Source of the DNA: Macrotis lagotis
Taxonomy: Eukaryota > Chordata > Mammalia > Peramelemorphia > Peramelidae
DNA: 64,000 nt
NCBI RefSeq assembly: GCF_037893015.1
Contig: NC_133666.1
Span: 2,509,467 to 2,573,466 of the forward strand
Reading direction: 5' to 3'
Shown here: positions 1 through 64,000 of the stretch, in pieces
Layout of the letters: every line of letters begins with the position of its first letter
How positions within the stretch are numbered: position 1 is the first letter of the stretch
Program-made: the position numbers and the translations under genes
The notes under the pieces: model-generated
Seen by the model: the letters and a program-made list of their open reading frames with translations, nothing else
What the model was told of the DNA's origin: nothing
Databases searched by the model: none

Positions 1-2403
1 GTCACTCTAGGCTTGTGGTGGCCTTGGCATGCATAGGAAAGGTTTCAAAGGGTGCTGACTAGCTCCTCTCTGGAGAACTCTGGGTAAAACCTGAACAAGA
101 AGCCCTTAGCCCGCCCTAAGAAAGCCTGGCATCTGGTAGTGGAGGAAGCATTGGCACCAGTGGAACCCTGGAGAGGACCAGCTTTGGCAAGCAGTTTTGG
201 AGTTCCTCAGTTCGACAGACACTCTGGATGCTGACCCAGAGAGGCAGCGGGTGGATGCCCGCAGCTGGAGCTTCAGAAGGCCATTGGCTCAGCACACTCC
301 CACCACGGGAGGCTGCACCTTGCCTCCCTGGAGGAAGTTAGTGAGGGTTTTGAGCAATCTGCTAAACTGTGAGGAAGACTTGAAGTTTGAATCATCTGCA
401 GTCTTGGAGTTCGGAAGGGGCCAAGTTCGTCAAGAGTTGGAACCCCACTGAATTGGAGGGGGGTTGGCTAGCTACCAGACTATTTTGAAAGGGGTAGAGG
501 GACTGTTTCATGACTTTCAGGCAGATCCTTCTGCCACCAGAGTGGAGGCTGGACTGGAGTGAGGAGAGGCTTCAGGGAAGGGGACTGACTCAGTAGGACA
601 CTGGGATGCTGGGGCTCTCCACAGTAAGAGTGATGTAGGTGGGAAAGAAAAACAGATCATTACAACCCAGAGAAAGAGCTCCAGCAAGTGAAGAGGTCCT
701 TAATGGCCACAGGGGTTTGAGGTACCGCAGATTCACTGGGCCCTCCTCCCTTCCCCCAGGCTCCTTAGATGCCCCTTCAGGGTCTGTGGCAAGGCGGAGG
801 TTTGGGGAGGGGTCCAGGGCCTACCTTGCAGAGTCTGCCTTTGGGGAGTGTGGGGGAGGTCTTGTGTTGGGGAGATGGTTTCTGATCAAGGTGGTAGAGG
901 TCTTTGTAGGAGGTGGTTTAAGATGGCTGTCTTGCCTGGTCATCTCCATTGAACTTGGCCCAGGGGTGAGAGCATGGCCAAGGTCTAAGTCAAAGCCAAG
1001 AGGGAATATTTGAAAGGTGCAAAGAAGGTTACGAGGACAGGATTTGAACAGTGCAGAAAGCTGACCAGAGTTGTTTCCGTTGACAGTGTTTCTTTCCTAT
1101 GCCTACAATTCCCTGCATCAGTAGGAAGGGGGGACAGGGATGAGTTTAGTTTTGAACATGGGGAATATTTTAGAGATAGATGCCCAGTGGACAAATGGAG
1201 AAGAAAAATTGGAGCTCACCAGAGGGATTGGGACAGGAGAAGAGAATCCTCAGCTCCCATGCTGAGGGCCGTGAAATAGTATTGAGGGTGCCGAGAAGAA
1301 GGTCCTGGCCAAGCCTAAAGGGACACCTCCCCAGATTAAAGTCTGTGATCTGGAGGAGTAGCTAGCTAAGTGGGAGGAGAATCTGAGGAGTCTGGTAGCC
1401 CCAAAATGGGAATGGAAAAAAGGTAGTTGGATGGGGCCCTTTGTTTTTCATGTAGTTTCTCTTCAGTCTTTTCTTTTCCAAGGAAATTATTTAAGGAGCT
1501 CTTGGAGTTGAGTTTTTAGCCCAGAGAAAGTGTATTGGGCCATTCAAATGGAAAATAGGAGGCAATTCCAACCCATTTGTCTCTCCCCAGGACTCTAATC
1601 CTGGTCAAAGAACAGTGAATCAATTAGCAATTGAAAGAGAACCTCTTTTGAATTGGGTGGGGAATTTGGAGATCTCTGAGTTGGAGGAGTGGCAGACCAG
1701 ACCCGGCCTGAGCTCCAGGGACTCCCCACTCCTAGTGGAAGGTGGGCATACCCACATGCAAATGGAGTTTTTCCTACTTGTGGAGGTCAGGAGCGACCTC
1801 TACCAAACAATTGTAGGTCAAAGGTCCAGGTGAGGAATAAAATCCCAGAGAATTTCAGTTCTGACCCATATCCAATTTAGGCTGGGCTTATGTGGTTGGT
1901 CCACTGAGTTCAAATCACCTCTTAAGTTTGGTTACGGCCACATCTGGCAAGCCGAAAGGACCAGTGGTAGACGGTTTTTTGGTCAGCTAATTCCAATAGT
2001 CCCGGCTCCACGATCCTCAGCCACTTGTGTTTACATGGATCGGTGGGAAGTGTGGCCTGGCCGAACAGACCCAGGCCCCACCCCACCTCTTCAGCTCCTT
2101 GTCCATGGGATGGCTGGATGGGCACTTCCCCCAGCCTCTCTCCCAGACCACCCTCTGGTTACCAAGACTGGGAAGTTCCTGAGGAGTGGCTTGTCTGTGT
2201 CCAGGAAGGGCCTTTCCCCACCGGCACCTCCCTTCTTGCTGAAATCTCGTGATTTGACCAGGCCTCAGGCTTCTTTTTGGCTCCTTGGTCCTCGCCCTGG
2301 CTGTATCCCCACACAGCATATTAAGGGGCTCCACGCCAGCCTGCACAGAATGGCCATTCCTGGGCCTTGAGTTGAAGCTGCCTCAAACGTTTGCCTTTTA
2401 CAG
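1..2403 (+). other. BRCC3: BRCC3 intron (partial)
   Basis: Non-coding sequence upstream of the first BRCC3 exon in the window. It ends in a usable pyrimidine tract and acceptor (TTGCCTTTTACAG). No open frame here resembles a known protein and I recognised no mobile element with confidence. The earlier BRCC3 exons, which carry the catalytic JAMM/MPN+ domain, lie to the left of the window. Confidence 0.7.
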
Positions 2404-2535
2404 GTATGAGAGAGCTGATATCCCCCTCCACATCGTGCCTCAAGACACCATGGGAAAAGCCTCCCTCGAAGCAGTCATTGAATTGCCCAGGATTTTGTGC
2501 CAGGAGGAACAGGATACCTACCATAGAATCCACAG
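2404..2535 (+). CDS. BRCC3: BRCC3 coding exon (third from last)
   Basis: 132 nt. The first base finishes a codon begun in the previous exon, then 43 codons from YERADIPLHIV to YHRIH, then two bases of the next codon. Acceptor TTTTACAG, donor GTACTG. It aligns with the segment of human BRCC36 that ends in CQEEQDAYRRIH. Confidence 0.93.
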
Positions 2536-5500
2536 GTACTGTCCCCGCAGCCATCTCTCTTTGGGATGTCGGGAATGTCTGTGGCTTGGCTCCTCCTCCC
2601 CTCTTCAGGGACAGGAAGTGCATGCCAGTATTCTCCGGCCCATAGTTTTGAGTCAGAGGAGGGCCCAGTGACACCCCAAATGCAAGTTGTCCTGAATCCT
2701 TTCTTTCCATCAGATTTCTCTCCTTTACTTCTAAATGCCCACACATATACTACATTCAGGGAAACTGATTGCGGACTGGGAACTCTGTATCCTGTTCTAT
2801 TCTCAGAGTTACTGGGTCCAGCTGACTGGGATCTAGAACTTTTGCTTTCTAGCCTTGTCTTGAGTACTGACTGTCCACTTTAAAGACTGGGAATTTGTGA
2901 GGGAAACGACAAAAGGCACACAAGGGCACCGAAGGAATAGCTGGTGTCAACCCGAAAACTGTCAAAACCTTTAAAATAGAGGGTTCAAATACAAGTAGAG
3001 GTTGGGGTGGCTAGGTGGCACAGTGGATAGGGTACTGGCCCTGGAGTCAGGAGTACCTGAGTTCAAATCTCGCCTCAGACACTTAATAATTACCTAGCTG
3101 TGTGTGGCTTTGGGCAATCCACTTAACCCTATTTGCCTTGCAAAAACCTAAAAAAAAAAAATACTACTGGGTTGTTTTTTTGAAGGCATCACCTCCATCG
3201 TGGGTAGGGGGGAAGAGCCCCACAAAATGGTTTTTCTGTTCATTGTAGATATGTGAATGGTTTCACTTTGCTTGGTGCTTCCAGAATAATTCTGGCTTAG
3301 GGAGGTGTCTCCAGAGAACACTTTCACATACTCAGACTCCATCTATCCTAACCAACTGGGGCTTTAAGGGGCACACTTTCAGCCATCAAGGGCCAAGTTG
3401 GAGGGCAGAATTTTCAGCTTCCATCCTTCCCACCGCTCCCATCAGAGGAGCCACGGGCATCCCCCTGCCTTGGAATCATATTGTGTTCATTCCAGATCCA
3501 TACTCTGGGTCTTGCCCTCACCCGAAGCCAGCATCGGTGTTTCCCGTTCTCAACCAATTTTGAAGAAATAACTGGGAAATATCCCTTTGTTAAGTTTGGT
3601 AGCTCTTGGAGAAACAAAAGGACCACAGCCTTGAATCATCGAGCCTTTAGTCATTCACTTAGATGTCGTTTCAGCCTTACCTCGGTCATCTGGCCAGTTG
3701 GTGCCTACTCTATGTGGGGCACTGCATTGGCCACCCTTGGGGAGCTTCTAGTCTGTCTAATGGCAGTATGGCCAGCCAAAATCCAGGGAAAAGGTCAACA
3801 GAGGAGAAGCCCCCAGAGAAAGGGCATGGTGGCCAAAGAGAAGAGGAGCCAGGCATAGGTTAGGGTGATACCCCTGGGCAGCTCCATCAGATGGGGGCTT
3901 CCTACACCAATGAAGTCATTCTGAACCAGAAAAGAAAAATCATTCACATTCGATATCTACCTGCTTGGTGGAAGGCCTTATTGATAGGCTTTGTTTAGTT
4001 GTTTCATCGGGGTTTTCTGAGCAGATACAGGAGTAGCTTGTCACTTCTTTCTCCAATTCATGTGACAGATGAGGAAACCAAGGCAAACAGGGTGAAGTGA
4101 CTTGCCCATAGTCACACAGCGAGTCAGTGTCTGAGGCTGGAGTTGAACTTGGGTCTTCTGAGTCCAGGGCCCAGAGCTCCCATTCCACTGTAGATGTTCT
4201 GCTAACCACAACTCTGTTTTCCTTCAGCCTTACCCACCTGGATGCGGTGACCAAGATCTACAACGGTTCAGGTAAGGTACCCGGGTGGGAAGCAGGGGGC
4301 TGAAGCCAGGTGTTTAGGCTTCTCAGTAGAACCCTTGCTCTCTCAGGGTGGACTGCCCAGCCCCAAGAATGGATTCCTCCCAAATCCTGCCTCCGAATGG
4401 AAGGCTGCCTTTGATCAAGGCCTTGGAGTCAGCCCACTGACCCCAGAGGGCCCACCCAGCTCAGGGCCCTCCATCCTGGGACTGGAAGACGTTTGAGATC
4501 GCAAAGAAAGAGTTCATAGGGAATGTCAAGGGAAGCAAGCTTGCAGAGATTTGGAACTTGGCCTTTCCAGTCACATTTTTGAAAATTCAAGTTTGAAAAA
4601 TGAGGCTGTTATACTGTTATTAAAAATCCGCTTAAAGACAAAGGTCTGTGGCAGGCCTGTACACAGTATGACACACAAGATGATCCAGGAGGGAAAGAGC
4701 TCCAGGCAGCTGCTCCTAGGATGGGTGTGGAGGCTGGAAATGGAGAGCTAAAGGTAGAGGACTGCTTGGAGATCAGAGGCTTAAGGAGAGGAATCATAGG
4801 AGACAGAAGGCTGAGGTAGGGCGCTTCACTCTTGGGCCTTAAGAAGATACTTTTGCAGCTGTGGGGAAGGTGAGGTGGGAAGAGGAAAGAGAGAGAGAGA
4901 CAGGAAGTGGGGAGATTTGGAACAAGGCTGTGTATGTGGAGGGGACAGACTTCTCTGTATCTGTCACCCCTACCTTTCTCCCTTCTCTCATGACCCTGCT
5001 CACTATTTCACAGACACTGACTGCACTGCCTCACTTCTTCAGGCCTTGGCAGAGGTGGACCTCAAAATCCCAAGAGGGATTTCAGCCTCAGTGTCACTTC
5101 TTTTCCACCATTATTGGTTCCCCCCATCCCTACATATTTATCTGTGAACATTACTGTAATACCACTGTGCTGCCCCCTCCCCCATTCTCACCTTGGACCT
5201 CATGACCCAGGCCTAGAACACAGCTTGATGTATATGCTTAAGCAGTGCATGTGGAGCCATTATTGGGGTCCCCCTCAATTGGGCTGTTCCAGTTCTAGAG
5301 AAAGTTGTCTCTCACCAGGGCCCATATGGGCAATTTACTAGGAACCACATGGGACCACACACTGATTGAAAAATTGTGGTCTTAGATTGCTGTGGAGGTG
5401 GGATATGGGGCATGTGAGGGTATGTGATGTGGGGAGTGACTAGGTATGTATGGGGTGTGGGGGGTATATGTGTGGTGGTGGTGGGGTATGGCCACACATC

Positions 5501-7179
5501 ATAAAAATGCCCCAGCCCCACATTTTGCCTGCTGTCCAGTCCCCAAAGAAGCAAGGAGGGCAGGAAGTTGCTCCCTTCTGAGGTAGCTTCCTGATGCTTC
5601 AGGGATCACTGTTCTAAAACCAATAGAGACGGCAGAGGCCCCCTTTGGCCCTGCCCGCTTTTTGCAAAGAAACTGAAGCCCAGGGAAGTCAGGGAACTTG
5701 CCTAGGATCACGGTGAGTAAATAGCAGAGCCTCCATTTTAACCCAGTTTTCTTAATCCCAGAGCCAGGATTCTTTCTCCTAGTCCCATGTGTTAGTCCTT
5801 CTTGCCCTCCCTCTGATCACATCCTAAGTAGCAGCAGGTCTTGACATAAGTCAGGGAGTAGAACTGGAAATGACGGCTGCCTGAATGGACCTTTTGGAGC
5901 CGACCACGCCTCTTCCTCCCATTGAGGCACTCGTTTCTTTGGTTGCTGCCTCAGAGCCACCTGCCTGTGCCAACTGACTGTTAGGCCCCTTAAAAAGAGT
6001 TGCTGGCTAATGTAAATGAATCTCTGTGAAAAACCAATCTGGGAGATGGTCTCGAGAAAGTGACGGACGTTTCCGTGTGAATTTGTGGAAAACCCAACTT
6101 CTGATGTGGCTTCAGATCCTTAGGAGCTCTGTGACCCCAGCAGGGTGATCAGCCTCTGACTGCCTGTCTCACCACCTGCCAAATGAGGCTAGTGTGAGCC
6201 ATGCTTGTTGTGAGGGTCCAGTGAGATTCAAGGCTCCCCACCCTCTCTTGTCAGGAGGTGGAATCCTATTGGGTTGTCCTCGGGCCGAGAGCCGAGTGTT
6301 TCCAAATCGTTGCCACTTTTGCTCCCTTTGGATCACTTGGCCTCCTAGTTGTACTTGCTTCACTTTGCCTCAGTTTCTCATCACTGGACTATTGTGTCAT
6401 TCATGTAGCCATTCATCCACGCAGAGAGATTAGTACCACTGGGCCTTTTCCTGCTTTCCTTACTGTCTTGGATCTGGAGGCTTCGTGGTGGGACCACTGA
6501 GGCAAAGGCTGGGTCTGCTTTAGTGACTCTGGGGCCCAGTTCCACCTTTTTCCTCCACAGTGCTGTACTTGTGCAGGTGTAATGTCTCTAAATGAGGGCC
6601 CCCTCCACCCCCCTATCCAAACCTCCCTGCATCATCCATATACAGATACCACCTCAACCCTCCCACCTCATTGACATGATTGAGAATCCATTGAAATGAC
6701 AAAGTATGTCCGTTGGGTTTGGGGTGAATGTAGTTCTGGTTAAACAATACTTTTAGTTCTATAGAGTAAATGTACACTTGCCAACCCCTCTCATCTGTGG
6801 GGTCCCTCACACGGTGAAAGGGCTTGACTTGCTTCCCTGTTTTCCTAAACCCAAGGCTATCCCCTTGGAACGGGGGAGGGTGGCTCCACTTGACGGAGGG
6901 TCTTAGAGGTCAAGTTTCCAGAGGAGCCCTTGGGAAGCCCCCCCCCCCTTCTTCCCTATTGCCTTGGCTCCTTGCTAGTGCTTTTTGGTCTTGGGTGGTG
7001 ATTTGGCTTGTCTTTTTCTTCTTGAAGTGTTTACCAATAACATGTGCAATAAGATGACGGCCATCAGTAACCCCCTCATGCAGTGGTTGGAGGACAGGCA
7101 GGAATATAACCGCAAGCTACTTCTGGAGTTGGAAAACGAGAAGGAGAAATTGATGAGGGAGCTGGCCATCCTGGATTAG
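2404..7179 (+). CDS. BRCC3: BRCC3 / BRCC36, Lys63-specific deubiquitinase, C-terminal part (last three coding exons)
   Basis: Coding exons are 2404-2535, 4228-4271 and 7028-7179 (stop TAG at 7177-7179). They join in phase into the last ~108 residues. Recognisable family stretches are HIVPQDT, ELPRILCQEEQD, IHSLTHLDAVTKIYNGSVFT and PLMQWLEDR, which follow human BRCC36 closely. The extreme C-terminus is a charged coiled coil (LLLELENEKEKLMRELAILD) that has diverged more. Known of the family: BRCC36 is a JAMM zinc metalloprotease that cleaves Lys63-linked ubiquitin chains in the nuclear BRCA1-A complex and the cytosolic BRISC complex, paired with Abraxas or ABRO1. The MPN+ catalytic core is encoded upstream of this window; the part seen here is the C-terminal helical region. 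All donors and acceptors are GT-AG. The gene is the left neighbour of an AP180-like gene; in human it directly precedes VBP1. Confidence 0.95.
3004..3161 (+). mobile_element. Marsupial tRNA-derived SINE (WSINE1/MAR1-like)
   Basis: It starts with a GGGGTGGCTAGGTGGCACAG head, contains the B-box-like GAGTTCAAATC and ends with TTTGCCTTGCAAAAACC plus A-run. It lies in a BRCC3 intron in sense orientation. No clear target duplication was seen. Confidence 0.85.
3998..4195 (-). mobile_element. THER1/MAR-type CORE-SINE relic
   Basis: Reads antisense: the diagnostic stretch ACAGATGAGGAAACC followed by AAGTGACTTGCCC and TCACACAGC is visible on + around 4066-4122. Old and diverged, just upstream of a BRCC3 exon acceptor. 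Confidence 0.75.
4228..4271 (+). CDS. BRCC3: BRCC3 coding exon (penultimate)
   Basis: 44-nt exon encoding SLTHLDAVTKIYNGS (the S codon is split across the upstream junction) plus one base. Acceptor TTTTCCTTCAG, donor GTAAGG. Nearly identical to human SLTHLDSVTKIHNGS. Confidence 0.93.
4272..7027 (+). other. BRCC3: BRCC3 last intron
   Basis: No gene inside. It holds a GT-rich simple tract around 5395-5495 (repeated GGTATGT/GGGGTATATG), an antisense MIR near 5660-5770 (AAACTGAAGCCCAGGGAAG then ACTTGCC) and a sense MIR near 6114-6235. The rest is unremarkable. Confidence 0.7.
5660..5770 (-). mobile_element. MIR relic
   Basis: Antisense MIR core: AAAGAAACTGAAGCCCAGGG, ACTTGCCTAGGATCAC, then GCAGAGCC. 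Short and old. Confidence 0.6.
7028..7179 (+). CDS. BRCC3: BRCC3 last coding exon with stop
   Basis: Starts VFTNNMCNKM and ends ELAILD-stop (TAG 7177-7179); 50 residues. Acceptor CTTCTTGAAG. The V codon takes one base from the previous exon. The WLEDR core is conserved with human; the final coiled coil is variable. Confidence 0.94.
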
Positions 7180-7180
7180 G

Positions 7181-7403
7181 GTGGCCCAGTCTGTATTAAA
7201 GCGGCCAGTCTCTGTTAAAGTGGTCCAGGCTGCATTATAGCCGCCAGTCTGTGTTAAAGTGGCCCAGTTTGTATTATAGCGGCCAGTGTGTATTAAAGTG
7301 GCCCAGTTTGTATTATAGTGGCCAGTGTGTATTAAAGTGGCCCAGTTTGTATTATAGCCACCAGTCTGTGTTAAAGTGGCCCAGTTTGTATTATAGCGGC
7401 CAG
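7181..7403 (+). repeat. 39-bp dimeric minisatellite forming most of the BRCC3 3' UTR
   Basis: Starts one base after the stop codon. About 5.7 copies of a 39-bp unit made of a 20-mer like GTGGCCCAGTTTGTATTATA and a 19-mer like GCGGCCAGTGTGTATTAAA. The halves alternate strictly: 7181, 7201, 7220, 7240, 7259, 7279, 7298, 7318, 7337, 7357, 7376, 7396. The two halves are themselves related, so the array looks like an old ~20-bp repeat that dimerised and then expanded. Confidence 0.95.
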
Positions 7404-7412
7404 CCCAATTTC

Positions 7413-7418
7413 AATAAA
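7413..7418 (+). terminator. BRCC3: BRCC3 poly(A) signal AATAAA
   Basis: Canonical AATAAA ten bases after the minisatellite, giving a 3' UTR of only ~250 nt. A TG/T-rich stretch follows (GTTGAATCTT). Confidence 0.8.
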
Positions 7419-7435
7419 ATGTTGAATCTTCTACC

Positions 7436-9270
7436 TGCTTCCTTGGCAGGCCTCACTGGATGGGGTAGGAGCAAAGGGGCATAGAGCCAAGTTCAGCTCT
7501 CTTTCCCTTCCCCGCCCCAGAAGGGAGAGTCTGGGTCCAAGCTCGGCACTTCTTGGGACCCCACACATCCTCCTTCCAGCCTAAGTCCCACCTCACAACA
7601 GGAGGAACCAGAAAACAGCCATGCTGGGAATATAACGAACAAGTCTCCCCATTTCTCCTTCCTGGAAATTCCCCCCCTTTTCTTCGCTAGGGGTTACCTT
7701 GAGTTCATGCTGGCCTTTGTTTAATGGACTAGATGGAAGTGTACCATCCAGTGTTGTAATTAGGGGTGGCTTGATGGGGCAGAGTGCCAGTCCTTTGGGC
7801 ATGAATGCTTGCCTTCCTGAGGTCTGATGTGGCTTCAGACACGAGCAGATCACTTGACTCTGTTTGCCCCAGTCTTTCATCCGTGCAATAAGCATGAAAA
7901 GAAGCGCCTTCCTCCCAGAGGAGGCAAATAGGATTGGGATTAACCCCTGCTTTCCCAGACTTCCAAGTGCAAATCCCAAACCTTTCTGCCCACACCAGCC
8001 TCTTCTGAGATGGCTGGTGCCATTGAGGCACAGATTTAGGAGGAGGTGGCTATCGTGAACTTGAAGTTCCAGGGACGCAGGGCTAGTTGGGAACTTCACA
8101 AGGGCCTTGAAAACCGTCCAGGTAAATGAAGGTTTTTCATTGGCCTGGGTCATCCTCAGGTGACATTGGGGTCTCCTGGACCCTTCTGGTGCTGGGGCAC
8201 CTTGTCAGCAACTGCCAGTGACTTGGGGTTAGAGATCCAGTATCAGAGGAGGAGGCTCCAGCCCAGGGAGGGAGGAGCAGTCCCCATGTGTGCTGGGTGG
8301 GTTGGAGGGAAGAGGGGAGCTTAAATCCTAGCATGGCACCCAGATTGGCTGAGGGTAACTGTCATCAGTGATCATCTTGTCAAATGCCCAGTAGGAGCCA
8401 GACGCCTGATGGAGATGTTGCACGCTCAAGTCGGCCCTGGGGTTCTCTGTTGCCCTGGAGAGTGGTGGGAGCAGGAGATGACGGCCCCTTTCTATGTCAT
8501 CCCAAAAGCCCAACGTGTCATCTAGTGGGCTGGGGGGCGGGGAGACACCCATTAAACTAAGCTTAGCACATCAATATGGAGTGGAATGTGGAGAGGGAAG
8601 TCACGAGAGCATTGAGTAGAAGAGAATGAGAGGGAAATGCAAGAGGAATTGTGGCTGAGTTGGGCAGGGCTGTGTAAAAGAACAAGTGGGGGGGGGGTTG
8701 GGTGCCAAGGGGAAAGATGCCCACTCAAGCCATGGGTTTCATGTAGGACAGTGGTGGCAGGCCTGGGCCTAGCAGGGGCTCCTGGGCACAAAATGCCAAG
8801 GGATGGTGCAGTTTGGGACTGGGGGGGGGTAAGCAGGAGAGTCGACTGCTTTTGAGAAGTTTGGAACTAAAACAAGGTGGGGGGGGGGGGTCGCTATAAG
8901 TTAAAGGGCTAACAGAATCCAAGGGCCTGCCGAGTGTTTGCAGCCAGAGGAGAGGTGCTTGAGGGAGGGATGTGAGGACCCAGCCAAGGACCTGGGGAGC
9001 GGTGCCAAGAAGAGCCATCTCTCCTGAGAGTGAACAAGGGAAGCCAAAAGCACTTTGGGAACGGGCCAGATGTGAAGAGCAGCTGGCTTGGACTGCAAGC
9101 ACATCCCTGGCAGCACCCTGCCACGATGGGAGCAGCCTCCGTGAAGGGCACAAGGGGCCCAGCCTCCCAGCGTGTGCCCAGCTTGTGTGAAGGGCACATC
9201 ATGTCCACGAAGAGCACCTCCCCGATGGTGTGCACGGCTTCTGCGAAGGGCACATTGCCCACGTGAGGGG
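7436..9270. other. Intergenic, BRCC3 to AP180-like gene
   Basis: No gene recognised. It contains a MIR-like relic at about 7764-7910 (CTTCAGACACGAGCAGATCAC then CAGTCTTTCATC) and several G runs (8688, 8820, 8879). The motif GTGAAGGGCACA recurs at 9141, 9187 and, with one change, 9243. GC content rises towards the CpG island. Confidence 0.6.
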
Positions 9271-9825
9271 GGCATCCCGCCCCGGGCCAGGTTGCTTGTC
9301 CCCGTGGTGATGACCACCTCCACGTCGTGCTGGGCATGCGCCCCAAGATGGGTGCTTCCCTCTGGTCCCGGGATGGATCCGTGCCCTCCACTCCCACCTG
9401 TCTCCGTTTCCCCCTTTGCGAAGTGGGGCCCTCCCCGCCGGGTGGGGGGGCGGGGGAGAAAGCTCCGTGGGGCCAGCCCGGGCCCGTCAGCCTTCAGGCC
9501 GAGGTCCGGGGCCCCCCTCCCGTCAGACCCTGGCAGCGCCGAAGGAGTGTGGGCGCGCCGGGCCCCGGCGGCTGCTTCCTTTGCCCTCGGAGGGGAGCTC
9601 GGGCCCGGGGGGAGGGGCGGCGGCGGCTTCGGGCCGGGCCGGGCCGCGGTGGGGGCGGCCGGCCCCGTTCGGCTCGGGGCCGGGGGGGGGGGGGGGGGGG
9701 GGAGGGGGCCGAATCCCCGGAGGCCCTGGACCAACCAGCGGCCGCGCCCGGCCGGCCCCCCCGCCCCCCGCGGCCCCCGGCGTTCCAGGACGCGCGGCCG
9801 GCGGCTCCGGGCGGAGGCGGCGGGC

Positions 9826-9833
9826 GCCATCTT
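9826..9833 (-). promoter_or_regulatory. YY1-type motif
   Basis: GCCATCTT on +, i.e. AAGATGGC on -, a core YY1 site, ~140 bp upstream of the start codon in the CpG island. Confidence 0.45.
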
Positions 9834-9854
9834 CGGCAGGCGGGCGCCCTGGGA

Positions 9855-9855
<1 letters not shown>

Positions 9856-9888
<33 letters not shown>
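9856..9888 (+). repeat. (CGG)11 trinucleotide tract in the 5' UTR
   Basis: Eleven uninterrupted CGG units, followed by further GGC-rich sequence to ~9925, ending 50-90 bp upstream of the ATG. Read in the frame of the downstream CDS it gives a polyalanine run. Confidence 0.9.
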
Positions 9889-9889
<1 letters not shown>

Positions 9890-9974
9890 CGCGGAGAGGG
9901 CGGAGGAGGAGGCGGCGGCGGCGGCCACGGCGGCGCGGGAGGGGGCCCGGCCCCGCCCCCGGCCCGCCGCCGGC

Positions 9975-10104
9975 ATGTCGGGCCAGTCCCTGAGCGACCG
10001 GCTGGCGGCGGCGCAGCACAGCGTCACCCGCTCGGCCGTGGCCAAGGCCGTGTGCAAGGCCAGCACCCACCAGATGCTGGGCCCCAAGCAGAAGCACCTG
10101 GACT
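9975..10104 (+). CDS. AP180-like exon 1
   Basis: Start chosen because MSGQSL is the conserved N-terminus of PICALM and SNAP91. The frame is open upstream to 9327, so the ATG rests on homology and a G at -3. Encodes residues 1-43, including K28, K38, K40 and H41; Q39 replaces the lysine of PICALM and SNAP91. Donor GTGAGT. Confidence 0.93.
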
Positions 10105-13100
10105 GTGAGTGCGGGCGGGGGCGGGGGGGGGGGCGCGGAAGGGGCCCCCCGAGGCCTTCCCGCCACGTCTCTTCCGGCGAGGGCTCAGGCCGCGGCGTCT
10201 CCCCGCTGCAGACCTGATCCACTGCACCAATGAGCTGAACATGAACATACCCCAGCTGGCCGACACGCTCCTGGAGAGGACCAGCAGCAGCAGCTGGGTG
10301 GTGGTGTTCAAGGCCCTCATCACCACCCACCACCTCATGATGTACGGCAACGAGGTGAGGGCCTCGGGGAGGGGGCGGGCGGCCCATGTGGGGAAGGGCC
10401 TCCGGGGCGCCCCTCTCCTGGCCCTGGCGGACTCCCCGTGAGGTCCGAGGCTTCTCGGCCCCAACGGGCTGCCTCTCGGAGGTGGGCACCTGACACCGCC
10501 CAGGGCCCCCCCCCCCCCCGGCTCGGGGTTCCGGGCACAGCCCCAAAGGCCCCCCGGGGTGGTCGGCCGGACGAGACCGGGGACCTGTAGGTGGCACCCC
10601 CCCACGAAAGCCACGGGGAAGCCGATATGCCCCAAATCGGCACCCTCCACGCGCGCCGTGGAGAGCAAGCACACTAACGGCAGCTTCCCGATCCTTTGGA
10701 CCCCTAGCGTTTCATGCAGTACCTGGCCTCACGGAATAGTCTGTTCAATTTAAGCAACTTCTTGGATAAAAGCATCTTACAGGGTAAGATCACGGCTCAG
10801 ATGGCAACGAATCGGGCGCTGGGACAGGCTAGGCTAGACCTGGCGACCCGGAGCGCGGCCCGGCCGCTGCTCTCGGATCGACAGCGGGGGCCGAGCCTAG
10901 AGGAGACCGCACCGAGGGTGGGTACCCACAGACGGAGTCTGTCCGTGAGGGGCCTGCCCGTGGATGAGGAGGCACACGGAGGCGGGAGGGGAACAGGGAT
11001 GCCCCCCCCCTACTCAGCAGCCCAAGGAAGGGATGCCTGAAACTCAGGCCCGGGTCTTTCCACCTCAAGTGTCGGGAATGCAAAGACCAATTTGCCTTGT
11101 TAAGGTGGCAGCAACCTCTCACCCCCAGGCCAGGGCCTTGAGAAACCAAGAACCCAGCAACCAACAACGAGTTGCAGGCCTGAGTCTGAGACTGTGACCC
11201 CTCGACCTCCCCCCTTCCTCCCCAGGGACAAGCAGGAAATGCTCTGCCAGCCCCCAAAGCTTTGCCACCCCTCTGCCTTTGCTGAGGACCTCCTCCAGGG
11301 CAGGCGGCTTTTGATCCACAAACCTGGACTTTGATGTTGGAACAATATGTTTCTGTCCAAAACCTGTGGTTTTTTTCCTTTTCAAAGAGAGGCCAGGATT
11401 CTCCTTTCCTTAATCACTCTCCTCCTAGAAACAAATGACGGGGCTAGGGGAAAAAAGCAACAACGAAGTCATCATCCACTCCATACTTGATGGAACATGG
11501 GGCCTTGTTACATTTCATAACTCATCTTGGGCCTATATGTAGCGTGATGACAAAACCAAGCAAGAGAGGAAGTCATCAAGGGCTCCACAGTCTCCATCCC
11601 GTGCGTCCATTGAAAGACCAGGGCCTGCTTGCCAACTTGGGGTGCCTACAATCTCCTCCCAGATCTCCCACAGACCTTCCCTTTTCCTTCTCTACAAAAT
11701 GAGGTGGTCTCCCACTCTGGCCAGATCACTTGGAAAGTCTCAAAGCCTTAGCTCAACTGATAGCTTGGTTGCCCCACTCAGACATAGCCCATGGCCTGCT
11801 TGGCAGCATCACCATGAGCCCGCCTCCTAGCTTCCTTGACCTCTTTCATTAAAAAAAAAAAAAAAATGCTGGCACCTTTGGCCTGGAAGCAGAGAGGGGC
11901 CAGCCCTCTTGATCAGCAGTTCCAGGACTCAGTGTTTTATTGCAGAAAGGGGGACCCTGGAGTGTGCAATGCCCAGGCACAGACTTGGGCTGAACTCATG
12001 TCTAGCATGCAGAGATAAATGTGAAAATAACCCACACATGTCTCTTTTTAGGCTATGACATGTCAACCTTCATCAGACGCTATAGCAGATACTTGAACGA
12101 GAAGGCACTTTCATATCGACTGGTAGCAGTTGACTTCACCAAAATGAAAAGAGGGTTAGTAAACCTTTGCAGGTTTTAAAAAAGAAAATGCAGCTGTATC
12201 GACCATACTGCTTCTGACGAAGCTTTTCCAGAGCACCACCAATTTGCAAAAAGCACCAGGGATCTCTCCCACTATTCTGCACTACAAGTGGAAAAAAGCC
12301 CTTGGTGGGAGTGCAAAAGCCCCCGCTCCTCACCTCCCGATAGGCTACTGCCAGAATGCTGATCCCACTTCATTGGGGGAGGGGTGGACATGGCCACAGG
12401 ACAGGCAACAACCCTGCTAAACCGTGTAGACCTTGCACTGTGTCACGCTCTACTGAACCATCCATCCACGGGTGCTCATGTGTATGTTGAGTGTGCACTC
12501 GTGGTGCACACATGTTACCCACACACACATGTGTTTTCTCTTTGCAGGCCGGACGGAGTCATGAGGACTATGCCTACCGAAAAGCTCCTGAAAACCCTCC
12601 CAATTATTCAGAATCAGCTGGATGTTCTGTTGGATTTTGATGTGAGGATTGGCTTTCTAAATACATTGCAATTGCTCTCTTGTTTTCCCCTCATTACACT
12701 TTCCCTGGGAGCCATCCCATAGAATCCAGACTTTTTTTCTTTAAAGACAGTCAGCCCAGTGAATCCAACGATACAGTGAAAAGAATTGGGCAAAATGTGG
12801 CCAGTCAGGGGATATGGAGGGTTCCTTTTCTTTAGAGACCCAGCTCGTTTTTCACATTTTTAAAGCATTCATGTGTGATTGTTGTCCAGTTTGTGTATGG
12901 GATAGTCTTTCCATGCCCTTGGTTCTCATCACTGTGGACACTATCACTTTGACTCTGAATCTGTTCACCGAGGTCTTTCCAGTCTTCTCTACCTTCATCA
13001 CACGGTTCATTTCTGACAACCCAAGAATCCCTCACTATATTCATGGAGCATGGTGTATTGAAGTCATTTCCCCAGGCCGGGAGGGCATTTACTTGCTTCA

Positions 13101-16100
13101 CCAGTTGTTTATTATGCCCAAAGGGTTGCTCTCATGTTGGCAGTGCCTATGAGGACTTTTTTTTTTTCTTAGTGGCTCCTCTAAGCCCAGACCACAGAGG
13201 GGTCATCGTGGCCCCTCGCTTAGTCCCAATTCCATGGGCTTTTCTAACTAGTTGTGCCAAAGCACCCAGAGGCCTATCTATCCCTCCTGACCCAATGGTC
13301 AGCCTTGGAATCGGTGATGTGGGACAGCCAGTAGTAGTGTCCAATTCTGCTTGCGGCAGCCATTTGTCACTAGTCTAGTGGGGACCCAACAGCTTTTGCT
13401 TTGGGGATTTCTCTTGTCTTTGCCTCTTGGCTCCCAAACCCTCCTCTGAGCAATTCGTTAGAACCCTTTTCCCCTTATTGCTTTCTCTCCTCAGTTTAAC
13501 TGTCTTAATTTTGCTCGATTACCCATAAGGTTTTGAATGTCATACAATTGAGTCCCTGCATTATCTTTTCTAAATCAGCTCTGTCCCTCATTGGTCTAAG
13601 AATTTCTAACCTCTTGAGGGATGGCCAAGGGAGATGATTTGAGGGGACTGTGTTCCAGGCCATCTTTGCATTTATTTGCAAATGGAGATGATGTGAGATT
13701 GGTCCCACCTGTTCACCAAATCCTCTGTTGTCCACAGGCACATCCCAATGAACTTACTAATGGTGTCATCAGTTCAGCATTCATGCACCTCTTCAAGGAT
13801 TCCATCCGACTGTTTGCAACCTACAACGAAGGGATTATTAACCTGCTAGGTACAATGCTGTTCTCCTCAGGTCATGGAGGGAGGGCAGAAGGCAGTCTGC
13901 TTTCTGAATTTACTTGTACTCGCATTGTATCCCCTTTATTCGAGGCCAATCCCTTTTCCCTGATGGAAACCAAGCTCCCCAGGGGCTGCCAAGGCCATCG
14001 GTTACACCCAAATGTGGCCTTGCCAAGTCTGGAGGCATGACTTTCTTGGATCTATGCACACGCTCACACACATTCCCCGGGGACTCCATGGTGAGGCCTT
14101 TAAGCCTGGCTTCCCATGATCCTATTCAGGTGAGAGCATCCTTCTGAAGTCACTCCTCACTTTTTTCTCCTGAGATAGAGGAGTGATTCCTTTCTGGGAG
14201 AGGATGCTCTAGACTGCCTCTTGGCCATTATAGGAAGAGAGGCAGAATGGCCAGAAGGTCAGATTTGGAGGCAGAAAGAGGTGGCTTCTGGGTCTGCCCC
14301 AGACACCTGGTAGCCAAGTTCATGCCACCTCAGGGCCTTGGGTAACTGGGAAAGGGGCATGGCCACTGAGGGAGTCCCCATGCTGAGACAGTCATACATC
14401 AAGACTTCCAAGCCACTGGGGCCTTTCTTTTCCTGGCCTCTGGTCGAGTTGGGAATATTTCATTTTGAGAATCTATTTCCTTCCATAAACTCATGTCCAG
14501 AATGGAGTAAGGCCGACGGCAGGGCAGAAGTGGGTCCCCATTAGACTAGTGACAAATAGCTGCCACAAATAGAATTGGACACTACTACTGGCTGCCCCAC
14601 ATTACCAATCCCAAGGCTGACCATTGGGTCAGGAGAGATAGATAGGCCCCCGGGTGCTTTGGCACAACTAGTTAGAAAAGCCCCACGGAATTGGACCAAG
14701 TGAGGGGCCACAATGACCCCTCTGTGGTCTGGGCTTAGAGGAGGCCACTAAGAAAAAATAAAGTCCTCATAGACACCGCCACTTTCCTAGAGATAAGGGA
14801 ACTGGGCTTCCAGTACTGCCCTTGGCAAGAATCTTGTAAGTGTTCCCCTCCCCGCTCCATGCCCCTCCCCCCCGACGTTTGGAGCCTTTGTCTGTTGATT
14901 GTAGAAAAATACTTCGACATGAAGAAGAACCAATGCAAAGAAGGCCTAGAGAGTTACAAGAAGTTCCTGGGAAGAATGGCCAAATTATCCGAGTTCCTGA
15001 AAGTGGCCGAGGTAATGTGGCATGGACCAGTTGCCATTCTCTGGCTTCCTCTTCCCATGGTTGGCTGCCCTACTCAAAGTGTGGTCTGCTGCCAGGGGCT
15101 TGGATTCTAATCCTTCTCCTCTCTCTGGTCTTTTTTCTCTAAAAGGGGAAGAATAAGCACTGTTGAATCTGCCTCCCTGCCCCTCCCCCCCCAGTCCCAC
15201 CTGTGGAGAGAGAATATCTCCCAAGCTCAGTAGTGGTGGCTGTTGACTTTCCTCAGTTTGTTGCTCCTCTTGGATTTCTCCTTCCCCTTCATTTCCCAGT
15301 CTGGCCTTTCCCCTCCTCAACCCAAAGATCCATCCCTTGTTACAAAGAATTAAAAAAAAAAGTAAGAAGCCCAGAGCCTAGCCATCTAGCCAGCTTGGGG
15401 CCTACCCTGTAGAGATCCGAGGACAACTTCTGGTGAAGGGGGGGGTCACCAGGGTGACAGAGTGGTGTGGCATCTCCTCCACTAAACTTTGTTTTTCTGT
15501 TCCCCAGGGGTGCTGAGCCTGCTGGGAAGGCTCTGGCCCTCTCTGGGGGCTCACTGGGGATTTAGTTCAAATGATGTAGCGATTCCAGGCCAGAAATGAG
15601 GGCTCTTCTCTCGAGTGTTTTCTCTTGTGACATAAGCAAATGCCAAGAACCCTCTTTGGTCCCCATGCATGAGTTAAGTACTCCCCCTAGGACCCAGGGC
15701 CCAAACAAACACCTTACACTCTCCCAGAGAAGTCACTGCAGGCTTTGGAGGAATTGCCTAGAGATTAAGAAGCACAAAATTATCAAAGGCCCAATTGAAG
15801 AGGGAGTAAGAGAGAGCCACACAAGGAGCCATCAGTGGGCCTACTTTATTGGCCGAGTGCCCCTGGGCAAGTCATGTCACCTCTCCGGGCATCCTGAGAG
15901 AGAGAGCCCAGAACCTGAAGGCAGTGAGGAGCCATGGACACTTCTCAGCTGCTTTGGGGAAAGGGCCACACAGACACCTTTGCTACTGACTGATTCAGTT
16001 GTTTTTTGTTTTTTTTTTTTTCTGACCTCTTGTGATTCCAGCAAGTTGGGATCGACCGAGCTGATATTCCTGATCTCACTCAGGTGAGTATCTTCTTGGG

Positions 16101-17719
16101 ACTGTTTTAGCCCATTTCCCTTTTGTGTCCTTCGGGGATTACATCAAATCCCTTCCTTTCTGATAAGCCATTTGCTCCCATCAACACTTCCCTGAGCTCC
16201 TTGGTGTGATGTAAAGGTGGTCTGGTGGGGCTAGGAAGGGGCCGGGCAGCATGGGATTTGTTAGAAATTTCTCCAAGGACCAAAGATGGGAGGGGAATAG
16301 GCTCTCCTATGGCATGCACTTGGTGACGATGCCTCTCTTTAGTCCCTGCTTGGGCTTTCATTGGTGTGTGCCAGTGCGGGGGGCGGGGCAGTCAGACCTT
16401 CCTGATTCCCATGTTGCCAGGGGGAGTCCTGGGCCCCAAGTTCAAATTCAGCTTCAAACACTTTCTGAGTGTTACCCTCACACCCTTTCTGTGTGCCCTA
16501 CTACCTGCCTCAGTTTATCTGTAAAACGGGGACCATGATGGTTGTGAGGATCCGATGAGCTCATCATTGTAAAGCAATCTGGGCATGCTGGCAGTAAAGA
16601 GTCATAAACAAGATTCATTGAGGACCTGGAACCCCAGGTCTGATACTTCCTGTCTGTGGGGACCCTTTGGGCCTTAGTTGGACTCGGGGATCTCTGGGCT
16701 CCCAGCCTTCAAGGGCATAAGTATAGAGAGACCAGACCAGTGATACACGGGGGGTGGGGGAAGCCCCCTTTGACCTGCTGTGGCAGCACCCCATGCTGAC
16801 CTTGGAACTCCTCTCTAGGCCCCAAGCAGCCTGTTTGAAGCCCTCGAACAACATGTGGCTTCTTTGGAAGGTCGCAGGTCGAAGGAGCTCTTGGCAGTTT
16901 ACAGGTAAGTGGTCACACACGCCTGCCTCCACTGGACCTTTTCTTCTCCACCTGCCTGCCCTGTTACCCTTCCCACCAGGGGACCTTGGACTCTGAAGTT
17001 GGTGGAAAGAGCCATCTCTTGGCAGGGGCTCCTGGACCCCCACTAGCTGGAAATTTGAGAAGTCCACGTTCCCCATATTCCTTTGCACCTGAGAACCGAG
17101 GCAGAGGCTGGCCAATCGTTGACCTCCCTGGGAGTGACCAAGAGAGGGAGCTTGGAACACTGAATGCCTTGAGCTACCCACCCCCCGCCTGGAGGAACTA
17201 CATGTGGAGCTAGTTCTACAGGCCTTGGGGGTCCAAAGCATCCCCTTTACAGTGCCACACAACTTGGTCTCTCCATCTGTGCCCCTTCTTTCCCTCAGTC
17301 TTCTCTCTCTCGCTGCTTCTCTGTCTCTCTCTTTGTCTCTATCTCTCTGTTTTTGTGTCTCTGCTTCTGTCTTTCTCTGACTCTCTGTTTCTCTCTCTCT
17401 GTCTCTGACTATATCTCTATCTCTGTCTCTGTGTCTGTCTATCTCTCTCTGTCTCTCTCTCTCTCCCTCTGCCTCTATCTCTCTCCGTCTGTCTCTCTGT
17501 CTCCTTCTGTCTCTCTCTCTGTCTCTCTCACTCTCTCCTCTCTCTTCTCTCTCCCTATTTCCTCTCTGCCTCTGTCTTTCTCTGTCTCTGGCTCTCTCTG
17601 TCTCCCTGTCACTCTCTCTGTCTCCCTCTCTCTTTGTCTCTCTGTCTGTCTTTATCTCTCTCTGTCTTTATCTCTCTCTCTTGCCCTCCCTCTCTGTCTC
17701 TTCCCACCTTCTGTCTATC

Positions 17720-17772
<53 letters not shown>

Positions 17773-17911
17773 TTTCTGTTATCTCACCCTAACTCTCTGT
17801 CTCTCTGCCTTTTTCTCTCTCTGTCTCCCTCTCCCTCTCCCTCTCTCTCCTTCTCTGTCTTTGTCTTTCTCTCTGTCTTTATCTATATCTCTATATCTCT
17901 ATCTCTGCCTC

Positions 17912-17962
<51 letters not shown>

Positions 17963-20900
17963 CTCAGTCTGTGTTTGTCTCTGTCTCTGTCTCTGCCTCT
18001 CTTGCTGCTTCTCTGTCTCACAGATATCCACCATCCACCTGTCCCACTGTCTCTCTTCTCTATCTGTCTCTGTCTCCTTGTCCCCAATTCTCTGTCCTTC
18101 TCTCCCTCCTCCACGTGTGGCCAGGGTACCTTTTGCTTTCTGTCATTTTCACCACCCTCCTACAATAATGGTGGTCATATCTGCTCCTGGGAGTCCTCCC
18201 AAGTGGTGTGCGCACTTGTGGTAGAGGCCTGTGGAGAGCCAGGGCTCCCTACATCCATTGACAACCTGCTTTAGGCCTTTAATTACTGCATGACGGTCAC
18301 CAAATCACTTCATGTTTTTGTGCCTCAGTTTACTCCTGTGTACAGTACAGTGTTGAATGGCCTTTCCTTTGCAGACTTCGTATTGGGAAAATCACCAGAG
18401 AGAAAGTCAGTGCGTTGTTTAGAACCCTTTAACTAAGTGCTCACCTTCATGATGAATTGCTCAGTCATAGAATGCCAATGGAGGGGCCACTAGATGGCAC
18501 TACAATGGATAGAGCATTGGCCCTGGAGTCAGGAGGACCTGAGTTCAAATCCAACCTCAGACAATTAATTACCTGTGTGGCCTTGGCCAAGTCACTCAAC
18601 CCCATTGCCTTACAAAAATAAAAAAAAAAAAAAGAATGACTGTGGCCTTATTTCTGGTAATAAACTTGAATGAAAGAATTAAATATATTTAAAAAAAACA
18701 ACAACTAGCAAAACGGGGTGTTTGTGGGAGCCGGGAAGGTCTACCACGTATGAGACGCCATGACTGATGGTGCTACCTTGAGGAGGGCTTTGCTCCCTTC
18801 TGAGCAGAAGCTAGAGCCCAAGGGAGGGGATGGAAGGAAGCTGCTTCCCTAGCTGACCCTACCTGTGCTCTGGCCCCCTTAGCTGGGGTATGGTGGGTAG
18901 GATAGGGTGAAGGCTGGCTCAGCCTCTAGGGGCTCATGGGTTCTGAGGAACCTGGCCTTGGGCTGCCTGGGGAGGAAGGCATTGGCTGTGGTCTATGTCC
19001 CGAGGTTACAGAGGTGGCAACCATCTGAATTTGGGGTGGCAGTGGGATCAGTTGGATTTTGGGGAATTCTGGGCTTCCCCTGGGGCCTAGCTAGAAGCCA
19101 AGTGGCTCGAACATCAAGTGGCACAAGGGTGTTTTTTGCCACCCTCCTCATCCTCACCCAGTTTTCCTGGGCAGAGAAAGGAGGTATTTGTTAAGCAGAT
19201 TAGCAGCAATGCCAGTTGAAGGGTGGATGTGGGATGGCAGGATCCCCATGGCTTTTTGTCCCTCCCTTCATTTCCCCATCTTTTAGGAGACCATCCCCTT
19301 GTACCCTGAAGGGTGTGCCCCCCAGCTGTGCTAGTGATCTCTTGTGCAGAAAAGTGGGTTGATCTTTTTGTTCCTTAAATGTTACAGCCCAAAGGTGCCT
19401 AGCTTTGTTTGGGTGCTGTGGCCTTCGGGTCTAGCCTTCTGCTCCCCATGATAACTTGTGTTACAGAGCAGACAACCTCTTGAGCGCCGTGTCCACACTT
19501 ACCAGCACTGGGAAGGCCTTTAGCCGGGTGGCGGAGAAGCAGAAGAAACAGATGTTGGAGGAAAACCAGGCATTCCTGCAGATCTCGAAGGTAGGCCGAT
19601 TCTGGCCCAATGCCTGCCTATCCAACCTGCCTCTGTTGGGCCCATAGGGGCACTGGGCTGGGGAACCTTCCAAGTGCCAACATAGATCCCGAACTGGGAG
19701 GTCGCCATCAGTGAGCTTGACATCCGGTTCTGATGGGGTTTTGCCTACCTTTCTGGGGCCCCTTCCAGTGGTGCCACTCATTGGCTGGCCTGCCTTGAAG
19801 ACTGAGGTCCATCTTCACAATATTGATGGAAAGTTTTGTCTTCCTTTGACTTGGGGACGGATTGGGAGTATTCCACATGTTATCCCATCAGGCAGCAGTA
19901 CAGAGGTTAAAGGTCACCTCTTAGGGGACTGCTAAGGGAACTGGTACTGCTTCTTACAGAACAGGGAGACTTCTGTAAGTTCTCTGGGAAGGGTTCTCAG
20001 GAAAAGGTGAGTTTGGAGTTAAACTGTAAGGGGCCATGCCAGGTGTGGAAACCATTTTTATGAAATTCTCATTTTCTCAAACTGGGCAGTGCGACTTCTC
20101 CAAACGCAAGATTTGAAGCCCTGGCGCTGGACTCCTTCCTGCGGCAACCCCTTGTGCTTCAGCTAGGCTATGTCCTTTGGTTCTAGGAGAAATTTTTGAA
20201 AGAAACCCCAGTGACCCCCGATTCTGCCTCTGTAGCCAAGTCTCCGAGGATTGGAGCAAGAAAAACCACGCCAGCCTCCCCTGCTGCCGACCTTTTGGCC
20301 CCCTTGATGTCTCCGCCCACCAGGTGAGATGAGCCCTTCCTTTGTGTTTCCCAGCTCCTCTGGCCCTGCCTTCAGTTGGGGAGCTGTGGGTAGACTTGGC
20401 TGCCCCCCAGCTGCCAGGCTGATCTCAGTCATCCTTGAAGTCTCCTTGGCTCCTCTTCTTTGGTCATGCACCTCATTCTGTGAGTCTCCTGCCACTTTCG
20501 TGCCAGATGCTAGTCTCAGTGGGGCCCATCCCGCCATTTGTCCACTCAGTTTTCAGCATCTCACTAGTCTCCACTAATATTCATCCACCATTGCAGCCTG
20601 GCTTGCCAACTTCTGAGGCGGGAAGGCTTCAGGCCCTGGGCTCAATCCCTCTTTGTGCCCCCCCCCCAGTCAGGTGACCCTGACAGGCAGAGCTGCTCCT
20701 GGTCCACATTGATGGCAGGTTTGTCCTCATTAGTAGTGCCTTCTGTTGAAGAAATGACAAGGCCAGCCTCCCTTCCAATAAAAAGCACCAGGCCCCAAGC
20801 ATAGCCATAGGTGCCCAGAAATGTTAAAAGAGGAAACTGAGGCCAACTAATCCATTACATTCTCACTGTAAGGGTTGGCAAACTACAGGCCTCAGGTGAA

Positions 20901-23900
20901 AGCCAGAATTTCTATAAGGGTGCATTTCTTAACCAGGGTGGCAAGGTGCCTTACAAACACCAAGTGGGGGCCCAGTTTGATTCTCAGGTCCTCGTTTTCT
21001 GACCTCCTGCTCCAGAAAATAACAGCTGGAAAGAGATTTCAGTAGTGACCAAAAGCCTCAGTCATTATCTCCAATGTGACATGGCACATCGAATAGGAGG
21101 AGATGTTAAAGTCCAAATGGGGAAAAGTAAAGGAAAGATGCAGAGAAGCCTGTTCAGCTCTGGGCAGCACAGACTGTACCTCAGAGTGGTTTAGGACTGG
21201 TTGTGGCCTTTCATCAGGCAGTAGAAAGACCCTGGGCCACTGTGGACCCTCCCTTGGCCTCATGTCTATATGCCTCTTTGATGCCCTATGACCCTTTGGG
21301 ACACGTAGATGACTCAGTGTGATGCCTGTTGACTGACTGTGGTGCATTTTCTATTTGTGATGGGAAAAATTTGGGGATGGGGGGGACTATCCTTTCCTGC
21401 CATTACATCATCCAGGTTGTCCCTCCTGGATAAAAAAGATAGGTAGCTTTTGCCTTCAAATCACACTGGAATGATCTGGTAAGGGTATGCATCATTATGT
21501 GTGTGATGGTAGGTCTGTGAGTGGGATATCAGACTGGGGACGAGGTAGCTCTCTGACCTGAGACATTTAACTGGGGGAGGGGTAGGTCTCTGACCTGGGA
21601 TATCAGACTAGGGAGGGGCAAGCCTGTGAGCAGGATATTTAATTGGGGGAGGGGGAGGTCCCTGAGCTGGATATCAGACTGGGGGAGGGGTAGGTCTATG
21701 AGAGGGATATGTGACTTTGTGTGAGGGTATGTATGTGAGACATATCTGACTGGGGGGGAAGTAAGTCAATGAAGGGGATATCTCAGTGGGGATGGGATAT
21801 GTCTGTGAGAGATCTGACTGGGTGAGCAATATGGATCTGTGGGGTTGGGCCTGTGGGAAGAATGTAGCTCTTTGAGTTGGGATGTGTCCATGTTGGGGAT
21901 ATATGTCTGTATGTATGTATATATGTGGGGGTGTGCAGCTATAGAGGGTTTGTGTTTGAAGATGTGTATATGGGGGTATGTTATTGTGGGGGGTACATAT
22001 GTGAGAGGGTATGGAGCCCTGATGGGGGGTTATACAGCTGTCTGGTGTGGCATGTAAGTGGTGGGGGTTATATGGCTGTGTGCACCAGTGCAGCCACTGG
22101 GAGCACATGCACTTTTGTGTTCGGACACCTCCCAATGCTGGTTTCAGAGAGAAGGGATTCTGATCGGGGTCTTTTCTGGAACCAGCCCCTTTTTCTGTTC
22201 TCCCCCAGCGTGGCCAACATCTCCGGGGATCTCTTTGGTCTTCAGCCCACCTTCGTTTTCCCCACACAGAACACTGCCGATGCTATGGGGACCCTAGGAA
22301 ACCAAAGCTGGGGAGCTGGTGAGTTTGTTCCCTGAGGCTGAATCTTGGGGAACTGCATTGTGTTCACGGGTCAGGGCTTCTGCCACACTCATTTTTGTTT
22401 CTTTTTTTTTTTTTAATTTTTATTTCTTGAAGGCAATGGAGTTAAGTGACTTGGCCAAGGCAATTATGAAGTGTCTGAGGGCAAATTTGAACTCATATCC
22501 TCCTGATTCCAGGAGTGCTCTATCCCCTGGGCCACCTAGCTGCCCCCCTCCACCACACTCACTTTTGCCATTCTTTTCCCTGCCTTCTTCTGAAACACTA
22601 TTCCAAGCATCATTAGGCTTTCCTGCTCAGGACTGGCTCCTCAGGCCACACCTCACTAATTTGGCCCAGCACCCCCTTTCAGAGGCTTCTTTAGCATAGA
22701 GTTCCAAAAGCAGATTCTTGGTTGTTCAAAATGTCTGTAAAATATAGAGTCAATGAACTTCAGGGGAGCAAAATGCCAAGGGCTAAAGGGCGAGACCTCT
22801 GGTTCCTTTCCCTTTCTTGATCATTTTCCCATGTAAGAATGGCCACCAGCTAAGGTGGGGACAATTCTAGGTCTAATGGGCATGCCTTTTGCTTGGATGC
22901 CTTGAGGCTGTATTTGTCTGTTCACCCCATAATATGTGTTCCTTCCTTCTCAGGGTTTCCTCAATTAGCTCCTACAAGTTCTGCTTCTTCAGAAGTCCCT
23001 ATGGATTTTGACTCTCTGTTTGGAACAAGATTGCCCAACTCCGAGTGCCAAGCAGCTAAAGGTAACAACCATGATGAGGCCTCTTGGTAGGGTGGCCACA
23101 GCCTGGTCTCTGACTTGAGGCAAACAGATATAAGCCTTGGGGTATTAGATCCTAGGGACTTTGTATTCGAGGGGGATGTCTGGTGGCAGGCCCTCTGTTG
23201 GCCAGGAGGTGCCAGGACCCTCTAGCAACTGGCCTTCCTGTTACTGAACACACACGGGGGGCATGCCTGTTGATGCAGGCTTTGATTTGCTTCCACTAAG
23301 ATCTTGCAAGAATTCTGCACAGTCTGGAGGTGAGTGAGATCTCCAATGATGCCTATGGAGTGCCGACCGTGGCAGACCTTGGTGGAATTGGTAAGATGTC
23401 CAGGTTGGTCTAAATTTGGGGACTGGGCCTCTTGGAGTCCCAAGGAGCTAGCTCCTCACTGGGTATTCAGCCACAGGGGATGAACTGACCACAGTGGCTA
23501 GTGACAGTTTGTCTACTGAGTGACAGACGGAAAGCAGTCTGCACCAATGGAAGTTTTCAGGTTCACGAACTGACAGCTTTGGGCAAGCATCAACCCAAGA
23601 TTTTCTCCGCAGCTTACGGGAATCCACAAAATAAGTAGCCAGTTCACATGGGGCTCAGTTAGTACACAAAGGGTAAAATACTTTTCCTAGTAGCTCCAAG
23701 GCCCTGATGGTGGAGCTCAGAGCTGATCAAGTCTTTCTGGAAGGAAATTTGAGACTAGGACCAATACACTAACTCTTTGACCCAGCAATACATCTGTACC
23801 CCAAAGTGATTAAAGAGGAAAAGGACCTGCATGTACAAGCAGCTGCTCTTTTAAAAAAAAGTAATAGTCATATTATTTGTTTTTCTACCAACATGGTATG

Positions 23901-26900
23901 ATAATATTCACCAATCGGGTTTTGGGGGGCAAGATTTTAACTTTAACATTTTCTCCCTCTCTCCCTTCCTTCAGTCTTCCTCAATGGAAAGCTATCTCCT
24001 ATAGGCTCTATATGGGCAATTATGCTAAAAATAGATCTGTCTTAATCATGTTGTAAAAGAAATCAAATCCAAATGGAAGAAAAAAATTAGAGAGAGAAAA
24101 ATGACATGAAACCGAAGACAAATTTTAAAAATGGAAACAATTAAGCTTTGATCTGCTTTTAAATGCCACAGTTCTCTCTCTGAACATGGATGGTGTTTTC
24201 CTTCACAAGTCTTAGAATTGTCTTTGATTATTGTGCTGCTGAAATGAGCAAATCCATCAGTTGACCATCATCCCATTTTGCTGTGAGTGTGTACAATGTT
24301 CTTCTGGTTTTGCTCCTTTCAGTCTGCATCAATTCATATACGTCCTTCCAAGCTTTTCTGAAGTCCCATTGTTAATAATTTCTTATAGAACAATAGTGTT
24401 CCAGCACCTTCAGATACCACAATTTGTTCAGCTGATAGTCGCTCTTTTGGTGGTGGGAAGGAATTTGAAACCAAGGGGATACCCATCTGGGGAATAGCTA
24501 AACAATTTAGGGTATATGAAAGGAATGGAATATTAGCCTTTAACACAGTGCCTGGAGCATAGTAAATAAATATTAAAAGTAAATAATAAATAGGGGCAGC
24601 TAGGTGACGTGGTGGATAGAGCACTGGCCCTGGAGACAGGAAGACCTGAGTTCAAATTTGGCCTCCAACACTTAATGATTACCTAGCTGTGTGACCTTGG
24701 GCAAGTCACTTAACCCCATTGCCTTGCAAAAAATAAAAATAATAAATAAGTCAATAAATAATAGTAAATAATATAGCTTTATAAACATATTAATAATATA
24801 AATAACAATATAATAAATCAGTAAAAAATAAGAACAAATAAAAGTAAAAATAATAAAAATAAAGATGCTTACTAAATCTTTATTTACTGACTAATATTGT
24901 GCTGGAAGAAATGATGCAGGGGATGGTTTTGGAGAAATTTGAACTGATTTAAATGAACAGATGCAAATTGAAGTGAGCAGAACCAAAGCAATTTGTGCGG
25001 TAGCATCAATAATGTAGCAGTAATTAACTCTGAAGACTCATGGTTCTGATCAACACAGTGACAATCCCCCAACTCCAAAACTTTTCCATTATAGAATGAA
25101 TATTCGATCACATACAGATACCACAGTTTTATCCACTAATAGCAGCTCTTTTTTTGTGGTGGCAAAGTAGATACCTATCTGGGGAATAACGAAACAATTT
25201 AGGGTATGTGAAAGTGATGGAATACTAACTAGCTCACACAAGGCTGCCCACCTCCAGAGAGAGCAAAGGGACACAAGGGCAAATCAAAGCTTCTTTCTGT
25301 TCTTTTCCTTTCTTTTCTTCCTCTCTTCCCTTCCTTTCCTCTCCCCTTTTCCCTTGGTTAGTGTGGCACTTTGTGATTGATCTTGTTTTTCTCACCTCAG
25401 TGGAGGCAGGAATGAAGGGGGGGAAGGAGAAAATTCCAAGTCTAAAATAAAATTGAATTCAAAAATACTTCCCCTGCATTTCACATAATGATTGAAAATT
25501 GCTTTCTTTGTTAACCTTGATATGTGCTTTCTGTTTTCTCTTGCATGTTCTTTGAATGGATCACACCAACCACCTTGGGATGGTGAGTTTGGGCCAAAGC
25601 CTTTCCAGGGAAAACCTAGTGCCTGAGAAAGGCACTGACTGTCTCCTGGGGGTCCTGCAGGGTGGGAGAGGAGCAGGGGTGGGAGGAAGGGGGGGAGAGA
25701 GGCTGCCCCAGGGACAGTAGAATGTCACACTCTCCAAATGGACTACCTTGTCCACAGTTTTGTTGCACTCATAGATATCACCTATCACAGCATAGGGTGA
25801 GCTGCTATTTGGTCAAGCGGAGGGACTGTCCCCTATTTCCCTACTTTGGTGGTATCTGTGGCCCCTATGCCAGATTTCCCAAAGGTAATGGTGTGGAAAA
25901 ATTTGGTCTTTCTCTCATGGCCCACAGCCACTGAGAGCTACCAATAACAGTTCTCCACTCTCTGGGAAAGTTCTTACTTCCAGGGCATCTTTATCACTTT
26001 TTTTGTTTTGTTTTTTGGCTTTTTAAAAAAAAATAAGGCAGTGGGGTAAATTGACTTGCCCAAGGACACACAGCTAGGCAATTATTAAGTGTCTGAGGCT
26101 GGATTTGAACTCAGGTCCACCGCTTTAACCACTGAGCCACCTAGTTGCCCGCCTCTCTATCATTTTAAAAAAATCTTACCACTCTTTTGTTTGCACATCA
26201 TCTTTATTGCCCAACAGTGTCCCTTGTAACAAAAAAAGAAGAGGGGAAAAGAGCTTTTCTGCTAAACTAAGGCACCAGCCCATCTTGACTATGTGCACAG
26301 TGTTCTACCCTCATGGTCCTCCCACCTGTCAGAGAAATCAATAATAGTTCCAGCAAGTTAGCAGAACCAGTTCTTGAACACTATCCTTCTGACTCTCAAA
26401 TAGAGCATACTTAAGAAAACCAGAATTTTAAGGCCTATCTTTGTAAATTTTACAGTCACAACAAAATCACCCAATTTGTGTCCCCTTCTGAATTTCTTTT
26501 TTCTTTTTTTTTTTTTTTTTGCTCCTATGCATTATTTTTTAAATTTATATTGAAGGCAGTGCAGTTAAGTGACTTGCCCAAACTCACCCAGTTAGGAAAT
26601 TTTTAAGTGTGTGAAGTCAGATTTGAACTCATTTCCTCCTGACTCCAGGGCCAATGCTTGATTCACTACACCACCTAGCTGTCCCCCACTTTTGAATTTC
26701 TTTTGGGGGGAGGTATGTACTTTTCTAGTTTTATTAAAGATAGAAGTGACACTTTTGAGGAGACCAAGGGCTAGGCTAGAAGCCAGGGTGACCTCCTCTG
26801 ATAAATGCACAAACACACATACACACATGCCACATGCATACCCAAAGACTCAGGGCACGCTCATTCTAAGACTAGAAGTTACGGAGAAGAAGCTGCCCTG

Positions 26901-29900
26901 ATTGGAAGGAGGAATTTCTCCCTCCAATAATGAAATGCCAGGCCCCATCCCTAGGCCTGTGGCCTTCTTAAGGGGAAAGCATCTTGGGGAGGTTTTCTGC
27001 TGTTTCAGACTGGAATAGACTTGGCTTGCCACCCTGCTGGGCTCCCAGAGGGCAGTCACAGCTTCTGGGATTGGCGCTCTTGAGTTGGACTTCAAAGACT
27101 GGGGGGGGAAGTTTAACAAGTGAAGAGGAAGGAGGAGGGCTTGTTGGGGACCAAATGCAAGCATGTACTAGGGCCAGAGAGTGGCACAATCTGCCTGGAA
27201 GCCAGAATCTGAGAAAAGGTGGAGAATGGGCTGGGGGAGTTGGGGGGGGACTAGCAATCAGGACTTTGCAAGCCCGGCCCAGGTCTGGGGGTTCTTTACT
27301 TAGCAGTCGTGTCAAAGGGAGACAAGGAGGGAAGGGACGATCTTTTGCTACCTAGATAGACCTGGCCCTGAAGCTCCAATGGAAGAGGCAGGGAGAGAAA
27401 GCCTTCCAGACTCGGGGGACTCAGCCACTACAAAGGCCTGTGTTGTCCATGGGGTCTAGCAGGCAGCTCAGTCTGATTGGAGGATGGGCTCTGTGGGGGG
27501 GGGGGGGGGGGATAGAGACTGGAGCCATATTATGAAGGCTGTTAAATTTGCCAAGCAGAGGAGTTTGTTATTTGATCTTAGAAGCAGTAGGGAGCCTTTG
27601 ACTCTTCCTAGGAAGGAGTGACCTGGTAACCTAATTTAAGAATAGCATTTTAGGCAGCTGGGTGGCACAGTGGATGGAGCCAGTTTAAATCTGACCTCAG
27701 ATTCTTAATAATTGCGTAGCTGTGTGACCTTGGGTAAGTCACTTGCAAAACCAAAAACAAAATATCTCATTTTGGAAGTTCCATGGAGGATGACTGGGGG
27801 AAGGGTCAGATTAGAAACAGAGACCTGGGAAAGAGGTTGTGTAAGTGCAAGCAACAAGAGACGGGGTCATATTGGATCTGTGAGGCAATGACTCCAGAGA
27901 GCCGGGGGTCCTTGCATCATCCCGAGGGCCTTGTTAATAAAGCTCAAGATGCTCAGCTCAGATGGCATCCCAGTGTAGTCTGAAGCACCCACTGTCCCGC
28001 TTCCTTCCTCTGTGGTCTCTGGACATGAGCAGAAAGAAGTGGGGGGAAGGGAGAGAAGGACACAATCCACTTTGCTCCCAAGGTCTATTTAGAATGTGGC
28101 CTCAGGGTGAAGACAGTGCTCTAGTCTTTGTTGGGAGAGTTTTCTTGGCATGGCAAATGGATACCAGCACAAATGCCTCGGGATAGTCAATTGGTTCCTG
28201 ATATCCAATGAGATGATATCCAGGTCATCGTTTAGTAGACGTTTGCAATCATGGAGTCCTTTAGTGCTATAGACAGCATGGCTCAGTGGATGGAGTTCTG
28301 GATTTGGAATCAGGAAACCTGCAGTTCCGATTTTGCTTTTAATACTAGCTGTGGGACCTTGGGCAAGTCACTTCAGCTCTGTTTGCCTCAGTTTCGTCCC
28401 CTGTAAAATGGGGATAAGAACAGCAGCCACCTTCCAAGGTCGTTCCAAGGCTCAAATAAAGGTATAGAAATGGTAGCTTGTCTACTGGTGGCCACAGCTT
28501 CCACAGTTCCCCCTGGCCAGGGAAGTGAGCTGACCAGTTTGATTCCGCTTCCTGTCTCCTTTGCAGGTCTGGGTTCTGCTCACACTGTAGCCCCAGCAGC
28601 CTCAACAGCTCAGGAGCACAAAGAGGTTGAACTCAGCCAAGACACTGGGCCAGGCCTTGGGAATGATCTGGACACCTCCCTCGCCAAGCTCATGGGAAGT
28701 AAGTGCTCAGTTTAATGACCCTTTAAACTTAAATGTAGCTTAGAGATCATCATCATCATCATCATCATGCCTAATATTTAAATAACACCTCTGGGGTGCC
28801 AGTTTCTAAATATCTCACTGGATCCTCACAACAAACCTGGGAGGGAGTTGCGGAGATGATCCTCATTTTACAGATGAGGAAACTGAGGCAGGCAGTGGTG
28901 ACGTGACTTGCCAGGTTCACGCAGCTAGGAAGTGTATGAGGTTGGACTTGGTCTTCCTGCCTCTAAGCCCAGGGCTCTGTGGCTATTCATTGCTTTGAGC
29001 TGCACTTGAAAGAAAAATGATACATACCTAATTTCCTTTTGTTAAAACAGATCTTGACTTCGGAGCAAGTCCCAAAAAGTAAGTTACTTTTTTGTTGTTT
29101 GGTTGGTTTTTTGGCAAGGCAGTGGGGTTAAGTGACTTGTTTAAGGTCACATGGCTAGGTAATTCTTAAGTGTCTGAAGCTGGATTTGAACTCCAATCCT
29201 TCTGACTCCCAGGGCCAGGGCTCTATCCACTGGCATCCCAACTCTATCCACCATCTATGCGTTCATCCCTGGCTAGAGTTAGAAACTTTCAACTGTTCTC
29301 CCACAATTCCAGGTGCCCAAGCTACTCCAATCTTTACTACCTGGGCAGGTGGTCCCATTCGTTCATGGGTGCTCTAGCCACCTAGTGGCCCCAGTAAGTT
29401 ACTTTTTGAAAAAGGGCAGCTAATAGTTTGGTGTTTTAGGAGAGGTCAAAGGAAGGGCCTTGGTTCAGTCCCATAATTAGAAGTCCCTGATTTGGGTCCA
29501 AGACACTGCCATGAACAGGACACCTGCCCAGGTAGTAGTAAAGATTGGAGTAACTTGGGCATTTGGAATTGTGGGAGAACAGCTGAAAGAGTCTAACCTC
29601 TAACCAGTGAGGAGTGCTTAGATGGTTGAAAACTATCCACGGAGAGCTGGAAGGTCCTTGAAGGGTTAGGCATCGAGTGAGATCCAGAAAGGCCCGAGTC
29701 ATTGATCCCAAGTTCCAGAGTTAGCCTGTGACCCAGCTGGGACTTGAACCCAGTGTTACCCCCTCCCAAGGCAGGGTTCTTCCCGTGCTAGTTTTCCTTC
29801 CATCCATCCATCCATCCATCCATGCCCCCATGCCCCCAAGCAACACCAGTTGGCAAGAATCTAGAATTTTTGTGATCATTTGCTATCCCAGACTCCACTG

Positions 29901-32900
29901 TCATTTTCCTCATTCTTTGCTCATTTGACCAAGACAGACCAGCCCAAGGTTCTATGATTTGGCTGCTCAGCCTCAGTCTATTGGCTTCATTATTTCATGG
30001 TCCTCTGGCATCCCAGCTCTACCTCTTCCATCATCCTTCATCCACACAGTCGTCTCCCCCCCCCCCCAATCAATCTTCCTCCTCTGAGCAGCTTCTTGAG
30101 TTCCTATGTTAAGAACATGAATGCGCAATATGGAAGGAGAGCCATCCCAGAGGAGAGGGACAGTGCAGACACTCTAGGCTGAACTTCCCAAACATGTGAC
30201 ATTAAGTAAAAGTCAAATCTAGGGATGCTATTGGGACATGAGGAGGCTGCTGCCCAGGCCAAGGCCAGACTGGGCTGTAAATGAGTGGCAGGTATCACAG
30301 GTTTGATCACAGCACTCTGATGGCCTAGAATCTTCTCTTAATGACACTTTCACCAAGTGATTTCTGTTCAGTGACCCTCCCAAGGTCAGAGTCACATAGC
30401 TAGGGATGGTCTGACCTCAATCTGTGAATCTTAAGTAGGAGCCTCTGGGAACACCTGCCACTGGGTAGTTGTGATGGCAGCTTCCTCCTCACTGGAAAAA
30501 GGAAGGGATTAATGACACTTGGCTTACAAGCTTGGAGCTGCTGCCTTTGGCAGTGGGCATTGATGGGTATATGGTGCAGCTCCCAGAGTTTGGCTCCTGG
30601 CTTAGAGAGATATAGTTCAGGGATGCACGCATTTCTTGGGGAAAGGCACAGTACCTTGAGAACTGATGCTCTTTTTCTGGTTGGTATATGACATGCAGAC
30701 TGGTGAGTAGGGGGATGACAGGGACCAGAAAGATCTGGCCCAAAGACTCCAGGACTCTTTGAGGGAGGTGGGAGGATGCTTTCCCTCAGGTAGATCAGAG
30801 AGGGATGCCAAAAGGACCGTGTCTGAGCTGAGCCTGGTGGGGTGAGGAGGCTTCTGACAGCCTGAGGCTGGAGGGAGGGCTTCCTGGATGGTACCTCTCT
30901 TGTAAACTTCATATCTCTTTTGAATAGTCATCTGGACAAGTGTGTGAATACTCTTTGTCATCTACATTTTGCATCCTATCCAGTCCCAGCATGCAAAGTT
31001 GTTTGCTTGGGGCTTCAGCCCATTTCCTCATTGTGACAAGGGCAACTATGCGGAAAGGTTCACTTGTACATCTCCTTCTAGAGCTGACATTCAGTGGAAT
31101 CAGCCACCTGAGAAGAAAATGACAGGAGGAATGAACTGGCAGGTGAAAGCTAGCAGCGCATCGACCTCTTGGAGTTCTACCACCATCTCCTCTGTTCCAC
31201 AAATGGTAAGAGCTGCTTCCCACACAGGTGCCCACTGGGTTTTGTTTTGAGTTGTTTTGTTTTACTTATTCGTCCCACACACTAGGACACGGGTTGGGAG
31301 AATAGCCAGGGGAGATTTTCCTTTTCAATTGCCTTCATACTGATGAGGTCAAGCCGGCATCCATCTCCCATCTTTCTCACAAGGATGACCTGAGAGACTA
31401 TCAAAAAGTTTGGAAGAGAGAAGACTTAAGTAGTCACTGCAGAATTGGTTGAATGACCACCCCCAAAGAGTAACTATGAATAGATGGGTGGTAGCCTGGA
31501 AGGTTGTCTCACAGGCTCTGCTGTAGGCACTGTGGCATTCATTATGCGGAGGGGTAACTTGGCAGATAACACAGCTGAATGGCTTAGATAGCTGGTACAG
31601 TGGATGACAGAGGATCCCCAAAGATTTTGCCTTGCAAAAACCTTAAAAAAAGAAATAAAGAAAGGTCTTCTCTTGGGTAGTAGAGAAAATCAAGAAAACC
31701 TGGGTTCAAATCCTGCTGTACCATGGGCACATGATCAGGATTCATCTAGAAGTTTCATATTGAGACCAGGTGCAATGGTAAAGATCATTTTCATATTGGA
31801 AGTTCCCTTTACCAATGAAATCCCACTTCTAGGATTTCCTGTCACTTCATTGGTACTAATCAAGTGAATTATATATCATGTGACAGACTTTTTTTTGTCA
31901 TTATTTCAGGTGCCTGTCCCCATATCCTATCCAGTGTCCACACATCAGCTGCCTGTTTATGGCATGGTAAGAAGTCCACTAGCCTGAGTGTAAGAGAAGT
32001 AAAGTTGAAACCCTTTGGGTAACACTATTGAGAGGAGGACCAATAACGCAGAATAGAAAAGCAAGGAGCCTTCCCCCACAGGAGCCCCTGGGGAGGCCTG
32101 GCCAGAGGGATACAGAATTTTAACACTCTCATTGATCTTTCCTCTAAATAGTCCCTTTGCATTTCCTCACTTTATGCCAAAATATGACTATACAGAAGTG
32201 CAGAAGGACCCGAGGGCTTCTGATTGGGAGTAGCTATTGTGTAGACAAGGCAGGTGCAGAGAAGAGAGACTTGACTGGTTCTTAGTTCTCTTTGCCAAAC
32301 TGGGGCATCTCTTTTCAAAGGTTTGTGGTCTACTTGGTATCTTTATTTTTCCTCACCTGCTTTTCACTTTGGCCTTTTGAGATCTTGCACTCTGAACTGC
32401 TTTAGTTGGTTACAGGCTCTAAAAGGGAGAAATTCAAGATGGCAGCTCAGAAATTAGTCTGGATGCCTAGGAGAGCAGGAAAAGAAAAGGATAGCAATAG
32501 CTGTCCTTCAATTTTCAAAGAAGACATGCCAGTCAGGTTAATGGTGGTATGGTTTGCACCATCGTGAAAAGACACCCTTCTCACTTGCCTTTTCTAGAAC
32601 CATTTCACCCCTTGACCCGATCTGATTGGAGTCTTTCGGCCTTTGATTATGTCTTCCTCTCATATATGAGTGAGGTACCACGATGTTTCAACAATGCCGG
32701 GCAAAGTGCCAGTATGTCGTTTCTGGCAACAGAATGTAGACATTGTGATATACCTAACAGCTTCTGGGCAACCAAAGGCTTTGGGTTCCAGGGGAAGTAT
32801 GGTTGAATGTCTGAGAGGAAATGTCATACTGATGATTAGTCCATTAAGAGACAGGTTTGGATTTACCATCGCTGAAGCGATGAGGTGCCTCATATGCCAG

Positions 32901-35900
32901 CTGTTGCCATTTTGTTACCAGATGTCACATGCTGGCACTTGGGCCAGCATTGCTGAAACGTGGTGCCTCACCGGTACATGAGGAAAAGATTGTACTGATG
33001 ATCAGTTCATTGAGACACCGGCTTAGGCATACCATGGTACTGTAGAGAAAAACAACTACCTCCTATGTCTCCTGCTGGTGCTTGTCTTACAGGAGCCCTG
33101 GGAAGTTGGGGTTCATTGTGACTAGTGTTCAGCAAATGTCCATTCAGTTCTGGGCTGTGTGCCATCCCTTACTAATGATGACCAGCATTTACCTAGCATT
33201 TGAAGGTTTGCAAAGTGCTTAACACTTATCATCTCATTTGATTATCTCAAATGACCTGGGAGGGAGGTGCTATTTTCATTCTTATTTGACAGTCAGAGAA
33301 CCTGAGGCAGACAGGAGCTAATAGGTATCTGGGGACAGATTTGAACTCAGGTCATGCCACCTAGTATGCCACCTAGCTGCCTCAGGGAAACTATCTCTGC
33401 CCTTGAGGTGGCCATTCTGAGCCAATTAAGGATATTGTCTGTAGTTTCTGGTGGAGGCAAGATATGAATTTAGGGGGTCTTGTCTCCCAGCCATTGCCAG
33501 AAGTGGCAATTAGGAAGGGGCTGGGTTGTGGTGCTGAACCCAAAGAGCAAACTGGAGACCAGCATTGGATCAGTTTGGAGATCTTTCATGTCCCAGGGAC
33601 TTCCTGGGGATGGAAGAGTCCCCAAATCAGACAGTCCCTGAGTGTTCAGGAGATAGGGTTTTTAGAGTGTTTTTTTTTGGGGGGGGGTACTGAGAGCAAG
33701 CAGGAGACTGAAGCACAGACAGCAGTTAGATATACTTTCTTGTCATACTACTCCAAACATATGTAAACATATGGTCCAGGATAGATAGGGGACTAGACAG
33801 AGTGGGGAAGGGTCAGGGTCTTTGTGTTCTGTCTGAACATGGTTCTGAGATGGAGGGAGTCACGTATTCCAGGGCTTCCTACAGGTTTAAGGGAGTTGAA
33901 TTTACTATCTTATGGTTCCAGCTGCATCTGGGGAGGGGGAGGCAGTCCTGGGAGGAAGCCAGAATTTTACAGATATAGCAAGATAATGAGGGTAACAAGG
34001 GGGCTTTCTGAATCCTGGACAAATTTATGGTATGTCGGTGACCCCCAGAACCAAGCATTTGGGTCCTGTCAGATTATTTTCAGACCCAAAGGTGCTTAGC
34101 CAAAATTTTATTTCTGAGGAGTTTCTTGGGGCCCAGGAAGGTATCAAGGACCCCTTCTATATAGGGATTACACAAATATGGATATTGTACTTCATTCCCC
34201 ACTTTTTTTTCAAAATAACTCAAACCATTAAGTTATCCTCTTCATAACCTGGGTAAACATGAACTACAAGCATTTTTACAAAGCATCCAGGTATCATCCT
34301 TACATCTCAATCCACCTTTCTCTTTAAGTTGTACAGACCAGCTAAATCAGAGATAAGACTCTTCTTAGAGAGGATCTACACACTCATACCACCCAATGGT
34401 CTCCCTCCTTTTCTTTCAATGGAGAACATCTCCGCCCTGTGTCTCCTCTTAAGGAGAGGGGCCTAAGTAGGGGTGTCACACTTACAGAATCAAGGGGATG
34501 TTACAAAAACAGATCCCCTGACTACACAATGCATACATAGGTGAGAAATGGTAGAGAGGAACTGGTCCAGTGTCTCTCCTCTCTTCTCTTCTCTCCTGGA
34601 CACCTCCAATGTCCTTCTGCATCTCCTGAATCAGTTCTACAAAGTCCTTTCCAGCTCTGGTGACTTGTTGAGACCTTGTCTTCTGGTACAAAACCTGCTT
34701 TAACGTTTTCCTCAGACCAAAACACAGGTTTTCCTCACAAGACAATGAGATTCTGGAGCTTATTACAATTTGCATTTTGCTTTATTGCCTTATTGCCACA
34801 CATACTTCACTTTAACACAGTAAACTTCCATTAGTGTTGTACTACAGCAGCAAACCCCCAATGAGAATGATCATCCTGTCCTAAGCTTGTAACGTACATT
34901 CAACAATCCTCTTCATTCAGAGTACTCGGCATCTGGTTTAAAATCAAACAATCTTAGCCTTTGCTCATATTATAATAATGGCTCAAACATCCTTAACCAA
35001 AATAAAATTTTTCAAAATATTCCCAAATATACCATTGACTTTCCTTTTTCCTGTTTATCTGACTCGCCTTCCTTTCCTTAAACTAGGCCTTAAAACTGAT
35101 TATCCTAAGAATTTCCCATTCTTCTTCTTACCCAAATATCCCTTCTCAATAAAATTAAAGAAACTTAATTCCTATCTTAACATGTAGCTGTTAGCAGTGT
35201 CAGAGCCACACACCAGACACACCTAACCTATCTCTGGCGAATAGATCCAGTTCGCCTAAAACTTCTTTTTCTGATTTGCTTAGTAGCGGTACAGATCCAG
35301 GACATCAAAGGGAAATTCCCTTATAGGTATTGAATATCAGTGTCCAGGCAGAGGTCATGTGGGTAGTCAGATGTCTTAGGCCAGATTTATTCTTCCAGGT
35401 GAGACATTATCCAAATGTCATTCTGGGGAAATCAAGTCAGAAGGGTCCAACCTCAGGCCATACTGAGATGCTGCCCCTTTGGCTGCCCATCCCAGTCACC
35501 TGACACCTTGGCTTCTTTGGCTCCAAGAACATGACATTTACCCAGTAGCATTTCCTTTTGCTGACCATCCTGGTATCTGATATAAAAGAAAATCAATTAC
35601 AAGTCCCTGGGATCTAAAATAGTTGTTTTACCTAATTAGATCTCCAAGTGAATCCACTTCACAATTTAGATTGGGGGGGAGGGTCACAATCAATCAGCTC
35701 CCTTCCTTACACATAGATTACCTGTATGTACTCTGAGTGGCCCTGTCATTAGAATACATTAAATAGGGTTACTTTCTAAACATTCAAAAAGCAGTCAAGT
35801 TCTCCCAGGATCTGGAGTATCCCTTGAGAGATTTGAGCTGGAAAGGCAGGGCCATTGTCTGACCTGATTCCTAGCAGGAGGCCAAATCATGGAGGGGCTC

Positions 35901-38900
35901 ATTCAGAATTTTTTAAACTACTTCCAAGGCTGTTTCATTAGCTTCTCCCCATTCTGAAAATGTGCCAACAAAACCCAGGAGATATTCACTACCTGCTGCA
36001 GGTGTTTTTACTGTCTCTCTGTTGTTTTTGTGATAAGAATTGTTCTGCCAGTTCCCCACCATCCTCCTGTTGCCTTCTTCTATCCCTTTTGATTCCCTGA
36101 AGGAATCTTCTGAGGGGGAGGTAGGTTGGTTCAGGGGGAGACAGAACAGGATTTTTCCATCTAGGAATGTTCATTCCCTTCCCTGCTCTTGTATACCCCC
36201 CCCCCCCGCTTTTGATCTAGCGAAGGGGGAACAGACAGGACCCGGTGACAGGGGTAGGGGGATGGATTTGGGAATTTTGGGGAATTCAGGGGCTGAGGTC
36301 TCTAAATGTAACAAAACAGTAATAAGTGTACCACATGAAGAACTAGATTTCACAAAATAATCTGTCCATTATTACATTTATACCTGGACCTACAGATCTA
36401 GAGCAAGGTCCAACACATCATTTAAAAGTTCAGGGAACCCAGAGGGTCATGCTTTGATAATTTCCCTCATTAAAGCAATTGATCATTAATTCCAGCTTTG
36501 ACATCATTACAGTCAAATAGGTTATATTTCCAAAAGCATATCACATGTTTGATAACACCCTTCAATCTTACTCATTGATAAGTCATCTAATTAGGGATAC
36601 CGAATTTTAATTGAAGGAAGAAATGTACAATTTAATTCTTTAAAATGTAAACATTAAATTCTTAACCTACGTGAAACATAAGGTTTTCATGCTGACATCT
36701 CATTCTCTTAAAGCAACAGAAAACAACAGGTTCTCTGAAAGTTAACCTTAGAATGAAGTATCTTTTCCACACAAACCTCTTCTGAATTTTTGCTTTATAA
36801 CTTATTTATCTCTTCTTCCAAATACACTTCTGTTTTCAAAATGAAGAAAAAAGATTCTCCATGAATTTAGTCTTATGCCTATGATAATTTCAAAAGCCCG
36901 ATGTACACTTTTTACCCATGACAGTGTAATATTTCCATAGATAATTTCTTCTTCTTAAATAATAGATAATAAGCTACATTGATCCCACATATCAGTATTC
37001 TCTTTCATAAACATGAGGTGAAAAACAAAGCCTTTCACAAAATCTCTGGGCCAAAATGACCTTGAGAGATATAACCTTGTTGGCAAGGTGTTCTCTAGGT
37101 TTTTTTTTCCATAACCAATCTGTACAAATGTGATAGATGAAACTTTAATTCATTCACAGTTTGTTATTACAAAACAATTTTGGTCTCAAAAAGCATAGCT
37201 TAAACTGTTGTTATACAAAGTTGACTAAATTTCAATTACATGTGTGTTCCCCGTTCCCTTTACTCCCTAAAACTTTATGATACAAAGAATTCTTAAAACC
37301 AATTGTTGCTAAAAAAAATCCCTTCTTATAACTATAAGATTTTCTTTATACTTCTCTGAAATTCCTAAAGTCAAATTCAAATTAACTTTAAATCATTTTC
37401 TTTTCAAAGCCTGAATAGTTTGCAAATTCTTCTCATCTTTATCAGTGCAATTCTAACTTCTCAGTGCTCTAGCCTCACTGACCACCATTGCTTCATATTA
37501 GCACATTCTATGTTCTGGGAATTGGAGATTCCCCACAATTTGAGATATCAAAGTGATATGGACTAATTCTTTACCTTTACTATTTATCATTACTCACTCA
37601 CTCTAGATTTTTACCAAAAACATGGACTACATCCTAATCCGTGTCAAATATTACCTTCCCCTTGTTTAGTTATTCTAAAGCTAACTCACAAGTCTGTCCT
37701 GACTCCCATTACTCTGGAGGGGCCAGAAAACATCAGAATCCAAACTCAAACATGTTTACAAATCCCTTAGTTCCATTTACATGTCTCTTTAGATTAGCAC
37801 ATTATAGGATCAACAATAACATAAAATTCACCCAGCAATTGCTTTCATATCCACCTTTTCACCTTATGGGGTTTACTACTTTTCCAATAAATTCACTGCC
37901 AAATGTAAAAAGTGGCAGTCTAATGCAGTTTTAAAATCATCCCAACCTCATAGAAACATATATCTCCCTAAAGACTTACAGTTCCATACTTTCTTCTTTT
38001 CTTACAGTGATCTGTAAACCACAAGTTTCCAAAGTTCCCCAAATCCATCTTTGGTGTACAAAGTCAAACCTGCTTAAACCTTCTGTCTACATGCTTTAAC
38101 CAATTTCCATACTTAACAAATGGTTCAAAAACCCCAATTGTCTCCATGTCTGGATTTTCTTTCTAGTTCTTTCCAAACCTCCGACCCAGACTATAGAGCA
38201 CACGGTTTCCCTCGATATACTATTCCAACCATTCCTTTTCATTATCTCTTCTTGACTTTAATTCATATTCTTCTGAACTAGAGTCACATAGCTTATACAG
38301 CTACATAAACCACAGATATGATTCTACTTTGCACAATACATTTTCCATTTCAAGGTGCTAATATTGAACATTTCTTGATTATAACTGCTAACACTATAGA
38401 GCAGGCAGCCATTCAAAAATCCCTTAACCGAATTACAGTATTCCCTGCCCCCCTTCTTTGAATAGAGTAAGCTGAATAAATTTTATAGAGAGACGGTCCT
38501 AGATCCTTTCTGGGGGGGTTGATGATCTATTCTTAAATCCTTAGACATCCCATAATTTTCTGTAATAACTAACATTATCAGAATCTATATTGATAAACTC
38601 CTGAAGCTGTAATGATGCCATATCATTCTAGAAAAGGATTAACTATTTACTTTCCCCTATATGGGCATATCTTCATAACCACATTATATACTTTAGGATT
38701 AAATTGACTCTCTTGTGTTTCTGAAATTTATTTTCCACAACTTTTTCAAATTAAGCATTTCTTTCTATAATTTCTTTGTTTAACATATTTGGTAATATTC
38801 GCTGTCTCTTTCCTGTTTCTTTAACTTCAAAATAAGGTCCCTTTTTAACACTTACTTTACTAATTCTTCCTGAAGTAATTCTCTCTCTTCTGAAAGGGGG

Positions 38901-41900
38901 AGGGAGGGGGAAACACCGACAGCCCAGAATCACGGAAAACAGGGAAGAGAAGGGAACATAAACAAGGAATTGGGGGGGAGCCTTCTCATAATAGTAAAAT
39001 AACAAGGTGAGTAGTTTGGCCTTAGTCAATTTAACACCAAAACCCATTCCTTTTTTTAAATAAAAATAAAAAATCTCTCTAGGAAGTGCTTAAGAGACAA
39101 CTCAGGGGTGAGGAGGGAGGGATCATATTACCCATTGTAACACGGGCAGAAAGCAGGCTCAAGGGGAGAGCCAATGAGAGCATTAGATGAACACTGCCTA
39201 AAAATCTAGGTAACCAAAATAACAAAGCAATTTAAATGAGACAACCCAAAGACATTTTTAGGGGAACTTTTCTCCCCATCTAACAAATCAATAGAAGAAC
39301 CCAAACACACAGATAATAGACAACCTAAACACATAAGGACAGATGAGGTACAAGCACAGATTACACAAATGCAACAGAATTTTACAAACATATCAACACA
39401 TATCAACAAGCACAGGCCAATGGCAAATTCTTAACATCTGAGGAATGCTGTGAGGGGAGATTTCAGTGTTGCATCCAGCCATCTCTCCCTCCCAAAGGCC
39501 AACCAAATGCATTCCTTGCTATCACAAAGAGCACCCAAAAGAGGGAACCTGGACATCACATCTGATATGGAATTCCCCTGCACCCCAATGTCTAGACCCA
39601 GAACCAGAACAAGCTTACCTCAGGAGGTGTAACACTTAGGCCAAATGGGGGATTGCAGTCGAGGAGAGGTTCATACTAAGACTACCTAGTACTGAGGCCC
39701 TGGAACATCCTCAGGGGCCGGTTCCCCTAGGAAAGGGAGAGACAGTCGGTTCAAACCTAAACCCAAGGCTCCCGTGGTCTCCTGTGGTGACACAAAACAC
39801 CAAGATCTCACTGGGGCCTCCAAATGCTGAACCCAAAGAGCAAGACAGAGACCAAAATTTGATAAGTTTGGAGATTTTTCATTTCCAGGGACTGCCTGGG
39901 GATGAAGAGTACCCAAATCAGACAGTCCTTGAGTGTTCAGGGGATAGGGTTTTAAGAGTGTTTGGAGGGGGGTACTGAGAGCAAGCAGGAGACAGAAGCA
40001 AAGACAGTGGTTAGATATATGTAAACATGGTAAAACATATGTAAACATGTTGCCGGATAGATAGGGGACTAGATAGAGTGAGAGTCTCTGTGTTCTGTCT
40101 GAACATGGTTCCTGAGATGGAGGGAGTCACATATTCCAGGGCTTCCCACAGGTTTAAGGGAATTGAATTTACTATCTTATGGTTTCAGCCACATCTGGGG
40201 AAGGGGAGGCAGTCCTGGGAGGAAGTCAGAATTTTACAGATACAGCAAGATAATGAAGCTAACAAGGGTGCTTTGTGAATCTTAGACAAATTTATGGTCT
40301 ATCGGTGACTCCCAGAGCCAAGCATTTGGGGCATGTCCGATTATTTTCAAACCCAAAGGCACCCAGCCAAAGTTATATTTCTGAGGAGTTTCTTGGGGCC
40401 AAGAAAGGTGTCAAGGACCCCTTCTATACAGGGATTACACAAATACTGATATTGTACTTCGGTGGGTATATCTTGTCTAGATTCTTTTGCTATGTTAATG
40501 TTGTATTTTACCAGCTGGAGGTGCCGTCTTTATTTTTCCTTCAAGTTTAGAATATAGGATATTTGCCTTGGTGTCACATACCCACCAAATTGGTGGGAGA
40601 TAAAGTGTTGTTTTTCTCGACATTTTATATTTTATTGGAAGAACCATTCAATGTACCTTTTCCCCATTGCTGTCTTCTTTTTGTCTTTTCCATCTCACAG
40701 GTGCCGAATCCATTGGGAACAGTCCCCTTCGTGACCCCCCAGCCCTTGATTTATGCACAGCCAGGCTTAAGCACCACTAATCCTTTTGCTCCTGTCTCTG
40801 GACCCCAGGTATGTTGGAGGTTGGAGAGGGAGCATATAAGCCAAAGTTGGGAGGGAACGGCGGTGGGGGGGGGGGGGCTGAACCCTAAATAGTAGCAAAG
40901 CACCTGGAGCTCATCAACACAGTACAAGAGGGCTTTGCTTTGGGTTCTTTCTTCATTAGATTTCTCAGTGTCCATGGGCAGGTCAACACCTTTTGTGTGC
41001 TCCTAGGATGCTCTTGCACCCCTTTTTTGGACAGGAAGGAACACTTATTCTGCTCTTTTCATTAGTAGACTTCATCAACCCCTCAGTGCCAGTCACACCA
41101 CTGTGTAGAACTGGCCTGTTCTCATCACATCAGGGGGCTTCAAGTGGGCATTTTTCTTTTTTTTTAAGTCATAAAGATTTCTTTTCCTCCTTTCCCACCT
41201 CCCCCTGGCCACTGACCTGAAAAGAAGTAAAGAAGTGTATCGTAAAAGCACTTCAGGCAGAAGAAATTCCCACATCAGCAATGTCCCCAAATAGCTGTCC
41301 TCATCTGTCCTCTTTGGGAGGATGTAGGCAACATGTTCGTCATATGACGAACATCATTTTGTTGGTCAGACTTCCCAACATTAGCAGTCATTTGTCTTGT
41401 CAGTGTGGTCAGTATTTGAGATGTTATTCTTTTGCTTCTGCATCAATTTGGACTTGTGGTGGTTGTTGTGTCAACCAGAGTACTTAAATTGTTAAAGTTT
41501 GATTCTCTTTACAATATTAATGTTATTGTATAAATTGTTCTCCTGGGGGCAGCTAGGTGGTGTAGTGGATAGAGCACCGACCTTGGAGTCAGGAGTACCT
41601 GAGTTCAAATCCTGCCTCAGACACTTAATAATTACCTAGCTGTGTGGCCTTGTGCAAGTCACTTAACCCCACTGCCTTGCAAAAAACTAAAAAAATTGTT
41701 CTCCTGGTTCTGTCCACTTTATTTTATATCAGTTCATACAAATCTTCCCAGGCTTTTCTGAAACCATCCCCCTCATCATTTCTTATAGCATGGTAGTAAT
41801 CAGAGTCATAAACTGCAACTTGTTCAGCCATTCCTTAATTGATGTCCACCTCAGTTTCCAGTCCTTTGCCACCACAGAGTTGCCATGAATATTTTTGATA

Positions 41901-44900
41901 CAAATGAATCAATCCTTTTCCTCGTTTTTAAATAAATGTCTTTTGGGGGGATATAGACCTGAAAGTGGTATCACTGAGTCAAAGAGCATTCACAGTGTAG
42001 GTTGGGGGCAGAGTTCAAAATTACCATCCAGAATGGCTGGAACTGTTCCTAACTCCACCAATAGTCCTTTGATGCTCCTGTTTCCCATAGCCCCTCCAAC
42101 ATTGGTCATTTTTTTCTTTTTCATCAACTTTGGTAACTTGATGGGTGTGAGGGAATCCGGAGATATGTTTAGGGTTAGCCCTCCAAGTTGTTTTAATTTT
42201 CATTTCTCTAATTATTAGTGAATTGGGCACTGTTTTCATTTGGCTCTAGAGATAGCAGATTTTAACAAGTAGTGAGGTCTCCTTCCATAAGAGGCTAAGA
42301 TCTTTGAGTTTATTTTCTGTTTTGGCACCTAATCTGGTCTATTGATCAATCTCTTTTTCTTACCAAATTTTTTTTTTAACAGATACAGCTTTGTAGTGTA
42401 GTTTGAAATCTGGTTCTGCTAAACTCCCTTCCTTCCCATTTGTTTCATTGTTTCATTTGACATTCTTTACTTTTTGTTCCTCTATTTAAATTTTGTTATT
42501 ACTTTGTTGTGAAACTCAAATACAAATGGGGATCACTGATCCATACATAAGGATTCCTGTGGGCCTCATATTGACTTGCTTTTAAAATGTAATGTTACCT
42601 TTGTGAAATATTTGCAATTTTACTTAAATCTAATTCAGTTGAGCTGTGTGTTTGCCGCCTCTGTCAAGTAATTCTTGATTGTTTTGGCATGGAATAAGGG
42701 AATTTATTTAGGGAATGTTGTCATATTGATGATGTTGGCTCAGCCTAAGCTTGGACCTGATTTTCACTTCTTGGTAATTTCCCTCCCTGGAGGTAGTGGC
42801 AGATGGCCATGATTCTCCTGGAAAGCCTGCATTTTGTCTGTTTTTCCCCATTGACATAGACATAGAGGTATACTTTCTATCATTCCCTTTTTCTCTGACA
42901 ACATTGAGACTTTCCTTGTAATAAAGAAAAACAATCCGATATATAGGGTTACCATGAATGATGGGGAATGGTGGAGACTGATAGTCCCACATCCTCCACA
43001 ATTCTTTCAGCTAAAGGATTTTTTCTCCAAGTTTGACCATCAGTTATAAGAATCACCTTGCTGGCTGTCTCTTGGCTCTCTGTGACCTCGAATATCTAAA
43101 TAATTAAAAAAACTACTTTTTAAATACCTTTGATGTTTCTGAGTTAATGGGTATTCCTGGGCAGTAAGAAATGAAAAAAGGGATGGATTCAGGAAAAAAA
43201 AAACCTTGGAAGATGTGTAAATTGAACCAGAATAAAATAAACAGAATCCCAAGAACCATTGGTCCAAAGCCAATGGCAACATAAAGAAAGAACGATTCTG
43301 ATCAAATCATGGCTAATCTCATCTCCAGAGGAACCAGGATGAAGCATGTTGGACTCGGGCAGAGTAAGATGGGCTTTTTGTGACATGGCTAGTTGAGGCA
43401 TTTGCTTGCTTGAGTCTTCAGATTTGAGACAAGGGTAGGGGGAAATTGAGGGGTATGGGAGGGTTAGCAACAGTGATGATAAAGGGCCTTAAGCAGAGAA
43501 GAGAATGAACCCAAAGAAGTGTGGAGGACACCATGGAAAAGCAGGTCAACTTTGTACCTGTTATGTTGAAATGATTATATACTTTACAAACATCAGTAGA
43601 CAAACTAGTTGGTCAGGTTAGCACAATAACAACCACCACCATCAAAACCTCTGGTGCCCCCTCCCCTCCATCAGTGATGACCTGACTGATTTCACAGAAC
43701 AGTTTGTCCTGTACTCACTTTTTTATGATTTCTCTGGTCTTTTGTTCTTCGAGATGAAATTTTAAATTATTTTTCCTTCTTCTATTAACTAGCCCTTTGG
43801 TGGTTTGATTTAGCCTGCCACTGAATCTGTAAAGCAATTTAGGTAGTATTATCATTTTTGTTATCTTAGACCAACTCTGATTAATTAATAATTTTTTAAC
43901 TATTTGTATTTCTTTCTGAAAAATTGGGTTCTCTTGGTAATATACCGAAAAGTGGATGATTTTTTGTGGCTTTATTTATATCCTGTTACTTTACTGAAGT
44001 TACTGTTTCAATTTTTTTGTTAATGTTTTAGGGCATGGGTGGCCAACCTTTTCGCTCTCTTGGGATGCCTCACCCAAGAAAAACGTATCATATAGAATTT
44101 AATATTTCTTTCTGACTCCAATGTAATGCATATTCCCAATGAGTATAATAATAAACTGTAATAATGCCACATGAATGGGCTTTGAGGACTGTATGTGGCC
44201 CCTTGGGTTGCATATACCTGCTTTAGGATTTTTAAGATCATATCATACGCAAAAAAGAGATCATTTTGTTGCCTTTTTGTCTGTGCTGCTTCTCTTAATT
44301 TCTTTCTCTTGTCTTAATGTTCGAGCTAGCATTTCTAGAAATATGTCAAATAATTGAACTATTTCAAATAATATGGTACTTTGCCCCTCCCAGAGAGCCA
44401 TCTAACAGAGAATGTTTTAAAAGAAAAAAAAAGGATGAAGAGAAAAGAATCAGCAAGGCTCATTAATACATCGAAAAAATCTGAAAATATTTGATGTTCT
44501 ACAAAGGAATAGAAGGGGTATCTTCTCATCTCATCTATTCTCTGTGACTTCCCAACATTCACTTTTTGATTGTTCTGTGGTTTGTTTCTGGATTATTCTT
44601 TTCATTGACATTGTAGTCATTGTGTAGCTTGTTTTCTTGACTCTGCTGACTTACCTCTGTTCATGTAGATCTTTCCGGGCTTCTCGGTATGTATCACATC
44701 CATCATTTCTTACAGCACAGTTGTATTTTTCATGTATTCATGGATCACAATATAGTGAACCATTCCCCAACCAATGGGCATCTGCCCTGTTTCCAATTTA
44801 TTGTTATCACAAAAACTGCTGCTCTAACTTTGTGATTGTATATAAGGACTTTATTTTTTATCAATGGCCTCCTTGTGGGATATGCCTAGTAATTGAATTT

Positions 44901-47900
44901 CTGGGTCAAAAGGTATGGGCATTTTCGCCACTTTATTTGCACAATTCCAAATCGCTTTCTGAAGCAATTTGTACCACTTCACAACTCCACCAATGCACAG
45001 TGTGCCTGTATTTCCACCACCCCCCAACATGGATTTTTGTGATGTTAGCCAATTTGTTGGCTCTAGGGAAAACTTTCCAGTGTTTGAGGTTTGCATTGCT
45101 CTTATTTTTAGTGATTTGGAACAACACACATACATATAAAATATACATAATGTGTGTGTGCGTGTGTGCCCACGTATGTATGCACAAGGGCAGCTAGATG
45201 GTGCAGTGGATAAAGCACTGGCCTTGGAGGCAGGAGGATGGAAGTTTGACTCTGACATCAGACACTTGATACTATGTGACCCTGGGCAAGTCACTTCACC
45301 CTGATTGTCTCACATCCAGGGCCATCTCCCATCTTCCTGATTCCTCTCTGGCCACTGGACCCAGATGGCTCTGGAGGAGAAAGTGAGGCTGGTGACTTAG
45401 CCCAGCCCCCCCTCACTTCAGTCCATTTCATGTGCTTGTCATGGCATCACCTCCCTGATGGCATGGGTTTCTTTGAAAATGCAGGACAAACTTTTTTATA
45501 TGTGTGCATATCGATAGATACACATATATGCCTACACTTCCAAGAAAAGCCCAAATAAGATCAGGAAGAGTCATAGATGACTGAAAAGTGATAAGGATAT
45601 GCATACACACATATAATACAAATCATACATATCCATATAGCTCTATATATTTGTAGATACATACACACACACATGTGCGTGTGCATCTTAGTTATCTATA
45701 TCTTGGATAACAGCCTTACCTGAGAAATCTGATACTAACTTTTCCCCCTTTGACCATTTCTTTCCCTATCCTAGATGCATTCCTTTGGTTTCTTTAGTTT
45801 TTCAATCTCATGTAATTAAATTGTGTTGTCTTTATCTCTTTTTGGCATCCCAATCTACACCTTATCCATGGTTGTGTGAGGCACAAACGTCTCCATCTTT
45901 GTTGTTACCCTTAAGTATTCAGGCCACATATTCAGTCTGAATTGAGTGGAAAATATGGTGTTTGCACTCAGATGGGTCAATGGCTCTCTTTGGCCAGTAG
46001 CTTTTACCAGACAGAGTCCTTTCTCAAGTCATTTGTTTCTAAGTTATTTCTGATTCTCCCTCATCTGTCTAGACTTTGATGACTGCCAATTTAAGGACTG
46101 GAAGCACCATTCCCTTTTCATTTTTATCTTTTTTTAAATTTCCCTTGAGATTCTAGATATTTTGATTTTCTAAAGAATCTTATTTTATGAAATTCTATAA
46201 AGTATCCCTTTGATCATTTGTTTGGCATAGCATTAAAACTATAAATTAATTCTAGCAATCCACTATTCATAATGTTTTTCAGATAAGAGGCTACTGCATT
46301 TTGTCAAAAGCTTCTATTAATAGTGTTATTATTTATATTGTTTTTATTATTAGTATAATCTAGTTAGAGTTTTCCTGATAGTGAAGCAGCTCTGCATTCC
46401 TGGTATAAATCCAGTGCTTTTTAACGGGCTGTAGCCGCTCTGCTAATATTTTATTCAATAGTTTTGATATTCATTGGAGATGATGACCTATAGGTTTCCT
46501 TCCATCTTGGTTTAGCTATCAAGACCACATATGTGTCATAGAAGGATACCATTTTTTCCAATTTCCGCAAACTAATAACATTGGAATTAATGTTTCATGG
46601 AATGCTTGATAGAATTTGTTTGAAATCCATTTCCCCCCATTATATACCTTGTTTATTTTTTTTCCTGAGAAAAATCTGGTTTTTGTTCACTTAATCTAGA
46701 TAGTTTATATTTTTATAAATATTCATCTATTTTATTTTTATCTGTTTTTTGGCATATTTTTGAGGAAAACTCATTTTTAATCATTTATTTTATATATTCT
46801 AGACCAATGCTTTCTAAGATAAGAAGTTGCCTTCCAGCTTTGGCAGAGGGAGTTTCCTCATCTTGAGGTTACCAATATGAAAACAAAATCAAAACCATTA
46901 TAGATTCGGTTCCTGTTTTTCTTCCTAGTTTTTTAAGTTGCATGCCCATTTGACTCATCTGTTCTTTCTCTCTGTTTTGATCAAGGTGTTGGGGATATAA
47001 ATTTTCTCCTTAGGTAGGGCTACTTTGTTTGCCTCACAAAAGTTTTTATTGTCTAATTGTCATTTTCCTTGATTGTTATCTATTACTTCAGTGATTTCTT
47101 TTTTGATACACCAGGTCTTTAGGATTAAATTATCAGTTTTCATTCTTTTCTTTCAAATGCCCTTGACTGATTATAGTTTTTATTGCATTGGAATCAGTAA
47201 AAGATGGTTATTATTTCTGTTTATCTACATCATTATGAAGTTTTAATGCCATAAAATACAGTATTTTATATAGGTGTTATGCATAGTGAAGAAAAAAACC
47301 AAAACAACCAAATCTTCAGCAATCACCAGAAGTTTGTTATATTATTCAGGTCCTTCTTTCTTGATTGTTTTTGTTTCAGGATTTTGTTGCTGGGTCTTTT
47401 TAGTTTGAAAGGGGAACACTGAAACCTCAGGTTGTCTGCTTGTTCTCTATTTCTCCTTTTAATTTGATTAATTTTCCCTTGAACCATTTTGATGCTATAC
47501 CATTTGGTGTTCATGTTAGGTATTGATATATCTGAATGTCTATGGTGCCTTGAAGCGGAATGTAGTTCTCCTGCTTCTCTCAACTGCATCTATTTTTTTC
47601 TGTTGCTTTGTCTAAAATCATGACTTCCTCCATTTTAAAAATTTACCTGAGGCCTAATAAAAACCTGCTCCAGCCACTCATTTTAATTTTGTGTGAATCT
47701 TTTTTGTTTCAGGTATATTTCTTGTAAACAGCACATTCTGCTTTCTAATCCACTCTGCTGCTCTCCTCCACTTTATGGGAGAACTCATCCTATTCCTGTT
47801 TGTTAATTCTTTCTTTCTTCCCATCATCTCCTCTTGTACTTGTTCCTCTCTCCTTCTCCCCATTTCTAAAGAAGACAGTAGTGAAGGAAAGGGTTCAACA

Positions 47901-49102
47901 CAAGTCATCTGTCATTGGAAGGTGGTCTGCTTCCTCGAAGTTCTTCCCTATACCCAGCCAGACCCTTTCATTGGTTCTTGCACTTTCATTTTCATCCTCC
48001 TTAGGAGACATCCTTCAAAAGTGAAATATTTAAAGTTCCCTCAACCAGAGATGTGCTGGGTCTTATCCACAGGCTTTCTGAAAGAGGGGCTTTGACTGGA
48101 TCTGGGAATGCCTAATTTTGCAATTCCCTGGAGTAATGCATCTTCAAGGAAGGAGTCTTGCTAATAAAATGACTAAAGCCAGGAAAGAAGCTGAGAGCTT
48201 TGTGCAGTTTAATGATGATGATGATGATGATGATGATGGTAATGGTGATAATATTAATAGCTACTATTTAGGTTAGGTGCTGTTATTATCTCTGCAAGGA
48301 GTAGAGTACAGGGCCTGAAGTCAGAAAGACCTGAATTCAAATCCAGCCTTAGGTGTTTCCTGGCTGTGAGTCTTGCTGTTTGCAAATCCCTTCACCTCCA
48401 CTTGCCGTAATCAGTAGCTCCTACCTTCCAGGGTTATTGTGAGGATCCAGTGAGGTGATATTTGTAAAGTTCAGGATCTGGCACCATGAAATAACTATTC
48501 CCTCCCTGTCTTCCCATTTTACAGATGACAAAACTAAGGCTGAGAGAGGTTAAATCACTTGCCCAAGATCACACAGCTAGTAATTATCTGCCACAGAGTT
48601 AATTTGATTTTACATCTTCCTGAAGTGGAGCCCAGTATTCTGTGCACTCAGCTGCCTGGATTCAATTCAAGATTTTCTATTTGGCTTAAGAATTCTTTGC
48701 TCCGGTGTGACATCCATAGTGCTGTCAGAGATTTGAAACTGGGAAGACTCGAGATCATCTAGTCTGACCCTCTCATTTTACTAATGAGGAAATTGAGATC
48801 CCAAGAGGGAAACTGACCTTGACTTGCTTAAGGTCCCATTTCAAGTAACAGCCTAGCTAGGAGCCTTCTCAGTCCAGACGTATCTTCTACCTGATCTAGA
48901 TGGAGATTTCAGTTTTTCTCCTCTTGTTTTAAGGGCTATTGAGACCTGAGGAGCCCACAAACAGCTGATAGTTGGAGTTTGTGAAAAAAAAATCCTAGTG
49001 CTTGGTTAACTTCACATTAGAAAAAATGGGCTAAAATGATTTACTTTTCATATCTCTCTCTCCCCTCCTGTCTCTCTCCTCTGGTTCTCTTTGTCCCTAT
49101 TG

Positions 49103-49172
<70 letters not shown>

Positions 49173-49279
49173 CCTCCCCCTCTCTCCCCCCTTCTCCCTC
49201 CATTTCTCTGTCCCTCTCTCCCTCTGTTATTTCCCCTCCTCCCCACTCCCAGCATTTCTCACAGAACCAGTTCATGTAG
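9975..49279 (+). CDS. AP180/CALM-family (ANTH) clathrin assembly protein, third paralogue (PICALM/SNAP91-like), complete, 19 coding exons
   Basis: Exons: 9975-10104, 10212-10354, 10708-10783, 12052-12154, 12548-12641, 13738-13849, 14905-15011, 16042-16083, 16819-16904, 19467-19590, 20187-20323, 22209-22318, 22954-23061, 28567-28698, 29051-29078, 31082-31205, 31910-31966, 40701-40808, 49265-49279. They sum to 1836 nt, 611 residues plus TAG, all phases agreeing (human PICALM is ~652). Residues ~1-290 are an ANTH domain with K28, K38, K40 and H41 at the positions of the CALM PI(4,5)P2 site. The tail carries DLL (374-376), [10 protein letters not shown] (~391-400), MDFDSLFG (438-445), DLDTSLAKL (491-499), NPF (598-600) and a C-terminal QFM. 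Known of the family: these proteins bind PIP2, clathrin, AP-2 and VAMP SNAREs and set coated-pit size. Sequence lies between PICALM and SNAP91; position between BRCC3 and VBP1 argues for a separate paralogue. Function here is inferred. Confidence 0.92.
10212..10354 (+). CDS. AP180-like exon 2
   Basis: Residues 44-91, from [18 protein letters not shown] to HHLMMYGNE. Acceptor CCGCTGCAG, donor GTGAGG. The preceding intron is only 107 bp. [17 protein letters not shown] is nearly invariant in the family. Confidence 0.93.
10708..10783 (+). CDS. AP180-like exon 3
   Basis: Residues 92-116, [19 protein letters not shown] then DKSILQ. Acceptor CCCCTAG, donor GTAAGA. ANTH helices. Confidence 0.93.
10784..12051 (+). 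other. AP180-like intron 3
   Basis: The 5' half is still GC-rich and belongs to the island shore. An A17 run occurs near 11850. No gene or clear mobile element was seen. Confidence 0.6.
12052..12154 (+). CDS. AP180-like exon 4
   Basis: [20 protein letters not shown] then [14 protein letters not shown]. The first glycine codon is split. Acceptor CTCTTTTTAG, donor GTTAGT. Confidence 0.93.
12548..12641 (+). CDS. AP180-like exon 5
   Basis: [20 protein letters not shown] then [12 protein letters not shown]. Proline replaces the alanine of PICALM GADGVMRTM. Acceptor CTCTTTGCAG, donor GTGAGG. Confidence 0.93.
13139..13388 (+). repeat. Inverted repeat, left arm (intron 5)
   Basis: About 250 bp, matching the reverse complement of 14531-14780 at roughly 90% by eye; many differences are CpG/TpG. 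Contains GCCCAGACCACAGAGGGGTC and TTTTCTAACTAGTTGTGCC. Not recognised as a named element. Confidence 0.9.
13738..13849 (+). CDS. AP180-like exon 6
   Basis: [20 protein letters not shown] then [17 protein letters not shown]. 112 nt, not a multiple of three. It lies between the two arms of a 250-bp inverted repeat. Acceptor TGTCCACAG, donor GTACAA. Confidence 0.93.
14531..14780 (-). repeat. Inverted repeat, right arm (intron 6)
   Basis: Reverse-complement partner of 13139-13388. The arms are of equal length with a ~1.14-kb spacer that contains exon 6. Confidence 0.9.
14905..15011 (+). CDS. AP180-like exon 7
   Basis: [20 protein letters not shown] then [16 protein letters not shown]. Closer to PICALM ([20 protein letters not shown]) than to SNAP91 in the first half. 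Acceptor TTGATTGTAG, donor GTAATG. Confidence 0.93.
16042..16083 (+). CDS. AP180-like exon 8 (42 nt)
   Basis: [14 protein letters not shown], the conserved end of the ANTH fold; the DLT form resembles SNAP91. Acceptor GTGATTCCAG, donor GTGAGT. In phase at both ends. Confidence 0.92.
16425..16615 (+). mobile_element. MIR relic
   Basis: Sense MIR: AAGTTCAAATTCAGC, then CTGCCTCAGTTTATCTGTAA, then TTGTGAGGATC. In intron 8. Confidence 0.7.
16819..16904 (+). CDS. AP180-like exon 9
   Basis: [18 protein letters not shown] ends the ANTH region; [10 protein letters not shown] starts the tail. Acceptor CCTCTCTAG, donor GTAAGT. Confidence 0.92.
17288..18112 (+). repeat. 0.8-kb CT-rich (TCTC/TCTG) pyrimidine tract
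   Basis: Almost uninterrupted pyrimidine-rich sequence with TCTG and TCTA interruptions and pure (TC)n blocks near 17725-17767 and 17914-17953. In intron 9. The long SLSLSL-type reading frames across it are artefacts of the repeat. Confidence 0.95.
18481..18636 (+). mobile_element. Marsupial tRNA-derived SINE
   Basis: GGGGCCACTAGATGGCACTA head, GAGTTCAAATCC box, CCCCATTGCCTTAC tail and A-run. In intron 9. Confidence 0.85.
19467..19590 (+). CDS. AP180-like exon 10
   Basis: [20 protein letters not shown] then a charged helix [22 protein letters not shown]. It corresponds to the PICALM segment that begins RATTLSNAVSSLASTG. Acceptor TGTTACAG, donor GTAGGC. Confidence 0.92.
20187..20323 (+). CDS. 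AP180-like exon 11
   Basis: [15 protein letters not shown]... with a low-complexity A/P/S/T stretch and ADLLAPL, which offers a DLL-type clathrin motif (residues 374-376). Acceptor TTGGTTCTAG, donor GTGAGA. Little identity with PICALM here, but phases fit exactly. Confidence 0.88.
21515..21850 (+). repeat. Degenerate GA/GT-rich minisatellite
   Basis: Roughly 40-50-bp units built around GATATCAGACTGGGGGAGGG and TAGGTCTGTGAG recur at least seven times with heavy decay; a GT-rich run continues to ~22080. In intron 11. Confidence 0.75.
22209..22318 (+). CDS. AP180-like exon 12
   Basis: [20 protein letters not shown] then [27 protein letters not shown] lines up with PICALM DLLDLQQPTF, a clathrin/adaptor-binding region. 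Acceptor CTCCCCCAG, donor GTGAGT. Confidence 0.92.
22398..22552 (-). mobile_element. Marsupial tRNA-derived SINE with target duplication
   Basis: Antisense copy (T-run, GTTAAGTGACTTGG, CCACCTAGCTGCCCCCC), flanked by a ~15-bp direct repeat CCACACTCATTTTTG at 22383-22397 and 22553-22567 with one mismatch. In intron 12. Confidence 0.9.
22954..23061 (+). CDS. AP180-like exon 13
   Basis: [16 protein letters not shown] then [18 protein letters not shown] matches PICALM VDFESVFG. Acceptor CCTTCTCAG, donor GTAACA. Confidence 0.92.
23740..24560. mobile_element. L1 3'-end fragments, mixed orientation
   Basis: Sense pieces: TTTGACCCAGCAATAC at ~23778 and TCTGGGGAATAGCTAAACAA at ~24487. Antisense piece: GTGTACAATGTTCTTCTGG at ~24290 followed by TTTCTTATAGAACA. 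These are standard features of mammalian L1 ORF2 and 3' ends; no intact frame. Confidence 0.75.
24592..24745 (+). mobile_element. Marsupial tRNA-derived SINE
   Basis: Full-length: GGGGCAGCTAGGTGAC to CCCCATTGCCTTGCAAAAAA. Flanked on both sides by AATAATAAATA-type sequence, probably its target duplication. Confidence 0.9.
24880..25460 (+). mobile_element. L1 3'-end fragment (sense)
   Basis: GAAGTGAGCAGAACCAAAG, then CACCTCCAGAGAGAGCAAAG, then a C/T-rich 3' end: the marsupial L1 ORF2 end and 3' UTR. No coding potential left. Confidence 0.75.
26013..26153 (-). mobile_element. Marsupial tRNA-derived SINE
   Basis: Antisense: TTGACTTGCCCAAGGACACA, GATTTGAACTCAGG, GCCACCTAGTTGCCC. Confidence 0.85.
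26545..26687 (-). mobile_element. Marsupial tRNA-derived SINE
   Basis: Antisense: GCAGTTAAGTGACTTGCCC, GATTTGAACTCATTT, CCACCTAGCTGTCCCCC. Confidence 0.85.
27653..27772 (+). mobile_element. Marsupial tRNA-derived SINE, internally deleted
   Basis: GGCAGCTGGGTGGCACAGTG head joined to AGTTTAAATCTGACC; about 25 bp are missing between them. Tail CACTTGCAAAACC. Confidence 0.8.
28255..28460 (+). mobile_element. MIR relic
   Basis: Sense MIR/THER1: GACCTTGGGCAAGTCACTTC, TTTGCCTCAGTTTCG, TGTAAAATGGGGATAA. Ends ~100 bp before exon 14. Confidence 0.85.
28567..28698 (+). CDS. AP180-like exon 14
   Basis: [14 protein letters not shown]... ending [11 protein letters not shown], equivalent to PICALM DLDSSLANLVG. 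Acceptor TCCTTTGCAG, donor GTAAGT. Confidence 0.92.
28747..28768 (+). repeat. (ATC)n microsatellite
   Basis: About seven perfect ATC units just downstream of exon 14. Confidence 0.9.
28765..28985 (-). mobile_element. MIR/THER1 relic
   Basis: Antisense: GATCCTCACAACAA, CATTTTACAGATGAGGAAAC, GTGACTTGCC. Fills most of intron 14. Confidence 0.85.
29051..29078 (+). CDS. AP180-like exon 15 (28-nt microexon)
   Basis: NLDFGASPK plus two bases; it corresponds to PICALM NLGIGNGTTK. Acceptor TTAAAACAG is pyrimidine-poor. The last exonic base and the donor GTAAGT fall inside a 15-bp target duplication made by a SINE, so the donor is repeated at 29394. Confidence 0.9.
29093..29392 (-). mobile_element. 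Chimeric tRNA-derived SINE inserted at the exon-15 splice donor
   Basis: Flanked by AGTAAGTTACTTTTT at 29078-29092 and 29393-29407. The insert is ~300 bp, about twice a usual copy. Its antisense SINE body (29093-29240) is separated from the SINE-like head end (~29375-29392, CCACCTAGTGGCCCC) by ~130 bp that are the reverse complement of sequence ~235 bp downstream. Confidence 0.9.
29274..29371 (+). repeat. Inverted repeat, left arm (inside the SINE insert)
   Basis: Contains CTGTTCTCCCACAATTCCAG and ACTCCAATCTTTACTACC; matches the reverse complement of 29508-29605 with few differences. Confidence 0.9.
29508..29605 (-). repeat. Inverted repeat, right arm
   Basis: Contains GGTAGTAGTAAAGATTGGAG and GAATTGTGGGAGAACAGCTG. 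The spacer to the left arm is ~135 bp, so the transcript can fold into a long hairpin in intron 15. Confidence 0.9.
29801..29822 (+). repeat. (CATC)n microsatellite
   Basis: Five to six CATC units in intron 15. Confidence 0.9.
31082..31205 (+). CDS. AP180-like exon 16
   Basis: [20 protein letters not shown] then [22 protein letters not shown]. Aligns with PICALM NDVNWSQPGEKKLTGGSNWQ. Acceptor CTCCTTCTAG, donor GTAAGA. Confidence 0.93.
31570..31652 (+). mobile_element. Truncated tRNA-derived SINE
   Basis: Short head (TAGCTGGTACAGTGGAT) joined to the tail (TTTTGCCTTGCAAAAACC); the middle is missing. Confidence 0.6.
31910..31966 (+). CDS. AP180-like exon 17
   Basis: [19 protein letters not shown], matching the region of PICALM that reads PPVMAYPATTPTGMIGYGIP. 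57 nt, in phase at both ends. Acceptor TTATTTCAG, donor GTAAGA. Confidence 0.9.
32640..33005. repeat. Imperfect palindromic repeat, unidentified
   Basis: Left arm ~32640-32735 (GGTACCACGATGTTTCAACA, GCAAAGTGCCAG) mirrors right arm ~32910-33005 (CTGGCACTTGGGCCAGCATT, GCTGAAACGTGGTGCCTCA). The loop is ~175 bp. TACTGATGAT-AGT-CATT also recurs directly at ~32829 and ~32993. Looks like a decayed palindromic (MITE-like) element; family not recognised. Confidence 0.65.
33170..33390 (-). mobile_element. THER1/MIR-type SINE
   Basis: GTTTGCAAAGTGCTTAACAC, CTCATTTGATTATCTC, GGGAGGTGCTATT, TTTGAACTCAGG, GCCACCTAGCTGCCTC: a nearly complete antisense copy. Confidence 0.85.
33528..33531 (+). repeat. ERV target-site duplication, left copy (GTGG)
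   Basis: GTGG directly precedes the left LTR; the same four bases follow the right LTR at 40462-40465. Confidence 0.75.
33532..34194 (-). repeat. ERV 3' LTR (element on -)
   Basis: 663 bp, + strand ends TGCTGAACCC...TTGTACTTCA, giving TG...CA termini on both strands. Contains the shared landmark GGTACTGAGAGCAAGCAGGA. Confidence 0.9.
34195..34212 (-). other. ERV polypurine tract
   Basis: On - the sequence reads AAAAAAAAGTGGGGAA immediately before the LTR start TGAAGTAC: a good polypurine tract with one T. Confidence 0.75.
39805..39822 (-). other. ERV primer-binding site, tRNA-Thr type
   Basis: On -, two bases after the 5' LTR, TGGAGGCCCCAGTGAGAT. It matches the complement of the 3' end of tRNA-Thr(UGU), TGGAGGCCCCAGCGAGAT, at 17 of 18 positions; the one change is C to T in a CpG. 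Confidence 0.85.
39825..40461 (-). repeat. ERV 5' LTR (element on -)
   Basis: 637 bp, homologous throughout to 33532-34194 with small indels. Its outer terminus has mutated from TG to CG (on -). Confidence 0.9.
40462..40465 (+). repeat. ERV target-site duplication, right copy (GTGG)
   Basis: Pairs with 33528-33531. Confidence 0.75.
40701..40808 (+). CDS. AP180-like exon 18
   Basis: [20 protein letters not shown] then [16 protein letters not shown]. Matches PICALM MTQPTLIYSQPVMRPPNPFGPVSGAQ. Carries the NPF motif, an EH-domain ligand. Acceptor ATCTCACAG, donor GTATGT. Confidence 0.93.
41547..41693 (+). mobile_element. Marsupial tRNA-derived SINE with target duplication
   Basis: Full-length copy inserted into the antisense L1, flanked by AATTGTTCTCCTGG at 41533-41546 and 41694-41707. 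Confidence 0.93.
45187..45495 (+). mobile_element. MAR-type SINE with RTE-like tail
   Basis: tRNA-like head GGGCAGCTAGATGGTGCAG followed by the long 3' part TCTGGCCACTGGACCCAGAT, GGCTCTGGAGGAGAAAGTGA and TTGAAAATGCAGGACAAAC. Confidence 0.85.
48212..48238 (+). repeat. (ATG)n microsatellite
   Basis: Nine ATG units in the last intron. Confidence 0.9.
48285..48485 (+). mobile_element. MIR relic
   Basis: AATTCAAATCCAGCC, TCCAGGGTTATTGTGAGGAT, GTGATATTTGTAAAG. Confidence 0.75.
48505..48870 (-). mobile_element. Two antisense MIR relics
   Basis: TTTTACAGATGACAAAAC with CACTTGCCCAAGATCACAC at ~48515-48585, and TTTTACTAATGAGGAAATTG at ~48775. Confidence 0.7.
49057..49250 (+). repeat. CT microsatellite adjoining the terminal exon
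   Basis: Contains an uninterrupted (CT)n block of ~65 bp (49105-49170), then CCCCCTC-rich sequence. It ends ~15 bp before the acceptor at 49264 and forms its pyrimidine tract. Confidence 0.95.
49265..49279 (+). CDS. AP180-like exon 19, terminal coding microexon with stop
   Basis: After acceptor CATTTCTCACAG the frame reads N-Q-F-M-stop (TAG 49277-49279). PICALM ends IQFM. Phase 0 fits exon 18. Chosen over an L1-derived candidate at 42384 on this match and its pyrimidine tract. Confidence 0.85.
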   Translation, partial: NQFM

Positions 49280-50030
49280 AGCTCCAAGGGCAGGAGATGT
49301 GTTAACAACTCACCAGTGGCACAAGGAAGAAGAGACCGGACCATCAACTGCCATTGGGTAGCATAGGGTTAGAACTAGAACATGCTCATCCAGTGGAATA
49401 AAAAATAACTGAAGCCCAGCACTCTTGAGATTGTTATTGATCATCATTGTGGTGTGAAATCCAGTTTTTTTTTTTAACTTGAGCAACCTTTCAAAGGCAA
49501 GTAAAGGTTTTTTAGGTAAAAATAACCTTTAAGGTGGGGGAAGGAGGTCGGGGAAGGAGAGGGAGGATAAAAGATGGCCATTATCCACTTGCAAATGGGC
49601 CAGCCAGAGATGGGGAGTGGAATATTGCATTTGGTTTTCAATATACACAGGTTTCTCCCAGAGAGCACAGCCACATACACACATACACACAACTCCCTGA
49701 GGGAGTTGAATCTGACCATTTGGAGAGTAGCAGGAAACTATTTTCTTAGGACCTTCCTTTACAGTGAACCCTCCAAATGATCCAGATTCTTTTGCTGTTC
49801 TTAAATTTATCATACTAGACATCTTCAGTGTCTGGATTTGGGACCAGGGTCTTTGTTAACAGATTTATCCTTGTTTATTTTTTTTTTGTAGGAGGTTTAG
49901 CTGTTTTGAACAGTTGAATTCTTTTTAAAATACAATATTAATGAGCTTAACACATGGGGACATTAGGGTTTCCGTGCTATATCATTTTGTATGCCACGTT
50001 AAAGAGATTATTTTGAAACAAATAAATATG
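49280..50030 (+). other. AP180-like 3' UTR (extent uncertain)
   Basis: Poly(A) signal candidates AATAAA at 49397-49402 and 50021-50026. A/T-rich, non-repetitive sequence continues to ~50350, so a longer UTR is possible. No coding signal. Confidence 0.55.
49397..49402 (+). terminator. Candidate poly(A) signal AATAAA
   Basis: 118 nt after the stop codon, within AATAAAAAATAAC. A second candidate lies at 50021. Confidence 0.5.
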
Positions 50031-50386
50031 TAAATACAATCTTTGAAACATATTTCTGTAATGCTACACTCTTAAAAATAGCTTCTTAAGGAATTCACAC
50101 AGCTTTTACACAGGGTAGCACCTTTAAACAAGAATGAACCAAATGTCAATGCCACTATCTAGGTAGTTATATATAAATGAAATGATTTAGAAAATGAAAA
50201 ATTTTAAATGACTACTTAATGATAAGGGCTACTTAGATAATAAAAGGTTTAGCTACATTAAACAGAACTTAGTATGCAAATTTTCTCATTTTCAAAACCT
50301 GCTTTTGGACCTTTAGAGAACAACACAGGGAAAATATTTCAGTTTAATTAACAAATGAGTATTAATTCCATAACTATCCCCTGGGG

Positions 50387-50430
50387 ATTATTAATATTAT
50401 TATTATTATCATTATTATTATTATCATTGT
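50387..50430 (+). repeat. (ATT)n microsatellite
   Basis: TTATTAATATTATTATTATT with ATC interruptions. Confidence 0.85.
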
Positions 50431-50572
50431 CTACACCCTACAATCTGGTGGTATCTTGTTTTTGGACAGTGCCCTGTATGGATCTAGTTGGTCCCATTAT
50501 CCCAGTTTTAAGTCTTTTGACACTTTTCTTTCCAAAGTTTCTGTCTTTGAAGTGTACTGTATGTTCATTTTT

Positions 50573-50726
50573 TTTTCTTTTAGATTTTTCAAGGCAAATG
50601 GGGTTAAGTGGCTTGGCCAAGGCCGCATGGCTAGGTAATTATTAAGTGTCGTGAGGTTGGATTTGAACCCAGGTACTCCTGACTACAAGGCCAGTGTTCT
50701 ATTCACTGCGCCACCTAGCTGCCCTA
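50573..50726 (-). mobile_element. Marsupial tRNA-derived SINE with target duplication
   Basis: Flanked by TATGTTCATTTTT at 50560-50572 and 50727-50739. Body GGGGTTAAGTGGCTTGGCC to GCCACCTAGCTGCCC. Confidence 0.93.
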
Positions 50727-51048
50727 TATGTTCATTTTTGAGGTATTAAATGCCCACACACAGAAGCAGATGTGTGAATTTAAGCATTTAAAAATCATTT
50801 TTATAGCCATATGCATTTGTGATTTCTAAATACTAACTAGAGCTGAATGAATTTGAATGTTTACTGGCTTCATGACTTTTCTAAAAATATATCTTACTTC
50901 ATTATGGGTTCAACCATCTCACAGGATCCAGGCTGGCTGGCTTCTTAGGTGACCTGCACCCCAGTGGTCACCTTGCCATTTACAAAGACTTTTCCTTCCT
51001 TCATAATTGTCTCCACTTTATACCTCTACCCCACGGTATAGCTAGCTT

Positions 51049-51205
51049 TTTTTTTTAAGGTTTTTTTTTTTTTTGCAAGGCAATGGGGTTAAGTGGCTTG
51101 CTCAAGGCCACATGGCTAGGTAATTAAGTGTCTGAGGCCAGATTTGAACTCAGGTCCTCCTGACTGCAGGGCCAGTGCTCTATCCACTGTGCCACCTAGC
51201 TGCCC
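51049..51205 (-). mobile_element. Marsupial tRNA-derived SINE with target duplication
   Basis: Flanked by TATAGCTAGCTT at 51037-51048 and 51206-51217. Confidence 0.93.
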
Positions 51206-51881
51206 TATAGCTAGCTTCTTTCCAAGTTCAACTCAAATACTCTCCTCTCAATTACTTTTTGGCGTTTTTGTTGTTTTCTCCCAGTTGAATGGAGAATAGC
51301 ATAAGGTAGGAGTTACCCTTCCACCTTTGTAAACCCAGTGCCTGATGCATACCGGGTCAGTTGTTTTCAGTCTTATGAGTTCTGTGAGGTTTTGTCAAAA
51401 TTTTTTTTAAAATATCTTTAATTTAAACATGGTGTTAACGCACAGTGTTTAAGTTTCAAGAAAGAACCAAACAGAATTAGGTTAACATTAAAATTTCTCT
51501 AAGCTTAAAGATGACACAGGTATGTTTGGGGCTAGAAAACTGAATCCCAAAATGGATTCTGGAAGAGATTCTCTTTCCATTCCACTGTCAGATAGTGCAA
51601 TCTGAAAAGCTACTTCTGGCATCAAAGGAGTGGTTCTCAACTTTCAGGGTGGGGCGGGGAATATGAGACTACCTCCTAGGAGGTACATCCCAGGGGACAT
51701 GCCAGGAGGAATGAGTCCTCCCAACTCAGGATCTTTTGCCCCTTATCCGTTATGCCAAGACTTCCACAAAGCATGTGAATCTTCCCCTCCAGCATGTCAG
51801 CGATACCATTGGTACAACTGGGAGGTTCATATTTGTTATTAGAGGTCATGTCTGACTCTTGGTGACTCCATTTGGGGCTTT

Positions 51882-52041
51882 TTTTTTTTTTTTTTTTGGT
51901 TTTTGGCTGGACAATGGGGTGAAGTGGCTTGCCCAAGGCGGGAAAGCTAGGTAATGGTTATAAGTGTCTGAGGCCGGATCTGAACTCGGGTTCTCCCGAC
52001 TCAAGGGCCGGTGAAATATCCACTGCACCAGCCAGCCGCCC
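51882..52041 (-). mobile_element. Marsupial tRNA-derived SINE nested in an older repeat
   Basis: Flanked by CCATTTGGGGCTTT at 51868-51881 and 52042-52055. The split host is a MAR/THER-type repeat (GTCATGTCTGACTCTTGGTG ... CTTTGGAAAGACAGTGGAG). Confidence 0.9.
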
Positions 52042-52159
52042 CCATTTGGGGCTTTCTTTGGAAAGACAGTGGAGTGGTTGACAGATGAGGACATTTCAAT
52101 GGCTCGCCCAGGACAACGCACGTGTGAGGCTGCCTAGGAAGCCGGGTCTTGCTGAGGCT

Positions 52160-52345
52160 AGGTGCTCTATTCAACTGTGCCCATTGGAGTTTGTCCTCCA
52201 TTTCCAAAGAGGACCATGACCCGGGGAGGTCGTGCCACGAAAAGCACAAGGAATGGAGTTGAGTGGGGGTGGGCAGCCTCCCTTTCTCCTCCAGAGCCAT
52301 CTGGGTGCAGTGGCCAGGGAGGAATCGGGACGATTGGAGGTGGCA
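52160..52345 (-). mobile_element. MAR-type SINE, RTE-like tail
   Basis: Antisense: TTTGTCCTCCATTTCCAAAG, GGTCGTGCCACGA, CTCCTCCAGAGCCATCTGG. Lies just upstream of the VBP1 CpG island. Confidence 0.8.
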
Positions 52346-52909
52346 CGAGGCGGTCGGGGTCACACGGGGCCCAGCTAGCTAAGCACTGCCCTTGATGCAC
52401 CCAGGAGGGCCTTCATGAACGCTTGCTGTGCGGACCATTCGCCGGTTTTTACCCAAGATAAAACAGAGCCTGCCCTCGGCCTCGGTGTCTTCATTTGTCA
52501 CCACGGGCATAATGAACCGGGGTTCAGCGGGGGGGGGGGGGGGGGGGGGGGGCTCAGCAGAAAGCCCGGGAGCAAGAGCTATCGGAGGCTGCAGGGGCGG
52601 GGTCTCCCCGGCCGCGGGGGAGGACTGCGGGAGGCCCGAGGCGGCCAGAACTTCCGGTCGCAGGCCCGCCTCCCCCCCCCCCCCCCCCCCCCGGCCTCCA
52701 GAGCTCGGGGCCCCTCTAGTCCCTCCTTTCCTTTCCCTTTCAGACCTTCGGGCCGCGTCCCGCCTCCTCGTGCCACGTGGCCGGCGACCAGCCAGTCGGC
52801 GGCCGGCAGCCGGGACAAGGAGCGCAGCCTCAGTCGCGGGCGGGAGCCAGCGGCCGCCTCTGATTGGAGCAGGCCTCGTGTCGTCTCCCGGAAGGGGCGG
52901 GGAACGGCC

Positions 52910-52920
52910 AAGATGGCGGC
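52910..52920 (+). promoter_or_regulatory. VBP1: YY1-type motif overlapping the VBP1 start codon
   Basis: AAGATGGCGGC, with the ATG of VBP1 inside it; this placement is typical of YY1-regulated housekeeping genes. Confidence 0.6.
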
Positions 52921-53005
52921 CGCCAAGGAGCACTCGGGGTCGGGAGACTCGGCGGGGGGAGTCGAGCGCCGCGGGCACCTGGGCATCCCGGAGGCCGTAT
53001 TCGTG
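52913..53005 (+). CDS. VBP1: VBP1 exon 1 (coding part)
   Basis: 31 codons from MAAAKEHSGS to IPEAVFV. Donor GTAAGG. Phase 0. Confidence 0.95.
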
Positions 53006-56000
53006 GTAAGGCGGCGGCGCGGACCGCGGGGCCCCTGGGCCCCTGGGGGACGCTCGGGCCTTCGGAACTCCGGGAGGCACGTGGGAGCCCCGCCTGGGCC
53101 GCGGGGCCGAGGGGAGAGTCAACTTGTGTCCTCCTGCCCCCCCCCCCGCCCCCAGCTCAGACCCGAGCGAGGCCGCCCTCCGGGCCACATGGAGGGGCGC
53201 GTGACCTAAAAGTCACCGAAAGGAAGCTCTCAGAGACCAGGCCGAGCGAAAGGAGGTTGGACTGGCTTTCGTGCTGATGCCAGAGGCAGCCCCCATCGGG
53301 ATCGGGGGGGGGGGGCAATCTCCCTCGGGCCCTTTGTCCCCGAGGAAGTCCTGGCTGTGCTGCGAAGCAGGTGGCGGCATGAGACAGCTTGCCAGGGCCA
53401 GCCCGATGACAAGAACGGGAAGTTGCTTGGCTTCCCATTTCTTAGCGCCGGCTCCTGGCCCAGCCGCGCGGCTCTCTGTTTTGGGTCTGTGGCCGGCAAG
53501 GCTACCCCATGAGTGAATGAGCAGTGCGGTTTGGACATCTGATGGCAGCCCTGCCAAAGCCTATGTCCCCTGCCACCCTTCAGAAGCCAGTTTTAAATGC
53601 AAAAAGTAAAATAAAATACATGGAGGTCACCCTGGAGTTAGGAGAAGCTGAGTTCAAATCCGCCCTCCAGCACTTCTTAATGACCTTGCTGCGGGGTCTT
53701 GGGCAAGTCACTTCACCCCACTGCCTTGCCAAAAGCTCAAAAATAAATAAAATAGATGGAATTACAAAGTATATCGAATTACAGGTAGCAAAATACTGGG
53801 CAGGAAAGTGTAAGTCCAGACCCTACAGGAATAGGCCTATCCAGTCACCCCTAAGGCTGATTCATCACACACAGCTAAAAACAAAGAAAAGCTTAGGGTA
53901 AAAGCAGATCTGCCCTCTTGCGCTGGGGCCAGGGAGCCTTTTCAACATCCATCCAATTGTGTCTGTAAAATGAATTGGGGGCAGCTAGGTCACACAGTGG
54001 GTAGTGGGTAGAGCACCAGGCCCTGGAGTTAGGAGGACCTGAGTTCAAGCTCTAATTATCTAAGCTGTGCAACCTTGGACAAGTCACTTAACCCCATTAC
54101 CTGAGATAAAAATTTTAAAAATGAATGCAGATTTAAAAAAATGAATATTTCAACCTTCCTCCCCCTCAAGCTGTGTTTCACAACATGACTGCTATTTCTC
54201 CCATTGTGACTTCTCTGTGGCATTAGACTCTTTATGTCCCCTCAGATTATAAACACCTTTATTGGGAATAGCAAGTGAAAAAAACAATCTAGTAAACTCA
54301 TGCTTTTCAAGCATGAACTGGAATAATTGGTATTTTCACAACTGTTTGAATACCTAGAGACCCCCTTTCAGTGATTTGACAGCAGTTCTAACCTCCCTTA
54401 CTCTTCTAAACATGATTTTTTTTTCCTGTCTGTATTCAATAATCTGAAATTTACATATAGTTTATTCCTGCTTTTGTGTCCACTTGGAATTCTAGGTCTT
54501 GGTCTTCACATTCCTGATTACCACAATCCCCTTCCTTCAAAATTCTCATTCTAGGAATCATTGTTTAATCTAATTTATTCCTTTGTGTCCCACCTCCATC
54601 TCATCCCCAATACTATGTACCTACATAAGACCCTTAAACATTTCATTTCTTCAGTATTCTATCTCCCTCAAAAAAATAAAAGTGACTGGACAAATCTTTT
54701 TATTTTCTACTTACGGATTGCCACCCCTACACACAGATGCCCTCAAAGAAAAATGTACTTTTCCACGATTTCCAAACATGATGCCCACCAAGTCTTTTGT
54801 TCCTCAGCTTATCCACACATGTATAAAAGAAACAGTGAAATTGAAACAAACTGGTTTCTTGCCATAGATGGTTTCCTGAATTTTTCCCTTTTAGGGAATC
54901 ATCCATTCCATTCCTTACTTTATGATTGAGAAACTCTAATCTTCTGTTAATGCAGTTAGTTTAAAAATATCTAGTAAATAGAACCTAGAAGTGACAATAT
55001 TGCCCCATCTCTGTCTCCTCCTAAACTTGTTTTTGTTTTGTGTATTTTGGAATGTTTTCTCTTTCAGGGAAGTCTCTCTTACTATCCACTAACTCCCTAT
55101 CCTCTATTCCCTCCCCCAATTCTCCCAGAACCAATGCATTGGCTAAATTTGAAAACACTTCTCCTTCTGCACTCTGCTATGATGTGGGCAGGACTCTTTA
55201 GCACCATCAGTCTTGCAACTGGTCACTCTCTGGATCACAGTCTTATCATTTGAAAAATCATTTTTTTTTTTATAGCTCTTAGTTTTAGGTCATCTGCATC
55301 TCCTACCCACCTCCCCCTCCTAGAGAGCCTTCCTTTGCAATATTTTTTTAAAAAGAGGGAGAAAAGGAAAAAAAGGCTCTGTAAAATTATCCAGATTATG
55401 GGAAAGGTCTGATATGTTCTCCTCTGTTCAGTATTCTCATTTCACTCTGCATCTGTGCAGTCTTCCCAAATTTCTCAGAAATTCTTATAAAAGTATTCTA
55501 TTGTATTTTTATATCACATTTTATTTACTTGTTCCTCAGTTGACAGATACAGTTTCTTTCCAGGCTTTTGCTAAAAAACTGTTTTAAATATCTTGCTGCA
55601 AATATATTTGGGTCCCTTCCCTTTGTCTTTTGTCTCTTTGGGCTATCTGCCTACCTGGAGTTCCAAATTGCTTTCCTAGAGTGATTGACCCCCCCAGAAA
55701 ATCATGCCGAGTATTTGAAGGTCCTGTTTCAGTATGTCACTAGGGATGGATTCTAATCCCTCCGAGCTCACCATAATCAAAGAATCTTAAGTGATTAGTA
55801 GTCTAATCTTGGGTTCTGAACCTCAAGTCCATGATTGAGTTGTAAAAACTATTTTGGGAACTATTACAAACAGAATACATTTCTTTTGTATTCCTATGTA
55901 TTTTAATTTTCACATTTAAATCCAGTGTTATGCAAAAGGACTCTTGGTTTCCCGGAATGGCCTGCCTAAAAGAGTCTGAAACAATGAAGGGTGTGAACCT

Positions 56001-57090
56001 TCCCTGTGGAGATTACATTCCCTATCAGAAATTACCACTCCTGGGCTAGTAGAGGGGCCTCTTATTCTCCAGCTGTCCAGTTCAGACCTTCAGTCTTCTG
56101 CCCTTTAAGGCTACACAGATGACTGGCTTTCTCCATGATGTGAGAGCTGATTAGGTAGCTTATAGCTCATAGTCTGGAATGGACCTTAGAGGCCAGTTGA
56201 CTCATGTTATAGATGAGTCAGAGTCACTTGGCCTAGCTTGAAGCCAAGAAAGTATCTGGACTTGAACCCCCCATTCTTCTTGACTTCAAGCCTAGTACTT
56301 TGTTCACCATGCTTCGACGTCTTTTAAATGATTGACCTCCCTGTCATGTCATTGCCGATGAATGGAAATGACTTTTTTGAGAAATATGAAACATCAGAAT
56401 CGCAGTCTTGTGATTGGTTGTTTTCAGATGTATCTATTACCCATAGATTCCACAATCAGAAGTCATTGAGAGTTGGCCATATAATTCAGCTTTTGCTTTT
56501 GAATTTGTGTGACTGGTTGGGAAGGGGCAAAATTTAAATTGACTTCTTTTTTCAAAGGGAAAAACTGCTTAAAATTTCTTTGGCAGCTGTGTGGCTCCAA
56601 GTACCTATTTACATGCCAATACTATTACTAGGCCTGGAGCAGCCAAAGTGCTTTTGGTCCTCCTCAAATTGCACTGTGCATTCACTGGCCTGCAGAGTGT
56701 ACTTACTCTCTTCCCCTGGCGATGCCTTCTCTTAGAGATTTAACCTATGCCTCAGACCTTCCAGAAGAGCCCCGCTTGATGAGGCACTCAGGGGAGGTTC
56801 AGTAGAGTGCGCTCTAAAATAATCACCAGACCATTTGGAGCCCGTTGAACACTTGCTTAATACGGAGGCTGTATTTACAGAGTTGAGGACTACATAGGAC
56901 ATATGTAAAGACCACAGGAAGAACCTTGGGGGTGGAGACCATAGTCTCTAGGAAGAGCCAGTTCCATTCCAGAGGAATGCGATTGGTCATCTGTGGCAGC
57001 TGGCTAAAAAGAGGATCAAGGTCTGGAAAGGGTCCTTGAGATCATTGACAAAGACTTTTTTCCTCTTTCGAAATTCTTGTCCATGTCTGG

Positions 57091-57123
<33 letters not shown>

Positions 57124-60100
57124 AGGACTCAATTCCTCTGGTTTTGCCTCTTCTGGCCATTCCCATGCTGGGCCCACTCCATTGTCTTCCTTTTGTTAAC
57201 CAAAATAAGAACCATAGTGCCCGCTGATGAGCTTGAGTAAAATGAAACTTCATATCTTGGAAAAGACAAGCTGCAAGCTCATCGGAAGCACTCTTTCTAA
57301 TAGCTAGCAGCTAATAGCTTGGTTCGAGAAGGAACTCGAGCTATTAGCCCTGAAAGCAGCACTCTGAATTCCCTTTTAAAATGGGGTGCTTCCCCTCTCC
57401 CTGCTTCCTCATCAGATTCTAATGAACTATTTCGGAAGGGCCAGCATTCCAGGTACCAAAGTGCTTTCTTATTCAGTCTTCCTACTTGTTTGCCAACAAA
57501 CATACCAATACTTCCTTTGTATTATGACTGAATTTTTCCTCAGCCAGTCTGGAACCCAGGTGAAACAGAGTACCAGTAACAGAGTAGCGCTTCTTTGAAG
57601 GAAACAGATTTGCAAATTGGGATTTCTCCATCTTGCTGCAGTGAAAGTAGAGATTATATACATTATCCTAAGGAAGAAGGGAGAGGAAAGGTGGATCATA
57701 GAACAATCAGTTTGGGGGCTTGAGTGATTTTCTCAGGGCCAGCCCTAGGCAGCTAGATAGAGCACTGGCCTTGGAGTCAAGAGGACAGGAGTTTGAATCC
57801 AGCTGCAGATGCTTGATACTCACCCTGATTGCCTCATATCCAGGGTCATCTCTAATCCTCCTGATTCCTATCTGGCCACTGGACCCAGATGGCTCTGGAG
57901 GAGAAAGTGAAGCTGGGGATTTAGCACAGCATCCCACCCTTCACTTAAATTCAATTCACATGCTTGGCATGGCATCGCCTCCCAGGATATCGTGTTATTC
58001 TTTGAAAATGAAGGACAAACATCAGGCAAGCCCACCTAGTGCAGGACATGGCAATAGTTACAGCACTCCTGACCATCCAAGTAGGATGACCCAGAACTGT
58101 GGGAACGAAAAAGCCAATTATTTAATCTTGGGATACTTTATTTTCTTGGGTGCAGAAAGAACAGATCAGGGAAAGAATGTAGGTTTCTCAGCATTAACAA
58201 ATTACTCCAGTTTCTTTGTTCTCTCTTGATTCCCAGTCCAGAGTCTGCCTGTGAAAAGAAGCTCTAGAAAGTAAATCATTATTATTATTAAATTCATTTC
58301 ATATACCCTATTGGTCAATAGGAAAATCATAATTCTTTTTTTTAACAAGGATAAAATGCTTTTTTTTGAAGGAAATTACTGTTTAGGTTGAAGCTTTACT
58401 TGTCTGTGTAGCCTTCCAAAGTGGTAGGTTTTACACGCTTGACCCTAGGGTCTCTTTGGTTCTGAGCTAAGTCATCATCCTATGTGCTAGCCCTCCTTCT
58501 GGCTAGATGGCATCTAGAAATCTGGTAAGCATCATAAGCATCTCTTGCCCTCGTATCCATTAAATAATTGATTAAAATGACCAACAGCGAATCTTTGTTT
58601 TGCCAAGCTTTATGCTTAACCCCCCCCCCCCAGGCTATTTCTATTAAGGTAGTAAGGGTTTCATGGAAGAAAACCTATTCCAAATGAAAGAATTTAAATG
58701 TCTCTAATCTTCTCAATTGTCGTGAAATAAAAACCTCCCCAGTTCTTACCATGTTCGATTGGAGATAGTTCTCTACCCCATTCTCAAGATCATGAGCATC
58801 ACCAAATTGAGGGTAATATATGTATTGTTTCAACTAATCACAGCTCTGATCATTGATTTTTTTAAAATTGCCCTTATCTCTAATTCAAGTGAGTAGAATT
58901 TTATTGTCCTTGATACAGAATATCTCCTATTATCCCTTGTAATGATCTTTATTAGTATAATATTTGAAGTTTATAATCCATGACTTTTTCTCCCCTTCAT
59001 TAAAGGAAGATGTAGATGCTTTTATGAAACAGCCTGGGAATGAGTCTGTAGATATTGTACTCAAGAAATTGGATGAGCAGTATCAGAAGTATAAGTTTAT
59101 GGAACTTAACCTTGCTCAGAAGAAAAGAAGGTATGTTTTGAGATTTCTGAAGGTGGTTTTGAAAATTAAAGGTAGGAATAGCAGAAATATTCACCCACAA
59201 ATCTAGAAGATGAAGGAAGGATTATTGGCCACCATTTTATGATCCATGACTTCAAGACTGGAAGAGTAGTGAAGCAGATGACAGGAAATTTCAACAACCT
59301 ACCTGAATGACTCCATTATTTCTCTTCTGTAGGCATATGCCTTATCTTCCTGGGAGAATTTTCCATAGCCTCTCAATCTTTTCCTGCTTCATGGATATTG
59401 GTGCAGTTGTCATCTCTCACTCTTGCTTAGGGAAATGTCATGGATCCTTAGTTCTAGAATATGGACAGTTACACCTGATGGCCTAGCAAGGACCATCTAG
59501 GGGACCTGTGAACAGGCCCCACCAGAAATCTAGAGTCTGCCCCATGGATCCACTTGCCCAAAGAAAAGTCTTGGTCTTGACCTTGGACACTAAGGACTAG
59601 TTGAATTTGAAAGCCTAGACAGCCTTTGGCCCATAATTGAAGTACTTTAAAACCCTTATGAGGGTTTTCCCTTTGAACTGCTGTTCCCTGCAAATAACCC
59701 TCTTTCTTTTCCCTTCCTGCTTCTCTGGGCAGAAGTAGTTCAAGGTTTCAACTTTTTAAAAAGAGGGAAAGCAAATCAGAAACTTTGGGGGAAGTGGGGT
59801 GGGGTTGGTGTGAGAAGAGAACCAAAAACTAATGGGTCTGATGAGTCACACCTGGACAGGACAAACCTGCTTCCAGGACCTTCCTACAAATAGGCTGCTT
59901 TACCAAAATTTGAGACCGAAGCACGTAAAAATACCGACTGAGCTTATAGAGTTTGCTCCTTGGTCAAAGTGGGCCTTCAAAACTGTGGTTTGTTGGGATA
60001 GGGAATTGTCTTGTTTGGAAAATACTAAATTGTTATTCTTTTAAATTCACAGACTAAAAAATCAGATTCCTGAAATCAAACAGACATTAAACATTTTGAA

Positions 60101-63100
60101 ATATATGCAGAAGAAAAAAGTAAGTGTATTTTGGAGTTTATGATGACTTAAGTGAGGCTGTCTTGGTGTCCCTAGAAGCAGATGCATGGCGGCATAGCTC
60201 TTTGCTCTCTCTTCCATCACAGGTTTTTCTTTTAGGCAACACCAAGCCCCTGCAATTTGCCAGAATCATAGACTGTTAGCAGAGGTCGTTGAATTTAGCC
60301 CCTGCCTGAGGCTGGCCTCTCCTCAATCACCTTTTGGTGATGGGTCAGCCCTACTTGCCAAGGTAGCACCTCTTGCTTAGTTGGGAATTGGCCATGGCCT
60401 CACTCTCCCCTATACTACTCTGAAGGGAGCTCCCTCAACTTATCCCCCTCCCAACACAGTTTCTGAAGATTAACCGATTGCCATATTGTCCTGAAGTCGA
60501 ATTGTTTCTTCTGCTCACTAAAAAAATACGGGATGTCATGGGATTGGAGGAAGATCCTCTCCTTCATTGTTGACAGCTCATTGCTGTCACCTAGCAGCAC
60601 TGTCTTAAGCATCTCACCTAGCTGCCCATTCTCTCTGGTGATCACATCTCATTGAAAGTACAAACATGACTTAATTGATCAAACACTGACATACCTCCAA
60701 GCTCTATTATCACCCAGGGTACTGGCGGGCCTCATCAAGAAGCCTCAGGTCCTTCTCTTTCAGTGTCACTCATGTGCATGCTTTTATGTACACACTCACA
60801 CATTGTGTAGCAGAAGCAAAATTGGACTTGTGACAGAAGAAAAGAATTTGATTGGGATGGATCTGGCCAAGAGAGAGGTATTCTGAGAGGAGGAAGGCCA
60901 TTGCAGGCAATGTTGAAGGACCAGGGGGAAGACCATTTGCTGAAGACTTTAGTGGGGGGGGAAAGGGAGTCCTGACTGCAATCTGCACAGTTTTGATCAG
61001 TAAGACATCCGATCTCTGCTTAAAGATCCTCGATGAGGAGGATTCTGCCATCCCCTGAAGCTAGTCATGCCACCTTGGGACAACTCTTGTTTGTAGGAAG
61101 TTTGGTTTCTTTGAAATTTTCCTAGTTCTGCCCTTTTTGGCCAAACACCAGGCCTCCAACCCCTTTTTCTTCCCTATGACATCCCTTCAGATGCTTGAAG
61201 ATGGCTTTCCTATTCCTTCCCATTTCCCCCTGCTTTTTCGTCTCCAGCCTACCCATCTCCATCTCGTTCACATCTCCATCTCCTTCACCTGATTCTTGTT
61301 TGATATAGGTCCGAGGCCTGGATGCCCAGATGCTTTTCTTTGAAGACTCTCCAGTTTATCTGTGTTCCCTCCTGAACTGTGGTTTCCAGAATTGAACACC
61401 ACATAGATGAGGTTTGACCATGACAAAGTATCCAGGAGCTATCCCACTGCTGCCTCATAGAATTAGAACTCCTAGCATTTCTTTCAGATAAGCTGCTGAG
61501 TAACCATGCTTTTCCCCTCTTGCACTTGTGAGGTCAGGTAAGCCTAAAACTTGTCCTCCATCCCTATTGAATTCTATCTTACTGGCTTTGCTCCAAAGTT
61601 CTAGGCTACTTCTGCTTCTGTCACTCCATGGGTTAACCTGCCCTTCTTTCCTGCCTGACGGCATCTGCAGAACACAAAACAGCCTCTCAAGGTGATAGTA
61701 AATTTTGAATCTATCTGTTTACCCCTTCCTGAAATTTATCTTAGCTGAACTAATGTTCCAGCCTCCATTTTTGCTCATTTTCTACAAGAATAGTATAAAA
61801 TAATTGTAACTAGGTAAATTCTTTAGCATTCCCCTACGCCCTAATCAAAAAGGACCACCTACTAGCTTGGCCTGGCCTTGAGAAAGTTACACTAACTTTG
61901 GAATCCTCACTTCTTTTTCTGTAGTTTTTTTTAACTAACTAGTTCTAAAATGATCCATTCTCAAATTTTGCCAGGAATCGATTTCAAGCTGACTGACATA
62001 GACTTCCAAGGAGGTTGTTGTCTTCTTTTTCTGGAAAATGAAGCCATCTGTCTCTTCCCCATCCTATAGTCCTCCCATTTTCTCATCTTTCACATGCTAC
62101 AATGTAGAGTCTGGGCATCCCCAGTTCTCTGAGTGACTTGACCTTCTTAAGGGCCTGTCTTTCTTCTCTTGACTCTGAGCTCTCTTAGCCAAAGTAGAAG
62201 TCTTGTCAGATTGGGGCACTTGGCCTTCTCTCTTTTGTCACTTAGCACCCTTCTTTGGTCCTCCCTCTACTGGTGCCCTGCTCTTAGAATTGTCCACTTC
62301 TTATCTGCCCTCACTTTCTTATTCTGAATAAATTTTGAAAAAACAAAATCTACAACTGCCCCTTTCTTCCTCATTGGAACTGGTTCTTTTTGTACCATCT
62401 GAATGTTGCTCTTGAGACTTTTGATCTTACCGGGGCTGACTTTCCCTGTAAGGTTTTAGTCTACTCAACTGCCCGTGCTCTGAACCCTGGAAATGTACTT
62501 TTCAAAAAACAAATCTTAAAATACGTGGCAGACGATGACTGACTTTTCCTCTTTGCCCTCACGGGCTTTAGGATGAAGGGGTTGTTTCTGCCCCTGCAAG
62601 CAGGACCTCACTCTTACTAAGTTAACATTTAAATAGAGGTTAAAAGTTTGTAAAGCATTGTATACAAATTATTTGATATAACCCCTAAGAGGTAGGCGGT
62701 ATTAGAACTGCTGTTTTACAGATGAGGAAAATGAGACAAGCAGGTTAAGTGATTTGCCCAGGGTCACACAGCCAAGCAATGGCTGAGGTGGGGTTTGGAC
62801 CCAAATACCACCTTGTTGCCCCTTAGAATTCAATCCACAGTAAAATATCCCCTTTTAGGTTCTCCTGCCTTCTGAAGAATGATCTCATTTAGGCAAGGAA
62901 GAAATTAGTAGCTACTCTGCTTTTGGCAGAGAGCAAACACTCCTGCAGCTGTCTGGATGATTGAAGTCTAGCATCACTACTAAGAGCATGATGTGACCAA
63001 CTTTGGGATGTCTTTTCCAAACCCCTCCATCTGTTCTTTCTGTCAAAGTGGGCTCTGATGACAGTATTGCTTCCGTTGATCCTCTGTTGCTCTTCACCCT

Positions 63101-63622
63101 CCCTTCCTGTATTTCCTCACATTACCACCCTCCAAGTGTCGCTGTTCACCTGGAATGTCCGCTCGACCTCCTTGCATCAGGTCAACATGTGTAGCTAGAA
63201 AGTAAAATGACACGTTTTACTTCATTCTTCCATTTTACTTTGTGAGCCGTTGCTAGGTGTTTTCTTCTAGCATGTCTCTGTGGCATTTACTTCATGGGGA
63301 TGTGTGATCAGTTTTTAGTTTAAAGAAGAATTTGGTTTCCATTTATAAGACTTTGGGCAGTGCCTTCTTAGTAAATGCTGTCATGGGACTAGCTGTGGCC
63401 AAAGTCCCAAAACTGGCATTGCAGCCACCCTCTGACACCACCTTCTTTGAGGAGCTTCTCTCCCATGAGGGATGACCTCTGTTACAGTTAACCAGCCTCT
63501 TGATTTCTCTGATTTTCCCCAAGGGGTCCACAAAGCCCATGGAGACTAGATTCTTACTGGCTGATAACCTTTACTGCAAAGCATCAGTTCCTCCTACAGA
63601 TAAAGTTTGCCTGTGGTTGGGG
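52913..63622 (+). CDS. VBP1: VBP1, prefoldin subunit 3, N-terminal part (first four coding exons)
   Basis: Exons 52913-53005, 59006-59130, 60053-60119 and 63524-63622 join in phase into 128 residues; the human protein is 197, so the last ~70 residues lie beyond the window. Landmarks: HLGIPEAVFV, EDVDAFMKQPGNE, VLKKLDEQYQKYKFMELNLA, QIPEIKQTLNILKYMQKKK, METRFLLADNLYCKASVPPT and DKVCLWLG, nearly identical to human VBP1. Only the first ~20 residues diverge. Known of the family: VBP1 is an alpha-type prefoldin subunit whose coiled-coil arms help the hexamer pass unfolded actin and tubulin to the CCT chaperonin; it also binds the VHL tumour suppressor. The visible part is the N-terminal helix plus the start of the beta hairpin region. 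The start has a strong context (A at -3, G at +4). Confidence 0.96.
53610..53756 (+). mobile_element. Diverged tRNA-derived SINE
   Basis: CCTGGAGTTAGGAGAAGCTG, GAGTTCAAATCCG, CAAGTCACTTCACCCC, ACTGCCTTGCC tail. Confidence 0.8.
53979..54122 (+). mobile_element. Diverged tRNA-derived SINE
   Basis: GGGGGCAGCTAGGTCACACA head with a duplicated GTGGGTA, then CAAGTCACTTAACCCC. Confidence 0.85.
54170..55660 (-). mobile_element. Antisense L1 3'-end fragment(s)
   Basis: Best seen at 55435-55630: TCATTTCACTCTGCATCTGT, CTTCCCAAATTTCTCAGAAA, TTGCTAAAAAACTG, GGGTCCCTTCCCTTTG, matching the L1 ORF2 end read in reverse. The 5' part is less certain. Confidence 0.6.
57092..57122 (+). repeat. 31-base G homopolymer
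   Basis: Uninterrupted G run in VBP1 intron 1. Such runs are error-prone in assemblies, so the length may be inexact. Confidence 0.85.
57736..58022 (+). mobile_element. MAR-type SINE with RTE-like tail
   Basis: TAGAGCACTGGCCTTGGAGT, ATCTGGCCACTGGACCCAGA, CTCTGGAGGAGAAAGTGAAG, GAAAATGAAGGACAAACATC. The head is slightly deleted. Confidence 0.85.
59006..59130 (+). CDS. VBP1: VBP1 exon 2
   Basis: 41 codons plus two bases, EDVDAFMKQPGNESVDIVLK then KLDEQYQKYKFMELNLAQ-KKR. Acceptor CTTCATTAAAG, donor GTATGT. Confidence 0.95.
60053..60119 (+). CDS. VBP1: VBP1 exon 3
   Basis: RLKNQIPEIKQTLNILKYMQ-KKK. Acceptor AAATTCACAG, donor GTAAGT. Confidence 0.95.
60120..63523 (+). other. VBP1: VBP1 intron 3
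   Basis: Mostly unassigned unique sequence. An antisense THER1/MIR lies at about 62630-62830. No gene recognised. Confidence 0.65.
62630..62830 (-). mobile_element. THER1/MIR-type relic
   Basis: TTTACAGATGAGGAAAATGA, AAGTGATTTGCCCAGGGTCA, CACAGCCAAGCAATGG, ending CTTGTTGCCCC. Confidence 0.85.
63524..63622 (+). CDS. VBP1: VBP1 exon 4
   Basis: 33 codons, GSTKPMETRFLLADNLYCKA then SVPPTDKVCLWLG. Acceptor TTTTCCCCAAG, donor GTAAGT. The next exon is outside the window. Confidence 0.95.
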
Positions 63623-63729
63623 GTAAGTATCCAAAAAGTAGAGAACTTTCTCAACTGATGCTTGCGATTCACCTTTTTTCCTCACATGATAGTATCACCA
63701 TTTTGGGGGGAACCATGGAGGTGTTGAGT

Positions 63730-64000
63730 ACGTAGCTTTCCTGAGGTCAGAGATGGGGCCCAGTGAGTGGTGGGCAGACCCAAGTTCAGATATGGCTTGC
63801 AGACATTTTCCTGGCTGGTGACACTGGTCTAGTCACTTCACCTCTGTTTGCCTCAGGTTCCTCATCTATAAAATGGAGAGTGAGCAGCACCTATGTCTCT
63901 ACATTGTTGTGAGATGATATTTGTAAAATGCTTAGCACAGCACTATAGAAATACTTGCTGTTGACCCTGAGCAAGTCACTTTACCAGTGTTTGCCTCAGT
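63730..64000 (+). mobile_element. MIR relics, the last cut by the window end
   Basis: CTAGTCACTTCACCTCTGTT, TGCCTCAGGTTCCTCATC, TATAAAATGG, then a second core (GAGCAAGTCACTTTACC) truncated at 64000. Confidence 0.75.

Follow-up and report, generated by a model that had tools for sequence, protein, structure and literature searches.

A third CALM/AP180-family gene, probably encoding a clathrin adaptor, lies between BRCC3 and VBP1 in Macrotis lagotis

Structure of the locus and gene model

The window analysed here, a stretch of 64,000 nucleotides of the assembly of the greater bilby Macrotis lagotis (C9:2509467–2573466), carries a 19-exon gene of the CALM/AP180 family flanked by exons of BRCC3 upstream and of VBP1 downstream (Table 1). 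Both neighbours were located with human probes, with VBP1 exons matched across 52913–63631, and the place between BRCC3 and VBP1 assigned to the gene by a first-pass annotation of the same DNA was thereby confirmed. A 39-base tandem repeat of 5.7 copies (7181–7403) follows immediately past the last matched BRCC3 exon.

The gene model was rebuilt independently using tblastn with human PICALM as the probe, the ANTH part of which agrees with PDB entry 1hf8. This search returned 13 plus-strand blocks in collinear order from 9975 to 40811, along with a few weak ones out of order. The less conserved exons (starting at 22209, 22954 and 49265) were read by eye in stop-to-stop translations, and splice-aware scans provided the exons at 20187 and 31910, an alternative exon at 23301 and a 28-base microexon at 29051. 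A weak scan candidate for an extra exon between 22318 and 22954 was dropped; exons 12 and 13 join in phase. Joining the 19 exons yielded an open frame of 611 codons (1,836 bases including the stop), the same counts as in the first-pass annotation, in which the only stop is the terminal one, compared with 29 and 23 stops in the remaining two frames. All 18 introns of the rebuilt model have GT-AG splice sites. The gene spans 39 kb, and its first exon sits in a G+C-rich stretch (76% G+C at 9001–10000).

The deposited M. lagotis protein (P0001, 632 residues) is identical to the rebuilt protein outside splice choices: it includes the alternative exon at 23301–23390, uses a shifted acceptor near 28591 and has other last residues from a different terminal exon. 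Additional in-frame stretches after DFDSVFG are found in the marsupial models P0003, P0006, P0007 and P0012, and the last residues vary in P0003, P0006, P0011 and P0012, which we regard as a sign of loose splicing in the tail. An unbroken, intron-free frame of 600 codons (P0055), 97% identical to the protein of the caecilian Geotrypetes, lies on a contig of 6,170 bases that is most likely read-assembled; since the bilby gene spans tens of kilobases, this frame most likely derives from spliced RNA. Within the bilby introns, a TC-rich array of 0.7 kb occupies 17294–18019 (intron 9), and intron 17 holds a direct repeat pair (33532–34144 and 39825–40411; 84–93% alike, 89% over 300 bases, 6.27–6.29 kb apart), which is LTR-like and may perhaps mark an old element inserted in the gene.

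Table 1. Positions of the features in the window (1-based; + is the strand of the window as read)
Feature	Position	Strand	Remarks
BRCC3, last three matched exons	2402–7176	+	2402–2533, 4226–4270, 7027–7176; upstream neighbour
Exon 1	9975–10104	+	start codon; residues 1–43 including L6, V17, K28, K38, K40, H41
Exon 2	10212–10354	+	ANTH
Exon 3	10708–10783	+	ANTH
Exon 4	12052–12154	+	ANTH
Exon 5	12548–12641	+	ANTH
Exon 6	13738–13849	+	ANTH; L219
Exon 7	14905–15011	+	ANTH; F240, M244, L247, L251
Exon 8	16042–16083	+	ANTH; DIPDLTQ
Exon 9	16819–16904	+	ANTH end
Exon 10	19467–19590	+	
Exon 11	20187–20323	+	DLL motif
Exon 12	22209–22318	+	DLFGLQP
Exon 13	22954–23061	+	DFDSLFG
Alternative exon	23301–23390	+	in frame, 90 bases; outside the 611-codon model; matched by P0001
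Exon 14	28567–28698	+	DLDTSLAKL; later acceptor, start about 28591, fits P0001
Exon 15	29051–29078	+	microexon, 28 bases
Exon 16	31082–31205	+	
Exon 17	31910–31966	+	
Exon 18	40701–40808	+	NPF; ends in phase 0
Candidate last exon of P0001	44394–44405	+	RAI and stop; sole candidate found
Exon 19	49265–49279	+	NQFM and stop; further in-frame acceptor 12 bases upstream
VBP1 exon 1	52913–53005	+	start codon; ends in phase 0
VBP1 exon 2	59006–59130	+	EDVDAF...; starts in phase 0

Three family genes in one genome

A search of the bilby assembly with P0001 gave 36 matches among the best candidates, of which 17 were at C9:2.52–2.55 Mb, the position of the gene described here, seven at C1:815.94–816.00 Mb and six at C5:75.37–75.46 Mb. 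The C1 cluster corresponds to PICALM, with an exon of 47 residues identical to bilby PICALM at C1:815.96 Mb, and the C5 cluster to SNAP91, with an exon of 47 residues identical to pig SNAP91 at C5:75.40 Mb. The six remaining matches lie at C1:626.50, C1:6.53 and C3:75.77 Mb, and five of them hold stops. Of note, C1:626496265–626496977 contains a stop-broken ANTH-like stretch made of overlapping pieces, 37–49% like the third protein and equivalent to several exons, which probably represents a processed pseudogene derived from a gene of this family.

Phylogeny and origin

Relatives were collected in separate protein searches with the window protein, PICALM and SNAP91, each represented by the best 120 of about 8,000 scored rows (7,996 for the window protein), where a row is a 90% cluster under one name. 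Rows were hand-picked for taxon spread, with no named fish in any tree. The ANTH tree comprised 49 rows rooted on the Drosophila family member LAP (PDB 1hx8), whose ANTH domain aligned end to end and which lies outside the three vertebrate clades: 25 of the 120 third-gene rows together with the window protein, 12 of the 120 PICALM rows and 10 of the 120 SNAP91 rows. A tree from a longer alignment (599 columns, 36 rows, rooted on SNAP91) comprised 20 third-gene rows plus the window protein, nine PICALM and six SNAP91 rows, and a further tree was computed with 23, five and three rows, respectively.

In the ANTH tree, the bilby protein falls into a third clade of marsupials, echidna, reptiles, birds and amphibians (26 of the 49 rows; support 100/97), which is separate from the SNAP91 clade (100/97) and the PICALM clade (80/82). 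With the longer alignment, each of the families was supported by at least 100/99, the third clade (21 of the 36 rows) by 100/99, and the bilby gene again lay outside PICALM. Forcing the marsupial third copies into PICALM was rejected by the AU test (p 0.0055). The proposal of a separate paralogue, which the first-pass annotation would have abandoned had the protein nested within marsupial PICALM or SNAP91, is therefore upheld by the trees, by this test and by the location of the three bilby genes on three contigs. The same results bear on the idea, which the high similarity to PICALM might suggest, that the gene was copied recently from PICALM in marsupials or is a processed pseudogene: the gene has 18 introns and its clade is common to amphibians, reptiles and birds, which, with the AU result, leaves this explanation barely credible.

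We therefore favour, with a probability of roughly 0.84, the reading that the intact 19-exon frame is a third CALM/AP180-family gene, distinct from PICALM and SNAP91, whose protein is predicted from its sequence to serve as a CALM-like clathrin adaptor.

The third clade and PICALM formed the favoured pair in the ANTH tree (87/86), but neither a third clade–SNAP91 pairing (AU p 0.19) nor a PICALM–SNAP91 pairing (p 0.11) was rejected, so that PICALM is a tentative sister at most. On these trees, sampled from rows other than named fish, the 2R origin suggested at first pass is a possibility. Alternatively, the gene might have been copied from PICALM after 2R, in the lobe-finned or tetrapod line. 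PICALM is its closest relative, sharing 235 of 289 ANTH residues with it within the bilby and 260 with the echidna third protein, the two clades pair as described, and among the rows sampled no named fish attests to a greater age. Yet the stems of PICALM and of the third clade (0.33 and 0.26) are far longer than the non-marsupial third end branches (0.013–0.06), and the alternative family orders stand, so we hold this later duplication to be possible but less likely than not. In the further tree, one row on contigs no longer than 3,080 bases (P0116) also falls within the third clade, where its end branch of 0.25 exceeds that of every other third-gene row; we would guess that it comes from a fish or a lungfish.

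Taxonomic range and significance

Among the best 120 of the 7,996 rows scored with the window protein, 12 were from marsupials (eight species) and two from the echidna, and the remaining named rows were from birds, reptiles and amphibians (118 rows named in all). The retention proposed for marsupials holds but was drawn too narrowly, as the gene is also listed from amphibians, reptiles, birds and the echidna. Placental relatives numbered zero among the 118 named rows of these best 120. As the scores of these rows ran down to 816 bits and the better echidna row reached 854 bits, an intact, weakly diverged placental copy would be expected among them, and the result is consistent with loss in placentals.

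Sequences of the same orthologue group as the bilby gene are already deposited under provisional automatic names ('PICALM-like', 'prefoldin subunit 3 isoform X' and, in chicken, LOC772071), without a gene name of their own, and no description of the third gene was found in open-licence PMC papers. In the passages concerned, papers on clathrin adaptors regard CALM and AP180 as the pair found in vertebrates (PMC4824007, PMC4194041), and a survey of endocytic protein evolution, where it presents AP180 as the vertebrate paralogue of CALM, names that pair alone (PMC4824007). Placentals may be the exception in having two family genes. Knock-out or knock-down results in chicken, frog or opossum may be masked by the third gene, which is listed from frogs, reptiles, birds, the echidna and marsupials. 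As PICALM is described as an Alzheimer's disease risk locus (PMC4194041), the loss or retention of a paralogue offers a useful natural experiment.

Predicted protein

Members of the CALM/AP180 family help cells to build clathrin-coated vesicles. The full ANTH domain reported in the first-pass annotation was recovered with Pfam PF07651 (E 1.7e-72) at residues 22–283, covering profile positions 2–275 of 276, when the first 339 residues were searched, and the CALM structure 1hf8 aligns over residues 1–289. An AlphaFold prediction of P0001 from 32 rows had a mean pLDDT of 38.3 and was left unused for fold searching; the ANTH assignment rests on identity to the solved CALM structure. The protein had also been described as mixing PICALM-like and SNAP91-like residues. 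Both kinds are present but unevenly: of the 51 ANTH sites that distinguish PICALM from SNAP91, the bilby third protein agrees with PICALM at 32, with SNAP91 at 11 and with neither of them at 8, and is therefore no even mixture.

The binding residues described for CALM were inspected in turn. Membrane insertion has been ascribed to L6, I10 and V17 (PMC4406947); the bilby protein has L6, L10 and V17 in an N-terminal amphipathic helix with a hydrophobic moment of 0.20, compared with 0.21 in PICALM, which shares L6 and V17. The PtdIns(4,5)P2 site is given as a helix-1 lysine together with KKKH in helix 2 (PMC4194041), of which K28, K38, K40 and H41 are kept and K39 is replaced by Q. Position 39 is Q in all six aligned marsupials, S in Discoglossus, R in Geotrypetes and K in the remaining rows. 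In the VAMP groove, where mutation of L219, F240, M244, I247 and L251 is reported to abolish VAMP8 binding (PMC3267021), four of the five residues are identical and I247 is L. Because AP180 keeps all but one of these residues and yet, with V247, is reported in the same source not to bind VAMPs, sorting of VAMP SNAREs does not follow from these residues.

The tail contains two DLL-type motifs, one NPF, DFDSLFG and DLDTSLA, in keeping with the family tail motifs noted at first pass. Its layout is that of PICALM (DLL-type, DFDxxFG-like, DLDxSLA, NPF and a QFM end), except that a motif scan found neither DPF/W nor FxDxF in the bilby third-protein tail, whereas bilby PICALM has two DPF/W motifs and one FxDxF. 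Other differences from PICALM are the separate clade and locus (C9 compared with C1), the changes K39Q and I247 to L247, and fast evolution in marsupials. SNAP91 (AP180) shares the ANTH domain, with 214 of 289 residues identical between the bilby third protein and pig SNAP91, as well as sequence of 15 letters (not shown), but belongs to a separate clade and lies on C5; the tail of the pig protein, unlike that of the third protein, is about 600 residues long with 13 D[LIF][LFM] matches and no NPF.

In the mechanism suggested by these features, the N-terminal helix, together with the basic pocket, would anchor the third protein on PtdIns(4,5)P2-containing membrane, and its motif-poor tail would recruit clathrin and its partners weakly. 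With fewer AP2-type motifs than PICALM, the protein is therefore likely to modulate coat formation rather than to be one of the main builders of coats.

Evolutionary rate and X-linkage in marsupials

Relative-rate counts of ANTH changes, with turtle as the outgroup, were 37 in the bilby to 2 in the echidna, 32 to 1 for the koala and 31 to 1 for the opossum. Between bilby and koala, the third protein shows 94.5% identity in the ANTH domain and 72.9% in the tail, compared with 100% and 99.3% for PICALM, the ANTH domains of which are identical in bilby, koala and opossum. Where the 31 other rows are invariant (188 sites), the bilby third protein deviates at five positions (T7S, I10L, G19R, E33Q and N69S), and where the 17 other third-clade rows are invariant (257 sites), 14 changes are common to all six aligned marsupials. 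The marsupial stem measures 0.39 changes per column in the 599-column tree, compared with 0.055 for the echidna. This strong acceleration of the marsupial third branch relative to an unchanged PICALM ANTH domain was absent from the first-pass annotation.

Such rates, the tail divergence and the five bilby changes at otherwise invariant sites could indicate a gene decaying in marsupials, with an open frame but little expressed or no longer important, on its way to the loss inferred for placentals. The bilby frame is open with all splice sites GT-AG, however, none of the six aligned marsupials has a truncated or gapped ANTH domain, and the residues central to binding are intact except for K39Q, on which grounds we judge decay unlikely. 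The third gene, which we prefer to read as functional, has evolved fast in marsupials, probably under relaxed constraint.

HPRT1 is X-linked in marsupials. A human HPRT1 probe gave 18 matches in the bilby assembly, of which five exon-like ones (80–96% identity) lie at C9:29.97–29.99 Mb and the others on C1, C3, C5, C7 and elsewhere on C9. The bilby X is a neo-X formed when an autosome fused with the ancestral X, which accounts for about 84 Mb of it (PMC11965985). We infer that C9 is this neo-X, and the X-linkage proposed for marsupials is accordingly supported for the bilby. The rate change falls on the marsupial lineage, where X-linkage of the third gene is supported for the bilby at least. 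Among the HPRT1 matches, two intron-free copies (C1:836874365–836875006 and C5:147949631–147950273), the former open over 214 residues with 88% identity to the human protein, are probably both retrocopies.

Junction with VBP1

Read-through usually joins the penultimate exon of a gene to the second exon of the next. As exon 18, the penultimate one, ends in phase 0, it can be joined either to exon 19 or to VBP1 exon 2, which in the bilby window starts in the same phase. Three of the best 120 rows, from opossum (P0008), duck (P0045) and green turtle (P0086), are ANTH–prefoldin fusions, and the fusion point is the same in all three models (GPQ or GTQ followed by EDVD), corresponding to the exon 18/VBP1 exon 2 junction. 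This phase compatibility, and the use of the junction by the opossum, duck and turtle models, had gone unnoticed at first pass. Transcription is likely to run on into VBP1 in some lineages, which would give rise to the predicted ANTH–prefoldin chimeras; such a junction, if translated, would make an unusual domain pair.

Taken further, the read-through product could be the main present one, in which case the ANTH part would make up the 5' half of a larger locus rather than a stand-alone adaptor. The identical fusion point and the compatible phases fit with this, as do the 16 of the best 120 rows named 'prefoldin subunit 3', from 11 species (two marsupials and nine birds). Nevertheless, 107 of the best 120 rows end in QFM or HFM, encoded by the gene's own last exon (10 end otherwise), VBP1 has its own G+C-rich start, and automatic models can merge neighbouring genes, which makes this explanation very improbable compared with a gene that ends in its own exon 19. 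The fused models could in part be an effect of such merging, and the 'prefoldin subunit 3' names, which come without a listed prefoldin domain, probably reflect merging with VBP1.

A bolder scenario, which we put forward as speculation with odds well against it, is that a third CALM/AP180-family member dating from 2R survived in tetrapods between BRCC3 and VBP1, that placentals lost it and marsupials remodel it on the X, and that a conserved in-frame read-through joins ANTH to prefoldin subunit 3, creating a membrane-docked co-chaperone adaptor with no placental counterpart.

Upstream of the gene's own last exon, a TC dinucleotide array (49105–49225) stops about 40 bases 5' of exon 19, within its pyrimidine-rich approach, and changes in the length of this array could affect the use of the QFM exon.
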